Origin: Eunapius fragilis
Taxonomy: Eukaryota; Porifera; Demospongiae; Spongillida; Spongillidae
Direction: 5' to 3'
DNA: 64,000 bases
Assembly: GCA_963681505.1 (NCBI GenBank)
Contig: OY811978.1
Coordinates: 4,310,230 to 4,374,229 of the forward strand
The notes under the pieces were generated by a model, which ran no database searches, was not told the DNA's origin, and saw only the letters and a program-made list of their open reading frames with translations. The translations under genes and the position numbers were made by a program. Below, in pieces: positions 1 to 64,000 of this stretch (positions are counted from its first letter, which is position 1; each line of letters begins with the position of its first letter).

Positions 1-188
1 GGATGTGTCACAGTATTTTAAAATCAGTGTGCTGAATATGCATGAAAACATCAAATATAACTTGCCTATGGCTGTTCTGAGTATAATATCAATAACTACT
101 CTTGTGTTCTGTGCATAACTATATAAAGTAGTGCTCTGACCCTCAATTCTGTGGCCAATATTGATGCCACTGAACACCTCCTCCTCAG

Positions 189-2673
189 TATCTCCTGGTC
201 CTGTTGGAAACATGAGAGTAAGCAGTACATCTGTGAACCAACTAACAGTGACCTGGACCCCTCCCACTACTGGTGGTGTTCCTACCAGCTACAATGTCAG
301 TATCAATGACAGCAGTAGTCCTGTGGTCATACCTGATAATGGATCATCACTGTACACCCACACCTTCACTGGACTGATCAGTGACACACTCTACACTGTA
401 TCAGTGGTGGCCATCAACTGTGCTGGGACTAGCAATGTGAAATCAATGACCAAATGGACAGGTTTACCTACTATAGTGATTATAATGAATAATTTATAAA
501 TGAAACAGGATTAATTATCATTCAGATTGGGTTATATGCAAACAAACGTAATATGCAGACTTTAATATTCATACTTAATTAAGTGTATGCATGTCAAAAT
601 GTGTGCTCCAATCCTTACCTCTATCAAACCATTCATTCCATTCACAGTGGCACAGCCTCCAAACAGTAACAGTATTAGTGTTATGTTTATTCTGGATAGT
701 ACCGAGACCCTCCCCCTTCTGTACATCATGTGGACACCTGTGGTAGGAAATAATATGTCACATGACCCAGTGATGAACCTTTGGTCACCCCCAGGGAGGC
801 AGTGTGACCATGTACACAGTGAGGGTTGTTGGTGATGGTACCTCTGTTGGTGAAGGCACCACTAACTGTACCACTTCAACATGTCTCTATGTACAAGAAA
901 TCTCTACCTTTGCCACCAGTTATGTCATCTTTATTGCTTCCATAAATGGAGATGGTATTGTGGGTCCTGCAAATAATTCAACTATTAACGGTTAGTTAGC
1001 TATGTGACAAATTTGTATTAATGGTTAGTCAGCTGTGGGGCTAATGTGCATAATTAATCTTCATGCTAATTTTAGAGAAGGGTATTTTCTCGTGGCAAGA
1101 ATGTATAGTGAAAATCCAAAAGTAATTTATGTAATGTTCTCATATAAGGCAGGGGTGGAGGATTCAGAAGCAGAAATACTATTATGCTAACATAAAAAAA
1201 GAAAGTCTGATAACATGAAACTAAAATACTGGATGTTCCAATAAATTATTTTTGTAGTCATCAGCAACATCACAGTGGTGAACTATGGTGTTTCCAATGC
1301 ATCCATTCAATGCTCATTTCGGGACAACCAGTCTCTCTACTGCTTAGTGTGCTGCAGTACTGATCCAACAGCTCCTCCTAACTCAAGTGTGTACAACATC
1401 TCCTCTACCAGAGGCACAGAGGTGACTGTTGACCTTGATGGCCTCACCAGTGGTCAGACTTACTACTGCAAGGCAGCAGCTACCAACAACAATTCCAGTC
1501 CTTCCAACTGCACCTTTCCTGGGTTTGGTGGTGTTAATATGTTTGTCACCTTCACTACAATGTTATCATCAAAGGACACACCTAACCCAGGTGATGATGA
1601 TCTTTGGGCATGAAGACATCAATACTTGTTGATTTACATACATTACCTCTCTGTCCACACTAGGAGTTGAGATGCCTCTTCCAGGTATATTGCAGTGCCA
1701 TTATTCCCTGTGTAATGAAAGCCTCATCTGTTGACAGACCAGGTGGTGATAATCCTACTTGCCACTCTCCTCCCTACTGCTGCTGTGGTGGTAACTGTAG
1801 TAACAATCACAGCACTCTCAGCCATATGTTTCCGGAAAATACAAAAAGGTTTTGGTGCATCAAAAAGCTTTATGAGTGTGATTTTATATGAACTTTCCAT
1901 TATTTTGCTCCACCTCACATAATTACACACACAATTTATCATGCTTACCCATGCATCTATATTCACACAAATATGCACACATACATTTACGCACAGAGGG
2001 TGAAAGGTGAGTTTTCATGAACGGTGAGGTTACCAGCCCACTGGAGCATATATGTGTGTGTGGCTCGTGAGGTATTCTTTATCAGCCATAAAGCAACCCT
2101 CTGTGGGGTATGGCATTATTGTTGCCCTCAGTCAAAGCAGACATACTAGCCTTCATTGCCATACACAATTTGCAGCAACATTCTGAATAACTTTTGTGAA
2201 TACTCTTCATATTTGCAGACATCACAATCCGGCTGTGTGTGGTATTAATGCACTGTATGAAGAAATAACCTTACCGCAGACCCTAGCTAATCAAATGGAT
2301 GTGGAGACCCAGACAGCTACAATAGAGGTGGCTGCAGATTTATATTCTGTTCCTGACCACAGGGTACAGCAATTTGTAGCACAGTATGTGCCCATTGAAT
2401 TAAAAACCCTTTATAATCCGAGATCAAAACGTATTATTTTTAAAAAAATTGTCTTTGAGAACATTCCTGGTGGAAGCATAGTGTGAATTCAAACTAACCT
2501 ACTTTCTTTTTCAGATGCATTTAAACACTTCATCGTTAATGAAACCAGGCACCAAGCATATATATGGTGTCCTGGAGGACCCAAATTGTCCCACAAACAA
2601 GGAGACAGCCATCAATGAAGATCACAGACCAGACATCATGAACCTAGTAAGCGTAGCTATAAATGTACCTTAT

Positions 2674-2725
<52 letters not shown>

Positions 2726-3639
2726 ATCAATTTCTACACACCCAACTCAGCACAGCACATTTCCTGTCACTGATGATGGCTTCACTGTGTCTGCCATGGA
2801 AGACTTCTGGCATAAGGCATCTGGTGGCAATGAAGGTGTGTGGACTTTTAATGAGAGATTCGTAATCTCAATACACACACAGTATGCATATAGTGTATCC
2901 ACTGAACTAAACTGATAATTACATCAAAGGAATGGATTTTATCGTAGTGGTAGCAAGTGCCCTGTGTATTTTAAAAGGAATTGGAACCTGGTTCCATATA
3001 TGATTGATGGCTATATGAAAAGCATAATGTAAGAAGGTTACCTGATGAAGGAATGCAACGTGAAATGAAAGGTGCATGCATAAGCTGTTTTCCAGAGATG
3101 GGCATATGATCTTTTCCATTCATCTTAACCTGTACTACTACTATTACTGATTATGGTCATGTTCACCCAACCCGATCTGGCTCTGGTCTCTGAAGGTGAC
3201 TATGCTCTGCCTGTGGACCATAAAGGAGTATGTAAGAAGACTGAAGCACCAGTAGAGTATGCATGTAAGTTGTATGGTACATAGGTACTGGAGGTTAGTC
3301 ATGTAAGCTGTATGGTACATAGGTACTGGAGGTTAGTCATGTAACTGTATGGTACATAGGTACTGGAGGTTAGTCATGTAAGCTGTATGGTACATATCTA
3401 GTCAACTAAGCTGTTACTGTATGGTACATAAGTACTGAAGGTTAGTAATGGACGATCCTGATGTATTTTAACTAGCTCTAAGCAATGATGGTGGTATATA
3501 TAGTATACGTAGGTGTGGTCATTATCAATTTAGTACTTGCAAGTCAGTTACAACAGGCCCCATGTAATCACAATGCACACCAATGGTTTATGTGTATGTA
3601 TTGTAATGTCATACATCCATATTTGCAGCCGTTATCTGA
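189..3639 (+). CDS. Receptor gene A (5' partial): FN3-FN3-FN3-TM-long tyrosine tail
   Basis: Coding exons read as <189-461 (FN3-1), 648-742 and 795-990 (FN3-2, split by a 52-nt intron), 1258-1590 (FN3-3), 1664-1684 (stalk), 1738-1848 (TM), 1997-2006 (10-nt microexon), 2219-2363, 2515-2646, 2751-2835, 3196-3264 and 3629-3639 (tail). The signal-peptide and Ig exons lie upstream of the window. All junctions are GT-AG and phases match, so the frame stays open to TGA at 3637. The TM exon encodes a long Val/Ile/Ala/Thr-rich helix followed by a basic stop-transfer stretch. Tail tyrosines lie in ALYEEI, DLYSVP, HIYGVL, GDYALP and a terminal VEYASVI. pYEEI is the known preferred Src-family SH2 ligand, and VEYASV fits the ITIM consensus. 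The tail-4 acceptor differs from C, E and F, using the AG at 3194-3195. Function as a signalling surface receptor is inferred. Confidence 0.82.
2678..2719. repeat. (CA)n microsatellite in gene A tail intron
   Basis: About 20 uninterrupted CA units lie between tail exons 2 and 3. The C and E copies of this intron also hold CA-rich tracts (around 24780-24830 and 47199-47269). Confidence 0.95.
3265..3410 (+). repeat. 38-bp minisatellite, short array in last intron of gene A
   Basis: About four degenerate copies of the GTAAGCTGTATGGTACATAG-type unit start at the donor of the last intron. This is the short, probably ancestral-like state of the arrays in C and E. Confidence 0.9.
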
Positions 3640-6600
3640 CCCAGGCCAGAAGGACACAATGTATTGGCATTGACATGCTACGTGCTGATTGCTGCTCTGT
3701 TTATACAATGTTCTGTATTAATTGTCTATTGCTGTTTGTTGATTACAATTCCATTGCTTTATCTTTGAATGGTAATCATCACTTCGTATAACATATAGGG
3801 GAAATCTCATATGATGTGTTAGGGCATACCCAAAATTCAGTATTGATCTGGACATTATTAATGATCCTCCTCCTCCTCTTCCCCCACTCTAAACCAAAAT
3901 TCACATACTGTCTGAAGCAATCTGTCATAATATACCAAGCATGGCTGAATAGAGAAGGGAAGTGCATTTCCTATGTACCATATAAAATTCAAGAAATGGA
4001 TTCAAACCTGGCATAGTAATGTAGTATCATCTGTGCCTTTTCTTTTAAAACTCCAATGTTCAGCATAATAATTAACTTCAATGTCTCTGCATGCACCAGT
4101 ATCTTATCATACATTCTTTAATGACTAACCATAGACCATTTTAGTGCTCAGTAATCATATAGAAAATTCAAGGCATACCAGTTATTTGGTTCACTTTTTA
4201 TTATGCTCTATTTGTACACATAGCAATTAATACCTGGTTGAATTATATTAGCACAACTATTCAACTTTGAATGTGATACTAATGCATATAATAACCATTA
4301 TGCCCTACAATGATGGTATGAAGCATCCTGATGGCATCACAAAAGTCAACTCCCATGGATGAGCTGGAAACAATTGTTTTTTTTTTTTTTTAGATTTTGT
4401 ATGTTTACAATATTGTAATCTTTCACTGTTGTCTGTCAGTTGATTGCAGCTCCAGTGCTTTATTTTCTGTGAATGGTAATCTTATTATCATAGTGAATGT
4501 AGGGAATGTCCAGTGTAATGTAAATATGGGCACACACCTCCAATTATGAAGTAATTTGGCTATTATCCATGATTTCCCCCCCACCCCCCTCCCTCTTCCA
4601 ATTACAAAAATTTGACGATGAGTGGGTGATGCTGTTTAGACAAAGGAAGTACGACATGGTCCACAGTTTCTCCATTCAGCCCTTCTATTTGATATGCCTC
4701 CACCTCCTCCTCTCCCTGTCTATGGGGTATACCCCGTATGGAACTAGCACCGTTACTGGCAAGCACAAGAAAAACTTAACTATACTTCCACATAACTTTG
4801 GTAGCCTTGTTTTAGGCCTAGGACATTGCAAATGTAGTATACAAATATATATATATGAAGGGATAAAGGGTTTAAATGAATATCCTGATAGCATCACAAG
4901 AGACTGGGAACCCCTCAGTTTGGGATGCTATCTGCTGTGAACCTATGCTCCCTCTCACATGACACAGTCCACTATGGTTGCAGGTGCTGTTGCTAGACAG
5001 GCAGAGGATCTGAAAGTGGTTAAATACTCATACTTGGGTATGAACACCCAGGCCCTTTTTTTCACCCGTGTCACCATAAAAACACCTGTGGGTACTTGAC
5101 CTTTTCCCTCTAACATTTCTGTGAGAGCTGGGTCACTAGCTCTCAGTCACAACTGATGGCACCAAGCATATACACACCTGCACCTGCTGCAGTGCTTCTG
5201 AATCAAAAGCTATTCAGAGCCATTGCAGCGTCAGCACACGACTTTCTCTTGTCATGTTTGTTTTTAAGTGCAGGGTTAAGGGTGTGGTTTATTGTGAATT
5301 ATGGTTGTAAAAATAATCATTACATTGACAGTGGTTGTGGCTCTGTTCCATAGTACATGCCAAATCAGTTATTCATTCACTTGAACTTCCGAAATGCTTG
5401 TATGTGAGGTAGTGGGAGTGACTAGAACAAACAGTGAAGGTAAACAAATAAGGGCATTGCATGAACTTCTTTATTATTGCTACTGCTGGATTTCAAGTGT
5501 GTACATGTGTACATGCATGTGTATATGGTATATGTGTGTGGATATGTGTGGATGTGTGTGTGTGTGTGAATAGTTTGAGTAGTAAAATCAATTTCTTTGT
5601 TCATTGTCAGGGCAGAAAACAACGTTGCCTATTTTTTTCCCTGAATGATATCAATGGGTACAAATTTCTTATAATTCTTTATGTATGTAACGATATATGT
5701 CAGTTGCTTCTTCATCAAATTCAAACAACTACAATCAAATTGTTGCTGTGCAATAGCTGTCATTAAGAATGTACCTTTTAATGTCAAGAAATTAATGCTT
5801 ACAATATTTTTGGCTTGCATTGACTACTTTGACATGCTTATTTCCACCACTGAGATCTTGTTATTGGGAAGAAATTCACAGATAAAGATACGGTGCATAA
5901 TATTATAATCATCGATAATCGATAATATCTGACCATGTAGTCACACTCTATCACCTTAAAATGGATCTTAATACACTGTCCTGAAAACACTGCTGATGTG
6001 CTTAACATGGCCAGTGCATGGGTGGTTGCCATGAACATATGGTGCTTCTTGTCTATTTGAAAGCCATGTCTTTTGTGCAGCATTTTGGCCTCTGTGATGG
6101 ATTTCTGCAGCTTCTATGTATAGACCCCCACTGTTTATGCTTCCTGAGAGGTAGAGTAATGCATTATTACATCAGCTTGATGACCATTCGAATGGGGAAG
6201 AACCTTTCATGGTGTAGAGCTGTGCTCCCAACATACCCTCCATATACACTGGTTCAGTTCACATGATGATTTCCGCAACCGTTCACAGCATGTGCAACAA
6301 TGTTTGTTGTGGGTTTTGAGTATTGTTATCAGGACATAGACTTCCTTCAACAAAATTGCCTTTTTTGGGTAAAAATCAAGGGTACATTTGTGGGTCAGTA
6401 AAATGGGACACTAGATGAGCCTATTTTTAAGACTCCATATCTGCTGCACATGTTTTAGTAGAACTACAACCATTTACACTGTAATGGTTCTCAGACCTCT
6501 GAGTCATGATGTGTATAGTGATATCCAGTTGGATCAGTAATGTAACATAGAGGGGTTATATATGAGACTGAAGGGTTAAGGGAGAAAGAGGGAGGAGGCC

Positions 6601-7209
6601 AGGGGGAGAGTGGGGTGAGCTAAATCGAGTGTGTGGGTAAGTGGGACATGCAGTATAGGTTCATTGTCAAGACGCATAGCCCAATAGCTCATAATTTATG
6701 TCAGAAGTCCTGTTGGAGAAACAGTACTGTACTTCGTTTATTCAGAGTACTGAACATTTCATTTCAGTCAATTCAAGCTAGGACCCACCCAACTGTCACA
6801 CTTAAAGGGGCATTGCTACAGCATCCTACCTGCAGTGCTGCTTATTAGCCAAGCTCCTCAGGAGGAGGATGTCCTGTTGACGGGTCAACAAGTGAAGCTA
6901 AGGAATAGGTATTTACATAAGTGTGCTGCAAATTTGTCTGTCGGAATAGGGTGTGATTCTTTTTGATGATGTTGTCTATTTCTTTGTGGTTGCTTGCATG
7001 AGTATATGCTTCAAATGTAAATGGAAGTCTTTGAATCCTTAACAGGACTAACTTATAACTCAATCACGTTTATATATCCGATATGTGAATCATTAATTAT
7101 TGCTTCTTTTGAAGCATATTATGTCTTGGATAAATGCATGTTTGCACAGCTCTATGTAAATGCATGCCGTTTATAATATTATGACAATATAATATAATAT
7201 AATTATTAT
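3640..7209. other. A-B spacer, segmentally duplicated, no gene recognised
   Basis: AT-rich spacer between gene A and the putative B promoter. Large parts match the C-D spacer: 4445-6260 with 31270-32520, and 6630-6900 with 32860-33080. Short ORFs are not conserved as proteins between the two copies (for example the one starting near 4569 diverges in length). I see no known domain. Confidence 0.7.
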
Positions 7210-7292
7210 TATATAAGGTTATATCGCCCATGCCAGAGCACGGATACTTCATTATTGGGTGATCCATTTCGATCTTTTATATCAGGAAGGGA
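7210..7292 (+). promoter_or_regulatory. Putative TATA box and noncoding 5' exon of gene B
   Basis: TATATAAG at 7210-7217 precedes a block (agcacggatactt...) that is conserved upstream of D at 33914-33996, while the sequence around it drifts. The block ends at a strong donor, GTAAGTAC at 7293, about 2.3 kb before the signal-peptide exon. The reading as TATA box plus untranslated first exon rests on position and conservation only. Confidence 0.35.
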
Positions 7293-7915
7293 GTAAGTAC
7301 GGCCAAATTTACGTTGTGTAATGTCATTCGTACATGATGCACTTTATGAGATCTGCATGCATAGAGGGATGTGCACGCGCGTGCTACAAAGTTTCGTCGT
7401 ATAGTAGTAATTAACGTGTACACCGTCCTATATGGCTAGCAGTCATAGTTATATACGATATCAATAGAGACAGTGCAGTTGGAATACCTATACACGGATA
7501 AGCGTATTCCACAGCCTTACGGCGTACGATCGCAAAGCACTAGCGTATAATTATATATATAATGCCTTCGGTGTTCGTACCATTTGCATGCATCAATCAT
7601 TCGCAATTCGCGATTATCTCTGACCCCAATAACTGTCTGCAGCAACATCTGAATAGCTCCATTTTTACAGTAAGAGCTGCGTGAGGCTCGATAGATTGTC
7701 TCACCACCGTATATGTAATCGCGGGACAACCGCGAGCTTCCGAGAGCAAGTCTGCCGTCAGGTGTCATGCAAATCTCATTATGACGTGTTGTTTTAGCAG
7801 CCATCATAAGCTGGGACATGTTCTACAGTGTGTGCATTTCAATAGAATATAAGATGGCAACCGTGACGAGTAAAACAATATCAGTGTTCTTCGATTGGTA
7901 GTCGATGTACCTTTA
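7293..7915. other. Inferred intron of gene B; duplicated block, unrecognised
   Basis: It matches 34000-34640 in the C-D spacer in patches (for example cagcaacatctgaatagctc at 7640 and 34341). A 100-aa minus-strand ORF at 7517-7819 shows no recognised motif, and its C-D counterpart has diverged, so I do not call it a gene. Confidence 0.5.
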
Positions 7916-7937
7916 TGCACCTATCAATGGTAACTGC

Positions 7938-7985
<48 letters not shown>

Positions 7986-9019
7986 GGACATATAGGGGAT
8001 TAGTGGGGGATTTGACTGGCTAATCAGATTATTGCGGTGCGCATTTGATCGTACACGGGGATTTACCTCGACCGCGGATAATGAATTTTAATCGTAACAG
8101 CTTGTGACCTCCCCCTATCGGCGTGTTTTGCAGCTCAAAACTTGTGACGACCTTGGCACATTCACGGTAGGTACGCAACATCATACCTAGCCTGTACCTC
8201 ACCGGAAACAAGAACATGCGCTTTAATACCAAACTACTAGTAGAATTATAACTACAACTCTTATAGCGGCACAATGGGCTATTCCATTTAATTTGTAAAA
8301 ATAATTGTAACCCCTACTGATGACAAAAAATGTTGTCCAGAGGGGGTCCAATGGTAATATCCTAGGGGGGTGTTCTATTGCAGTGAGATGTGTCCAGAGG
8401 GGGGTCCATTGGCAATGTCCTAGGGGTGTCGCACAGTGAGATCTGTCCGGAGGGGTTTCAATGGTAATGTCCTAGGGGGGTGTCCTACATCAGGATGTGT
8501 CCAGAGGGGTTTCAATGGTAATGTCCTAGGGGGGTGTCCTACATCAGGATGTGTCCAGAGGGGTTTCAATGGTAATGTCCTAGGGGGGTGTCCTACATCA
8601 GGATGTGTCCAGAGGGGGTTGGGGGTTTAATTGTAATGTCCTGGGGGGGGGGGGGGGGGGGGGGGGTGAGGGTGTGTGTGTCCTACATCATGATGTGTCC
8701 AGAGGGAGTTCAATAGTAATGTTGTGTCCAGAGGGGGTCCAAAATAAATGTCCTGGGGGGGGGGGGTATGGTGTAGAGGCTTGATATGCGTCATCAGTAG
8801 GGGTGTACAATTATTTTATGGAATAGCGCGATATCAGCTGTATACCTACAAAGGCAAACGCGCGTTCGTTTTGAATAGCAGGAACGAAACCATAGGTTAT
8901 AAAAGGTATCAAACATGTAACAGGACTGGGTCGAGGAGGGGCCGGTCATTTGACCAGTTATTAGTCCCCAACAGTGGGGCATTTGATTTAATAAATGTCA
9001 AATCCCCCATATGTCCCGG

Positions 9020-9061
<42 letters not shown>

Positions 9062-9103
9062 GCAGTTCCATTGATAAGTGCATTATCTTGCGCAACCGTG
9101 ATA
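7916..9103. mobile_element. Fold-back (long inverted repeat) element with internal minisatellite
   Basis: The two arms (about 7916-8330 and 8785-9103) are inverted copies: tatcaatggtaactgcaac next to a 42-nt poly-C on the left matches gttgcagttccattgata next to a 37-nt poly-G on the right. Inner arms match as well (aacccctactgatga against tcatcagtaggggt). The centre holds a 54-bp tandem array. The matching site in the C-D spacer (near 34655) lacks the element, so it inserted after the duplication. No transposase was seen; exact ends are uncertain by some tens of bases. Confidence 0.7.
8330..8760 (+). repeat. 54-bp tandem repeat inside the fold-back element
   Basis: About seven units of a 54-bp G-rich repeat (GTGTCCAGAGGGGTTTCAAT...), best preserved at 8440-8620 and interrupted by a 24-nt poly-G at 8643-8666. 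The period of 54 gives an apparent 18-aa repeat ORF that is an artefact. Confidence 0.9.
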
Positions 9104-9587
9104 GCCGCGTATGAGGGTAGGCCTATTTGAAGTGGTTGCATGTCAGTGTACAAGCTTCAGTTTATAATTCCGCCGTGCATAATAAGTTCATCGAACTTCA
9201 CTTTTAGGGGTGTGTGGTAGGTGGGCGTTGGGTGACAGTAATATCTTTTTAAAAATTGGAGCCCGCGAGGCCTCGATTATACCGGAAGGTGCCCCCCGCG
9301 ATTCTCATAAAAAATTTCAACGCCTCATTGATAATACAATTGTTACAGCCATAGGGGTCCGCGCGATTTGAGAGGGGGGGGGGGGGAGGGGGGGGGGGGA
9401 GGTCACACCCTCCCCCTGGTAAGATCCTTATCTTATGCGTCCTCCCCTGGAAATAAATGAGCGGACGCCTATGATACAGCATATCAGCAAGAGAAAGTTC
9501 TGTGTTAGGATGTGTTAACAGTGCATAGTATTACCTGTGACCGTTTATGTGAGCATGAACATCTTTATGTTCCAATACACAGCCCAG
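9104..9587. other. Inferred intron of gene B, unrecognised
   Basis: It contains G-rich tracts (9377-9400) and otherwise no gene. It partly matches the flank of the signal-peptide exon of gene D (tatgatcggagcatgac region near 36322). Confidence 0.5.
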
Positions 9588-12387
9588 ATGGTCATTACAG
9601 AGTTTCACAAATGTGTACATACTTTAATGTATGCAATTATCGGGCATCTAATGTTGCAAGGTATGTTCTTTTGCATGGACAAAATTGGAAATGAAAAGCT
9701 TTAGTGGGCTCATATACCAATTAAAAGATTGGTGAATCTAAATATATTAAATATATAATTATGCATTTCTTAAGAGCATATTTAACATCTCAAAAATGCC
9801 TCAAGATATTGTATAGCATAGGTGTATGTTTAAAAATTGCTTGGTTCTGTCTCTTCACTTCCCTATCTTCAATAACCAAATTCTGACACATCTTCTTTCA
9901 TCTCAGGTACATGCCAACAGTTCACCCTCAGTTACCCACCTAAGGATACCTACTCATGTCCTGGAAGCAACATTACATATACCTGTGTTCTTTGCTCAAG
10001 ATTTGCTGGTGTGACCACAGTATGGAATGGATCAGCCTTTAACTGTCCCTCCACTGGAAACCAAATATCACTCCACCAGAAGACAAATGGAGTAGTTGCT
10101 CCAACTGCTAGCAGATTGTGTGGCAAATTCTCTGCTGTGACAACAAATGTCTCCACTGATGGATATTGCTACACATCTGTCCTCACCATACCTGCTGTTC
10201 AGGCTTTGAATGGGACCACAGTTATGTGTATAGATGGGCTTAATGGAGCTGATGTGGGAAATGACACTGTGATTGTGAAGATGGCAGGTTAATTTTTTTT
10301 ATATTATTTTTTAAGTGGTACATTGTTCATGCCTGGAAGACAGCAATCACATGGAGGGTATGTGCAGTTGGGCTACCAATTTGACATGCATTGGCTGATA
10401 TAATCAACATCATGCACTTAGCATTGATATACTTTGGTTACAATGATGTCAATCCACACCTCCCTCCCCCAGCATTTCCTGGTCCTGTTGGGAACATGAG
10501 AGTAAGCAGTACATCTGTGAACCAGCTAACAGTGACCTGGACCCCTCCCACTACTGGTGGTGTTCCTACCAGCTACAATGTCAGTATCAATGACATCGGT
10601 AGTCCTGTGGTCATACCTGATAATGGATCATCACTGTACACCCACACCTTCACTGGACTGATCAGTGACACACTCTACACTATATCAGTGGTGGCCATCA
10701 ACTGTGTTGGGATCAGTAATAAGACATCAGAAACAGAATCAACAGGTGATTTAAAACACATATGTACGATTTAGCATGTGTGGTGTGTGTGTGGTGTGTG
10801 TATGTGCATGCGTGTGTGCATGCTGTCTGCATGTGTGTTTCACGAAGTGAGTGCTCTACTATTACCTCATTCAAACACAGTGGCACAGCCTCCAAACCAT
10901 AACAGTATTAGTGCTATGTTTATTCAGGATAGTACCAAGACCTTCCCCCTTCTGTACATCATGTGGACATCTGTGGTAGGGAATAATATGTCACATGACC
11001 CAGTGATGAACCTTTGGTCACCTCCAGGGAGGCAGTGTGACCATGTACACAGTGAGGGTTGTTGGTGATGGTACCTCTGTTGGCGAAGGCACCACTAACT
11101 GTACCACTTCAACATGTCTCTATGTCCAAGAAGTCACTACCTTTGCCACCAGTTATGTCATCTTTATTGCTTCCATAAACGGAGATGGAGATGTGGGTAG
11201 AGAGACTTGTACCACTATCAATGGTTAGTGTGGTATGAGTAACAGATAATCAATTATCACAGTAAAATCAAAATTTGGACATTCTGGAAATTTTTTAATC
11301 CTTTATAATGCTGCCAGATGTTTTCAATTTATGCAATGCATACTTAAAGCCTGGATGAGTAGGTCTTTTGTCCCATGTTTTGAGTTGCCATTCTTACAGA
11401 AATGTGATACCTCTGAAATTGCCACTAAGCATAATGTATAACAAACAAATCAAAGCGCAATATTTATTTTTGTAGTCATCAACAACATCACAGTGGTGAA
11501 CTATGGTGTTTCCAATGCATCCATTCAATGCTCATTTCGGGACAACCAGTCTCTCTACTGCTTAGTGTGCTGCAGTACTGATCCAACAGCTCCTCCTAAC
11601 TCAAGTGTGTACAACATCTCCTCTACCAGAGGCACAGAGGTGACTGTTGACCTTGATGGCCTCACCAATGGTCAAACTTACTACTGCAAGGCAGCAGCTA
11701 CCAACAACAATTCCATTCCTTACAACTGCACCCTTCCTGGGTTTGGTGGTGTTAGTGAGTTCGTTACCTTCACTACAATGCTATCATCAATGAAGGCACC
11801 AGTCCAAGGTAATGATCTTCAGGAATGCATACAATCATTTAATACTTGTGTTGTATTTTTTCATGTGCATATTTTTATTGATGTGGTACCTCTTCCAGGT
11901 ATGTTGTGTTGCTGTTATTAAATATATAATGAAAAACACATCTATCGGTAGACCAGAAGGTGATAATCATACTTGCTACTCTCCTTCCAACTATCACTGT
12001 GGTGGTAACCATAACCATCTTGGTGCTCTCTGTGATTTGTGTCCAGAATAAAAGAAAAGGTTTTGGTGATATGTGGAAAATTCATATTGATTTATTTGCC
12101 CCCCACCCCACCCCACACACATATTTAATGTTTTCCATCCAGGGAGCATACCTGAAAGGTCAGCACTGCAATAGTGTATGTGCATGATGCAGCAAGCCTT
12201 ATCAGCAGCAGGAAATAAGTGAATGTCTTGCATAAATTTACTCAAGAATTGCAGTTACATAATATGTCTCACAGCTAAATTTACTTTATCCAGGCATCAC
12301 ACGCCCCCCTCATGTGACATTTATACAATGTATGAAGAAGTACCCTTACCACGGACCCCAGCTGATCATATGGATGGGGGTACCTAG
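9588..12387 (+). CDS. Receptor gene B: SP-Ig-FN3x3-TM, short tail
   Basis: Exons: 9588-9660 (signal peptide, starts MVITEFHKC, hydrophobic core VHTLMYAIIGHLML), 9907-10287 (Ig-like), 10473-10745 (FN3-1), 10881-10975 and 11028-11223 (FN3-2 with a 52-nt intron 10976-11027), 11476-11808 (FN3-3), 11952-12059 (TM), 12143-12158 (16-nt microexon) and 12294-12387 (tail). The spliced length is 1569 nt, an exact codon multiple encoding 522 aa. The Ig exon has paired cysteines, a tryptophan (TTVWNG) and a YTSVLTIPAVQ segment, as in Ig folds. The tail keeps only TMYEEV, then ends at TAG 12385-12387, where C and E read a glutamine codon. No stalk exon and none of the later tail exons or the 38-bp repeat were found downstream. 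It is closest to gene D. A short-tail partner of the long-tail genes is inferred; late truncation is the alternative. Confidence 0.83.
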
Positions 12388-12940
12388 GCTGCTACAACCA
12401 AGATGGCTATAGATCAATAGATGTATATTCTATTCCAGACCACATGATGCAGCCATTATAGCACGGTATTACAATCCAATATGCTATTTGTGCAAACAGT
12501 GCCCAGGCACTGAAATTCATTTGTAAGAATTCATATTGCTGGCATTGTCTGCGTTTGGTACAAACAGTTGATAGCCCTCCATTTATCCATAGAAACATGC
12601 CAAGCCAAGCACACATGCTATCTCCAGCAAAGGAAATGAAAACATGTTCTTCAGTATAGTAGATATAGGATTTCAAAGCAGTAGTAGTGGTTTTGGTTTT
12701 TAAACCGCTACTGCCTTGCTATCCTATATCTGTACAACTGCATCAAAGAGAAATTTTTTGTTTACTTCTTTTGAGGGATTTTTATTACTGGTATTATCAA
12801 TGGAAACACCAGCCACTGGAGCTGACATAATGGCACATGTGGCTACTCAGTTGTTAAAAAGAGTTTTGTATTGTTGACTCGATTTTATCGGAAGTTTCGC
12901 TAGAAACATCCATATAGAATTTGACCCCGACTGTGAACAA
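12388..12940. other. B-C spacer, decayed tail-exon remnant
   Basis: Immediately after the gene B stop the sequence still resembles the remainder of tail exon 1 of C and E (aaccaagatggctatagat), but it holds no further tail exon. The same block follows D (39706-40170). Part of 12655-12745 is a small inverted repeat. Confidence 0.6.
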
Positions 12941-13163
12941 GTAAAGAAAAACATTCTCTAATGAGAAAGTTGGTGGGATATAGGAATTGGAGGCAAAAGT
13001 GGTGTAAAAAGGAGGGGAACAAGGTTTTGGGAAAAGAATAATGAGACAAAAATCCTATATTTACATTAACACGTGCTAAATATAGGATTTTGTCTCATTA
13101 TCTTTTTATGCCTCCAATTCCTATATCCCACCAACTTACTCGTTAGAGAATGTTTTTCTTTAC
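12941..13163. mobile_element. Hairpin MITE copy 1
   Basis: A near-perfect inverted repeat: GTAAAGAAAAACATTCTCTA at the left end mirrors the right end, with arms of about 100 bp joined by a short centre. It belongs to the same family as 14485-14757 and 40171-40460 (shared inner arm ggtgggatataggaattgga type). It is a non-coding DNA transposon remnant. Confidence 0.8.
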
Positions 13164-13592
13164 ATTTTATTGTCGATTATATTTGCGAATACTGGAAAGT
13201 GCTGAAAAGTTACAGTTATAACGTCGCAAGCACTTCAATTACCGTCATGAGCAGATGCCCACTTTTGTTCAGGACGAGGTTCAGGATCAACATTGTACCG
13301 AACGCGGGGGGACTCTAACTCGTAGTCTCGACTTTGGAGGTATTCCTCTCGTCGTTCAGCTCTCCTTTTTGTTGACGTGAAGGTATTTTGACAAAAACAA
13401 CATTGCTAGCCAAAAGAGGTGAACAAAACTACAGTCAAATGAAATCCCACCAGTTTATAACGCTGCACAATTCTAAATATACGTGAATGTCGCCATGGGA
13501 ACGGTTAATATACCACTCCATTCATGTAATGATTACGTATTAGTTCATGCTTTATTCATAAAGATGTCCTTCCAGGAGATTCTAAAGCGTCG
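13164..13592. other. B-C spacer, unrecognised
   Basis: No conserved ORF or repeat structure is seen; some CG-containing, more unique sequence. Confidence 0.4.
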
Positions 13593-13714
13593 ACAGTGGC
13601 GGTGTGGCTGGGGGGGCAAACCAGTATTTCTGCGCATAATCACCAGTAAACTAGAAAATACTGACAAATATGCGAACGTACGCGGGTTTGCCCCCCCAGT
13701 CACCCCGCCACTGT
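13593..13714. mobile_element. Short TIR element (about 122 bp)
   Basis: Inverted ends ACAGTGGCGGTGTGGCTGGG / CCCAGTCACCCCGCCACTGT flank a short non-coding core. The hexamer AAAGCG occurs on both sides, which suggests a target duplication. CAGTGGCGG-type ends are common in hAT-like MITEs; the family assignment is tentative. Confidence 0.65.
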
Positions 13715-14484
13715 AAAGCGATTGGTATAACTTGCGCTCTTTAAAACCATTGTTATACTCTCCCGAGAAGAATTAGAAGAAGACGACAACGACGATGAAG
13801 ACGAATTGGCTTGGGGACACGAGCTTTTGTGTTCACTTAAAGCAAACAGTTTGAAGACTGGAACAAAACATTTAAATGACCGTCTTTTGCCTTCTGGTTC
13901 GTTAGCAACAAAGAGCTAAACTATCCGTTTCTTGGTACGCGAGATATACGCGGGTCGCGTATTTTGAAAATGATTTCACGACCCGGTATACTCACTGTAC
14001 ATGTAGTCTGTATAGGAATAGTTTTCTAATATCATTAAAAACTCGCGACCCGTTTATAATGAGACTCCCGACGATCGGATCGTTTAGCTAGTTGTTTGTA
14101 ATCGAACGAAAAGACGAAAGCGAGTAGTTTCGTCATTTGTTTTATGCCGCAAAATCCTCGTACCCAGTCCCGGAATTATCAGGATAGGAACACATTTTTA
14201 AAAAGAATGGAAATTTTACCAATAGCTTCAGAATTGGCTGGAAGAGGGCCTACTGTAATCAAATAGTCTATGGTATATTTTGGTAATTGTATTGTTAAAT
14301 TTGGCTGTACCGGCTTAACGCTACTCATATCATTACAAAAGGCAGTCTCTTGACAAGTTTAGAATTGTCGATACCAAACAAGAAAACTACAGGAACTGTA
14401 GCAAAACTACAGAAACTGTAGCAAATGATTTACTATCAATTACATGTATACTGTCAGTGTGCGGCATATAATTAGATGAATGAA
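13715..14484. other. B-C spacer, unrecognised
   Basis: It holds an acidic-looking GAAGAAGACGAC stretch around 13767-13805 but no supported ORF. Confidence 0.4.
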
Positions 14485-14757
14485 ACAAGTAACATAAAAC
14501 ATTCTCTTTGAGAAAGTTGGTGAGATATAGGATTTGAAGGCAATGGTGGTGTATAAAGCAAGGGAACAAGGGTCTGTAATAGTTGTCATAGTCCTATTTT
14601 TAGCACACAAACATAGTATAATTGCTACAAACGGGCTAAATATAGGACTATGATATTTTCCCTTACTATTACAGACCCTTGTTTCCTTGCTTTTTATACC
14701 ACCATTGCCTTCAAACCCTATATCTCATGCTCATAGAGAATGGTTTTAGTTACTTGT
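14485..14757. mobile_element. Hairpin MITE copy 2
   Basis: Inverted repeat with ends ACAAGTAACATAAAACATTC / mirrored at 14738-14757. The arms carry the family signature (agaaagttggtgagatatag). Non-coding. Confidence 0.8.
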
Positions 14758-15400
14758 CACTATAGCTGTCTATTGCCTAATTGGAATTAATTCTTGGGTA
14801 AATCTCCCTTGTCATTTGGTATGAAGTGGGTGTTCCATCTGACGCAAAAGTGCATACTTATGGTTTTGACATTATTTATGATCAACTTAGTTTTTTTCAA
14901 TCCTCTCCATATCTTATCACACATACCAATACCAGCACGGGGATGATCAAAATATATGATCCCAGCATGATTGATAAGGGGGAGGAGGAGGGAAAGAGTC
15001 ATTCATAGGGTATCACTATGCTTATTTGTGAACTTCATTACATGCACATGTGCAGTGTGAACTATATTTAGATTAAGAAAGTATGAAAGGCTCAACCATT
15101 TGTCAGTAGAACCATCTGTGCTTTTTATTTGCTTACTGTGTGCTTTCTTTTAAGACTCTCAAAGTAGCAGAAATATATATGTGCCAGTGCATGTACATTG
15201 ATAGTAACCATTAAAAACCATTCAGTAATCAGTTATCATCCAGAGGATTTAAATCAGACTTTTGGTTAAGACTTTCCATTTCCATTATATGCTTTATTTG
15301 TGCACTTAGTAATTCATAACGGGTATATGTCACTCTTAATAAATAATACCACTTATATGCATCAGGTTAAAAAAACAATTCCGTAGGTATTATATCCATT
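14758..15400. other. B-C spacer with old repeat shared with other 3' flanks
   Basis: It weakly matches 3790-4240 (after A) and 28260-28330 (after C). This indicates an older duplication of the gene 3' flank. No gene seen. Confidence 0.45.
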
Positions 15401-15419
15401 GTCAATATGAATTCAATAT

Positions 15420-16200
15420 AATATGGATAATTATAGGTCTATGGAATCTAGGCTATAGGGGAGGTGTGTGGGGGATCGGCCACAGTGTATAAAGCAACCA
15501 AATTCTACTTCACAAACTGTTGCTTCATAGGCATGTTTCTTGGCCTGCCCAAGACAATGATAGCACTTTGTCAAAGATTCTTTGACAAAAGGATTGGACA
15601 CTTTTGCCAGTATTCTGTCTGTTGAAACCCACAAAATTCTATGCAAGAAGTCTAAATGATCATCACATGCAACTAAATTGACCTGCCAAAGGCAGTTCCA
15701 ATGTTGTCACGTACTTCAGCAAACACTGAATGTTTCAATGATACATGTTGGACTGCATGGACAATTTAAGGCATGTTCAACAGTAACATGTGTTGCCACC
15801 TGCAAACATACAGTTGGAAAGAAGTGCACGTGAGTGAAGCATTGACAGATCGAGAGCACATTTAAATGTTTCCTTATGTAAATAAAAAAGTTAAAGCCAA
15901 GGTACTGAATTGGTAGCATAGAAAGCCAGGTGTAAGGACCAACTTCACAGCCAAATTCAATTGTTAGTTTGGCAAACAAGATTTCCAGAGACTGTTTCAG
16001 ATTCATTTGCACATCAAAAGTTAAATATATAATACTATGATGGCAGGAGCTAGGTGAGAGGCCAAATGTGCCTTGATTTCCTGTCATAATTGGTTGGTAA
16101 AGGTTTCCTCCACTGCTATATGCCTGCAGGATGCACGTCCGTCCCAACTCCTGACACGGTAAAGTAGCACTTGTGGGTATTCCATTTGGCATACTCACTC
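15420..16200 (-). mobile_element. LINE (non-LTR retrotransposon) ORF2 C-terminal fragment
   Basis: Minus-strand translations contain, in LINE order, WLSMLPIQYLGF, a VTVEHALNCP segment and NPFVKESLTKCY...KKHAYEATVCEVE. These resemble the C-terminal part of a LINE reverse-transcriptase ORF family common in cnidarians and sponges. It is fragmented and non-functional. A paralogous fragment at 40735-41470 shows that it predates the segmental duplication. Confidence 0.7.
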
Positions 16201-16412
16201 ACGCTGGATGGCAGGGATAAGTGGTGATGTCATTTTGTTGTTACTCCAATTTGCTCACCTATAGCCTAGCAATGAAATATTGGTAGCGCAAATATCATGC
16301 AGTGTTTTGTGACTTAAAATCACGTGTGTGATGTATTGGCATACGTATATTTAGAGTGTAGTTGTGCGCATGCTCATTTGATTTGGATGCTCCTTTTTGT
16401 TAACGAGTGAAT

Positions 16413-16599
16413 CGTGACTGAGAGCCAAGTTTGGGGGTCCAAAGACACTACAAATTGGCGACGAGGGTGGGATTCGAACCCACGCGTGCAAAGCACAATG
16501 GATTAGCAGTCCATTGTGCTTTGCACGCGTGGGTTCGAATCCCACCCTCGTCGCCAATTTGTAGTGTCTTTGGACCCCCAAACTTGGCTCTCAGTCACG
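16413..16599. repeat. Perfect 187-bp palindrome built from LTR end and tRNA-Ser 3' half
   Basis: Two 90-nt arms flank a 7-nt loop TTAGCAG (16503-16509). The inner arms equal the 3' half of a tRNA-Ser (GCT anticodon) from CCA through the T arm, variable arm and anticodon stem, and the loop is the anticodon loop. The outer arms are the last 40 bases of the LTR. The tRNA half is complete only from the anticodon stem to the 3' end, so this is not a tRNA gene. Confidence 0.88.
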
Positions 16600-17015
16600 T
16601 CCTAAAAGATTGGGCCCTCCTTGCCCAACAACTACCAAGGGGAGCTTTGTCTCTTGTCCTTTGTACATTACAGTAACATCTGCCACCCCTAAGACTTTAA
16701 GTGATTCTCCTGTATATGTACACAATTTGATATGTGTATCATGCAACACAGGGGCTACGGATTTGCCCCAAGTTGACTTGAATGCTTGTTGACTCATAAC
16801 AGTTCTGGCTGCCCCCGTATCTATTTCCATTGACACAGGCACCCCATGTAATTTCAAATACGGAAGTGGACGGATAAGGATCCTACACTGTCCCGGGTGA
16901 GACAATTTCTTTTGACAGGATGGCCCAGTAGCAACTTAGCAGAGGAGTTCAAACCGTATGTGACTAGAAAGTTAGAACTTAGTGTTTTGGATGGGTGCGT
17001 GTTGTGGGGAGCAAG

Positions 17016-17230
17016 CACTGCATGAAAGTTTGGATTTACAATATATTTACTACTATTCAAATGCGGTGCAAATGTGTATGTAAATTTTGTGTATGTGACA
17101 TTTCCGCTATAGTAAATGAATCCTTTATATTTACTATTGTGTTGATGTCACATATACCATATTTACTAACACATATGCACCACATTTGAACAGTAGTAAA
17201 TATATTGTAAATCCAAACTTTCATGCAGTG
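17016..17230. mobile_element. MITE nested in the LTR element
   Basis: A 215-bp non-coding unit with terminal inverted repeats of about 40 bp (CACTGCATGAAAGTTTGGAT at the left, mirrored at the right) and AAG on both sides as a possible target duplication. It lies between the protease-like and integrase-like parts. Confidence 0.75.
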
Positions 17231-18887
17231 AAGAGTTGTGATACCACCTCAAGGGAGAGCAAATATCCTGCAGGAGTTACACGAGGTCCATTTGGGTATG
17301 AACAAAATGAAGGGTTTAGCTCGTGGGTATGTTTGGTGGCCTAAATTAGACAGTGACATAGAAGACCTGGTGCGGAAGTGCGATGTGTGTCAATCTTCAA
17401 GGTCTTTACCGGCAGTAGCTCCACTGCACCCGTGGGAGTGGCCACAGCAACCCTGGTCTCGTTTGCACCTAGATTTTGCGGGACCTTTCTTGGGTCACAT
17501 GTACTTAGTGCTTGTGGATGCTTATTCTAAATGGATGGAAGTCCAAGTGATGAAAACAATTACATCCTCAGCAACAATCGATAAACTCAGGGCTATATTT
17601 GCTACTCACGGACTTCCTTGTAAAATTGTGACTGACAATGGACCCTCCTTTGTTAGTCAAGAGTTTAGAGAATTTATGGAACAGAATGGGATTGTGCATA
17701 TTAAGTCTGCACCCTATCACCCAGCAACTAATGGTTTAGCGGAACGTGCTGTGCAAACTTTCAAGCAAGGTTTAAGGCATAACAAATTGGCGACGAGGGT
17801 AAACGTAAGCTGCACGTCGGCGCGAAATGACGTATCACGGCAAGTTGAGCGAGTTTGATTCAACTTCCGAGGACTGGCCTTCGTACGTGGAGCGTATGGA
17901 GCAGTACTTCGCGGCGAACGACGTCGATGACGAAACGAAGAAGCGTGCGATTCTACTCAGTGTCTGTGGGTCCTCAACTTACCGCCTCATTCGAAGTTTG
18001 CTGGCCCCTGTGAAGCCAGGTGAGAAATCATACTCTGACATAGTTGCGCTAGTCACTACTCACCTTAACCCGAAACCATCTGTTATTGTTCAGAGGTTTA
18101 AGTTTTATTGTCGAGTAAGGGGGGACGTCGAGCCTATTGCTGATTTTGTAGCGGCATTGCGAGCATTGTCGGAACATTGCGAGTTTGGCTTGTCGTTGGA
18201 GGATGTTTTAAGGGACCGCTTGGTGTGCGGGATTAACAACCCTTCAATACAGCGAAGGTTATTGGGTGAAGGGGGTCTGACGTTCAAGAAAGCATTAGAG
18301 TTGTCTTTATCAATGGAGTTGGCTAACAAAGGTTCAAGTGAATTGCAGTCTGCTACGAAGTCAGATGAACAGGTGCAGACTGTACAAAAGTCTAGGGGCC
18401 TACATTGTTATAGGTGTGGTGGGAACCATTTGGCTCATGAGTGTAGGTCAAAAAACTTGATCTGTAGTCAATGTGGCAAGAGGGGGCATGTTGCCAGGGT
18501 GTGTCGGAGCAAAGCTACACTGAATGCACCACAGAGGGGTAGGCATGATGTGGCAGCACTTGACGAGGACAGTCCCTTAGAAGAGCCATCTGTGCGTACT
18601 TTGTATACCCTTGCCACAAAGGAGGCCCCATTTTATGTGACCTTGAGGAGATCAACCCGAGTTAGACAAGCACCTGACCGCTACTAGACAGAGAACACAC
18701 ATATTGACTATTATAGAAGTGCATAAATGTATAGTTGTGTGTTAAGGGGGGAGGAATGTGATGTATTGGCATACGTATATTTAGAGTGTAGTTGTGCGCA
18801 TGCTCATTTGATTTGGATGCTCCTTTTTGTTAACGAGTGAATCGTGACTGAGAGCCAAGTTTGGGGGTCCAAAGACACTACAACGTG

Positions 18888-19314
18888 TATTAGAAATCAC
18901 TCGTCGATCTCTACAAAAGACAGAAGCAGCGGCTATAATACTCGCAACAAAGAATATAAATAACCAGCTGTTGGAGTATTCAGAAGTGGCACAGCAATAT
19001 AAAAAAGCCCAAATAAAAAAGCGACCAAATCAGGAATTGATTTCACATGTGACTGAACACCTACATTCTGATACAAATTGTTTACAGAGAGTCGGCATCT
19101 GTCCTGCATCCTACACAACTCGATCGGTTTGAATAGGTCGCCCTATTCAAACAGAGCCTGATAGCTCATTGAGACGCCCTTTTCAGATCAATATAGTTGT
19201 TCTTTTATCTGCATGTATGGAATGGTATTTTGGAACATCATGTACTAACTTACTGTATCCATGATAGCCAAAATCTTAGGTAGCTATGGCGTAACATTCT
19301 AATAATTTTTCGCA
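18888..19314. other. B-C spacer block shared with D-E
   Basis: It matches 41636-42040 with small differences (cgtcgatctctaca, gaattgatttcaca, ccctattcaaac). Non-coding; conserved only as part of the duplication. Confidence 0.6.
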
Positions 19315-19443
19315 TATATAGAGCAAAAATAAAATTTCTATAAGAACTGGAACACCAAGGGGGATTAAGGCCATTGTCCAAGACTGCGGATATTTCATTA
19401 CATGTGAATTGACTGTTGGATGTTCGTACCAGAAATTAACGAA
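19315..19443 (+). promoter_or_regulatory. Putative TATA box and noncoding 5' exon of gene C
   Basis: TATATAGAG at 19315 is followed by a conserved stretch containing gactgcggatatttcatta and a donor GTAAGTAC at 19444, 1.06 kb before the signal-peptide exon. The matching block upstream of E is at 42047-42201. This is a promoter plus first-exon inference from conservation. Confidence 0.33.
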
Positions 19444-19887
19444 GTAAGTACAAATTGTCATAGGTCTATTATACATGATGGCCGTTGTATAATGTATGTG
19501 GCCTATATCGGGCGTGATTCGTGATTTTCATGGTATAAGCACGCATGGATTTTTATTCACCGCGGCGAGGGGGGGGGGGGGGGGGGGGGGATCTTATAAA
19601 ACATCATGCAATAATGCAAGAAAAATGATCGAGTCAAGAATCTAACCCATTTGCAATTGCTGAAATCTAATGCTTATGTTTAATATGGAACCGCTGTAGC
19701 AAGAGTCGAACTACTCAGTAACTGAAATATCCAAATATTCGCTTCTTCGGTACAAAGTCGTATGAAGAACTACATTAAATCCTTCCTTCCTTATGCTTCA
19801 ACTAGTCTGGTGCCGACAAAGTAAACGTATAAAGTCTGTCGGCAAATCGTTATTTCCAAATAGCAAATCACGACGCCGGGCCGGATA

Positions 19888-20370
19888 GGTGGACAAGAGA
19901 TGGTTGTCACTGCAAAACGGGACATCTGCACCAGTTCAGACCAAGCCATTGAGCTGCTGGCAAACTATGGCCTGCCGTACTGGTTTGCGTTTGCAGTGCG
20001 CAATCATCTCAGCCTGGGACACGATAGTGTATTGGTTAAGGGTGTTTTCTGGCTACTGTTTTCCACATTTTCTTGTATGCCAACTAGGGAACGAGCTATG
20101 AGTGGTGTAGACCACGTTAGCGTGTTGGTTAAAGATATTTTCGGCTACTTTTGGCTGGTATACGTCGCCACCTTGTTCTAAGTCGCAGGAAGCCACCAGG
20201 GCCTGGATCCCTTCAAGGAGTCCGCCCTGATTAATGAAGCGGCCGATATTTTTGCCGTCGTACACCTGGGGATCGTACACGGCATCCACCCCAGCACCAC
20301 CACGTCGTGTTGATCCCAGCTCATAGTCGGATGGGTGACCCTCGGGGGCAGGAGTGCGGTTGGCAAAAAA
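19888..20370. pseudogene. SET-domain-like gene fragments in opposed orientation
   Basis: Minus strand 20340-20060 reads GKNIGRFINQGG ... NIFNQHANVVY, like a SET-domain core. Plus strand 19900-19985 reads VVTAKRDI ... ELLANYGLPYW, like the C-terminal end of a SET domain. The two halves face each other, so this is a rearranged, non-functional gene fragment. It is GC-richer than its surroundings. The D-E counterpart (near 42567) lacks the whole block, so it was inserted after the duplication or lost from D-E. The family call rests on motif resemblance only. Confidence 0.42.
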
Positions 20371-20506
20371 TATACACATGAACACGCATCCATGACTTAA
20401 GTGGACTATTTGGCAAGGACAAGGGAGGGAAAAGCTAGGGAGAGCGGAGGAGGGGGAGGCTTTACTTGATTTTAACATGTACCGTACGTTCCAATACACA
20501 GCCCAG

Positions 20507-23500
20507 ATGATCATTACAGAGTTTCACAAATGTGTACATACCTTAATGTATGCAATTATTGGACATCTAATCTTGCAAGGTATGTTAAAGTGTCTGGAGT
20601 AGATTGGAAATGGAGAACTCCATAAATGCATGCACTGAGCTGTCGAGATTAGTGATTGAACATTAAAAAAAAAAACTGGACATGGACCAATATGTTGCTT
20701 CTCTAAGTGCACCATGAGTATATAAGTTTTTGAGGTCATCTCAATTTAGCATTATATTTCATTGTATTATGAAAGCATAAATACTTTAATGCTATAACAA
20801 AGCTGAAATGTCATACACCTTTGCAGTCAGTAGGATATTCTGAGTCATAAAGCCAAAAGATTTCATGTCGATACATAGTTTGCATCCTCACAATATGAAC
20901 ATCACAGATATATATACAGGACATTTTAAAATCTACTTTTGTTGTTGGTGCTGGACGTGAACAATGTAACACATACGGTTCAGTTGTGTACTTATAGAGT
21001 TGGAAGATGTACTAATTAAACAATTGGTATACGTGGACTATCCATATCATTTCGTAATAACTGTCTCTTTATCCTTTGTCAACATTCGTGTCCATATTTA
21101 ACTTTAAGATATTGTGTAACAAACATGTATAATCCTATTTTCTTTCCCTTACCTTCTTTATCCAATCTTAGGTGCATGCCAACAGTTCACCCTCAGTTAC
21201 CCACCAAAGGGTACCTACTCATGTCCTGGAAGCAACATTACATACACCTGTGTTCTTTGCTCAACACTTCATGGTGTGACCACAGTCTGGACAGGATCAG
21301 CCTTTAACTGTCCCTCCACTGGAAGTCAAGTTGCTAACCAACTTTCCCTTTACCAGAAGTCAAATGGAGTAGTCAATCCAACTGCTAGTGAATCATGTGG
21401 CAATCTCTCTGCTGTGACAACAAATGTCTCCACTGATGGATATTGCTACACATCTGTCCTCACCATTCCTGCTGTTCAGGATCTGAATTGGACAACAGTT
21501 AAGTGTGTAGATGGTTTTTCTGGAGCTAATGTGGGAAATGATACTTTGACGATGACAATTGTGGGTGAGTTACATGGACCTGTGCGTGTGACACAAATCA
21601 CAAGAAGGAGGGATTCTATTTAATAGTTTGCACTGAACTCAATCAACGTGCACTAATATTTGTTCAGAAATCTTATGCATTAAGTACTGATATAAGTGAT
21701 GCAAACTCTCCTAGCATCTCCTGATCCTGTTGGGAACATGACAGTAAGCAGTACATCTGTGAACCAGCTAACAGTGACCTGGACCCCTCCCCCTATTGGT
21801 GGTGTTCCTACCAGCTACAATGTCAGTATGAGTGACATCAGTAGTCCTGTGGTCATACCTGATAATGGATCATCACTGTACACCCACACCTTCACTGGAC
21901 TGATCAGTGACACACTCTACACTGTATCAGTGGTGGCTATCAACTGTGCTGGGACCAGCAGTGTGACATCAGAAGCAAAATTGACAGGTGATTAAAATGA
22001 AATATCTTCCTTCGTCCATGGTGTGTGTGTGTGTGTTGTGTGTGTGTGTGTGTGGGGGGGTGTATGTATTTTATGCAGTGTGTGCTCTGATCATTGCATC
22101 ATCAAACCATTTCTTCCTCACAGTGGCACAGCCTCCAAACAGTAACAGTATTAGTGCTATGTTTATTCAGGATAGTACCGAGACCCTCCCCCTTCTGTAC
22201 ATAATGTGGACATCTGTGGTAGGCAATAATATGTCCCATGACCCAGTGATGAACCTTTGGTCACCATCAGGGAGGCAGTGTGACCATGTACACAGTAAAG
22301 GTTGTTGGTGATGATACCTCTATTGGTGAAGGCACCACTAACTGTACCACTTCAACATGTCTCTATGTCCAAGAAATCTCTACCTTTGCCACCAGTTATG
22401 TCATCTTTATTGCTTCCATAAATGGAGATGGATATGTGGGTACAGAGACTAGAATCATTATCAACGGTTAGGGAAGTTACTTAGTGACTGTATTATTTGG
22501 GACAATATTTCAAAATTTGCCAACTGCAATTGCTGTATGCAATCATAATGTTATGCACCCAGATTACGGAATGAACAAAAATTATAAGATAGAAGGAAAA
22601 AGAATTGTGTTAATCAATGCTCAATAGCTCTGTAGACAGCATGTATCCCAACTCTGCTTTGATAACATGCACATACCAAAATAATTAAAGATGTTTTCTA
22701 AGCTGAGATTTCTTTGAGGGTCTATTTAAAATTTTTGCATGGAGTCAATATTTTGGAATAAGTACGTTCTTCCATTGGGCATCATAAATTCAAATGTGCA
22801 GATTTTATTGCCACTATGAATGGCATAATATATCAACTCAAATTACAACTGTTATAAAATCATTTTTTCAGTTATTAACAACATCACAATGGTGAAATAT
22901 GGTGTTTCCAATACATCCATTCAATGCTCATTTCGGGACAACCAGTCTCTCTACTGCTTAGTGTGCTGCAGTACTGATCCAACAGCTCCTCCTAACTCAA
23001 GTGTGTACAACATCTCCTCTACCAGAGAGGCACAGAGGTGACTGTTGACCTTGATGGCCTCACCAGTGGTCAGACTTACTACTGCAAGGCAGCAGCTACC
23101 AACATCAATTCCAGTCCTTACAACTGCACCTTCCCAGGGTTTGGTGGTGTTAGTGTGTTCGTCAGCTTTACTACAATGCTAGCAATACATGACACACAAG
23201 ACACAGGTAAAACTCCTGTAGACATCATTACCTGTATCATAAATAATTCACATGCACATGCTTATTACAGGTATTGTGGCTGTTGCATGTTCCTTACATA
23301 AAATGACAACCTCATCTGTTGGCAGACCAGGTGGTGATAATCCTACTTGCCACTCTTCTCCCTACTACCGCTGTGGTGGTAACCACAATAACCGTCATGG
23401 TATTCTCAGTCATTGGCATCAAGAAGATGAGAAAAGGTTATGATGACACCTAAGTAATATGAAATAATAATACCTCCTTGTGCATTATCCATCCATGTGA

Positions 23501-26407
23501 TGCACACTCCCCACCCAATGCAGGTGGTGCAAAAAGGTGGGTTATCGCTCCCACTGTATAATTCCAAGTGATACATTTATGTATGTGCATGACCTTGTAT
23601 AATCTCCCAGCAGGGAAGAAATGCAACACAAAGCAATCAGGTGATAGCATCTGTATTGCATATGTGTAAAACATTATTTACAACTATTCGTGCATGCTGT
23701 ACTTGTATCCAGACATCACATGCCCACATCAGTTGCAACGTATGAAGAAGTAACCTTACCAGCTTGTCATATGGATGGGGGCACCCAGGCAGCTACAATC
23801 AAGATGGCTACGGATGGATATTCCACACCTGTTGATGTGGTACAACATTGGTAGCACAGTATTACAGCATACTATCTTTTGTAACGGTGTGCAGACCAAG
23901 GTCCCGTATTTTTAAATCAAAGTGGGCATTGAAAGTGAACTCTATAATTTTGATAAGTGTTTGGAACCATTACAAACAATGAAATAGATGCAATCTGCAC
24001 AGTTAAGTTTACTTTCACTTTCAGATAAAACCAGAGCCTTTGTGCTGCATAGATCCAGGAACAGGGCATACATATAGTCTCCTGGAGAACCCAAATGGTT
24101 CATCAAAGGAGTCAAAAAACAAAGAAGTGCACAGTCCTGAATCACAAACCAAGTAAGCAGTTATGATTTGTGCAGTGAACTAAAACATAGAAGAGTCATT
24201 GTTTTCTCAACACATGGGTGTGTAATGTTATCTGTATGTTGTGCATGCATGACTGCTATTGAATGATAAGGGAAGAGCAGCAATGCCCATCGGAAATTAT
24301 AGTAAATACAGTACATATGAACATCAGGATTATACGGCATGTTCCTTCAATGTTCTTATTAAGATTAGACAAATGTCACCATAAGATTTACCATACTACA
24401 ATCACATGTGGCTGCACCTCACCAATGCCCATATAGTTTTTGCTACTGTAAGGCTATGTCCATGTAGTTTCTTTTGCCTGACCTGTGCCCATGTTGCTTC
24501 AATTTGTCTTGGCATTATTAGAACTGCACATTAACATCACCACCTCCCCACCCATGCACCGCACACCTCTTGGGGGAGGGGCCTCATGGGATCTATGTAT
24601 TAGATGGACTATGACCGGATGAGTTAGTAGGCGGGGCATCTGTTTGTCTTGTTGCGGTGGAACATAGAATACAATTATAGTGCCTGCAATAACCCTGGAG
24701 TATTAATGGTTTGGAGTATTGCCAAATAGTTCTTTAGTAGGTACTCTGATACATGTGGTATAATACCTGTGCATGCAAACATCACTTGTACAACACACAC
24801 CCTCAACACACACATACACTCACACATGTGCAAAAATGGCACAAACTCATGACACTCCACACCCAAATTAGCCCAACATGCATTTTGCCTGTTGCCGTTG
24901 ATGGCCGCACTCTGTCAGCCAAGGAAGCTTCCCCCTACGAGGAACCAGGTGTGTGGACTTGGGCAAGTACATATACATCCAATATGCATAAAATTGTGTA
25001 CTGATGATTCTGCAGCAGAGGGCTGGGAACTATAGCAAGCTAAATGACATTGGGCTGTTACATGTACAAACGTATATGCAATTGTCATTACATTATGATT
25101 AGTAAAAAGTCACTTGATGAAGGAATGTACATGTAACCTAACATCAGCATACCACATAAAAATCCATCAGTATACTGGATGGGAAATGGGCTCTTCATTT
25201 CCATGCATATAAATTATGGTTCTGCTCCCCCATGCAAGTGGTGTCACATCAAGTACTGGTGCTGGTCCCAGAAGGCAACCATGCTTTGCCTGTGAGCCAT
25301 AAAGGAGTATGTAAGAAGACTGAAACACCAGGAGAGTATGCATGTAAGCTGTATGGTACATAGGTACTGGAGGTTAGTCATGCAAGCTGTATGGTACATA
25401 GGTACTGGAGGTTAGTCATGTAAGCTGTATGGTACATAGGTACTGGAGGTTAGTCATATAAGCTGTATGGTACATAGGTACTGGAGGTTAGTCATGTAAG
25501 CTGTATGGTACATAGGTACTGGAGGTTAGTCATGTAAGCTGTATGGCACATAGGTACTGGAGGTTAGTCATGTAAGCTGTATGGTACATAGGTACTGGAG
25601 GTTAGTCATGTAAGCTGTATGGTACGTAGGTACTGGAGGTTAGTCATGTAAGCTGTATGGTACATTGGTACTGGAGGTTAGTCATGTAAGCTGTATGGTA
25701 CATAGGTACTGGAGGTTAGTCATGGTACTGGAGGTTAGTCATGTAAGCTGTATGGTACATAGGTACTGGAGGTTAGTCATGTAAGCTGTATGGTACATAG
25801 GTACTGGAGGTTATTCATGTAAGCTGTATGGTACATAGGTACTGGAGGTTAGTCATGTAAGCTGTATGGTACATAGGTACTGGAGGTTAGTCATGTAAGC
25901 TGTACGGTACATAGGTACTGGAGGTTAGTCATGTAAGCTGTATGGTACATAGGTACTGGAGGTTAGTCATGTAAGTTGTATGGTACGTAGGTACTGGAGG
26001 TTAGTCATGTAAGCTTTATGGTACATAGGTACTGGAGGTTAGTCATGTAAGCTGTATGGTACATAGGTACTGGAGGGTCATGAAAGCTGTATGGTGCATA
26101 GGTACTGGAGGTTAGTCATGTAAGCTGTATGGTACATAGGTACTGGAGGTTAGTCATGTAAGCTGTATGGTACATAGGTACTGGAGGTTAGTCATGTAAG
26201 CTGTATGGTACATAGGTACTGGAGGTTAGACATGTAAGCTGTATGGTACATAGGTACTGGAGGTTAGTCATGTAAGCTGTATGGTACATAGGTACTGGAG
26301 GTTAGTCATGTAAGCTGTATGGTACATAGGTACTGGAGGTTAGTCATGTAAGCTGTGTGGTATCACTGTAATGACATAATCAACACTGATTTGCAGCTGT
26401 TCTCTGA
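20507..26407 (+). CDS. Receptor gene C: Ig-FN3x3-TM-long tail, with frame break in FN3-3
   Basis: Exons: 20507-20579 (signal peptide), 21172-21564 (Ig), 21715-21987 (FN3-1), 22124-22218 and 22271-22466 (FN3-2, 52-nt intron), 22872-23206 (FN3-3), 23326-23436 (TM), 23524-23536 (13-nt microexon), 23713-23839, 24025-24152, 24872-24948, 25254-25343 and 26397-26407 (tail). All splice signals are kept. FN3-3 has two extra bases (AG) near 23024-23029 relative to the five other copies, which brings TGA at 23039-23041 into frame. As sequenced the product is a 399-aa secreted Ig-FN3-FN3 protein without a TM. Downstream exons still read openly (ATYEEV, DGYSTP, HTYSLL, SPYEEP, EYASVL), so the break is recent, polymorphic or a sequencing error. 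The tyrosine of the GDYALP motif is replaced by histidine. It is closest to gene E. Confidence 0.78.
25344..26365 (+). repeat. 38-bp minisatellite, about 27 units, last intron of gene C
   Basis: A tandem array with a 38-bp period (unit starts GTAAGCTGTATGGTACATAG and continues to the next gtcat) begins at the exon/intron boundary 25343/25344. Units differ by few substitutions, and some are truncated (near 25722 and 26075). Each unit contains AT|GTAAGC, identical to the true donor. Confidence 0.96.
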
Positions 26408-26929
26408 CTGAAGAATACTGGAGCAATGAAAATTGATGTATGCAAAGCTGTAGGCTTCTGTTTAATCTGATTTTGTATTTTTCCCATTGCTGCATGTTAC
26501 ATGTATTAGCAAATTCATCATACTGAATAAGTATTTTGATTACCTACCTTATAATCCATTATCGCTTTATCAATTGGAACTATAATACCTTAAGGTTGAT
26601 ACATATTATATGTTGTCTGTGATCTTTTTGGCTTTTGGCGAGATGTGTCTCATTCATCATCCAATCTTGCACCACTATTTGTGATCACTCATCAACCAAC
26701 CTTGCAAATGATCCAACCAATAGATCCTTGGTCAAAAGGCATCAGTCATAGTGCATTCCCCCTCCTTCAGTACAATTGATGTGTGTTCCAATTAGAAAAT
26801 AAATGCTGCATTAGCAATGTATTTATTGCTAATAGGTCCTCTTCTACTTAACAGCACATTTGAGGCACAGCTCAGAAGCTGCACAATTGTCTCTATAGAT
26901 TGAATCCTCTGCACGATGCATATTACACT
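26408..26929. other. 3' flank of gene C, shared with gene E
   Basis: It matches the 3' flank of E in patches (48678-48760, 49490-49940). It contains AATAAA at 26800, about 390 bp after the stop, a possible polyadenylation signal. No coding sequence seen. Confidence 0.45.
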
Positions 26930-27400
26930 CTACACTGCTTTGATCCTAGCTCTTCTTGACAAATTATGGATGAAGCCAACTGCCACCTCGCCGGTTTCCT
27001 TAAGCTGCCGAACGTTCAGCTGAGCTGCTTCCCAAATTTGCGCTATCTCTTTGCACGAGCGAATGTAAGGTCTTCTTCCGACAACAGTCTCTTCATCTCT
27101 GAGACCACAAAAAAACCTATCTCTCATAGATTCATCCAGATATGCAGTGTGTAGCCAGACTTTACAGCCCAGCCACATAATCCGCGATGCTCTCTGATGG
27201 AAATACAATCTCTCGGCGATAACGACAGGCTTTGGTTCGAAATGTTTCTTTAGAACTACCGTCAGTTCCAACCTGGACTTAGCTTGTGGTTTGCTCGGTG
27301 CTACTAAATTCCTCAAAAGACCATGCATACGTTTTCGATCCGTCTGTGCTTAGGAAAGCTGTAGCCCTTCGAATTCGCTCCTCTGCTGTCGCGTTTAGTG
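26930..27400 (-). mobile_element. Ty3/Gypsy-type gag fossil fragment
   Basis: The minus-strand translation resembles the gag of the LTR element at 16327-18882 at the level of a conserved core (KHFEPKPVVIAERLYFHQR against THLNPKPSVIVQRFKFYCR) but is clearly a different, older lineage. It is a broken fragment without visible LTRs. The E 3' flank lacks it, so it inserted near 26953 after the duplication. Confidence 0.6.
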
Positions 27401-28360
27401 GCGTAGGAACGTATTAATGATTGGGAAGGGGGTGGGGGCAACTTCATAGAAATAGCCGGTGGAAGGTTGCAGACGTATCAACAAGGGGGAGGGTGCGGAA
27501 GCTTTTGAAAAAGTATGGTAGTTGGCTTATGAAACCTCACGGTCGCACATGGTTGTTTAAATAGTACATATAAAGGTATATTACACAGAAGTTATACGCT
27601 TCGGGAAAGTCAAGTTGTCCTGAAAGAACATTTTCCGATCACGAGGGGCTACAAGATTAACGCTATCAAACCGAGCGTTGATTTATATTTTAACACTAAT
27701 ACTACGTTTACACGACACAATCTTTCCGTGCTAGTATGGTATTGTACGGTACGGCATGGTTGAAATTCGACGCTTGAACACTGCCAAAATCATACAGTCG
27801 TGGTAGATTGCGATATAATAGCAAGCGAGCATGCGTAGTAGCTTGTTTCCATAGTATTAAAATGGCGTGGTAGTTGATTGGTTTCAGGCATTAATTGTAG
27901 CTAGCTATAGTTACGGCCGCCACACAATCCCAAATAATCAGTAGTCATACCGTTCCATACTTAGCTGTTCCGTACCATGTCGTACCAAAGATATGTCGAG
28001 TGAACATTGAATTTTATTAGGATTAGGTGGGCCAGGCCCCCCCAATTTTATGATTGGCCCCCCCCCCCCCCCCCCCCCCCCCCCCGGCCCTCCCGCACTG
28101 GCGCCGCCGTTGGCGGCCATGAAATTATAGCTTAACCCGCTCGAAGTAAGCTTTCATTGGTTCATTTCCGCGGGTTCGGACTCCTGTATTGTCCCAAGCT
28201 TTTGAAAGTCTCAGTTTTCATTGACTGCAATGTCTCTGAATACACCAGACTATCTTATTACACATTCACATTCTTTAATGACAAACCATAGACCTTTTTC
28301 AGTGTTCATCAGAGAGTAATCATATCAAGGCATAAAAAAGGTTCTGAATGGATCACTGAG
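27401..28360. other. C-D spacer, unrecognised, with poly-C tract
   Basis: It has more CG dinucleotides than the flanks and a 28-nt poly-C at 28058-28085. The small ORF over the poly-C is an artefact. No supported gene. Confidence 0.4.
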
Positions 28361-28369
28361 ATTGAGCTT

Positions 28370-28873
28370 CTATCCCAGATCATTAAACCTACCACACTCA
28401 GCTTATGCTGCCTTTACTCATGGTTTATCAAGTATATAGACATATCGTTCCAAAAAAATACCCAATATTCAACCACTATTGCAACCTTTGGAAGATGCAA
28501 TCATCAAGTCATTTCTTCCTCGTCTCACTGGTCAAAACACATTCAACTGCCAACTAAGAGATTTGTTAGCCCTTCCTGCTCGACTTGGTGGTCTTAGTAT
28601 CATTAAGTTGGTCCCTCGATCTCAGCTTATTTTTGACAATTCAACCAGACTCACCAGGCCCCTGGTTGACCTCATTCTCCAACAATCAACGTCTTTGCCA
28701 TTTGAAGTCATAGAAGCTCAATCCACTGCTAGACGTGAGATACGTCATGAGGTAAACAGTCGCAGTCTGTCCTTTGTGACGAGCTGTTCACTAAATTACC
28801 AGCTTCTCTTCAACGATCAATGGAAGTTGCCAGCGAAACTGGCATGGTGTCTCCACATGGCTTTCTACGTTAC
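28370..28873 (+). mobile_element. LINE ORF2 fragment, 5' part
   Basis: Plus-strand translation shows HSAYAAFTHGLSS, QPLEDAIIKSFLPRLTG and LLALPARLGGLSIIKLVP, motifs of the same LINE family as 15420-16200. It is broken. It continues in type at 30390-30960 after a 1.4-kb inserted element. Confidence 0.7.
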
Positions 28874-28877
28874 TTAT

Positions 28878-30268
28878 TGTCTATTTGCGCCCATGTGCAC
28901 AGGTGTGCATACTGTATCTACAGTGTGTACAGGTGTGCACACTTTAATACACCTTCATATCTTTAACAGTTGTTGGATTCCTGTAGCAAATTTTACATCA
29001 TTTTAGAGATGGGTCTTTGCAGAATATGGAGAAATACAAAACATAAAATACTGTACTTAAAACTCATTTTTTGGCCAGAAAAGCAATGAAATATTCGTAC
29101 TCACGTGACGTTTAAAAACAAATATGGAAGATACAGTGAATCTGTAGTTCAACGGGAGGGGCCAGAGTTCTTAGGACCCGCCCAGTGTCCACTTGCGCTT
29201 GGTTACCAAATGGCGTGTTAACGAAATCAATTATTCCACTGTTGGTGCTAAAAACGCAGCGCTGACTCAAGAACGCGGAGCGACAGTCTGCAAACAGGTT
29301 TTAAAAAAAACTATAGGACGTGGCAGGGCAGTCAGTTAGCGACTGCAAACAGGTTCACAAGATGTAGGAAGTTGCAGAGCAGTTAGCTAGGGACTGCAAG
29401 CAGGTTCAAAAACTATAGGACTTGGCAGGGCATAAAGTAGTGTAGTGCACACTGGTTTACAAGCTGTAAAACGTGGCAGGACAAGCCATAGGACGTGGCA
29501 GGCCATAAACAGGAGCCATTGAGAGAACAGAGCAAGCAGTTCTTTCTGTCTTGTATGTTAAGTATTTGCTGTTTGATGAAAACGAAAGGCCAGCTAGCAT
29601 ATGCAAAGAAAAGGAGTCTCATTCAGTGTTTCAATGGGGGAATACTGCATCTTCAAGGGCTATCTTATGTACTTGTTATGCCATTCAATGCTTGAGCTAA
29701 TAGTAACAATTAAGGTCTGTAACCATGCTGCCATGTATGGTATTAAAGTGTGCACAAGTGAACACAATGTATTGTCAAACTCAACAGAAGAACTTATTAG
29801 ATTGATTTCATATACAAGTAATAGTACTTACTGTCCTCTATCAAGAATATATTAAAGTACACAAAATACACTATGGGTATGGTGCATTTTACAGTGTGCA
29901 CACCTGTACACAATTTTAAAAAGCCAGGTCCCAGACACTGCTAGTGAAATACGTGGAATTTCATTACATTGCATTGCAATAGTAAAACTTATGTATGAAC
30001 TTACTACCCACTTTTCATTTGCAGTCCACTAACTTTGACATGTGCCTTTTAGTGACAAAATTTTTGTAAAAAAAACAGTAACTGAAGCTGCTCCATTATC
30101 ATAGCATAAGCAGTATATTACCAGAATTCTACTACACATCAGTGCATCACTGGGGAATAACCTACATCAATTTCACAGCCACTGAGTTTAATGTGGGGTA
30201 GTTATGATTCAAATTGTAAATAAGGTAAAGTATGCACGCGTGTGCACACTTTCCGAAGCAAATAGACA
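28878..30268. mobile_element. TIR element inserted in the LINE fragment
   Basis: Ends TGTCTATTTGC / GCAAATAGACA are inverted, followed inward by related tgtgcac-aggtgtgcatac sequences. TTAT flanks both sides (28874-28877, 30269-30272) as a 4-bp target duplication. The interior (1391 bp) has degenerate 60-70 bp direct repeats at 29280-29510 (gactgcaaacaggtt) and no recognised transposase, so it is probably non-autonomous. Confidence 0.65.
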
Positions 30269-30389
30269 TTATCCAAATACATGCATATGACTTCGCCTTT
30301 CATAAGGGAGCATTTAGAGTCTTTGTTTGCGCTATGGTTGGCAGCATAACCTGCTTCCTTCAACCTGTGCTTGTGGTAAGACATTTATA

Positions 30390-30960
30390 TTGAACATTTT
30401 CTATTGAACATGCCTCAAACTGTCCCTGTGGTGGTCATGCATCTATTCGACACAATGCATTACGGGACATCGCTTACTGAAGTTTGCCATACATGTAGTG
30501 TTGGAACCGAGCCTGGTCTACAATCTTTATCTGGTGAGTTTCTTAAGTACAAGACAGCAAATGATGCAGATATGTTGTGTAGACATTGTTGCAGAGAACT
30601 TTTGGTGTCGTATAACAGACAGAAGAGCTATCTTGATGTCAAAGTTTTCAATCCCTTTGCCAAGAATTATGTGAAAGAATCATTGACCCAATGCTATCGT
30701 CGTTTAGAAATGGACAAGAAACGTGCCTATGAAGCCAGAGTTCGTGAAGTAGAACTGGATGTTTCGCACAACTGGTGTATTCTACTTCTGGTGGATTAGG
30801 CCCTGCTGCCAAAACCTTTTATAAGAGGTTTGCATCACTTATTGCTGAGAAGCACAATAAGCCATACACTTTTTTTGGCTTTGTGCCAAATTGAGCTTTT
30901 CGTTGCTACGTTCTGCAATCATGTGTCTTCGTGGCTCTAGATTGTCATACCATCGAGGCA
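30390..30960 (+). mobile_element. LINE ORF2 C-terminal fragment, 3' part
   Basis: It contains EPGLQSLSGEFLKYKTAN, DVKVFNPFAKNYVKESLTQC and YEARVREVEL, then a decaying LAEK...FSLLRSAIMCL-like end. This corresponds to the terminal part of the LINE family also seen at 15420-16200 and 40735-41470. Nonfunctional. Confidence 0.7.
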
Positions 30961-30999
30961 CATGCTCCCCACTAGACTCTGCCATCGATCTGTCCTGCT

Positions 31000-33913
31000 C
31001 AGAAGGCAGAAATGATTAATGTCTTGTTTGTTTGCCCTAATGTTTGTGTATGTGTAATATATGGACATTTATTCTTAAAAAAAAAAAAACAATTGTAGTG
31101 CCTAAAAAATAAAAAAATAAAAAATAAAATTCTACTTTGAACATACGTTATAATAATCCATGTAATAACCATTATGCCCCTACAATTACAGATGAATTAT
31201 CCTAATGGCATAACCATCAACTATCATGGAAGAGCAGGAAACCAATTTATTTTTTATTCCACTATCACTGTTGTCTGTCAGTTGATTGCAGTTCCAATGG
31301 TTCATCTTATGTGAATGGTAGTCTTGTTATCATACAGAATGTATGTGCACACCTCCGAATTTAAAGTGATTTGGCCATTATACCCCCTCCTCTGATAAAA
31401 AAATTTCACACTGAGTGGGTGATGCCATTCAGACAAAGGAAATACGACACGGTCCACAATTTCTCAATTCCGCCCTTCTATTTGATATGTCTCCACCTCC
31501 ACCCCTCAAGTGAAGGAGGTAAGGCTACCTCTAGTGAAGGAAGTAAGGCTACCTCTAGTTAAGGAAGTACTCTCTCCCTGTCTATGGGGTATGCCTCGTA
31601 TGGAAATAGCACCGTTAATGGCAAGCACAAGGAAGGAATAGCGCTCACTAGACTTCCACCTAACTTTTGTAGCATTTTTATTTAGGACTAGGGCATTGCA
31701 TATGTTCCACAATTTCTATACATATGTTCAAATAACAAGGGTAAGTGAAATGAATATCCTAATAGCATCACAAAGGTACTGGGAACCCCTTAGTTTGGGA
31801 TGCTGCATGTAACAACTGTGAACATCTATGTTTCCTCTCACTTGACACAGTCCACTGTGGCTGCAGGTGCTGTTGCTAGACAGGCAGAGGACCAGAAAAT
31901 TGTCACATTCTCATACTTGGATATGAATACCCAGGCCCTTTTTTGCACCCCTGTTGCCATAAGAACATCTGGGGGTCCTTGTGCCTTTTCCCCCTAACAT
32001 TTCTGGGAGGTGTGAGTCTGGTTGTAAAAATAATCGTTACACTGAAAGTGGTTGTGGCTCGGTTCCATGCTATACAATATTTTTGGCATGCATTGGCCAC
32101 TTCGAAATTGTTAACCCCACCGCTGAGAGATTTTTATTAGCTGATAAAAATATGGCACATAATATTATAATCGATAATGTCTAACCTTGTACTCTGTCAC
32201 CTTAAAATGGCCCTGTCAAGCACCTTAACACGCCGTCCTGAAGACATCGATGTGCTTAACTCATCTAATTCATCAACTCGCATAGTCAATGAGTTTTTGG
32301 TGCCATGAATATTATAATCATGGAATGCTTTTTGTCTTATTGATCACCATGTCTTTTGTTCACGCTTTGGCCTCTGTGATGGATTTCTGCAGCTTCTATG
32401 TATAGTCCCCCACTGTTTATGCTTCCTGAGAGGTAGAGTCATGCATTATTAGTTTATCACATCAACTTTTGGATGACAATTCGAAGAGGGGAGAATCTTT
32501 CAGTAACATACCCTCCATAATCACTTGGTTAAGTTCACCTGATGATTTTTTTCAACCGGTCACAGCATGTGCAATGATATTTTGTTGCCAGCTAGTTGTG
32601 AGTTATGAGTATCTTTATCAGACATAGACATTCTTCTACAAAACTGCCTTTTTTGTGGGCCTGTGGGATGGGACGCTGGAGGAGCATACTTTGACTCCTC
32701 ATCTGGTGTAGCAGAATTGCAAGAAGCAACACAGTAATGGTAGTCAGCCTCTGAGCCATGATGTGTATAGGGGTATCCAGTTGGATCAGTAATGTAGCAT
32801 GATGGAAGAGTATGAGACTAGTGGGTTGAGGAGGAGGGGCAGAGTGGGTGGGGGTGGTGAAACATGCAATACAGGTTCAATGTCAAGACCCATAGCCCGA
32901 TAGCTCATATGTTTGATGCCTTGTGGGAAAAGCATCATTTATTCTTATTTCCTAATCATTTCACATTTCATTTCAGCCAATCCAACTGTCAACACATGAG
33001 GGTGCATTGCTATGGCATCGTGTTTGCAGTGCTGGCCAACAACGGGCACATCCTGTTGTGGCGCCAACAAGTGAAGCTAAATATTGGGGTTTACAGAGGT
33101 ATGGTACAAATTGGATTTGTTTGAGGGCATGGGGTGTGACTTTGTGAAATAATGTTGTCTATCATTTTGTTGTTGCTTCCCATATGGCATACATGAGCAT
33201 ATGATTCAAAATGTAATTGAAAGTCTTTGAGTCCACTTAACTGAACCAACGTATATAACTCAATGCATGTTTATACATCCGATATGGGAATCATTTATTA
33301 TTGGCACTTTTGAAAGTTATTATGTCTTGGATAAATGCATGTTTGCACATGCAGCTCCATATAAATGCAGGCCGTATACAACTCTTTAATCGGCAATTCG
33401 CGAATGTTTACTGACCAAAAGGGCAGGGCCGGCGATAGATTCATTGGCTCTTGGGACCTTAGTGCTGCGTTCCTGGCACACACACAAATAAAAATGCAAA
33501 CCAATTCCTATTAAGGATCCCCCCCTTATTCCGATCGCAAATCATTTCATGTGGTACAGTAAAATATTTAGCCGGTTGTGGTTCATATTATGTTGTGGAC
33601 AAACTGGGTGGGTAAAATTTACAACCCGTTACTGAAATGCATGTAGGATCGAATGCATATGCGCTCTGTAGCTGGAATGTGATGATTATATAATATACCG
33701 TATAGGTCCCTAGACACCATTAGGCTATAGGTCCGGTGTTACACCTCATGGGAGCTTGAAGCGCTCCTACATGCAGTCTCCTAATTATAAGCAGATGAGG
33801 ATTATGCTCCTCACATATGCACATAAAGCCTTAATGCTAGCACGAGCGTGGGAATTGCTATTTAATTAGATTGCTTCGTGACGAAAACATTTCAATAAGA
33901 ATAAAAACAGGTA
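31000..33913. other. C-D spacer, duplicate of A-B spacer
   Basis: It matches 4400-7210 in order. The shared stretch around 31420-31500 (cagacaaaggaaatacgac) and its A-B twin at 4637 give similar short translations, but frames are not maintained. No known domain, so this is most likely non-coding. Confidence 0.6.
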
Positions 33914-33996
33914 TATATAAAGCCATTAGCCCAGAGCACGGATACTTCACTATTGCCTATTGGGTGATCCATTCCGATCTCTTAGTCAGGAAGGGT
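33914..33996 (+). promoter_or_regulatory. Putative TATA box and noncoding 5' exon of gene D
   Basis: TATATAAAG at 33914-33922 lies before the same agcacggatacttca block as upstream of B. It is followed by a donor GTAAGTAC at 33997, 2.4 kb before the signal-peptide exon. Same reasoning and limits as the B block. Confidence 0.35.
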
Positions 33997-34803
33997 GTAA
34001 GTACAGCCAAACTTATGTTATGTATGTGATTCGTACATGTACGTGTTGCACTTGCTGAGATTTGCATGTCGAGGGATTCACACGTGCGTGCTATATTTCT
34101 CGCACGTAATAAAGTAACGTCAGTGTATGGACTATAGTAGATTTTCAATTCTCGCACAGTATATCATAATTAGCATGTAAGATGGTATCAGTTATAGTTC
34201 TATACGATAGAGACACACACGGATAAACTTATTACCGAACCTTACGGGGTACGAAGCCAACATAATGCTTTCGGCATTCGCGTGTGTATACGTAAATAAG
34301 ATGAGGCAAACATACACATTCACAATTCGCGATGGCCCCAGCAGCAACATCTGAATAGCTCCATCTTTAAAGCCGGCGGTAAGAGGTGCATAAGGCTCCT
34401 ATCTCACCACCGAGAGGTCGCGGAATGAAGGCTTACCGCAAGCTTCCGTGAGCAGGGCTACCGTTATTAGGTCACAGATCACATTATGACGTGTAGTTTT
34501 GGTACCATCATGCATAAGCTGGAACAGGGCAAGTGTATGTTCTACAATGCAAGGTCGCTACATATGTACTTCGACATGTAAAGTGGCGACCAAGAGATAA
34601 TATATAGATTATCTCTGGGCGACCTGACGTCGAGTGAAACCATATCAGCGTTCTTCGTGCAAAATAGCCGCGTGGGGGGTGGTGGGTGGTGGTTGCATGT
34701 GTACAGCTTCTGTTAATAATTCCAGTGCATTAATAAAAACAATTAATTCACTTTAGGCCTGTGTGTTAGGAAATGTGCCTGCATGGCGTCTAGTGGTATC
34801 ACT
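33997..34803. other. Inferred intron of gene D, unrecognised
   Basis: It matches 7293-7915 and the flanks of the fold-back element. It contains a local inverted repeat at 34590-34625 (gcgaccaagagataatatat / atatagattatctctgggcg). Confidence 0.5.
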
Positions 34804-35755
34804 CAGGGCCCGCGGAGCCGGAGGGGGCAAGGGGGGCAGCTGCCCCCCCACTATTTTGGCCGATAAATTTTATTTTTAAAAATGTGATGCAGTATAATTA
34901 TGCATGTAATACGTACCGGCATACAAGCATGCATTTTTTTATTGTGCAGTGTATCCACCTCACGTTATAGTGATTTGATTGTTTGCTTGACGAAGGGCTA
35001 GGGAACTCCGAAATATATTTGTTTGTGTTAGATAGCCTGCCAACCGATTGGATTCGAACTCTAATTGCCGGGTCTGTCCGCAATGGGCGAATCTCTATAA
35101 AAAGTAGTGTATATAGCATAGCACGTTCTTCCAAGTAATCCAACCATGCTGAAAGATATCGGCAGAATCTTTTAATTCGAGTAATGAATCACGTGTACTG
35201 CAGATGTAGATGATGACTATGCATGCATTGGATGGCAATACTTTACCAGACGACATACCTGCATCCGAGGATAGCCATACGTGGTTAATGTGATAAGTGC
35301 CTTGTTACGGAGGTTGTTACTATCGGAGCCTACTCGAGTAAGTTCCATATAGGAATCCTGCAGTATCATGAATGTCATTAAAAACGTCATCTTGGTCAAT
35401 CCATGCAAGCTTCCAGCTACTAAGGCAGTTAGTGAAAGATCTTTTTCGACCGCTCTTAGCTTGGAAACTTGGCTTCGTTCAAGCATGATCAAATTTAAAA
35501 GTTACTGCTCACTCATGCAGTTTATTTGCATGTTCAATTCTGGAGTTATACCATTTTGCGCGACTTTCCAATCACCCTGTATAGATCGATATGAGGTATT
35601 ATTGTGCATTTTTGCTTATACTGTGTATATTTATACGCGCGTTATAACTATGAATAACTGCGAAGGAAAACCATCTGTGTTACAACTTAATTGCTAACAT
35701 AGAGGAGTATACTGAAATCTGCCCCCCCACTTTATAATACCCTCCGCGGGCCCTG
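34804..35755 (+). mobile_element. hAT-like DNA transposon remnant
   Basis: Inverted ends CAGGGCCCGCGGAG / CTCCGCGGGCCCTG and a plus-strand segment at 35405-35475 reading VSERSFSTALSLETWLRS, which resembles the hAT transposase C-terminal dimerisation region. The remaining transposase is not recognisable. TCACT lies on both sides; hAT elements usually make 8-bp duplications, so the target duplication is imperfect. The A-B spacer lacks this element. Confidence 0.65.
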
Positions 35756-36392
35756 TCACTAGACGCCAGACGTAGTGCACCAGGACCAACGTACAACTCA
35801 TTCATGGGTATGCATGCAGATTAAATCCGGATTAACAAGTGTATACAATTACATGTGACAGACGTGATACTATTATTTGTACACGGGCCTGTACAATATA
35901 TTATGCTTGCGTATGATAGCCGGACTGTAATACAACAATTCAATCAGCCGGGCTCACCACATCCCATCGCCCAGTTATTGATAACTCTATACAATATCTT
36001 TCAATCCTTGTCTATTTTTATAAACTTTCTTCCAGGCCTCGATGATACCGTGAGGCTCGCCATCATGATTCTCATAAAAATTCGAAATGCTTGTTTCGTT
36101 TCATATATGGGGCAACTTTTAAATACACACATAAATAGACGCAGGCAATATGCAGTATATACCTTTTCTTTACTTGTGTAAAATGGACACACAAATCAGT
36201 TATGCTGCATCAAGAGAGAAAATCATCTCGATAATAAAATTGTTAATGCATATATCAGCTATAGCTAGCATGCATCAAGTGAAAGCTCGGTGTTGGCATT
36301 TGTTAAGAGTGCATTGTATTACCTATGATCGGAGCATGACATTGTTTCATTATCATCTTTATGTGTCATGTACACTCCAATACACAGACAAG
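35756..36392. other. Inferred intron upstream of gene D signal exon
   Basis: Non-coding; the part near the signal-peptide exon matches 9500-9587 upstream of B. Confidence 0.5.
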
Positions 36393-39300
36393 ATGGTCAT
36401 TCCAGCGTTCCACAACTGTATGCATACTTTAATGTATACAATTATTGGACATGTAATCCTACAAGGTATGTTATTGTGTGTGACAATATTGGAAATGGTG
36501 AGCATGTACAGTACGTGAAATGGGCAGTAGCTGAACATGAACCAAACACAGGCTTTCTATAGATACATCATGCTTTTTAAAAAACAGAAAACTGTATATA
36601 TGTGTGTCTCAATTTGTGATTCCAGCATAAAATTTGGAATGCAGATAATAGTAGTATGGTACAAAGGGTTGCAAAGTAAAAATAGAACACCACTGAGTCC
36701 AAATAATGCAGTTGTATATCATATGTCATGCAAACTGATTTAATGGACCCTTCTCATATAAGGTAAGGTTTGTGAAACATATCCTACTTGAACTCATACA
36801 GTCGTGGCTGCCCCGGATGTAGTCATTACTTGGTTGTGGTGCATGTACTATCAATTTCCCCATAAGGGTCTGTTGTTGTGCATGTTGTAATCGTTATGTG
36901 TTTTGAGTCCTATTTAAAAGCTCTATGGTATTTTATATTATCTGCATATTTATAGGCTATAGGATAAAATAGATCAAAAACGACCAGACCATAATACTAT
37001 TCAGTGAAGAGATAGCTCATTTGCTGGCATTTTGACAACATAGGCAATGTCATATGCTTTGGGGGTACATACCAATTAAACAGTTGGTCAATTCATTATT
37101 TACTGCATTTCTAGAGAACATTCACATATTTAACAACATCAGATGCTTCAAGAGTTTGTCCAGCTAAGTTGCATGCCTAATAATCACTTGGTTCGGTCTC
37201 ACTTCACTTCTACATATCTAATAATCAAATACTGACACATCTTCCCTTCATCTCAGGTACATGCCAACAGTTCACTCTCAGTTACCCACCTAAGGGTACC
37301 TACTCATGTCCTGGAAGCAACATTACATACACCTGTGTTCTTTGCTCAAGACTTGCTGGTGTGACCACAGTATGGAATGGATTAGCCTTTAACTGTCCCT
37401 CCACTGGAAACCAAATATCACTCCACCAGAAGACAAATGGAGTAGTTGCTCCAACTACTAGCAGATTGTGTGGCAAATTCTCTGCTGTGACAACAAATGT
37501 CTCCACTGATGGATATTGCTACACATCTGTCCTCACCATTCCTGCTGTTCAGGGTCTGAATGGGACCACAGTTATGTGTATAGATGGGCTTAATGGAGCT
37601 GATGTGGGAAATGATACTGTCGTTGTGAAGTTGGCAGGTAAATTTGAAATTTTTTATATTATTTTCAAAGTAGTGCAATGTTCATGCGTTGACCTGTGCC
37701 TGTTCAACACCTATTGGTTGCCCATTGTCACTGAGTAATGCTATATTGTATTGATGTCCCTCCCCACCTTCTCCTCCCAGTATCTCCTGGTCCTGTTGGG
37801 AACATGAGAGTAATCAATACATCTGTGAACCAGCTAACAGTCACCTGGGCCCCTTCCACTACTGGTGGTGTTCCTACCAGCTACAATGTCAGTATCAATG
37901 ACAGCAGTAGTCCTGTGGTCATACCTGATAATGGATCATCACTGTACACCCACACCTTCACTGGACTGATCAGTGACACACACTACACTGTATCAGTGGT
38001 GGCCATCAACTGTGCTGGAACCAGCAATGTGACATCAGAAATAGAATCAACAGGTGATTATTTCTATAAAAACAATTTTTACTTCCATATGTTTTTCCAT
38101 ATGCGTGTTTTTAGATTATGTGCATGTGTTTGAGCATGTGTTTGTGTGTGTATTTCACAAAATGAGCGCTCTAATCATTACCACAGTGGCACAGCCTCCA
38201 AACCATAACAGTATCAGTGCTATGTTTATTCAGAATAGTACCAAGACCCTCCCCCTTCTGTACATCATTTGGACACCTGTGGTAGGCAATAATGTGTCAC
38301 ATGACCCAGTGATGAACCTTTGGTCACCTCCAGGGAGGCAGTGTGACCATGTACACAGTGAGGGTTGTTGGTGATGGTACCTTTGTTGGTAAAGGCACCA
38401 CTAACTGTACCACTTCATCATGTCTTTATGTCCAAGAAATCTCTACCTTTGCCACCAGTTATGTCATCTTTGTTGCTTCCATAAATGGAGATGGAGATGT
38501 GGGTACCGAGACTTCTACCATTATCAACGGTTAGTGTGGTATGAGTGGTTAGTGTGGTATGAGTAACAGATAATCAATTACCACAGTAAAATCAAAATTT
38601 GGACATTCTGGAAATTTTTAATCCTTTATAATACTGCCAGATGTTTTCAATTTTTGCAATACGTACTTAATGCCTGGATGAGTAGGTCTTTTGTCCCATG
38701 TTTTGAGTTGCCATTCTATTGATACCTCTGAAATTGCCACTAAGCATAATGTATAACAAACAAATCAATATTTATTTTTGTAGTCATCAACAACATCACT
38801 GTGGTGAACTATGGTGTTTCCAATGCATCCATTCAATGCTCATTTCGGGACAACCAGTCTCTCTACTGCTTAGTGTGCTGCAGTACTGATCCAACAGCTC
38901 CTCCTAACTCAAGTGTATACAACATCTCCTCTACCAGAGGCACAGAGGTGACTGTTGACCTTGATGGCCTCACCAGTGGTCAGACTTACTACTGCAAGGC
39001 AGCAGCTACCAACAACAATTCCAGTCCTTACAACTGCACCTTCCCTGGGTTTGGTGGTGTTAATGTGTTCGTTACCTTCACTGCAATGCCATCATCAACA
39101 AAGGCACCAGTCCAAGGTAATAATCATTTAATACTTGTGTTGTATTTTTTTCATGCGCATATTTTTATTGATGTGGTACTTCTTTCAGGTATGTTATGCT
39201 GCTGTTATTAACTATATAATGAAAACCACATCTATCGGTAGACCAGAAGGTGATAATCATACTTGCTACTCTCCTTCCAACTATCACTGTGGTGGTAACC

Positions 39301-39705
39301 ATAACCATCCTGGTGCTCTCTGTGATTTGTGTCCAGAAGAAAAGAAAAGGTTTTGGTGATATATGGAAAATTTATATGTGATTAATCTATGATTTATTTA
39401 CCCCACCAAAGTAAACATTTTTCATACAGGAAGCATATCTGAAAGGTTAGTATTGCGATGCAAAAGTGTATGTGCGTGATGTGTTAAACTATATCAGCAG
39501 CTAGGAATATCTGTAAGCCTTGTATAAATTTACTCATGAATTGCAGTTACATAATATGTCTCACAGCAAAATTTACTTTACTTCCAGGCATCACATGCCC
39601 CCCTCATGTGACATTTATACACTGTATCGAGATAGAACCTTATCACAGACCCCAGTCAATAATATGGATAGGACCGCCCAGGTGCTACAACCAAGAGGGT
39701 TATAG
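36393..39705 (+). CDS. Receptor gene D: SP-Ig-FN3x3-TM, short tail
   Basis: Exons: 36393-36465 (signal peptide), 37257-37637 (Ig), 37781-38053 (FN3-1), 38187-38281 and 38334-38529 (FN3-2, 52-nt intron), 38784-39116 (FN3-3), 39242-39349 (TM), 39430-39445 (16-nt microexon) and 39588-39705 (tail). The spliced length is 1593 nt, a codon multiple encoding 530 aa. The Ig exon is almost identical to B, with the same 12-nt deficit against C and E. The tail reads DIYTLYRDRTLS, so the YEEV motif is lost, and it stops at 39703-39705. As in B, the stalk exon, tail exons 2-5 and 38-bp repeats are absent. The stop positions of B and D differ, so the final truncations arose separately on an already shortened gene. 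A receptor with little signalling tail, or a decoy, is a reasonable inference. Confidence 0.82.
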
Positions 39706-40170
39706 ATCAATGGATGTATCATGACCACGTGGACAATTCAACATACTATTTTTAAAAACAGTGCCCAGGCACTGAAATCCATTAGTAAGAACTCATATTG
39801 CTGGTATTGCTTGTGCTTTGTAAAAATAGTTGCCAATAATCCTCCATTTATCCATAGAAACTTGTCAAGCCCTGCAGGCACACGTGCTAACTCCTGCACT
39901 AAGCTGTGATGAAAACATTTTCTTCAATATAGCAGATACAATATTGCAAGGAAAAAGTTGGGAAGACAAATGAATGAACAGACTTGGCTGTTATATGTTG
40001 TAATCGTGATAAAATACAGGTCTGTTTCATATCACTCATTCATTGATGCTTGTATCCTTCCATTTTATACCACTATTGCCTTTGCAATCCTATATCTATA
40101 CGACTTTTTTGAAGAGAAATGTTTTTTTTCTTCTTTTGTGGAATTTTAATTACTATAGAGTCATCAATGG
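39706..40170. other. D-E spacer, duplicate of 12388-12830
   Basis: Shares gtgcccaggcactgaaat and tcaatggaaacaccag with the B-C spacer. It contains no further tail exon of gene D. Confidence 0.6.
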
Positions 40171-40460
40171 AAACACCAGGAATAAAGACATTATCTATGA
40201 AAACGTTGGTGACATATAGGATTGGAAGATAATAGTGGTGTAAAAAAAGGAAGGAAACAATGGTCAAATAATAAGGGAAAATGCAATTGTCTTATTTTAC
40301 ACACAAACAACTCAATGTCCTATAAATATGCGACTGAAATATAAGACAATTACATTTTCCCTTATTATTTGACCCTTGATTCCTTCCTTTTTATACCACT
40401 ATTGCTTTCCAATCCTTTGTCACCAACTTTGTCATAGACATTGCTTTTATTCCCTGTTTC
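40171..40460. mobile_element. Hairpin MITE copy 3
   Basis: Long inverted repeat with arms carrying the family signature acgttggtgacatataggat. It lies at ggaaacaccag, whereas the B-C twin (12800-12820) runs uninterrupted, so this copy inserted after the duplication. Confidence 0.75.
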
Positions 40461-40734
40461 ATACATCATTAATTTCTTCATGAGATGTTTATACAAGCGA
40501 GGTTCATACATGCCATTGCCTTTTTGATGGTTGTTTTGTAGGTTTGTTATAAGACCCCTACTGACAGCAGTGCGTCATCTTTTGAGCACGCTTTGCGACT
40601 GGGGATATCCAGGTCTCGTATTAGCAAATCTGACAGTTTTAATACCGTTATTATGAACTGAAATATAAATAATGCAGGCAACTGTGATGTAGGTCACAGG
40701 AGGTATGTGGGTGATCTAGACCATATTGGAGGTT

Positions 40735-41470
40735 TGTGCATAAAGCAACCAAGTTCTACTTCACGAACTATTGCTCCATAGGTGTGTTTCTTGTCCTGCC
40801 GAAGACAATGATAGCAACGTCATGCATAGATTCATTCAAATCACTTGGCAAAAGGATTGTTTAAAGACTAGCCAGAATTCTGACTGTTGAAACCCACAAA
40901 ATTCTATGCAAGATGTTTACATCATCACCATATTAAATTTGTACAAAAAACTCTCGTGCTAAAGGCAGCTCTAATGTTGCCGCATTCTTCAGTAAGCAAT
41001 GTTGCAGTGATAATGTGTTGGATGCATATACATGTTCAACAATAAAATCTTTTGCCACCTGCAAACATAGTTGGAAAGAAGAGAATGAAATGTGGGCTGA
41101 TCAAGAGAATATCTAAATGTTCCCTGATGTAAGGTAAAGCCAAGGTACTGAATTGGTAGCATTGAAATCCAGGTGTAAGCACCAACTTCCCTGGCGAATT
41201 CCATTGTTATATTTTGGCAAACAAGTTTGTCTGTGACTATTTCAGATTCATTTGACGGTGATCATTCACTATGCTATGATTTTATAACTATCTGCTGCAT
41301 GTCAAAAGATGCATACAAAATATAATCACGATGGCAAAAGCTAGGTGGAGGCCAAATGTGTCTTGATTTCCTGTCATAATTGGTTGGTAAAGGTTTCCTC
41401 CGCTGCCATATGCTTGCAGGATGCACGTCCGTCCCAACTGCTGACACTTGCATGCATGGTTAGAGTAGCG
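40735..41470 (-). mobile_element. LINE ORF2 C-terminal fragment, paralog of 15420-16200
   Basis: The minus strand has VGAYTWISMLPIQYLGFTL and HQGTFRYSL, the same LINE family and same orientation as in the B-C spacer. Broken. Confidence 0.68.
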
Positions 41471-42046
41471 CTGTGGGTCTTCAATTTGGCATACCCACTC
41501 ATGCTAGCTGGAGAGTAGGGATAACTGGTAATGTCACTTTCTTGTTCGCTCCAACGTGCCCACTATATAGCTAGCAATAAACACATGATCGATAGCGCAA
41601 ATATCATGCAGTGCTTTGTAACTTACGAACACGTGCGTTAGAAAGCATTCGTCGATCTCTACACATGAAGATAGAAGCAGCTATAATACGCGCAACAAAG
41701 AATATAATAACCAGTCGGAGTATTCAGAAGTGGTACAGCACAAAAAAAAAGCCAAAGTAAAAAAAGTGATCAAATCAGGAATTGATTTCACATATGACTG
41801 AAGACCTACATTCTGATGCAAACTGTTTAAAGAGAGTCGGATCTATATTTAAAGACCGTATCTTCTGAGGTTTGAAAGGGGCACCCTATTCAAACCGAAC
41901 CAAGATTTCTCATTTAGGCAACCTTTTCAGATCTATTGTGTAGTTCCTTTATCTGCATGTATGAATGATGTTTGGGACCATTACTGTTAACTTAAAACCG
42001 TATCCGTAGGCAAAATTTTAGTGCAGCCACGGCGTAATTTTCCGCA
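41471..42046. other. D-E spacer with empty site for the LTR element
   Basis: It matches 16140-16326 joined to 18888-19310. ACGTG occurs once at 41631-41635, where the B-C copy carries the LTR element between two ACGTG copies. Confidence 0.7.
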
Positions 42047-42201
42047 TTTATAGAGCAAAAATAAAATTTAAATAAGAATTGGAACACCAAGAAGGAAAAA
42101 ATAAAAAGTAGCTTAAGACCTTTGTCAAAGACTGCGGATGTTTCATTACATGTGAATCGTTAATTGGACGTTCGTTTCAACTCGTATCTGGAATTAAAGG
42201 A
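42047..42201 (+). promoter_or_regulatory. Putative promoter and noncoding 5' exon of gene E
   Basis: A TTTATAGAGC element near 42047 and the gactgcggatgtttcatta block precede a donor GTAAGTAC at 42202, only 0.5 kb before the signal-peptide exon. It is paralogous to the block upstream of C. Confidence 0.33.
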
Positions 42202-42202
42202 G

Positions 42203-42714
42203 TAAGTACAGCCAATTTGTCGTATACATACAAGGCGTTGTATAATGAATGCGGCCTATATCCAGCGTGATTTTCATGGTTTAAGCATGCATTTTATTCA
42301 CCGGGGGAAAAAATTCATGTTTCACAAGAGCTAATACAACAAATTGATCGCTCTCTGGGTTGGGGGGGGGGGGGGGGGGGGGAGATGTTAGGAACCGTAA
42401 TTTTTATTAAGCAACAAAAGAAAAACACGTCTGTGCGCAATGAATTTTTCAAAAGCTGTCAAAAACCAAACCGATTTTCAATTGCTATAACGAATGCTTA
42501 ATATGGAAACACGGTAACGAGTAGAACAACTTATATAATTCCAAATATTATTTGCAAATCAATACACGGGCCGGATATTCACATGAACACGCATTCATGA
42601 TTTAAGTGCACTATTTGGCAGAAGAAAGGGAGGGAGAGAATGAGGGGGAGAGAAGGAGGGAGTGAAGTTAAGTTTAGTCTTTAACTTAATTGTACGTTCC
42701 AATACACAGCCCAG
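42203..42714. other. Inferred intron of gene E
   Basis: It matches 19445-19887 plus 20371-20506, without the SET-like block. It contains a 21-nt poly-G at 42362-42382 (22 nt at 19569-19590 in the twin). Confidence 0.5.
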
Positions 42715-44380
42715 ATGGTCATAACAGAGTTCCACAAATGTGTACATACTTTAATGTATACAATTATTGGACATCTAATCTTGCAAGGTATGTTCAAATA
42801 AAATGGAGAACTCAATAGATGTATGCATATGTATGCACGGAGATTAGTTATTGAACATAGAATAACTGAACCTGGACCAACATGTTGCTTTTTTTAAGTG
42901 CAGCATGAGTATACATGGTTTTGAGGTCATTTCAATATAGCATAGCTATTATACGTAATGCTATGCTAGTGCTGCAGTGTTTTACATTTCAGCTTTGCAC
43001 AGCATCAATAAATGACATGTTATGTACTTTCAGTACTTATATTTTATTGTCTTATGTGATGTATTCATAGTAACAGTATACATATTAATAACCACACACA
43101 ATACAAACAATTACAGCTTAAACACTTTTAATACTATAACAATTCTGAAATATCCTACACCTTTGCAGTTAGTAGGATATTCTGACTTAAAGCCAATAGA
43201 TTTCATGTTGATACATTGTTTGCATATGGATCTATTTGTTCGTCACCTTTTTATTTGTTGGTGCTAGACAATGTGTGCAATGTCACACATACAGCAGTTA
43301 CTTATAGAGTGGGAAGATGTACTAATTAAACAAATGGTATATCTCCCCACCCTCAAGTGGACAATCCATTCTATTTCTAAGTAACAGTATGTATCTACTG
43401 GCAACACTCATGTCCACATTTAAATTCGAGATTTTGTGTAGCATACATGAATGGCTAATAATAGTTTGGTCTTGTCTATCCCACTTTCTCTCCCTCACCT
43501 CTTTTACCTGATCCCAGGTACATGCCAACAGTTCACACTCAGTTACCCACCTATGGGTGCCTACTCATGTCCTGGAAGCAACATTACATACACCTGTGTT
43601 CTCTGCTCAACCCTTCGTGGTGTGACCACAGTCTGGACAGGATCAGCTGTACAGTGTCCCTCCACTGGAAGCCAAGTAGCTAACCAACTTTCTCTTTACC
43701 AGAAGTCAAATGGAGTAGTTTATCCAACTGCTACTGAATCATGTGGCAATCTCTCTGCAGTGACAACAAATGTCTCCACTGATGGATATTGCTACACATC
43801 TGTCCTCACCATTCCTGCTGTTCAGGGTCTGAATGGGACCACAGTTATGTGTGTAGATGGTTTTACTGGAGCTATGGTGGGAAATGATACTTTGATGGTG
43901 ACAATTGTGGGTGAGTCATGTGCAATTGTGCAAATCATAAGATTGAAATACACAGTAGGGTTTCTATTTAAAAGTTTGGACTCAACTCAATCACCATGCA
44001 TAAATATTGGTTCGGAAAAATGTAAGGCATTAAGGACTGATAAAGTGATCTAACTCTTTCAGTGTCTCCTGGTTCTGTTGGAAACATGCAAGTAATATCT
44101 GTGACCCAGCTAATAGTGATCTGGACCCCTCCCACTACTGGTGGTGTTCCTACCAGCTACAATGTCAGTATCAATGACAACAATAGTCCTGTGGTCATAC
44201 CTGATAATGGATCATCACTGTACACCCACACCTTCACTGGACTGATCAGTGACACGCTCCATACTGTATCAGTAGTGGCCATCAACTGTGCTGGAACCAG
44301 CAATGTGACATCAGAAACAAAATTTACAGGTGATTATGTCACATTAAAATAAAACATGTTTAGCAAAATTTAGCTTCTGT

Positions 44381-44425
<45 letters not shown>

Positions 44426-47225
44426 CACGCAGTGTGTGTTCTGATCCTTACCTCCATCAAACCATTACTTCTATTCTCAGTGGCACAGCCTCCAAACAGT
44501 AACAGTATCAGTGCTATGTTTATTGTGGATAGTACCGAGACCCTCCCCCTTCTGTACATCATGTGGACACCTGTGGTAGGCAATAATGTGTCACATGACC
44601 CAGTGATGAACCTTTGGTCACCTCCAGGGAGGCAGTGTGACAATGTACACAGTGAGGGTTATTGGTGATGGTACCTCTGTTGGTGAAGGCACCATTAACT
44701 GTACCACTTCAACATGTCTCTATGTCCAAGAAATCACTACCTTTGCCACCAGTTATGTCATTCTTATTGCTTCCATAAATGGAGATGGAGATGTGGGTAC
44801 AGAAACTAGTGCCATTATCAATGGTTAGGAAGTTACTTAGTGAATGCATTTCAAAAATTGACATTGGTTCTGTCAGACAACAATTAATTAAACCAATTTC
44901 CAATTGGCAATTGCTATATGTTATGATGGAACGAACAATGATTTTAACACAGAATACCAACTCGTTTTTATGGCATGCACATGCCAAAATATAAAAAATC
45001 ATTTTTTTTTAGTATTCTATTCTAATCACCAATTTTCTGCATTGAGTCAATATTAACAAGTAAGTTCTTGCCCAATGCTTCCAATGGGCATTATGAATGT
45101 TGTATTTGAAGAAATGTACACAATGCAGATTTATTGCCACTATCAACTCAAATGAAAATAATTGGGACAGTGTCCAGCAAAATCACCCTTCTGAATAGTT
45201 TTTCAAGTTTTCAAATTTTTTCATTTTCCGTGAACTCCAAGTGCTTCTATCTAATGATCCTTACACATCCTAAATTGGACTATCCATCATAAAGTTATCA
45301 GGCACTGAATTTATAATTATTCATACATTTCAATACAAGCGTTACTTTTCTTTTGCTTGTCCTGGAAAATTTGATAAAGTATGATAAGGGTGATTTTGCT
45401 GCACACTGTTCTAATTGTCACAAAATTGTTTACAGTCATCAGCAATATCACAGTGGTGAACTATGGTGTTTCCAATGCATCCATTCAATGCTCATTTTGG
45501 GACAACCAGTCTCTCTACTGCTTAGTGTGCTGCAGTACTGATCCAACAGCTCCTCCTAACTCAAGTGTGTACAACATCTCCTCTACCAGAGGCACAGAGG
45601 TGACTGTTGACCTTGATGGCCTTGCCAGTGGTCAGACTTACTACTGCAAGGCAGCAGCTACCAACATCAATTCCAGTCCTTACAACTGCACCTTCCCAGG
45701 GTTTGGTGGTGTTAATGTGTTCATCAGCTTTACTACAATGCTAGCAATACAGGACACACCAGACATAGGTAAAACTTTGGGTATGAAGACTTCAATACCT
45801 GTATCATAAATAATTCAAATGCACACATTACCTCTTTTGTTCACACCAGTTTCTAAGGTGCCTGCTACAGGTATTGTGGCTGCTACATGTTCCTCGCATA
45901 AAATGACAACTTCATCTGTTGGCAGATCAGGTGGTGATAATCCTACTTGCCACACTTCTCCCTACTACCGCTGTGGTGGTGACCATCATGGTACTCGCAG
46001 TCGTTTATGTCAAGAAGATGAGAAAAGGTTTTGCTAATACCTGAATACCTCCTTGTGTATAATCCACATATGTGATGCACACACCGCCTCCCTAAACTAT
46101 AGGTGGTTCAAAAAGGTGGGTTTATCGAATGCAACTCAAAGCAATCAGATGATGGCATCTGTATTGCACATGTGTAAATCTCATTGCCTAAATTAATTTG
46201 CAATTATCCATGTATGTTTTACTTGTCTCCAGGCATCACACACCCACCTCATATGGTGTTAATGCAATGTATGAAGAAGTAACCTTACCACGGACCCCAG
46301 CTGATCATAAGGATGGGGGGATCCAGGCAGCTACAACCAAGATGGCTATGGATGGATATTCCACACCTGTCGACGTGGTAAAAAACATTGGTAGCACAGT
46401 ATTACAGCATACAATCTATTGTTACAGAGATCCCTGTATTTTGATTTCAAAATGGGCATTGAATAGGCTGTGAATAATTTTGATAAGTGCTTGTAACCAT
46501 TAAAAACAATGAAACCGATGCAATCTGCACATAAATATGTCAATTAAGTTTACTTTCACTTTCAGATGAAACCAGAGCCTTTTTACTGCATGGAACCAGG
46601 CACAGGGCACACGTATAGTCTCCTGGAAGACCCAAATCGTTCATCAAAGGGGTCAGAAAGCAAAGTAGTCCACAATACTGAATCACGAACCAAGTAAGTA
46701 CAGTGTATGTGTATGGAGATGTATTTGTGCAGTGAACTATAAAATATAGAGAGCTCAAACAAGGGTCACTGTTTTCTCAACACATGGGTGTGAAATATGT
46801 TGCGCATACATGACTGATATTGAATGATAAGCAAAGAGCAGCAGTGCCCATAGTAAATAATAGTAAATACAGTACATTTTGAACAACAGGATTATATGGC
46901 ATGTTCCTTCAAAGTTCTTATTAAGATTAGACAAATGTAAATTTACCCATGTATCTCACACCCCCTGTGGGAGGCTTCTGCCTGGGGATCTATATGGACT
47001 GCCTGTGACCTGAACAATTAGAAGGCGGGGCATCTGTTCATCCTGTTGAGGTGGAACATAAGGTATAAATACAGTTACAGCAATAACCGAGCTGCAGCAT
47101 GGGAATAATAGTGGTTTGGAGTATTGCCAAATAGTCCTTTGGTTGGTATTCTGATATGTGTGGTATAATACCTGTGCATGCAAACATCACTAGTACAACA
47201 CACACACACACACACACACACAACA

Positions 47226-47263
<38 letters not shown>

Positions 47264-48677
47264 CACACATGTGCACGAATGACGCTAACTCATGACATTC
47301 GGCAGCCACATTAGTGCAGCATACATTTGTCCTGTCATCAGTGATGGCCGCACTCTATCTGCAAAGGAAGCCTTCCACTATGAGGAACCAGGTGTGTGGA
47401 CTTGGGGGGACTCGGCGCACGTACATACACCACACATAAAATTGTGTACTGATGATTTTACAGTAATGGGCTGGGAACAATAGCTGCAGTATAGCATAAG
47501 GGTAGCAAAATGACATTGAGCACAGACATATATGCGATAATCATTAAATTTTTAAAAGAACACTTGATAAAGGAATGTACATGTAACCTGACATCATCAT
47601 GTGGTACTATCTTAAGTACCACAGCAAAATCCATCAGGAATATGGACTCTTCATTTCCATGTATTCATTTGCTCCCCCATGCAATTGGTGTACCTTCAAG
47701 TCCTGGCCCTGGTCCCTGAAGGTGACTATGCTCTGCCTGTAAACCATAAAGGAGTATGTAAGAAGACTGAAGCACCAGGAGAGTATGCATGTAAGCTGTA
47801 TGGTACATAGGTACTGGAGGTTAGTCATGTAAGCTGTATGGTACATAGGTGCTGGAGGTTAGTCATGTAAGCTGTATGGTACATAGGTACTGGAGGTTAG
47901 TCATGTAAGCCGTATGGTACATAGGTACTGGAGGTTAGTCATGTAAGCTGTATGGTACATAGGTACTGGAGGTTAGTCATGTAAGCTGTATGGTACATAG
48001 GTACTGGAGGTTAGTCATGTAAGCTGTATGGTACATAGGTACTGGAGGTTAGTCATGTAAGCTGTATGGTACATAGGTGCTGGAGGTTAGACATGTAAGC
48101 TGTATGGTACATAGGTACTGGAGGTTAGTCATGTAAGCTGTATGGTACATAGGTACTGGAGGTTAGTCATGTAAGCTGTATGGTACATAGGTACTGGAGG
48201 TTAGTCATGTAAGCTGTATGGTACATAGGTACTGGAGGTTAGTCATGTAAGCTGTATGGTACATAGGTACTGGAGGTTAGTCATGTAAGCTGTATGGTAC
48301 ATAGGTGCTGGAGGTTAGACATGTAAGCTGTATGGTACATAGGTACTGGAGGTTAGTCATGTAAGCCGTATGGTACATAGGTACTGGAGGTTAGCATGTA
48401 AGCTGTATGGTACATAGGTACTGGAGGTTAGTCATGTAAGCTGTATGGTACATATATACTGGAGGTTAGTCATGTAAGCTGTATGGTACATAGGTACTGG
48501 AGGTTAGTCATGTAAGCTGTATGGTACATAGGTACTGGAGGTTAGTCATGTAAGTTGTATGGTACATAGGTACTGGAGGTTAGTCATGTAAGCTGTATGG
48601 TACATAGGTACTGGAGGTTAGTCATAATCTGTGTCTGTACTTTAATGACATACGTATACATTGCAGCTGTTCTCTGA
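42715..48677 (+). CDS. Receptor gene E: intact SP-Ig-FN3x3-TM-long tyrosine tail
   Basis: This is the best-supported full gene. Exons: 42715-42787 (signal peptide), 43518-43910 (Ig), 44063-44329 (FN3-1, two codons shorter), 44481-44575 and 44628-44823 (FN3-2), 45436-45768 (FN3-3), 45850-45870 (stalk), 45926-46027 (TM), 46103-46115 (13-nt microexon), 46233-46377, 46566-46693, 47315-47391, 47701-47790 and 48667-48677. The sum is 1944 nt, encoding 647 aa plus stop. Rough residues: signal 1-24, Ig 25-155, FN3-1 156-244, FN3-2 245-341, FN3-3 342-452, TM 460-490, tail 494-647. Tail tyrosines occur in NAMYEEV (about 511), DGYSTP, HTYSLL, FHYEEP, GDYALP and the terminal GEYASVL. The product is expected to be a type I membrane receptor with SH2-docking sites; ligand and pathway are unknown. 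Confidence 0.87.
44381..44423. repeat. (GT)n microsatellite in gene E FN3-1/FN3-2 intron
   Basis: About 20 GT units. The same intron holds GT-rich tracts in B (10776-10830), C (22019-22053) and F (58623-58634), so the tract is an inherited, length-variable feature. Confidence 0.93.
47199..47269. repeat. (CA)n microsatellite in gene E tail intron
   Basis: A CA tract with a few CAACACT interruptions lies just before tail exon 3. Confidence 0.93.
47791..48627 (+). repeat. 38-bp minisatellite, about 22 units, last intron of gene E
   Basis: Same unit and same starting point (exactly at the donor after 47790) as in gene C, with a different copy number and its own variant units (for example GGTGCTGG variants). 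It ends about 40 bp before the acceptor of the final 11-nt exon. Confidence 0.96.
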
Positions 48678-51600
48678 CTGAATTGTACAAGAAACTGGAG
48701 CAATGAGCATTGATATATGCAAAGCTGTAGGCTTCTGTTTAATCTGATTTTGTATTTTCCTATTTTATATATAGCTGTCTGTTGGAAGCTTTGATTTTCT
48801 ATGTCTACATTACATCAATTAATTGTTTCACTGTAGGTTGTCAAATACGTATAATTTCTTTTATAATGTTTTGTGTATATAATGCAAGGAACATACTTAA
48901 TGCCACCACCATCTGTTCCTAGCAGAGCCAAAGGTACAATGGCCATACAATGAAGGGCACAGCCCTGAGATCTGATTAACCAGACGACACTTCCATACGT
49001 GCATGATATTAGGACGCAGTCCTGTACATTTTGCAAATAACAAAAATTCGATGGGAAAATACACCCTTGGTTATCCCTAATATTATCGTGTTGTAATGAG
49101 TGACTCTGCAATAATTGTTGACTCACAGATCCTGCTGTACAGCACACACAGCAAAATGTGTTTCTAAGTGCAATTTCCTTGTGTTTGTCCTCAATAACTC
49201 AATCCTGCAGACAAAGGGGTTGCTTAAAACTTTAGTTCCACCTACGATCTAATTTTAAAATGTATGCAGATAGAGTATCTGTATCCCTCATGCAGGCCAG
49301 AATCAGAATCTGAATGTTGGAATAAAAGCAATTTATAACAACACTAACCATCAATACATCGTTGAATGCCACATCCATAGGAATGAAAGATGTTGCTTTG
49401 GCCCATGGAAAAACAATACCATTTTTTTAACACAAGAGAAAACATATCTGTGCATTAGAGCATGATCGGGTCACGCAATCCAGATTGATTACAATTTATA
49501 CCTTACAACCCATGCATTATCACTTCATCAATTGAAACTACATTAGGCTCAAGGTTGATACATATTATGTTGTCTGTGATCCTTTTGGCATTTGGCAGAA
49601 ATGTGTCTCATTCATCATCCAATCTAGCACCATTATTGGTGTGAAAGCTCATCAACCTGCCTTGCAAATGATTTTGCCATGATTTTAAAATTCTCTAGTC
49701 TAAGATCTTTGGTTTACTCCTAGTCTAAAGGCACCAGTCCTAGTGCATTCCCTCCTTCTTCCCTACAATCGCTGAGTATGCCACTGGATTAGCAATGTCT
49801 TTATTGTTAAAAGATTCTCTTCAGCTTAACATCACATTTGAGGCACAACTCAGAAACTACACAATTGGTTACCTCGAAACAACCCTCTAGATACAATCCT
49901 CTGCATGATGCATATTACACCCTGTACTGCCTTGATCCTAGCTCTTGAAGCCAACACTTCTCACAGCATGATGGTAGTGTTGTGATGCACCTCCTAGGCT
50001 GAGTCCTAGCTAAAGGTTTCATCACAAGAAACATATGTTTCTGAAAAGCTTGTAATGGAAGGTATGATATGGATTCTTGTGATACATAATCTTCACAAAC
50101 TGTTATAACAACAGCATATTTATACAAGCCTTAAACTACTAGCTGACTATGTTTAGCAAAGGTACATGTTCTAGTATGATGAATATCCAAACCTTCAAAG
50201 GTCAACAGACGTAAAAGTTATGAATGCATGGCTAGTAAGCATATACATGCATAATCTCTTTTGTTGGGGATAATTGCAATAACACTGCCCTCATCCTCCT
50301 CCCACCTTCAAAAGTTACACCTTTCATCTCACGTGCTTATTAATAAAGAAAATCCCCAAGGAAGAAGCAAGGCCTTTTAATTGCCACATTGGTTTGAAGG
50401 TTTTCTGACGTTCCGTTTCTCTGTTTCTATATCCAAGTCTTATCAGCCAGAAAGTGAGTATATAAGAAAACCGAATTGCCGCATTCGCAATAAGCGCTCA
50501 CTGCATCCTCTTAGGAGTATTTATTTAATTGCTACCTTTAATTCACCAAACAAAATGTCTAACATGCATATTGTCGCTCAACTGCTATAGCGAAAAAAAA
50601 AAGAACAGACCTTTACAACAAAAGAATAAATACCACGGATGTTTCATTGCTGGATATACTGAATTTACCGCTTGGGGTTGGAATATAGAGTGAGCGGAGA
50701 GTGGGGCCGGGGTAGGTGGGTTGGAATAACCTGATGTGGGTGGGGGACAAAGTGAAAGTCACCATTGCCCAACAGCGAACTTAGTAGAAGCCATTAATTG
50801 TTGGGAGCTAGTATCGCGCTTTTTTCATTGGGGTGCATGGGGAAAGTTGTAGTTTCCAACTGGGGAGGGGGGATCTCTTTGAGATAAGGCTATTCAAAAC
50901 AGGATTTTATATTGGTTTCCCTTCAATGTGATGCGGGCGGGCGGTGTTCATGTATTATATGTATTATCAGATGAACTTGTTGTAACAACAAATGAAGGTT
51001 TTTTTCATTTCTTTATCGTATAATTGATAATATTGCGTTAGGTCACTTTACGCGCCAACTATCGGCATCCCATACACTAACCACTTACTGTTAGATAGTG
51101 CTGCCGCGATTTGGTCTTTTGCCGATATCGTCTATGTCGCGATATGAGTAAAATATCATAGGTTTATATATAAACAAAAAAAAATATGACGAAACACTTA
51201 CCAGAACGGTTGAGTTAATGCATTTTTCAGTGGCATAATGCTAAGTGGTTCGAATTGTGATTTTGCCGCTACACAAGTAGCCACCTTCCCCCCTCTATTA
51301 AAAAATATATATACTTGTTACTCCTACGAAAAAATTAAAAGCGTTCGCGGTTACACCAGCCATTTTTATTTCGATGGGTTCGATGATTTACTGTGTATGT
51401 GGACTGTACGGCAGCATGTAAGGCTGAACACTAGTTGCACCTGCTGAATTACTTCCGTCTATCTCCATCCATTCTTCCATCTATCTCCGTATACCCCATA
51501 TCGCGCTATATCGCGATATAGAACGTTTTATGTGGATTTATATATATACACTTATATTGCATACAAATCAAATCAATATATCTCCCGAAATATCAACGCG

Positions 51601-52231
51601 ATTGGGTTCCTATTTTTAACACAACATACCACACCATTACCATATGTGAAACTCCATTCTGGTGTCTTACACATGCGGGGTACTGACGTTACAAGGTCCG
51701 ATACCCCATGTGGTTCTAAACGGCGACATCTTCAGATAAGTTGTTATTTTTCACTGTTCATGTAAAATGCCAAAGACCAAAGAGGAAGACATGATTGCAT
51801 GTTCAAGATTAAACTTGGATGGCGAAATAGATGTAAATGTAATAATACACCACTTGTCTTCCACAGCATTTCTCATTGAAAGCGCGTTGATATGCAGATG
51901 GCTCCATGCGGTGATGTATACTTATAGCGCTTCGTTCCTTGTGTTCCGTGATTTAGTTCTGCGCTCCATTCCGTTTTGTTCCGTTCCGTTCCATGAAATA
52001 GATCTAACCTACATCAACTGAGTATCAATTTCTCCACAGAAAGCATAATCATGATAGCTCTCTATATATCCTAATGGTCAATGCGCTGGTTAGCTAATAC
52101 GATGAAACAATAGTCATCCCCCCCCCCCCCCCCCCCTCCCCCCTTTCATGTCTTATTTGTATGCATATGATTTATTAAGCATGAAATTGTTAATTAATTA
52201 TGAAACTGGTACATTTCAATACACAGCGCAT
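48678..52231. other. E-F spacer, no gene recognised
   Basis: The first 1.2 kb resembles the 3' flank of C. After about 49950 it is not obviously matched elsewhere in the window. A ggatgtttcattgctggat block near 50638 may be a diverged counterpart of the putative promoter-exon blocks. Short ORFs (for example 51767-52021) have no recognised motif. A poly-C lies at 52118-52136. Confidence 0.45.
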
Positions 52232-55200
52232 ATGGTCAACACAGAATTCCACAAATGTGTACATACTTTAATGTATACAATTATTGGACATCTAATCACG
52301 CAAGGTATGTTTAAAGTGTCTGGAGAAGGTTGAAACGGTGAACTCCATGCATGACAAATTTTACATATACATGTGCATTGATTAATTTCAGTTTAGGATC
52401 AATTTCTGAATGCAGTCGACGTCATTATATATGCCTATAATCATAAGATGTTGTTAAAAGGAGCTGCAACGTTGAACTAGTGCACGTGTTATTTATTCAA
52501 CATGGGGCATTAAAAGTGGTAAATCTTCCGAACGCTTTGGGCTATCGACTTCATATTTTCTAAGTATCAATTCTTAATATAATAATATTAAAATAAAATT
52601 TAGCCCTACGACTTAATTTTGTGGGACATACAACGGGCGTTACCCTAGGGGTTCAAAGCTTAACTATCTCTCAGCAGAAGCGTCCAGATCTCAATTGATA
52701 CATTCGTAGAAGAGTCCAGTCCTTTTTTATCCGTCCTGTCCATTGATTTTTACTTTATATAATTATACGTTACGAAGATATACCTGTGCAAAGTGCGCGC
52801 ACATATTAATTCCCGCTCTATTTGAGCCAATGACTTAGTCACTCGCCTCCCATACTCGGATTACCTAAATCATTGTCGCGTATCGAGCGGGAAAAGTGCT
52901 TACAGCTATATCCGGCTTCGTAAGTCGTAACGTGTCAAGTAAAGTTTACAATGAACGAACAGAACGGATAATAAAAACAGGACTCTTCTACGTATGCATG
53001 CACCTATTTTAAAGCAATTTGAATCCAATGGTTGGAAACGGCCCTTGTATGCCCTAAGGAAAGGAATTTTTAAAAATTAAAAAAAAAAGTCGATGGCCCA
53101 AAACGATCCTGAGCATCAGTAGATATAGCAATTGTAACGTGAAGCATTTTATCACTTTTTATTTACAAATCCGCGTGGCATCACTTTGTCTTGCACTGTC
53201 CGATAAATCATACCTAGCACATGGGACATGCAGAGACCAGTTATATCATCCGAATGCCGGTGTCGCAGTGTATATTGTCCCCCCTTTTTCTGTCCCCCCG
53301 GACAACCTATCCTAGGATACATTGTCCCCCGGACATCCTATCCTAGGATACATTGTCCCCCCTGGACATTATATCCTAGGATCAATTGTCCCCACCATGT
53401 GTATATTGTCCCCCCGGCCCCGGACATTACATCTTAGGATCAATTGTCCCCTTACCGTAGTTCACCCCATGCAGGACTATATATACTTATTCCCTCTCTC
53501 CCCCCCACATATGCATAAGCCGCCCAACTGTACATTATGCAACTCGGGAAGTAACGTTAATGACGTCTTAACTGATAATGATTGACTACAACGCGCTAAG
53601 GAAGCGTTTGCAAAAAACGCTCCGTGCACAGCCACGAAGCATTTCTTTACCACACAGCATCTGGATTCTTCTCACACGTGTCATGAAACCATTCACCACA
53701 TTGATCGCACTCAGCTATCTGTTTTGCTTCTTGTGGTAGCCTGCAAATACAGAATACATCAATTTTTACTTCAGAAGTAGGACATCTTTTAATCTTTTAA
53801 TGGCTGTCGCTGTGTACAAGGGAAGATTATTCATTAAACAATCCAGCAAATGATTTTGCATAAATTGTTGATGTAGAAAACTGTACTGGGGGATACTCCA
53901 TTACATAATGTAGTAGCAAATGCCAAAGCAAACAAACCGCCACAGTCATTGGAGCCTCTTTGTCTTTGAACAGGCTGAAACTTCAGAAAAATCTGTATCT
54001 GAGAAGAACACAGTAATGATGCAATCTGCAGGTAGATCATTCCCATGCATGCATGCATTGCACAGTAGTAGATTTGTGCACAGAAGTGCAGTAGGCAAAC
54101 AAGACCCCATCCAGAAACATGTCCCAATTATTTTGCTTCTCACTGACTATCTTTATGGGTGACTTCTGAATGGTATGATTATAACGCTTAACTAAACCAT
54201 TGCACTGAGGGTGTACCAGAGAGACAAATAGTCATTTGCATACACTATTAACAAACTCCATCACTGATAATTGATCCCAGAGCTCCAAACACATGTATAC
54301 AAACAAGAATAATAATACATGTAGATATGTACTGTACTCATCAAGCTCAGTTCATTGGTGTTAACGGGATGCAAATTCATGTAAAAGGTGCAATGCAGAT
54401 ACATGTTCTGTACCTGCATATCATGCTATACTGGAACAACGCCACACCCTCTGCTGTCTTGTCTTTCAGTGGAGCTGCTTCGGGCCATTTTGAAAAATAA
54501 TCCATGAGGGTCACAGTATATCAATTGCCCGATAAAGTCTTGGGGAGGGGTCAAATGAGATCAATGCCAGCATGTACAGTACAATGCTATGAAATAAATA
54601 TGTACGTGGTTGCAGTGTCATTTACTTTCATGTTTTAAAATGGCAGTAACAGTCATATACAAAATTAATTTTGGCTCTGAAATAGCATGAATTAGCAATG
54701 TGTACTATTGCAAGAAAAATTATACATCACTTTTAAATACACTTGGCACCTCAGAAAATTGAAGCAGTGTTGATATGTACATGTACACAGCAGTTTGGGA
54801 GTATTTTGTGTATCTGCACTCAAATAAAATGAAACAATGTTGAGTGATAATCAATAGGTGCCAACTAATCAAAACTCCTGGTGTTTTTGTCCAGACCTCA
54901 ACCTTTTTACCATTACCATGCTCATCCCAGTCATAATGCACAAAAGGAAAAGGTCAAGCATATATATGAGGATGTGTGCACATACAAAGTACCTGGTTCC
55001 ACGCTTGTGACTTACAATGTAACAGGAAGTCGACCTTAATAAATTTTGTGTCATTGACCCTTTGGCAGATTTCACAGTTCTTAGCAAATTGGCAGATATC
55101 ATCAGCCATATGCTCCCAATAAATCCTTGATGTTATCTTTCTACTGTCTTGTCCCATCCAAAATGTCATCCTAGGATATGAAGAGTCAGCTCTATTTCTC

Positions 55201-58200
55201 ACTAGGAAAAAACTTTAGTGTTCACTTTGTTAAGAATAAGCTTTTTACTAAGTCTAGTTTTGACTGAACTGAACAAGGTACAATCATAATACAATTTTAA
55301 TGCAAGATGTATCATAGTATTATGAACTGACCAGATACCACGTACATAACAATTCAAAATATTAGGTATAGGACTAAAATTGTGTCATGATATTTAACTT
55401 GTTCATTGTACTAACACTGTCATCACAGAGCCACTCTCTACCAGAACCATTCTCTAAGCTGACGGTGTGCATGACCACGTATCTTCAGGTGATGCATGAC
55501 AGGCTGTCAATATGCAAAAACGTTTGACTTCTTCCGCTACTACTTTTCTACATTGACGCTCAGGGGCTGTTGCTCATTTTCAGATGCAAAACACCACGGA
55601 CAACTTTGAAGTTTTGGTTTACTCTTCTTCTGAGTGAGCCTTTCTGATCTTTGTGTGTATACGACTGGATAGCAGCGATGATCGAGACACTGAAAAACCG
55701 CGTCGTGTCTAGCCAATCTGTTAGTTAACCCACTTGTATAACATTTTAATAACATTACTATATACTTGGAGAGGGGACGCAATATCCTAGGATAGATTGT
55801 CCGAGGGACATTATATCCTAGGACACAGTGTCAGGGGGGACACTTTTTCCAGGGGGACAATATAAACCCCGACACCGGGCATGGAGTTACTATAAAACTG
55901 TATGAGTTACATAAATCAATTTTCGCAACCGTAAAACGCTTTCCATTCAAAATTCGTACGCGTGTTTCCAAACATTTCGTCTCTATATATATATATTTTT
56001 AGTTAATTTCATTACCGTGAGTACAATATTCTCCAACCCGTCGGATTAGAAATCCAGGTATACATACATGTATCTCCTGATACATGTGTCATTTACAGAG
56101 GAGGCCTGCATGTATCTTTCACTTGAACGTTATCCGTTACATACACATTACTGTGCAAATTGAGTACATGCTTTCCCCTCTGTAGATAACTACAGCCCAT
56201 TCAATGTATGCCTAGATCATTGGCGCGAATCGTTCACTTTCTTTATAAAGCTATATCCTAGCAACGGATAACATTTAAGTCAACGATCTGAGCAATTAAA
56301 AATAACTACGGGATGCATCTATAATCCCACCAAATTTGACTAGCTAAAGGCACGTGTACCTGGTGATATGTGGAATTCTGACCAGCGTGGTTGGTGAACT
56401 TTAATACTCATGCATGGCAGCGACATGACAGTACCAAATTGCATTATACAGATAAAATAGGTGTGGGAAAAAGTAGATTGAAAAAAAAGCGTTGTAAGGT
56501 TGCGAATATATGCAGATTTATGTATTACACTTTTTATAGTGATAACATTATTAATAACCCCAGAAGGCCGATTTTGCTGGGCACTGTCCCAATTACTATT
56601 TTGCATATCGGCGCCAATGTTTCATATTGCAACTGTTATGAAATAAAGCCGGTGTGCATGCACTCTATGATTATATAGGATACCACTGGTTTCACCCTCA
56701 TTCATCTCATCAGGAGATCATATACATAAGCTAACAGATATCAAGTTCACATATTTTTGTCTAATGTTACAGGTGTATATACAACTTATATTTTTGGTGC
56801 TTGGACAACACATCAATGCCATGGCTGTGTCTGGTAACACACAGTGTGAAGAGGAGTAAAAGCTACTGGGCACAAGTACATGGTGACATCATGTGCACTG
56901 ATTCTTAACTGTTCTAAAAACTACGCTCAGTGGCTTCTCGAGGTCTTTAGTACACACACTCAAACGTTTGAGAGGGAGAGAAACAAAGGTCAATCTTAGT
57001 CTTCTTAGACTATTAACCAGTCATGGGACAGTTTCAATATGTGTTATCGCTATATATATTTAAAGTGCCCTGCATTTGAATCTCTATACGCCCAAACGAT
57101 TAACGCTACCGACTGACTATCTGCAGCACATCCTATACCACTCAATTTCTTTATAGCACATTTTATTTCTGTCTTTTAGGTCATCTCCGTATGGTTCATA
57201 TAAAGGGCGTTCCCTAAAACATAAATTTACTTCTGCTGCAGAGTTAGGATTTGAATGCACATTTATAAATTTTGAGGCACTCTTTCTTTTTTTTTTTGTA
57301 TTCATGTTTAACAAACTTCAAGACTTTGGGTAGTATATACTGACAAACATCTTCCATTTTTATCAGGTTCATGCCAACAGTTCACCCTCAGTTACCCACC
57401 TAAGGGTACCTACTCATGTCCTGGAAGCAACATTACATACACCTGTGTTCTTAACTCAAGCTCAAGCTCTCACAGTGTGACCACAGTATGGAAAGGATCA
57501 GCCTTTGACTGTCCCTCCACTGGAAACCAAGTAGCTAACAGACTAGCACTCTACCAGAAGTTAGATGGAGTAGTTAACACAAATGCCAGTGCATCATGTG
57601 GCAGACTTTCTGCTGTGACAACAAATGTCTCCACTGATGGATATTGCTACACATCTGTTCTCACCATTCCTGCTGTTCAGGGTCTGAATGGGACCACAGT
57701 TATGTGTGCAGATGGGGGTACTGGAGCTGGTGTGGGAAGTGACACTGTGATTGTGATGATGACAGGTGTGTTAGGGTTGTGCAGCACATTAATACATGCA
57801 CCACTGTGCTGCACAACCTCAGTGCAGAACATGGAATGATTTTAATTTAGTTGCTCATCATAGGAGTAAATTAAAGCCATCCATTTATTGAGAATGTAAG
57901 CTATATCTAGCAAAAAAAATCAATGCACAATTGGGGTAGGGGGGGGGGGGGGGATGAAATGAAAAGGTTATGAGTAAATTGAAAACAATGAAACAGGTCT
58001 ATTTTTAGTATGTATGCCTAATGTCCTACAAAATTCAGCCTGCTTCATTGTTTTCTTTTCCGACACAATTATTTCCTTCTCTATTATCTTGCAATCCTAC
58101 ATCCTGAAGGGAATTTTTTTATTAACTGGGTTTTGTTCACAAAGTAATGGATCATACCTGCTGTACACTCAGTAATGCTTTGAATTAGTTCACACCCTTC

Positions 58201-61200
58201 TACAATTAATAGTGATTGATTGCTTTGTACTCTACAACCTCCCTCTCCCAGTATCTCCTGGTCCTGTTGGGAACATGAGAGTAAGCAGTACATCTGTGAA
58301 CCAGCTAACAGTGACCTGGACCCCTCCCACTACTGGTGGTGTTCCTACCAGCTACAATGTCAGTATCAATGACAGCAGTAGTCCTGTGGTCATACCTGGT
58401 AATGGATCATCACTGTACACCCACACCTTCACTGGACTGATCAGTGACACACTCTACCCTGTATCAGTGGTGGCCATCAACTGTGCTGGGACCAGCAATG
58501 TGATATCAGAAGTACAATTTACAGGTGATTGCATATAAAATCTAGATGTACACGACAATGAATATGGATGGAAACCATTTAGTTAGACTTGCATGCTAAA
58601 TAGCATCTTTCACCTCCATTCTTGTGTGTGTGTGAGAATTTTTTTAATGCCATATGTGTGTAGTGCATTTATATTTACAATATTGTTACCTCGAGTTACC
58701 ATATTATTTGTCTGCATGTAAAACATGGGACAGGCAAGATTGCTCTGATCCTTACCTCCATCAAACCATTCCTTCTATTCTCAGTGGCACAGCCTCCAAA
58801 CAGTAACAGTATTAGTGCTATGTTTATTCTGGATAGTACCGAGACCGTCCCCCTTCTTTATATCATGTGGACATCTGTGGTAGGCGATAATGTGTCACAT
58901 GATCCAATGATGAACCTTTGGTCACCTCCAGGGAAGCAGTGTGACCATGTACGCAGTGAGAGTTTTTGGTGATGGTACCTTTATTGGTGAAGGCACCACT
59001 AACTGTACCACTTCAACATGTCTCTATGTCCAAGAAATCTCTACCTTTGCCACCAGTTATGTCATTTTTGTTGCATCCATAAATGGAGATGGAGTTGTGG
59101 GTCCAGAGTCTATTACCACTATCAATGGTTAGTAGGTTTCTAAGACTGAATGAGTCTTATATTCCTCTTAAAGTTTATACAGTTAATTATGCATTGCGAA
59201 TTCATTAAACATTAAGTTGCTTTAGTCTTAAGCACGATTCTCTGTAAAATAACTATTCATTTGTCCCATCCTATGTTGGCATTCACAATGCTTGCTTACT
59301 AACTTTAAATTTTTTCATGGGTGGATTATGAAGAATTATTGAATTGTTGATTAAAGCAAACGAATAAATTTGCATTGATTTGCTTATGAATGATAAGGAC
59401 TCAGACTCCTATAAAATAAACACTGAATTTCAATTTCTCTTTTGTCCAGTCATTATCAATTTCACAATAGTGAACTATGGTATTTCCAATGCATCCATTC
59501 AATGCTCATTTCGGGACAACCAGTCTCTCTACTGCTTAGTGTGCTGCAGTACTGATCCAACAGCTCCTCCTAACTCAAGTGTGTACAACATCTCCTCTAC
59601 CAGAGGCACAGAGGTGACTGTTGAATTTGATGGCCTCACCAGTGCTCAGACTTACTACTGCAAGGCAGCAGCTACCAACAACAATTCCAGTCCTTACAAC
59701 TGCACCTTCCCTGGGTTTGGTGGAGTAGATGCAATTGCCAGTTTCAGGACTGCAACAACAGAATCAGGTGCACATGTCTGCAAAGCAGGGTTGCAGGGTG
59801 CAATTGAAATTTAATGTAGTTATATTTTAAAAGAGCTTTTTCTTTCCAACAGTAACCTCGCCTAGAAGTGCAACATCAGTCTCAGGTATTAATAGCATTG
59901 ACAAAATGTATATTGCTTACCAAATCTATTGTTGTAGCAATCATCGCCGCCATCATTATCCCCATCGTTGTCCTTTTTGTTGTGATGGTCATTATTGCCA
60001 CAGTGATGGCCATCTTCATTAGGAAGAGAAAAGGTCAATTGATCGTGATTTTAATATTTTTGCGTATATCAGCAGCAAAACAAACTCCATTGATTGTACA
60101 TACATACAATATTATATCGTGTTCATTTGCTTCAACCCACATACACACACACGGACACACACACATGCACACATAAACATATTTTACACTTGCACATGCA
60201 CATGCACTTGCAGGGCACAAGTCAAAAAGGTAATTAGGACCTCTTGCCACAGGGTAAGGTTAACGCTGGCACGTTCGATTTATAGTAGCAAATAGGTAGT
60301 CATATGCATGGTAGTGCCGTGTGCTGCATCGTTACCAATTCATTTACAGATTTCCATCCACTTCCAGATGAAGCAGAGCTAGGGAGTGAGGCTTGTGGAA
60401 CGCGTAGCATAGCTCATGTAGTGTTAGATACAAAACGCTGCTGCGGTTGTATAATTAATTCTTATCTGCATGAAAATTCGAGTCAATTTTATGATTACCC
60501 GTACTAGATCATATGCGCGCACACCTGAAGGTGATGATACAATATACGCCGAATGTCGGGACTCCCAACTCATAAATGCAGCCAATCAGACATCAACAAC
60601 CGCTAACCATATTTATGACTCTCTTCAATATAAGCAGGTATATTTCGAGACATGTGGAGATGGTACAAGATTACATGTATACGTGCATCACTGTTATATT
60701 AGAAAGAGCGGGTATTACCAACCCCTCACCTTTATTATAAACGTGACCGTCCTAAATACCACAGGTGGAAAAAAACGCGTACAATCATTTTGGAATCATA
60801 ATTGCGTGAATGAGCAGTAAATTCAGAGCATTTTTAATGTAGGTAAAATTAAGTATTGATTTTTAAAATTTTAAATCAATACTTGATTCTACCAACACCC
60901 TTTTTCCCTGCATGTGAAAATTCTCTCCCCCTCCACCTTATTTGCTCCCTCCCCCTTTTAATACTTCTCCCTACGCGTCTGTATTGCTACTGGTCATGCT
61001 TATTCATGTATTATACTGGTGTAAATCCGGTAACAAACAGGAATTACCTATAAGACAATTCCCCTTTTGGTTCTTACCTTTCAGATAAATCAATCAAAAT
61101 ACATATCAATAGTAGGGCATCCTTACGAACGTCTGGAGGACCCAAATCGTCCATCGAAGAAGGAAGTGACTTCCATTGAAGGAGTCGGCGGGCCGAACGA

Positions 61201-63608
61201 CGTCATAGGCCACGTAAGTGCATTGGAATATGCATGCATACGTCGTTTAGTCTATAAGTGAGATCGAACATGTGTAAAGGCATTGATACAAGCCATTTTG
61301 GGATAAGGAATGCACTATTCTTCGGTGCTAACAGAAACCTTTCATAATATGGCCAAGCTGCAGCATGTTGAGAGACCAACCATCATGTAGGGTGTACTTG
61401 GTGGCCAACATGTAGGGTGTACATGGAGGCAAACCTTGTAGGGTGTACATGGAGGCCAACAATGTAGGGTGTACATGGAGGCCAATCATGTAGGGTGTAC
61501 ATGGAGGCCAACCATGTAGGGTATACATGGAGGCCAACCATGTAGGGTGTACATGGAGGCCAACCATGTAGGGTATACATGGAGGCCAACCATGTAGGGT
61601 GTGGGGAGGCCAACCATGTAGGGTGTACATGGAGGCCAACCATGTAGGGTGTACATGGAGGCCAACCATGTAGGGTGTACATGGAGGCCAACCATGTAGG
61701 GTGTACATGGAGGCCAACCATGTAGGGTGTACATGGAGGCCAACCATGTAGGGTATACATGGAGGCCAACCATGTAGGGTGTACATGGAGGCCAACCATG
61801 TAGGGTGTGGGGAGGCCAACCATGTAGGGTATACATGGAGGCCAACCATGTAGGGTGTACATGGAGGCCAACCATGATGGGTGTACATGGAGGCCAACCA
61901 TGTAGGGTATACATGGAGGCCAACCATGCATGGTGTACATGGAGGCCAACCATGTAGGGTGTACATGGAGGCCAACCATGTAGGGTGTACATGGAGTCCA
62001 ATCATGTATATAGGGTATACATGGAGGCCAACCATGTAGGGTATACATGGAGGCCAACCATGTAGGGTGTACATGGAGGCCAACCATGTAGGGTGTACAT
62101 GGAGGCCAACCATGTAGGGTATACATGGAGGCCAACATGTAGGGTGTACATGGAGGCCAACCATGTAGGGTGTACATGGAGGCCAACCATGTAGGGTGTA
62201 CATGGAGGCCAACCATGTAGGGAGTACATGGAGGCCAACCATGTAGGGTGTACATGGAGGCCAACCATGTAGGGTATACATGGAGGCCAACCATGTAGGG
62301 TGTGGGGAGGCCAACCATGTAGGGTATACATGGAGGCCAACCATACAGGGTGTACATGGAGGCCAACCATGTAGGTATACATGGAGGCCAACCATGTAGG
62401 GTATAATTGGAGGCCAACCATGTAGGGTGTACATGGAGTCCAATCATGTATATAGGGTATATATGGAGGCCAACCATGTAGGGTGTACATGGAGGCCAAC
62501 CATGTAGGGTGTACATGGAGGCCAACCATGTAGGGTATACATGGAGGCCAACCATGTAGGGTATACATGGAGGCCAACCATGTAGGGTATACATGGAGGC
62601 CAACCATGTAGGGTGTACATGGAGGCCAACCATGGAGGGTGTACATGGAGGCCAACCATGTAGGGTATACATGGAGGCCAACCATGTAGGGTATACATGG
62701 AGGCCAACCATGTTGGTAGAAGCTATCATCTTTCACTACTGGGCACACATGGTTTTTTAAAGGATATTTTTGATGTAAGATGAGTGCCAGGCACTAGAAT
62801 TGTGTCGTGAGCATGCATCAACATTTCTTAAGCAACAGGAAATACTAGTTGTTCGCATTAAAAAGAAAAATACACATATGGTATATGTGTAATGAGGGTA
62901 CTGCCATGCGAAAAAATTAAACACACAAGCATTCCTGTGCTCATGCATGCTTTTCCTTATGCAGCATGTCATCATGCCAGTGGATGACAGCTATTCTGTA
63001 CCACTGAAAACCTCAAAGCCAGAGGGAATAGGTATATGTATACTAATGTATTCCTTATGTACAAATTATATGTACACATGTAAGTGCACGTTTGGATGAA
63101 CACACGCTTATTGTCACACACACATCCGTACACACATTATAGTTACAATAACTCATGATCAAGCTGTGAACTATCAAGTCCTGGCTCTTGTCCCTGAATG
63201 TGAATATGCTCAGCCTGTGGACCATAAGAGATTATGTAAGACGGCTGAAGTGTCAAGGGAATACGAATGTAAGTTTTAGGTCTCCGTATATTTACATGTA
63301 TGCTTAATGCGTCTGCAGTACGTGTGTATATAGAAAAGCAGAGGAACGATTTGATATGCACAGTTCTTGTACTGCCTTGGGATCATTCCAGATAATCATT
63401 GTACCTCACATCAAGGAGTGCTATATTAAAATACTAAATAAGCGCAGTGATGATGAGAGGGGCTTGGTACTATCATGGCAGTCTTCTGAACAGGATATAA
63501 TGTTGAAATTTCATGTCGGAAATTTGCATGTACACACATCATCGATGTATTGCATCTATGTGCATAATAGTGAAATGATATACATCTATGTTTGCAGCTG
63601 TTCTCTGA
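52232..63608 (+). CDS. Receptor gene F: diverged intact SP-Ig-FN3x3-TM-long tail
   Basis: Exons: 52232-52304 (signal peptide, MVNTEFHKC start), 57367-57765 (Ig), 58252-58524 (FN3-1), 58785-58879 and 58932-59127 (FN3-2), 59450-59767 (FN3-3), 59853-59885 (Ser/Thr-rich stalk), 59938-60033 (TM), 60214-60229 (16-nt microexon), 60508-60637, 61085-61213, 62965-63031, 63179-63268 and 63598-63608. The sum is 1926 nt, encoding 641 aa. Intron 1 is about 5 kb and carries a Ginger-like transposon. The ectodomain exons are nearly identical to the other copies, but the TM (AIIAAIIIPIVVLF...) and tail are strongly diverged. Tail tyrosines lie in TIYAEC, HIYDSL, HPYERL, DSYSVP, CEYAQP and the terminal REYESVL. 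The Ig loop region is the longest of the family. Tail phase pattern and motif order match gene A. Confidence 0.84.
53261..55874 (-). mobile_element. Ginger-like DNA transposon in intron 1 of gene F
   Basis: Terminal inverted repeats (TGTCGCAGTGTATATTGTCC at the left; the right end read inward is TGTCGGGGTTTATATTGTCC) are flanked by the 4-bp duplication CCGG (53257-53260, 55875-55878). Minus-strand remnants include an integrase zinc-binding segment ending NCEICQRVN (about 54960-55200), part of an integrase core (KWPEAAPLKDKTAEGV, about 54430-54500), and a Ulp1-type cysteine-protease motif QRQRGSNDCGGLFALAFAT (about 53890-53970). Ginger elements are known to carry a Gypsy-like integrase, TGT ends and sometimes Ulp1 or OTU proteases. 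ORFs are eroded; the copy is dead. Confidence 0.7.
53276..53455. repeat. Subterminal TCCTAGGA repeats of the Ginger-like element
   Basis: Repeated TGTCCCC...GGACAT...TATCCTAGGATA modules, three to four at the left end, and inverted counterparts at 55770-55850. This arrangement resembles transposase-binding subterminal arrays. Confidence 0.8.
55879..57366. other. Remainder of gene F intron 1
   Basis: Non-coding, AT-rich, with no recognised element. It ends with the acceptor of the Ig exon. Confidence 0.5.
61385..62712. repeat. 26-bp minisatellite, about 51 units, in a tail intron of gene F
   Basis: The tandem unit is GGTGTACATGGAGGCCAACC plus ATGTAG (26 bp), with GGTATACATGG and GGTGTGGGG variants. 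It lies between tail exons 2 and 3. The antisense strand is nearly stop-free in all three frames because the period is not a multiple of three, giving long spurious ORFs. It is unrelated to the 38-bp repeat of A, C and E. Confidence 0.96.
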
Positions 63609-64000
63609 CTGGAAGGATATATGGAGGTACCTGGAACCTATACTATACACTTATCACATGGAGGACACTGGTATTAACTACCGAGACCTTTTAATTAATG
63701 AATTATATAGCGGTGCATAATTTGGAGTGTTATTCTTTATGTAATAGTCTGCCATAACAGAAGCTACCTATGTGTAATTGATCAGAAGCATTTTTAAATA
63801 GTATGTTCCACGATGGAATCCGTGAAAACCCGGCCCACATAACGAGGGGTTGTTCATGGCACCATTTGGACTAGGCCATGAGTGCTGGTTGAGATCTGAC
63901 GACCTTAATTTACTCGAGCGTGCTGATGCAGCCCCTGGTATGGAGCCATTTATACATAGTGAATTTTTTTGTTTTGGTTATTTGCATACCCGGTATATTT
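63609..64000. other. 3' flank of gene F
   Basis: Downstream of the TGA. No clear polyadenylation signal or next gene is visible in the remaining sequence. Confidence 0.4.

Follow-up and report, generated by a model that had tools for sequence, protein, structure and literature searches.

Among vertebrates, the KIR, LILR and SIRP receptors are encoded as long-tailed and short-tailed members lying side by side, with tyrosine motifs, and the ectodomains of the Alr proteins of Hydractinia carry several unusual immunoglobulin (Ig)-like domains. Among the closest described systems are the fester co-receptors (FcoR) of the Botryllus fuhc locus, for which passages of one report give 53 loci, proteins of 520–610 aa and a core Y-x-x-I/L/V motif; the same passages state that ITIM/ITAM-type motifs have been reported for Hydractinia Alr candidate genes (PMC12065747). 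A single Hydractinia chromosome carries 40 Alr or Alr-like genes, some of them potential pseudogenes, according to the section of the source used here (PMC11876637). Self/non-self discrimination occurs in sponges (PMC5450542, in part), and an Ig-domain receptor tyrosine kinase and adhesion molecules of Geodia cydonium have been linked to adhesion or recognition in passages of two papers (PMC11999971, PMC12018476). In the passages found, the sponge recognition genes beyond aggregation factors are unclear at the family level.

We analyzed a 64-kb stretch of chromosome 8 (C8) of the freshwater sponge Eunapius fragilis (the window), which contains no N and holds six genes in tandem, A–F, each built on one order of exons: Ig, FN1, FN2a, FN2b, FN3, TM (table 1). 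The preliminary description, right in supposing a sponge, had placed this cluster at positions 189–63608, and these limits are right: base 189 is the start of the gene A FN1 exon and base 63608 the final base of the gene F stop codon. The Ig exon of gene A lies just outside, at -405 to -13 (locus L031), and the gene is cut by the window edge. All six genes differ from one another, with 77–89% identity to the gene E exon for Ig and 79–84% for FN1. A single exon plan, as previously proposed, holds for the ectodomain and TM exons and not for the tail, since B and D end in T1. The spliced models of B (9 exons, 522 aa, stop codon in frame), D (9 exons, 530 aa, terminating at a stop codon) and E (13 exons, 631 aa) are complete open frames lacking internal stops, and every junction is AG/GT and in phase. 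Gene F is clean over its first 11 exons to T2f (586 aa) and T4+T5 are also in frame, with no exon found that bridges T2f (phase 0) and T4 (phase 1). In gene C the reading frame shifts within the FN3 exon, near 23026, and we regard this gene as a likely pseudogene, or the shift as a sequence error. Gene A reads in frame from Ig to TM; its tail is possibly damaged, because no AG directly precedes T4 and no terminal exon was found behind it. These models support the view that the products of the window genes are type I membrane proteins, whose distal domain is Ig-like and whose tails are rich in tyrosine.

Table 1. Positions of the six receptor genes, their exons and associated repeats in the window
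Feature	Position	Strand	Components
Gene A	189–3263	+	FN1 189–461, FN2a 648–742, FN2b 795–990, FN3 1258–1590, TM 1738–1848
Gene A tail		+	T1 about 2217–2354, T2 2515–2649, T4-like 3174–3263
Gene B, short tail	9588–12387	+	SP 9588–9660, Ig 9907–10287, FN1 10473–10745, FN2a 10881–10975, FN2b 11028–11223
Gene B, rest		+	FN3 11476–11808, TM 11952–12059, mini 12143–12158, T1 12294–12387 (TMYEEV then stop)
Gene C	20485–26407	+	Ig 21172–21564, FN1 from about 21717, FN3 22874–23178 (frameshift)
Gene C tail		+	T2 24025–24153, T3 24900–24950, T4 25253–25342, terminal exon 26397–26407
Gene D, short tail	36393–39705	+	SP 36393–36465, Ig 37257–37637, FN1 37781–38053, FN2a 38187–38281, FN2b 38334–38529
Gene D, rest		+	FN3 38784–39116, TM 39242–39349, mini 39430–39445, T1 39588–39705 (YRDR, without YEEV)
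Gene E, complete long-tail gene	42715–48677	+	SP 42715–42787, Ig 43518–43910, FN1 44063–44329, FN2a 44481–44575, FN2b 44628–44823
Gene E, FN3 to mini		+	FN3 45436–45768, TM 45926–46027, mini 46103–46115
Gene E tail		+	T1 46233–46377, T2 46566–46693, T3 47342–47391, T4 47701–47790, T5 48667–48677 (EYASVL-stop)
Gene F, long divergent tail	52232–63608	+	SP 52232–52304, Ig 57367–57765, FN1 58252–58524, FN2a 58785–58879, FN2b 58932–59127
Gene F, FN3 to mini		+	FN3 59450–59767, stalk 59853–59885, TM 59938–60033, mini 60214–60229
Gene F tail		+	T1f 60508–60637, T2f 61085–61213, T4 63179–63268, T5 63598–63608 (EYESVL-stop)
Intron between FN2a and FN2b, dividing the second FN3-like domain, gene E	44576–44627	+	52 nt, same size in all six genes
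38-bp minisatellite, gene C T4–T5 intron	25341–26345	+	18 donor-bearing units (strict pattern)
38-bp minisatellite, gene E T4–T5 intron	47788–48622	+	22 donor-bearing units

The locus resembles the FcoR family, as partly seen in its report, in being a large linked set of type I receptors with a distal Ig domain and long tails bearing Y-x-x-I/L/V, and in size (522–631 aa for B, D and E); it differs in that FcoR combines sushi with two C2 Ig domains (PMC12065747), whereas one FN3 and two FN3-like domains are found here and no sushi in E or F. With the Alr genes, compared by description only and from part of the source, it shares clustered Ig-superfamily receptor genes (PMC11876637), and the single cysteine-rich Ig domain followed by FN3-like domains sets it apart. 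By analogy, the adjoining long- and short-tail members with tyrosine motifs may be likened to the vertebrate paired receptors, although canonical ITIMs are only occasional here and the TM of B and D lacks a charge. Proteins with Ig-like domains are also what it has in common with Geodia in the passages available (PMC11999971, PMC12018476), but unlike the Geodia kinase, E and F have no kinase domain according to Pfam. A receptor tyrosine kinase was rejected for the window genes, as gene E ends in EYASVL-stop, B and D stop in T1, and neither E nor F has a kinase recognized by Pfam.

The first exon reads like a signal peptide. In the Ig exon, C27, W40, L97, G107 and C112 are invariant in 21 members, and C27, W40, L97 and C112 correspond to the landmarks of Ig strands B, C, E and F (with the E-strand L-x-I). 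With a profile of these 21 members and E up to 5, the PDB gave 255 matches (best E 0.0027), of which the 60 listed all bear Ig-superfamily names and three have E below 0.01; many are near-identical antibody chains with short alignments, and because the FN3-3 profile draws antibody chains as well (7/22), such matches are by themselves a weak sign. Pfam searches of the 21 members reached a best E of 0.0031, the Ig models matching in one member each, and an AlphaFold model of the gene E exon was unusable (pLDDT 29.5). Judged by its landmarks and this profile, the distal exon codes for an Ig-like domain rich in cysteine. FN3-1, the first of the three domains originally proposed as FN3, is recognized by Pfam (fn3, E about 1e-12), and FN3-2 and FN3-3 resemble FN3 in pattern alone, without Pfam confirmation; a Pfam scan of proteins E and F (E up to 0.1) listed fn3 and neither sushi nor kinase. 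The TM stretch of the short-tailed B and D contains no charged residue and so gives no indication of coupling to an adaptor.

Across the whole genome there are 123 matches to the Ig exon, or 116 places once neighboring fragments are merged by hand, and 107 to a TM-plus-tail exon; together they are spread over 12 contigs. Around the window, C8 from 4.02 to 4.83 Mb (0.8 Mb) holds 38 Ig places, merged by hand from 41 rows. What was taken for a six-gene cluster is one section of a far larger array; genome-wide there are roughly a hundred further family places, the family comprising roughly 100 loci. The long tail of the window genes is a local variant, its exon T4 having 16 copies within 0.66 Mb, four of which match at only 24 of 30 residues. 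The suggestion that the family is undescribed agrees with the open-licence PMC literature searched, where no description of it was found; the searched text of the E. fragilis genome note has no match for "immun" or "allorecognition", and that of the E. muelleri genome paper none for "immunoglobulin" or "fibronectin".

The tail motifs named in the preliminary description are largely present: YEEV occurs in B, C and E and YEEI in A, and YxxL is found as YSLL in C and E, YGVL in A and YERL in F, but YEEV is lost in D, which has YRDR. A separate, commoner short tail is found across the genome, and Y-E/D-x-V is present in most aligned tails. In the 49 aligned short tails (48 places, L045 and L046 being one place), N-x-(A/S)-Y keeps its N and its Y in all 49 and the following G is kept in 48, and the Y of the first motif is present in 43 and absent in 6. 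Over nine scanned tails, which are related and therefore not independent, core Yxx[ILV] was counted 20 times against a shuffle mean of 8.6, with none of 2000 shuffles as high; each of the five long tails scanned has 3–5 such motifs. The canonical ITIM, [SIVL]xYxx[ILV], was rejected as a general family feature, since its four occurrences fall in three of the nine tails (F has two, L032 and L037 have one apiece) and 315 of 2000 shuffles were as high (mean 2.07); it is absent from E, B, D, L038 and both short tails scanned. Over eight genes, T4 has a dN/dS of 0.47 (pN 0.081, pS 0.164), while the 200 nt upstream in six of those genes differ by 29–49% in 13 of 15 pairs, which argues that this part of the tail is real coding sequence. 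The first 28 codons of T1 in eight genes gave 1.23, so that part is not clearly constrained.

The terminal exon was sought on the + strand, in 69 kb and in eight further loci, as AG followed by 11 nt that encode S-V-[I/L/F]-stop. The 69 kb contain three such exons, each at the predicted place downstream of T4, in C and E (EYASVL-stop) and in F (EYESVL-stop), and the exon was found at four places in the further loci (L032, L033, L037, L038); the same search found none behind T4 of A, L034 or L039. The terminal EYxSV(I/L) motif is thus confined in the window to C, E and F, always as SVL, and the short tails of B and D lack it. The last residue is L in all seven exons found although I and F were allowed, S-V being fixed by the search; in L033 and L034, a stop codon interrupts T4 ahead of EYA. 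The class I PDZ-ligand consensus is S/T-x-Phi, and the terminal SVL is, from its sequence, a possible PDZ ligand. Every unit of the gene C minisatellite repeats the T4 splice donor AT|GTAAG, and read-through of T4 in gene E yields EYACKLYGT-stop in place of EYASVL-stop. Repeated splice donors in the long-tail genes could, to judge from these sequences, switch the C-terminus between EYASVL (phosphotyrosine/PDZ) and the dead end EYACKLYGT.

Selection was estimated from the 30 best matches to gene B, a choice that favors similar copies, with 11 rows dropped for truncated or frameshifted exons, including FN3 of gene C. Pooled dN/dS was 0.68 for Ig, 0.84 for FN1, 0.57 for FN2b and 0.51 for FN3; pervasive positive selection was not found, all four values being below 1. 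Close pairs gave 1.09, a value biased upward because the pairs were picked for low pS. Variable Ig sites make up 32/48 positions in loops versus 17/83 elsewhere, the loop borders having been drawn after the variability table was seen; the pN/pS bootstrap ranges overlap (loops 0.59–1.30, rest 0.36–0.82), and the synonymous rate is uneven along the exon. As read from these alignments, the pattern shows variability focused on the putative loops rather than pervasive positive selection. In a Sawyer-type test, permutations were as extreme in 0/300 for FN3, 238/300 for Ig, 73/300 for FN1 and 272/300 for FN2b, supporting gene conversion only for FN3.

We read these genes as a lineage-expanded family of tyrosine-docking type I recognition receptors of roughly 100 loci, with a probability of about 0.55. 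The distal Ig domain would bind ligand through its variable BC, C'–E and FG loops, on a stalk formed by the FN3-like part. Clustering would lead to phosphorylation of the tail tyrosines (YExV, NxAY, YxLL) by Src-type kinases, for which the genome has candidates, and the phosphorylated tyrosines would recruit SH2 or PTB proteins. The combination of a shared ectodomain with one of several tails (the common short, the local long and the truncated B/D type) may give different outputs from similar recognition, as in paired-receptor systems. The ligand may be self/non-self, as in allorecognition, or microbial, and the evidence does not separate the two.

An allorecognition role is plausible by analogy. 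Its full form, an allorecognition complex proper in which polymorphic members decide sponge fusion or rejection through homophilic or receptor–ligand matching and tyrosine signaling, is in our view a tentative proposition: multigene clusters of Ig receptors whose tails carry Yxx[ILV] are what the consulted parts of the FcoR (PMC12065747) and Alr (PMC11876637) reports describe, and the density of Ig places around the window and the concentration of variability in the Ig loops fit it, but pooled dN/dS stays below 1, and in the Amphimedon graft transcriptome cell-adhesion genes were not significantly enriched, with neither receptor nor immunoglobulin mentioned in the main text as available (PMC5450542). 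We hold it similarly uncertain, and still unlikely, that these receptors serve innate immunity or symbiosis by binding microbial ligands, a repertoire expanded in the germline of a filter feeder to cover many microbes and not a self-matching system; the large copy number over 12 contigs, the tail diversity, damaged copies (C, possibly A) and the moderate Ig divergence between paralogues favor such a repertoire, although no familiar pattern-recognition domain is among the Pfam domains found. Tandem Ig and FN3 domains are a typical arrangement in adhesion molecules, and the genes could instead encode mainly structural adhesion proteins whose Ig/FN3 part binds neighbors, whose terminal SVL anchors a PDZ scaffold and whose tyrosines serve turnover through YxxPhi endocytosis and not recognition signaling. 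The fit of the terminus to the PDZ consensus and its uniform final L speak for this, yet structural adhesion would not usually involve about 100 diverged copies, the common short tail has no PDZ-like end and nevertheless keeps N-x-(A/S)-Y throughout, and B, D, L033 and L034 end before any SVL; we think it improbable.

Least probable by far is a largely dead or assembly-inflated array, in which tandem amplification left few working genes. The gene C frameshift, the near-identical inverted pairs (L004/L005 at 99.97%, L022/L023 at 99.9% over 3.4 kb), near-identical copies on C9 (98–99%) and a k-mer completeness of 55.49% for the primary assembly, given in a part of the E. fragilis genome note, point in that direction, against which stand three complete clean models, the tail constraint, an N-free window and six genes that all differ. 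A sponge histocompatibility-type complex, with about 100 Ig receptors, one ectodomain plan, exchangeable tails (short with YExV/NxAY, long with many tyrosines, or truncated) and a C-terminal switch by splice donors, would be a bolder proposal that we consider doubtful. If it were true, the tyrosine-motif recognition signaling reported for Hydractinia and Botryllus allorecognition genes would reach Porifera.

Returning to the family of recognition receptors, a chromosome-scale, transcript-testable set of Ig receptors with conserved tyrosine tails provides concrete candidates in a gemmule-making freshwater sponge. Should their role be allorecognition or immunity, variable Ig receptors with tyrosine tails would be present in one of the earliest animal branches, through common descent of the signaling logic or through convergence. 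As for signaling partners, no SH2-phosphatase (SHP-like) gene was seen among the SH2 and PTP matches listed; among the kinase matches listed, one lies on C8 and none in C8 4.0–5.9 Mb, and four open frames on C9 appear, from their equal frame lengths, to join SH2 and kinase domains.

Searches with the exons of gene E as queries (for FN2b, the exon of gene F) show that the Ig, FN1, FN2a, FN2b, FN3 and TM exons are present on the forward strand in all six tandem genes, A to F, with the TM exon of gene F read separately and the Ig exon of gene A located in L031, a family locus reaching upstream of the window, which itself contains no N bases. The exon junctions of the six genes are canonical and mostly in phase 1, and the second FN3-like domain is interrupted by a 52-nt intron in every one of them. 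The first exon (MVITEFHKCVHTLMY..) reads like a signal peptide; it sits inside the repeat designated D8, and its splice junction keeps the phase in genes B, D, E and F. Spliced models give 631 aa from 13 exons for gene E, and 522 aa and 530 aa for genes B and D, both of which have short tails and end at a stop in the first tail exon, T1. The model of gene F is clean over 586 aa, is interrupted before T4 by one bridging exon that was not found, and is clean again across T4 and T5. The FN3 exon of gene C carries a frameshift, which was kept uncorrected, and gene A lacks an AG directly upstream of its T4 exon.

The genome searched comprised 218,937,333 bases in 24 contigs, the window occupying positions 4310230-4374229 of chromosome 8; the odEunFrag1.1 description gives 23 chromosomes and the mitochondrion for Eunapius fragilis, with chromosomes 8 and 9 at 9.93 and 9.79 Mb (PMC12616128). 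The Ig exon of gene B had 123 matches genome-wide (E up to 0.001), which were merged by hand into 116 places, a figure that counts in fragments, stop-bearing copies and distant relatives. These comprise 38 places around the window at 4.02-4.83 Mb of chromosome 8 (C8), 25 at 0-2 Mb, six near 5.6-5.8 Mb and one at 6.83 Mb of the same chromosome, and, elsewhere, 18 on C3, 13 on C9, seven on C4, three on C20, two on C7 and a single place on each of C6, C13 and C19; the third FN3-like exon has at least 150 matches. The assembly may have led to too high a count, because inverted pairs identical at 99.97% and 99.9% over 3.4 kb are found and near-identical copies occur on C9: such copies (C8:4560016/4627326 and 4648500/4671538, several on C9; orientation partly inverted) could be either very recent duplications or assembly artefacts.

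Within the ectodomain, FN1 corresponds to the Pfam fn3 domain (E about 1e-12), and FN2 and FN3-3 (the third such domain) appear FN3-like by pattern only. The distal (Ig) exon reached a best E of 0.0031 against Pfam among 21 members, and a profile of these 21, distant ones from other chromosomes included, gave 255 matches in the PDB with an E of 5 or less (best E 0.0027). All 60 of the matches listed out of the 255 are named as Ig-superfamily proteins (antibody domains, CD96, Dscam, perlecan, shark V-NAR). That number overstates its weight, because many of the 60 are antibody chains nearly identical to one another and such chains are also matched by the FN3-3 profile (7 of 22 matches, with weaker scores, best E 0.092). 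C27, W40, L97, G107 and C112 of the distal exon are invariant and agree with the Ig pattern; AlphaFold gave no help on the fold of this domain. We take the exon to encode a putative Ig-like domain carrying extra cysteines.

The exons of the long tail are local, with 16 copies of T4 and 13 of T1, all within C8 4.02-4.68 Mb; the short tail carried by the TM exon outnumbers them, with 107 matches genome-wide. Our alignment took in 49 of these 107 (25 best, 20 hand-picked distant and four from other loci under study), representing 48 places, as L045 and L046 are one place. Within N-x-(A/S)-Y, all 49 tails have the N and the Y, and 48 have the following G; in the first motif, Y-[ED]-x-V, the Y is kept in 43 and the V in 45; the tyrosine motifs therefore persist while the remaining tail diverges. 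By its pattern, the YEEV of the window genes would be the counterpart of this first motif. Four of the 49 short tails (L060, L063, L064 and L065, the last three identical) have cysteine in place of the first-motif tyrosine and may mark members with altered signalling. Across nine scanned long and short tails, the core Yxx[ILV] occurs 20 times against a shuffle mean of 8.6 (0/2000 shuffles as high), the canonical ITIM four times against 2.07 (315/2000) and an ITSM-like motif three times (25/2000), counts that are descriptive, because these are related tails, three of them assembled from exon matches.

The C-terminal motif EYxSV(I/L) proposed in the preliminary description was confirmed by a forward-strand search for AG followed by S-V-[I/L/F]-stop in 69 kb and eight further loci. 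The last exon is only 11 nt long (CTGTTCTCTGA) and encodes S-V-L-stop following the T of T4; it occurs at three places in the 69 kb (3' of T4 in each of C, E and F) and at four in the further loci (L032, L033, L037 and, with TAA, L038), and all seven read SVL, which we take to fit the class I PDZ-ligand consensus. The same pattern search on that strand did not find it for T4 of A, L034 and L039. The T4 frames of L033 and L034 reach a stop ahead of EYA, so the terminal exon of L033 may be a relic; of the 16 copies of T4, four agree at only 24 of 30 residues. In the intron after T4, a 38-bp minisatellite has the T4 donor itself, AT|GTAAG, as its unit; a strict pattern picks out 43 donor-bearing matches in the window (three in A, 18 in C and 22 in E) and a further 14 in L037. 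These arrays are possibly a series of competing splice donors; where the T4 donor is missed, the frame reads through to EYACKLYGT-stop.

In eight genes T4 has a dN/dS of 0.47 (pN 0.081, pS 0.164), and the 200 nt on its 5' side, compared in six of those genes, show differences of 29-49% in 13 of the 15 pairs (the remaining pairs: 0.06 and 0.18). T1 has 0.56 over four long-tail genes, and its first 28 codons reach 1.23 in eight genes including B and D. Translation of the long tail is therefore most likely, with constraint on most of it but not clearly on part of T1. Pooled dN/dS is 0.68 for Ig (30 unique sequences), 0.84 for FN1 (25), 0.57 for FN2b (25) and 0.51 for FN3 (13). Change in the Ig exon is focused on the loops: variable codons, defined by a nonsynonymous difference above 0.15 per pair, make up 32 of 48 loop codons and 17 of 83 others, pN against pS being 0.179 and 0.103 in the BC loop and 0.009 and 0.063 in strand E. 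These counts do not prove selection for diversity, because the loop borders were drawn after the variability table was seen and pS is also uneven along the exon; the bootstrap ranges of pN/pS overlap (loops 0.59-1.30, rest 0.36-0.82).

For a family of this anatomy, size and tail conservation, we infer a biological role in recognition: most likely, the Ig domain would meet a ligand and the tail tyrosines, once phosphorylated, would dock SH2 or PTB proteins, and similar ectodomains with different tails could give varied output. As to what is recognized, allorecognition and microbial recognition are about equally placed, with adhesion next. Among functional systems, the closest analogues are the fester co-receptors of Botryllus and Hydractinia Alr, the latter likened by description. 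The former comprise 53 loci of 520-610 aa with a core Y-x-x-I/L/V (PMC12065747), and for the latter a single chromosome is reported to carry 40 Alr or Alr-like genes (PMC11876637). The sponge genes differ from both in their ectodomain of one Cys-rich Ig and FN3-type domains, in which Pfam did not find the sushi feature of the fester co-receptors (genes E and F scanned), and in having short tails with an invariant N-x-(A/S)-Y. A literature search aimed at such genes, covering open-licence PMC papers, did not find a description of this sponge receptor family.

As to possible signalling partners, the genome has 70 SH2 matches. Four open frames on C9, at about 163, 165, 171 and 981 kb, have both SH2 and kinase matches, and the two domains appear joined there, judging from adjacency and equal frame length. 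Among the matches listed, no gene combining SH2 and phosphatase was seen, nor any kinase in C8 4.0-5.9 Mb. Tyrosine-phosphatase exons have 192 matches, most of those listed being on C10, mainly at 5.5-8.5 Mb, which suggests an expanded family; protein-kinase matches cluster on C15, C18 and C23, suggesting further tandem expansions.

Repeats and retroelement pieces in the window and in the family locus L037
Feature	Position	Remarks
Retroelement pieces	window 16327-18883	presumably Ty3-type
Direct repeats, 127 bp	window 16327-16453 and 18757-18883	two, identical
Integrase domains	window 17232-17858	
Gag-like frame with zinc knuckles	window 17809-18687	best E 7e-6, just under Pfam cut-off
38-bp minisatellite	window 25341-26345; 47788-48622; L037 3013-3621	units carry T4 5' splice site
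26-bp minisatellite	window 61385-62732	between the T2f and T4 exons of gene F

Minus-strand open frames of up to 449 aa arise from the 26-bp minisatellite and are probably false.
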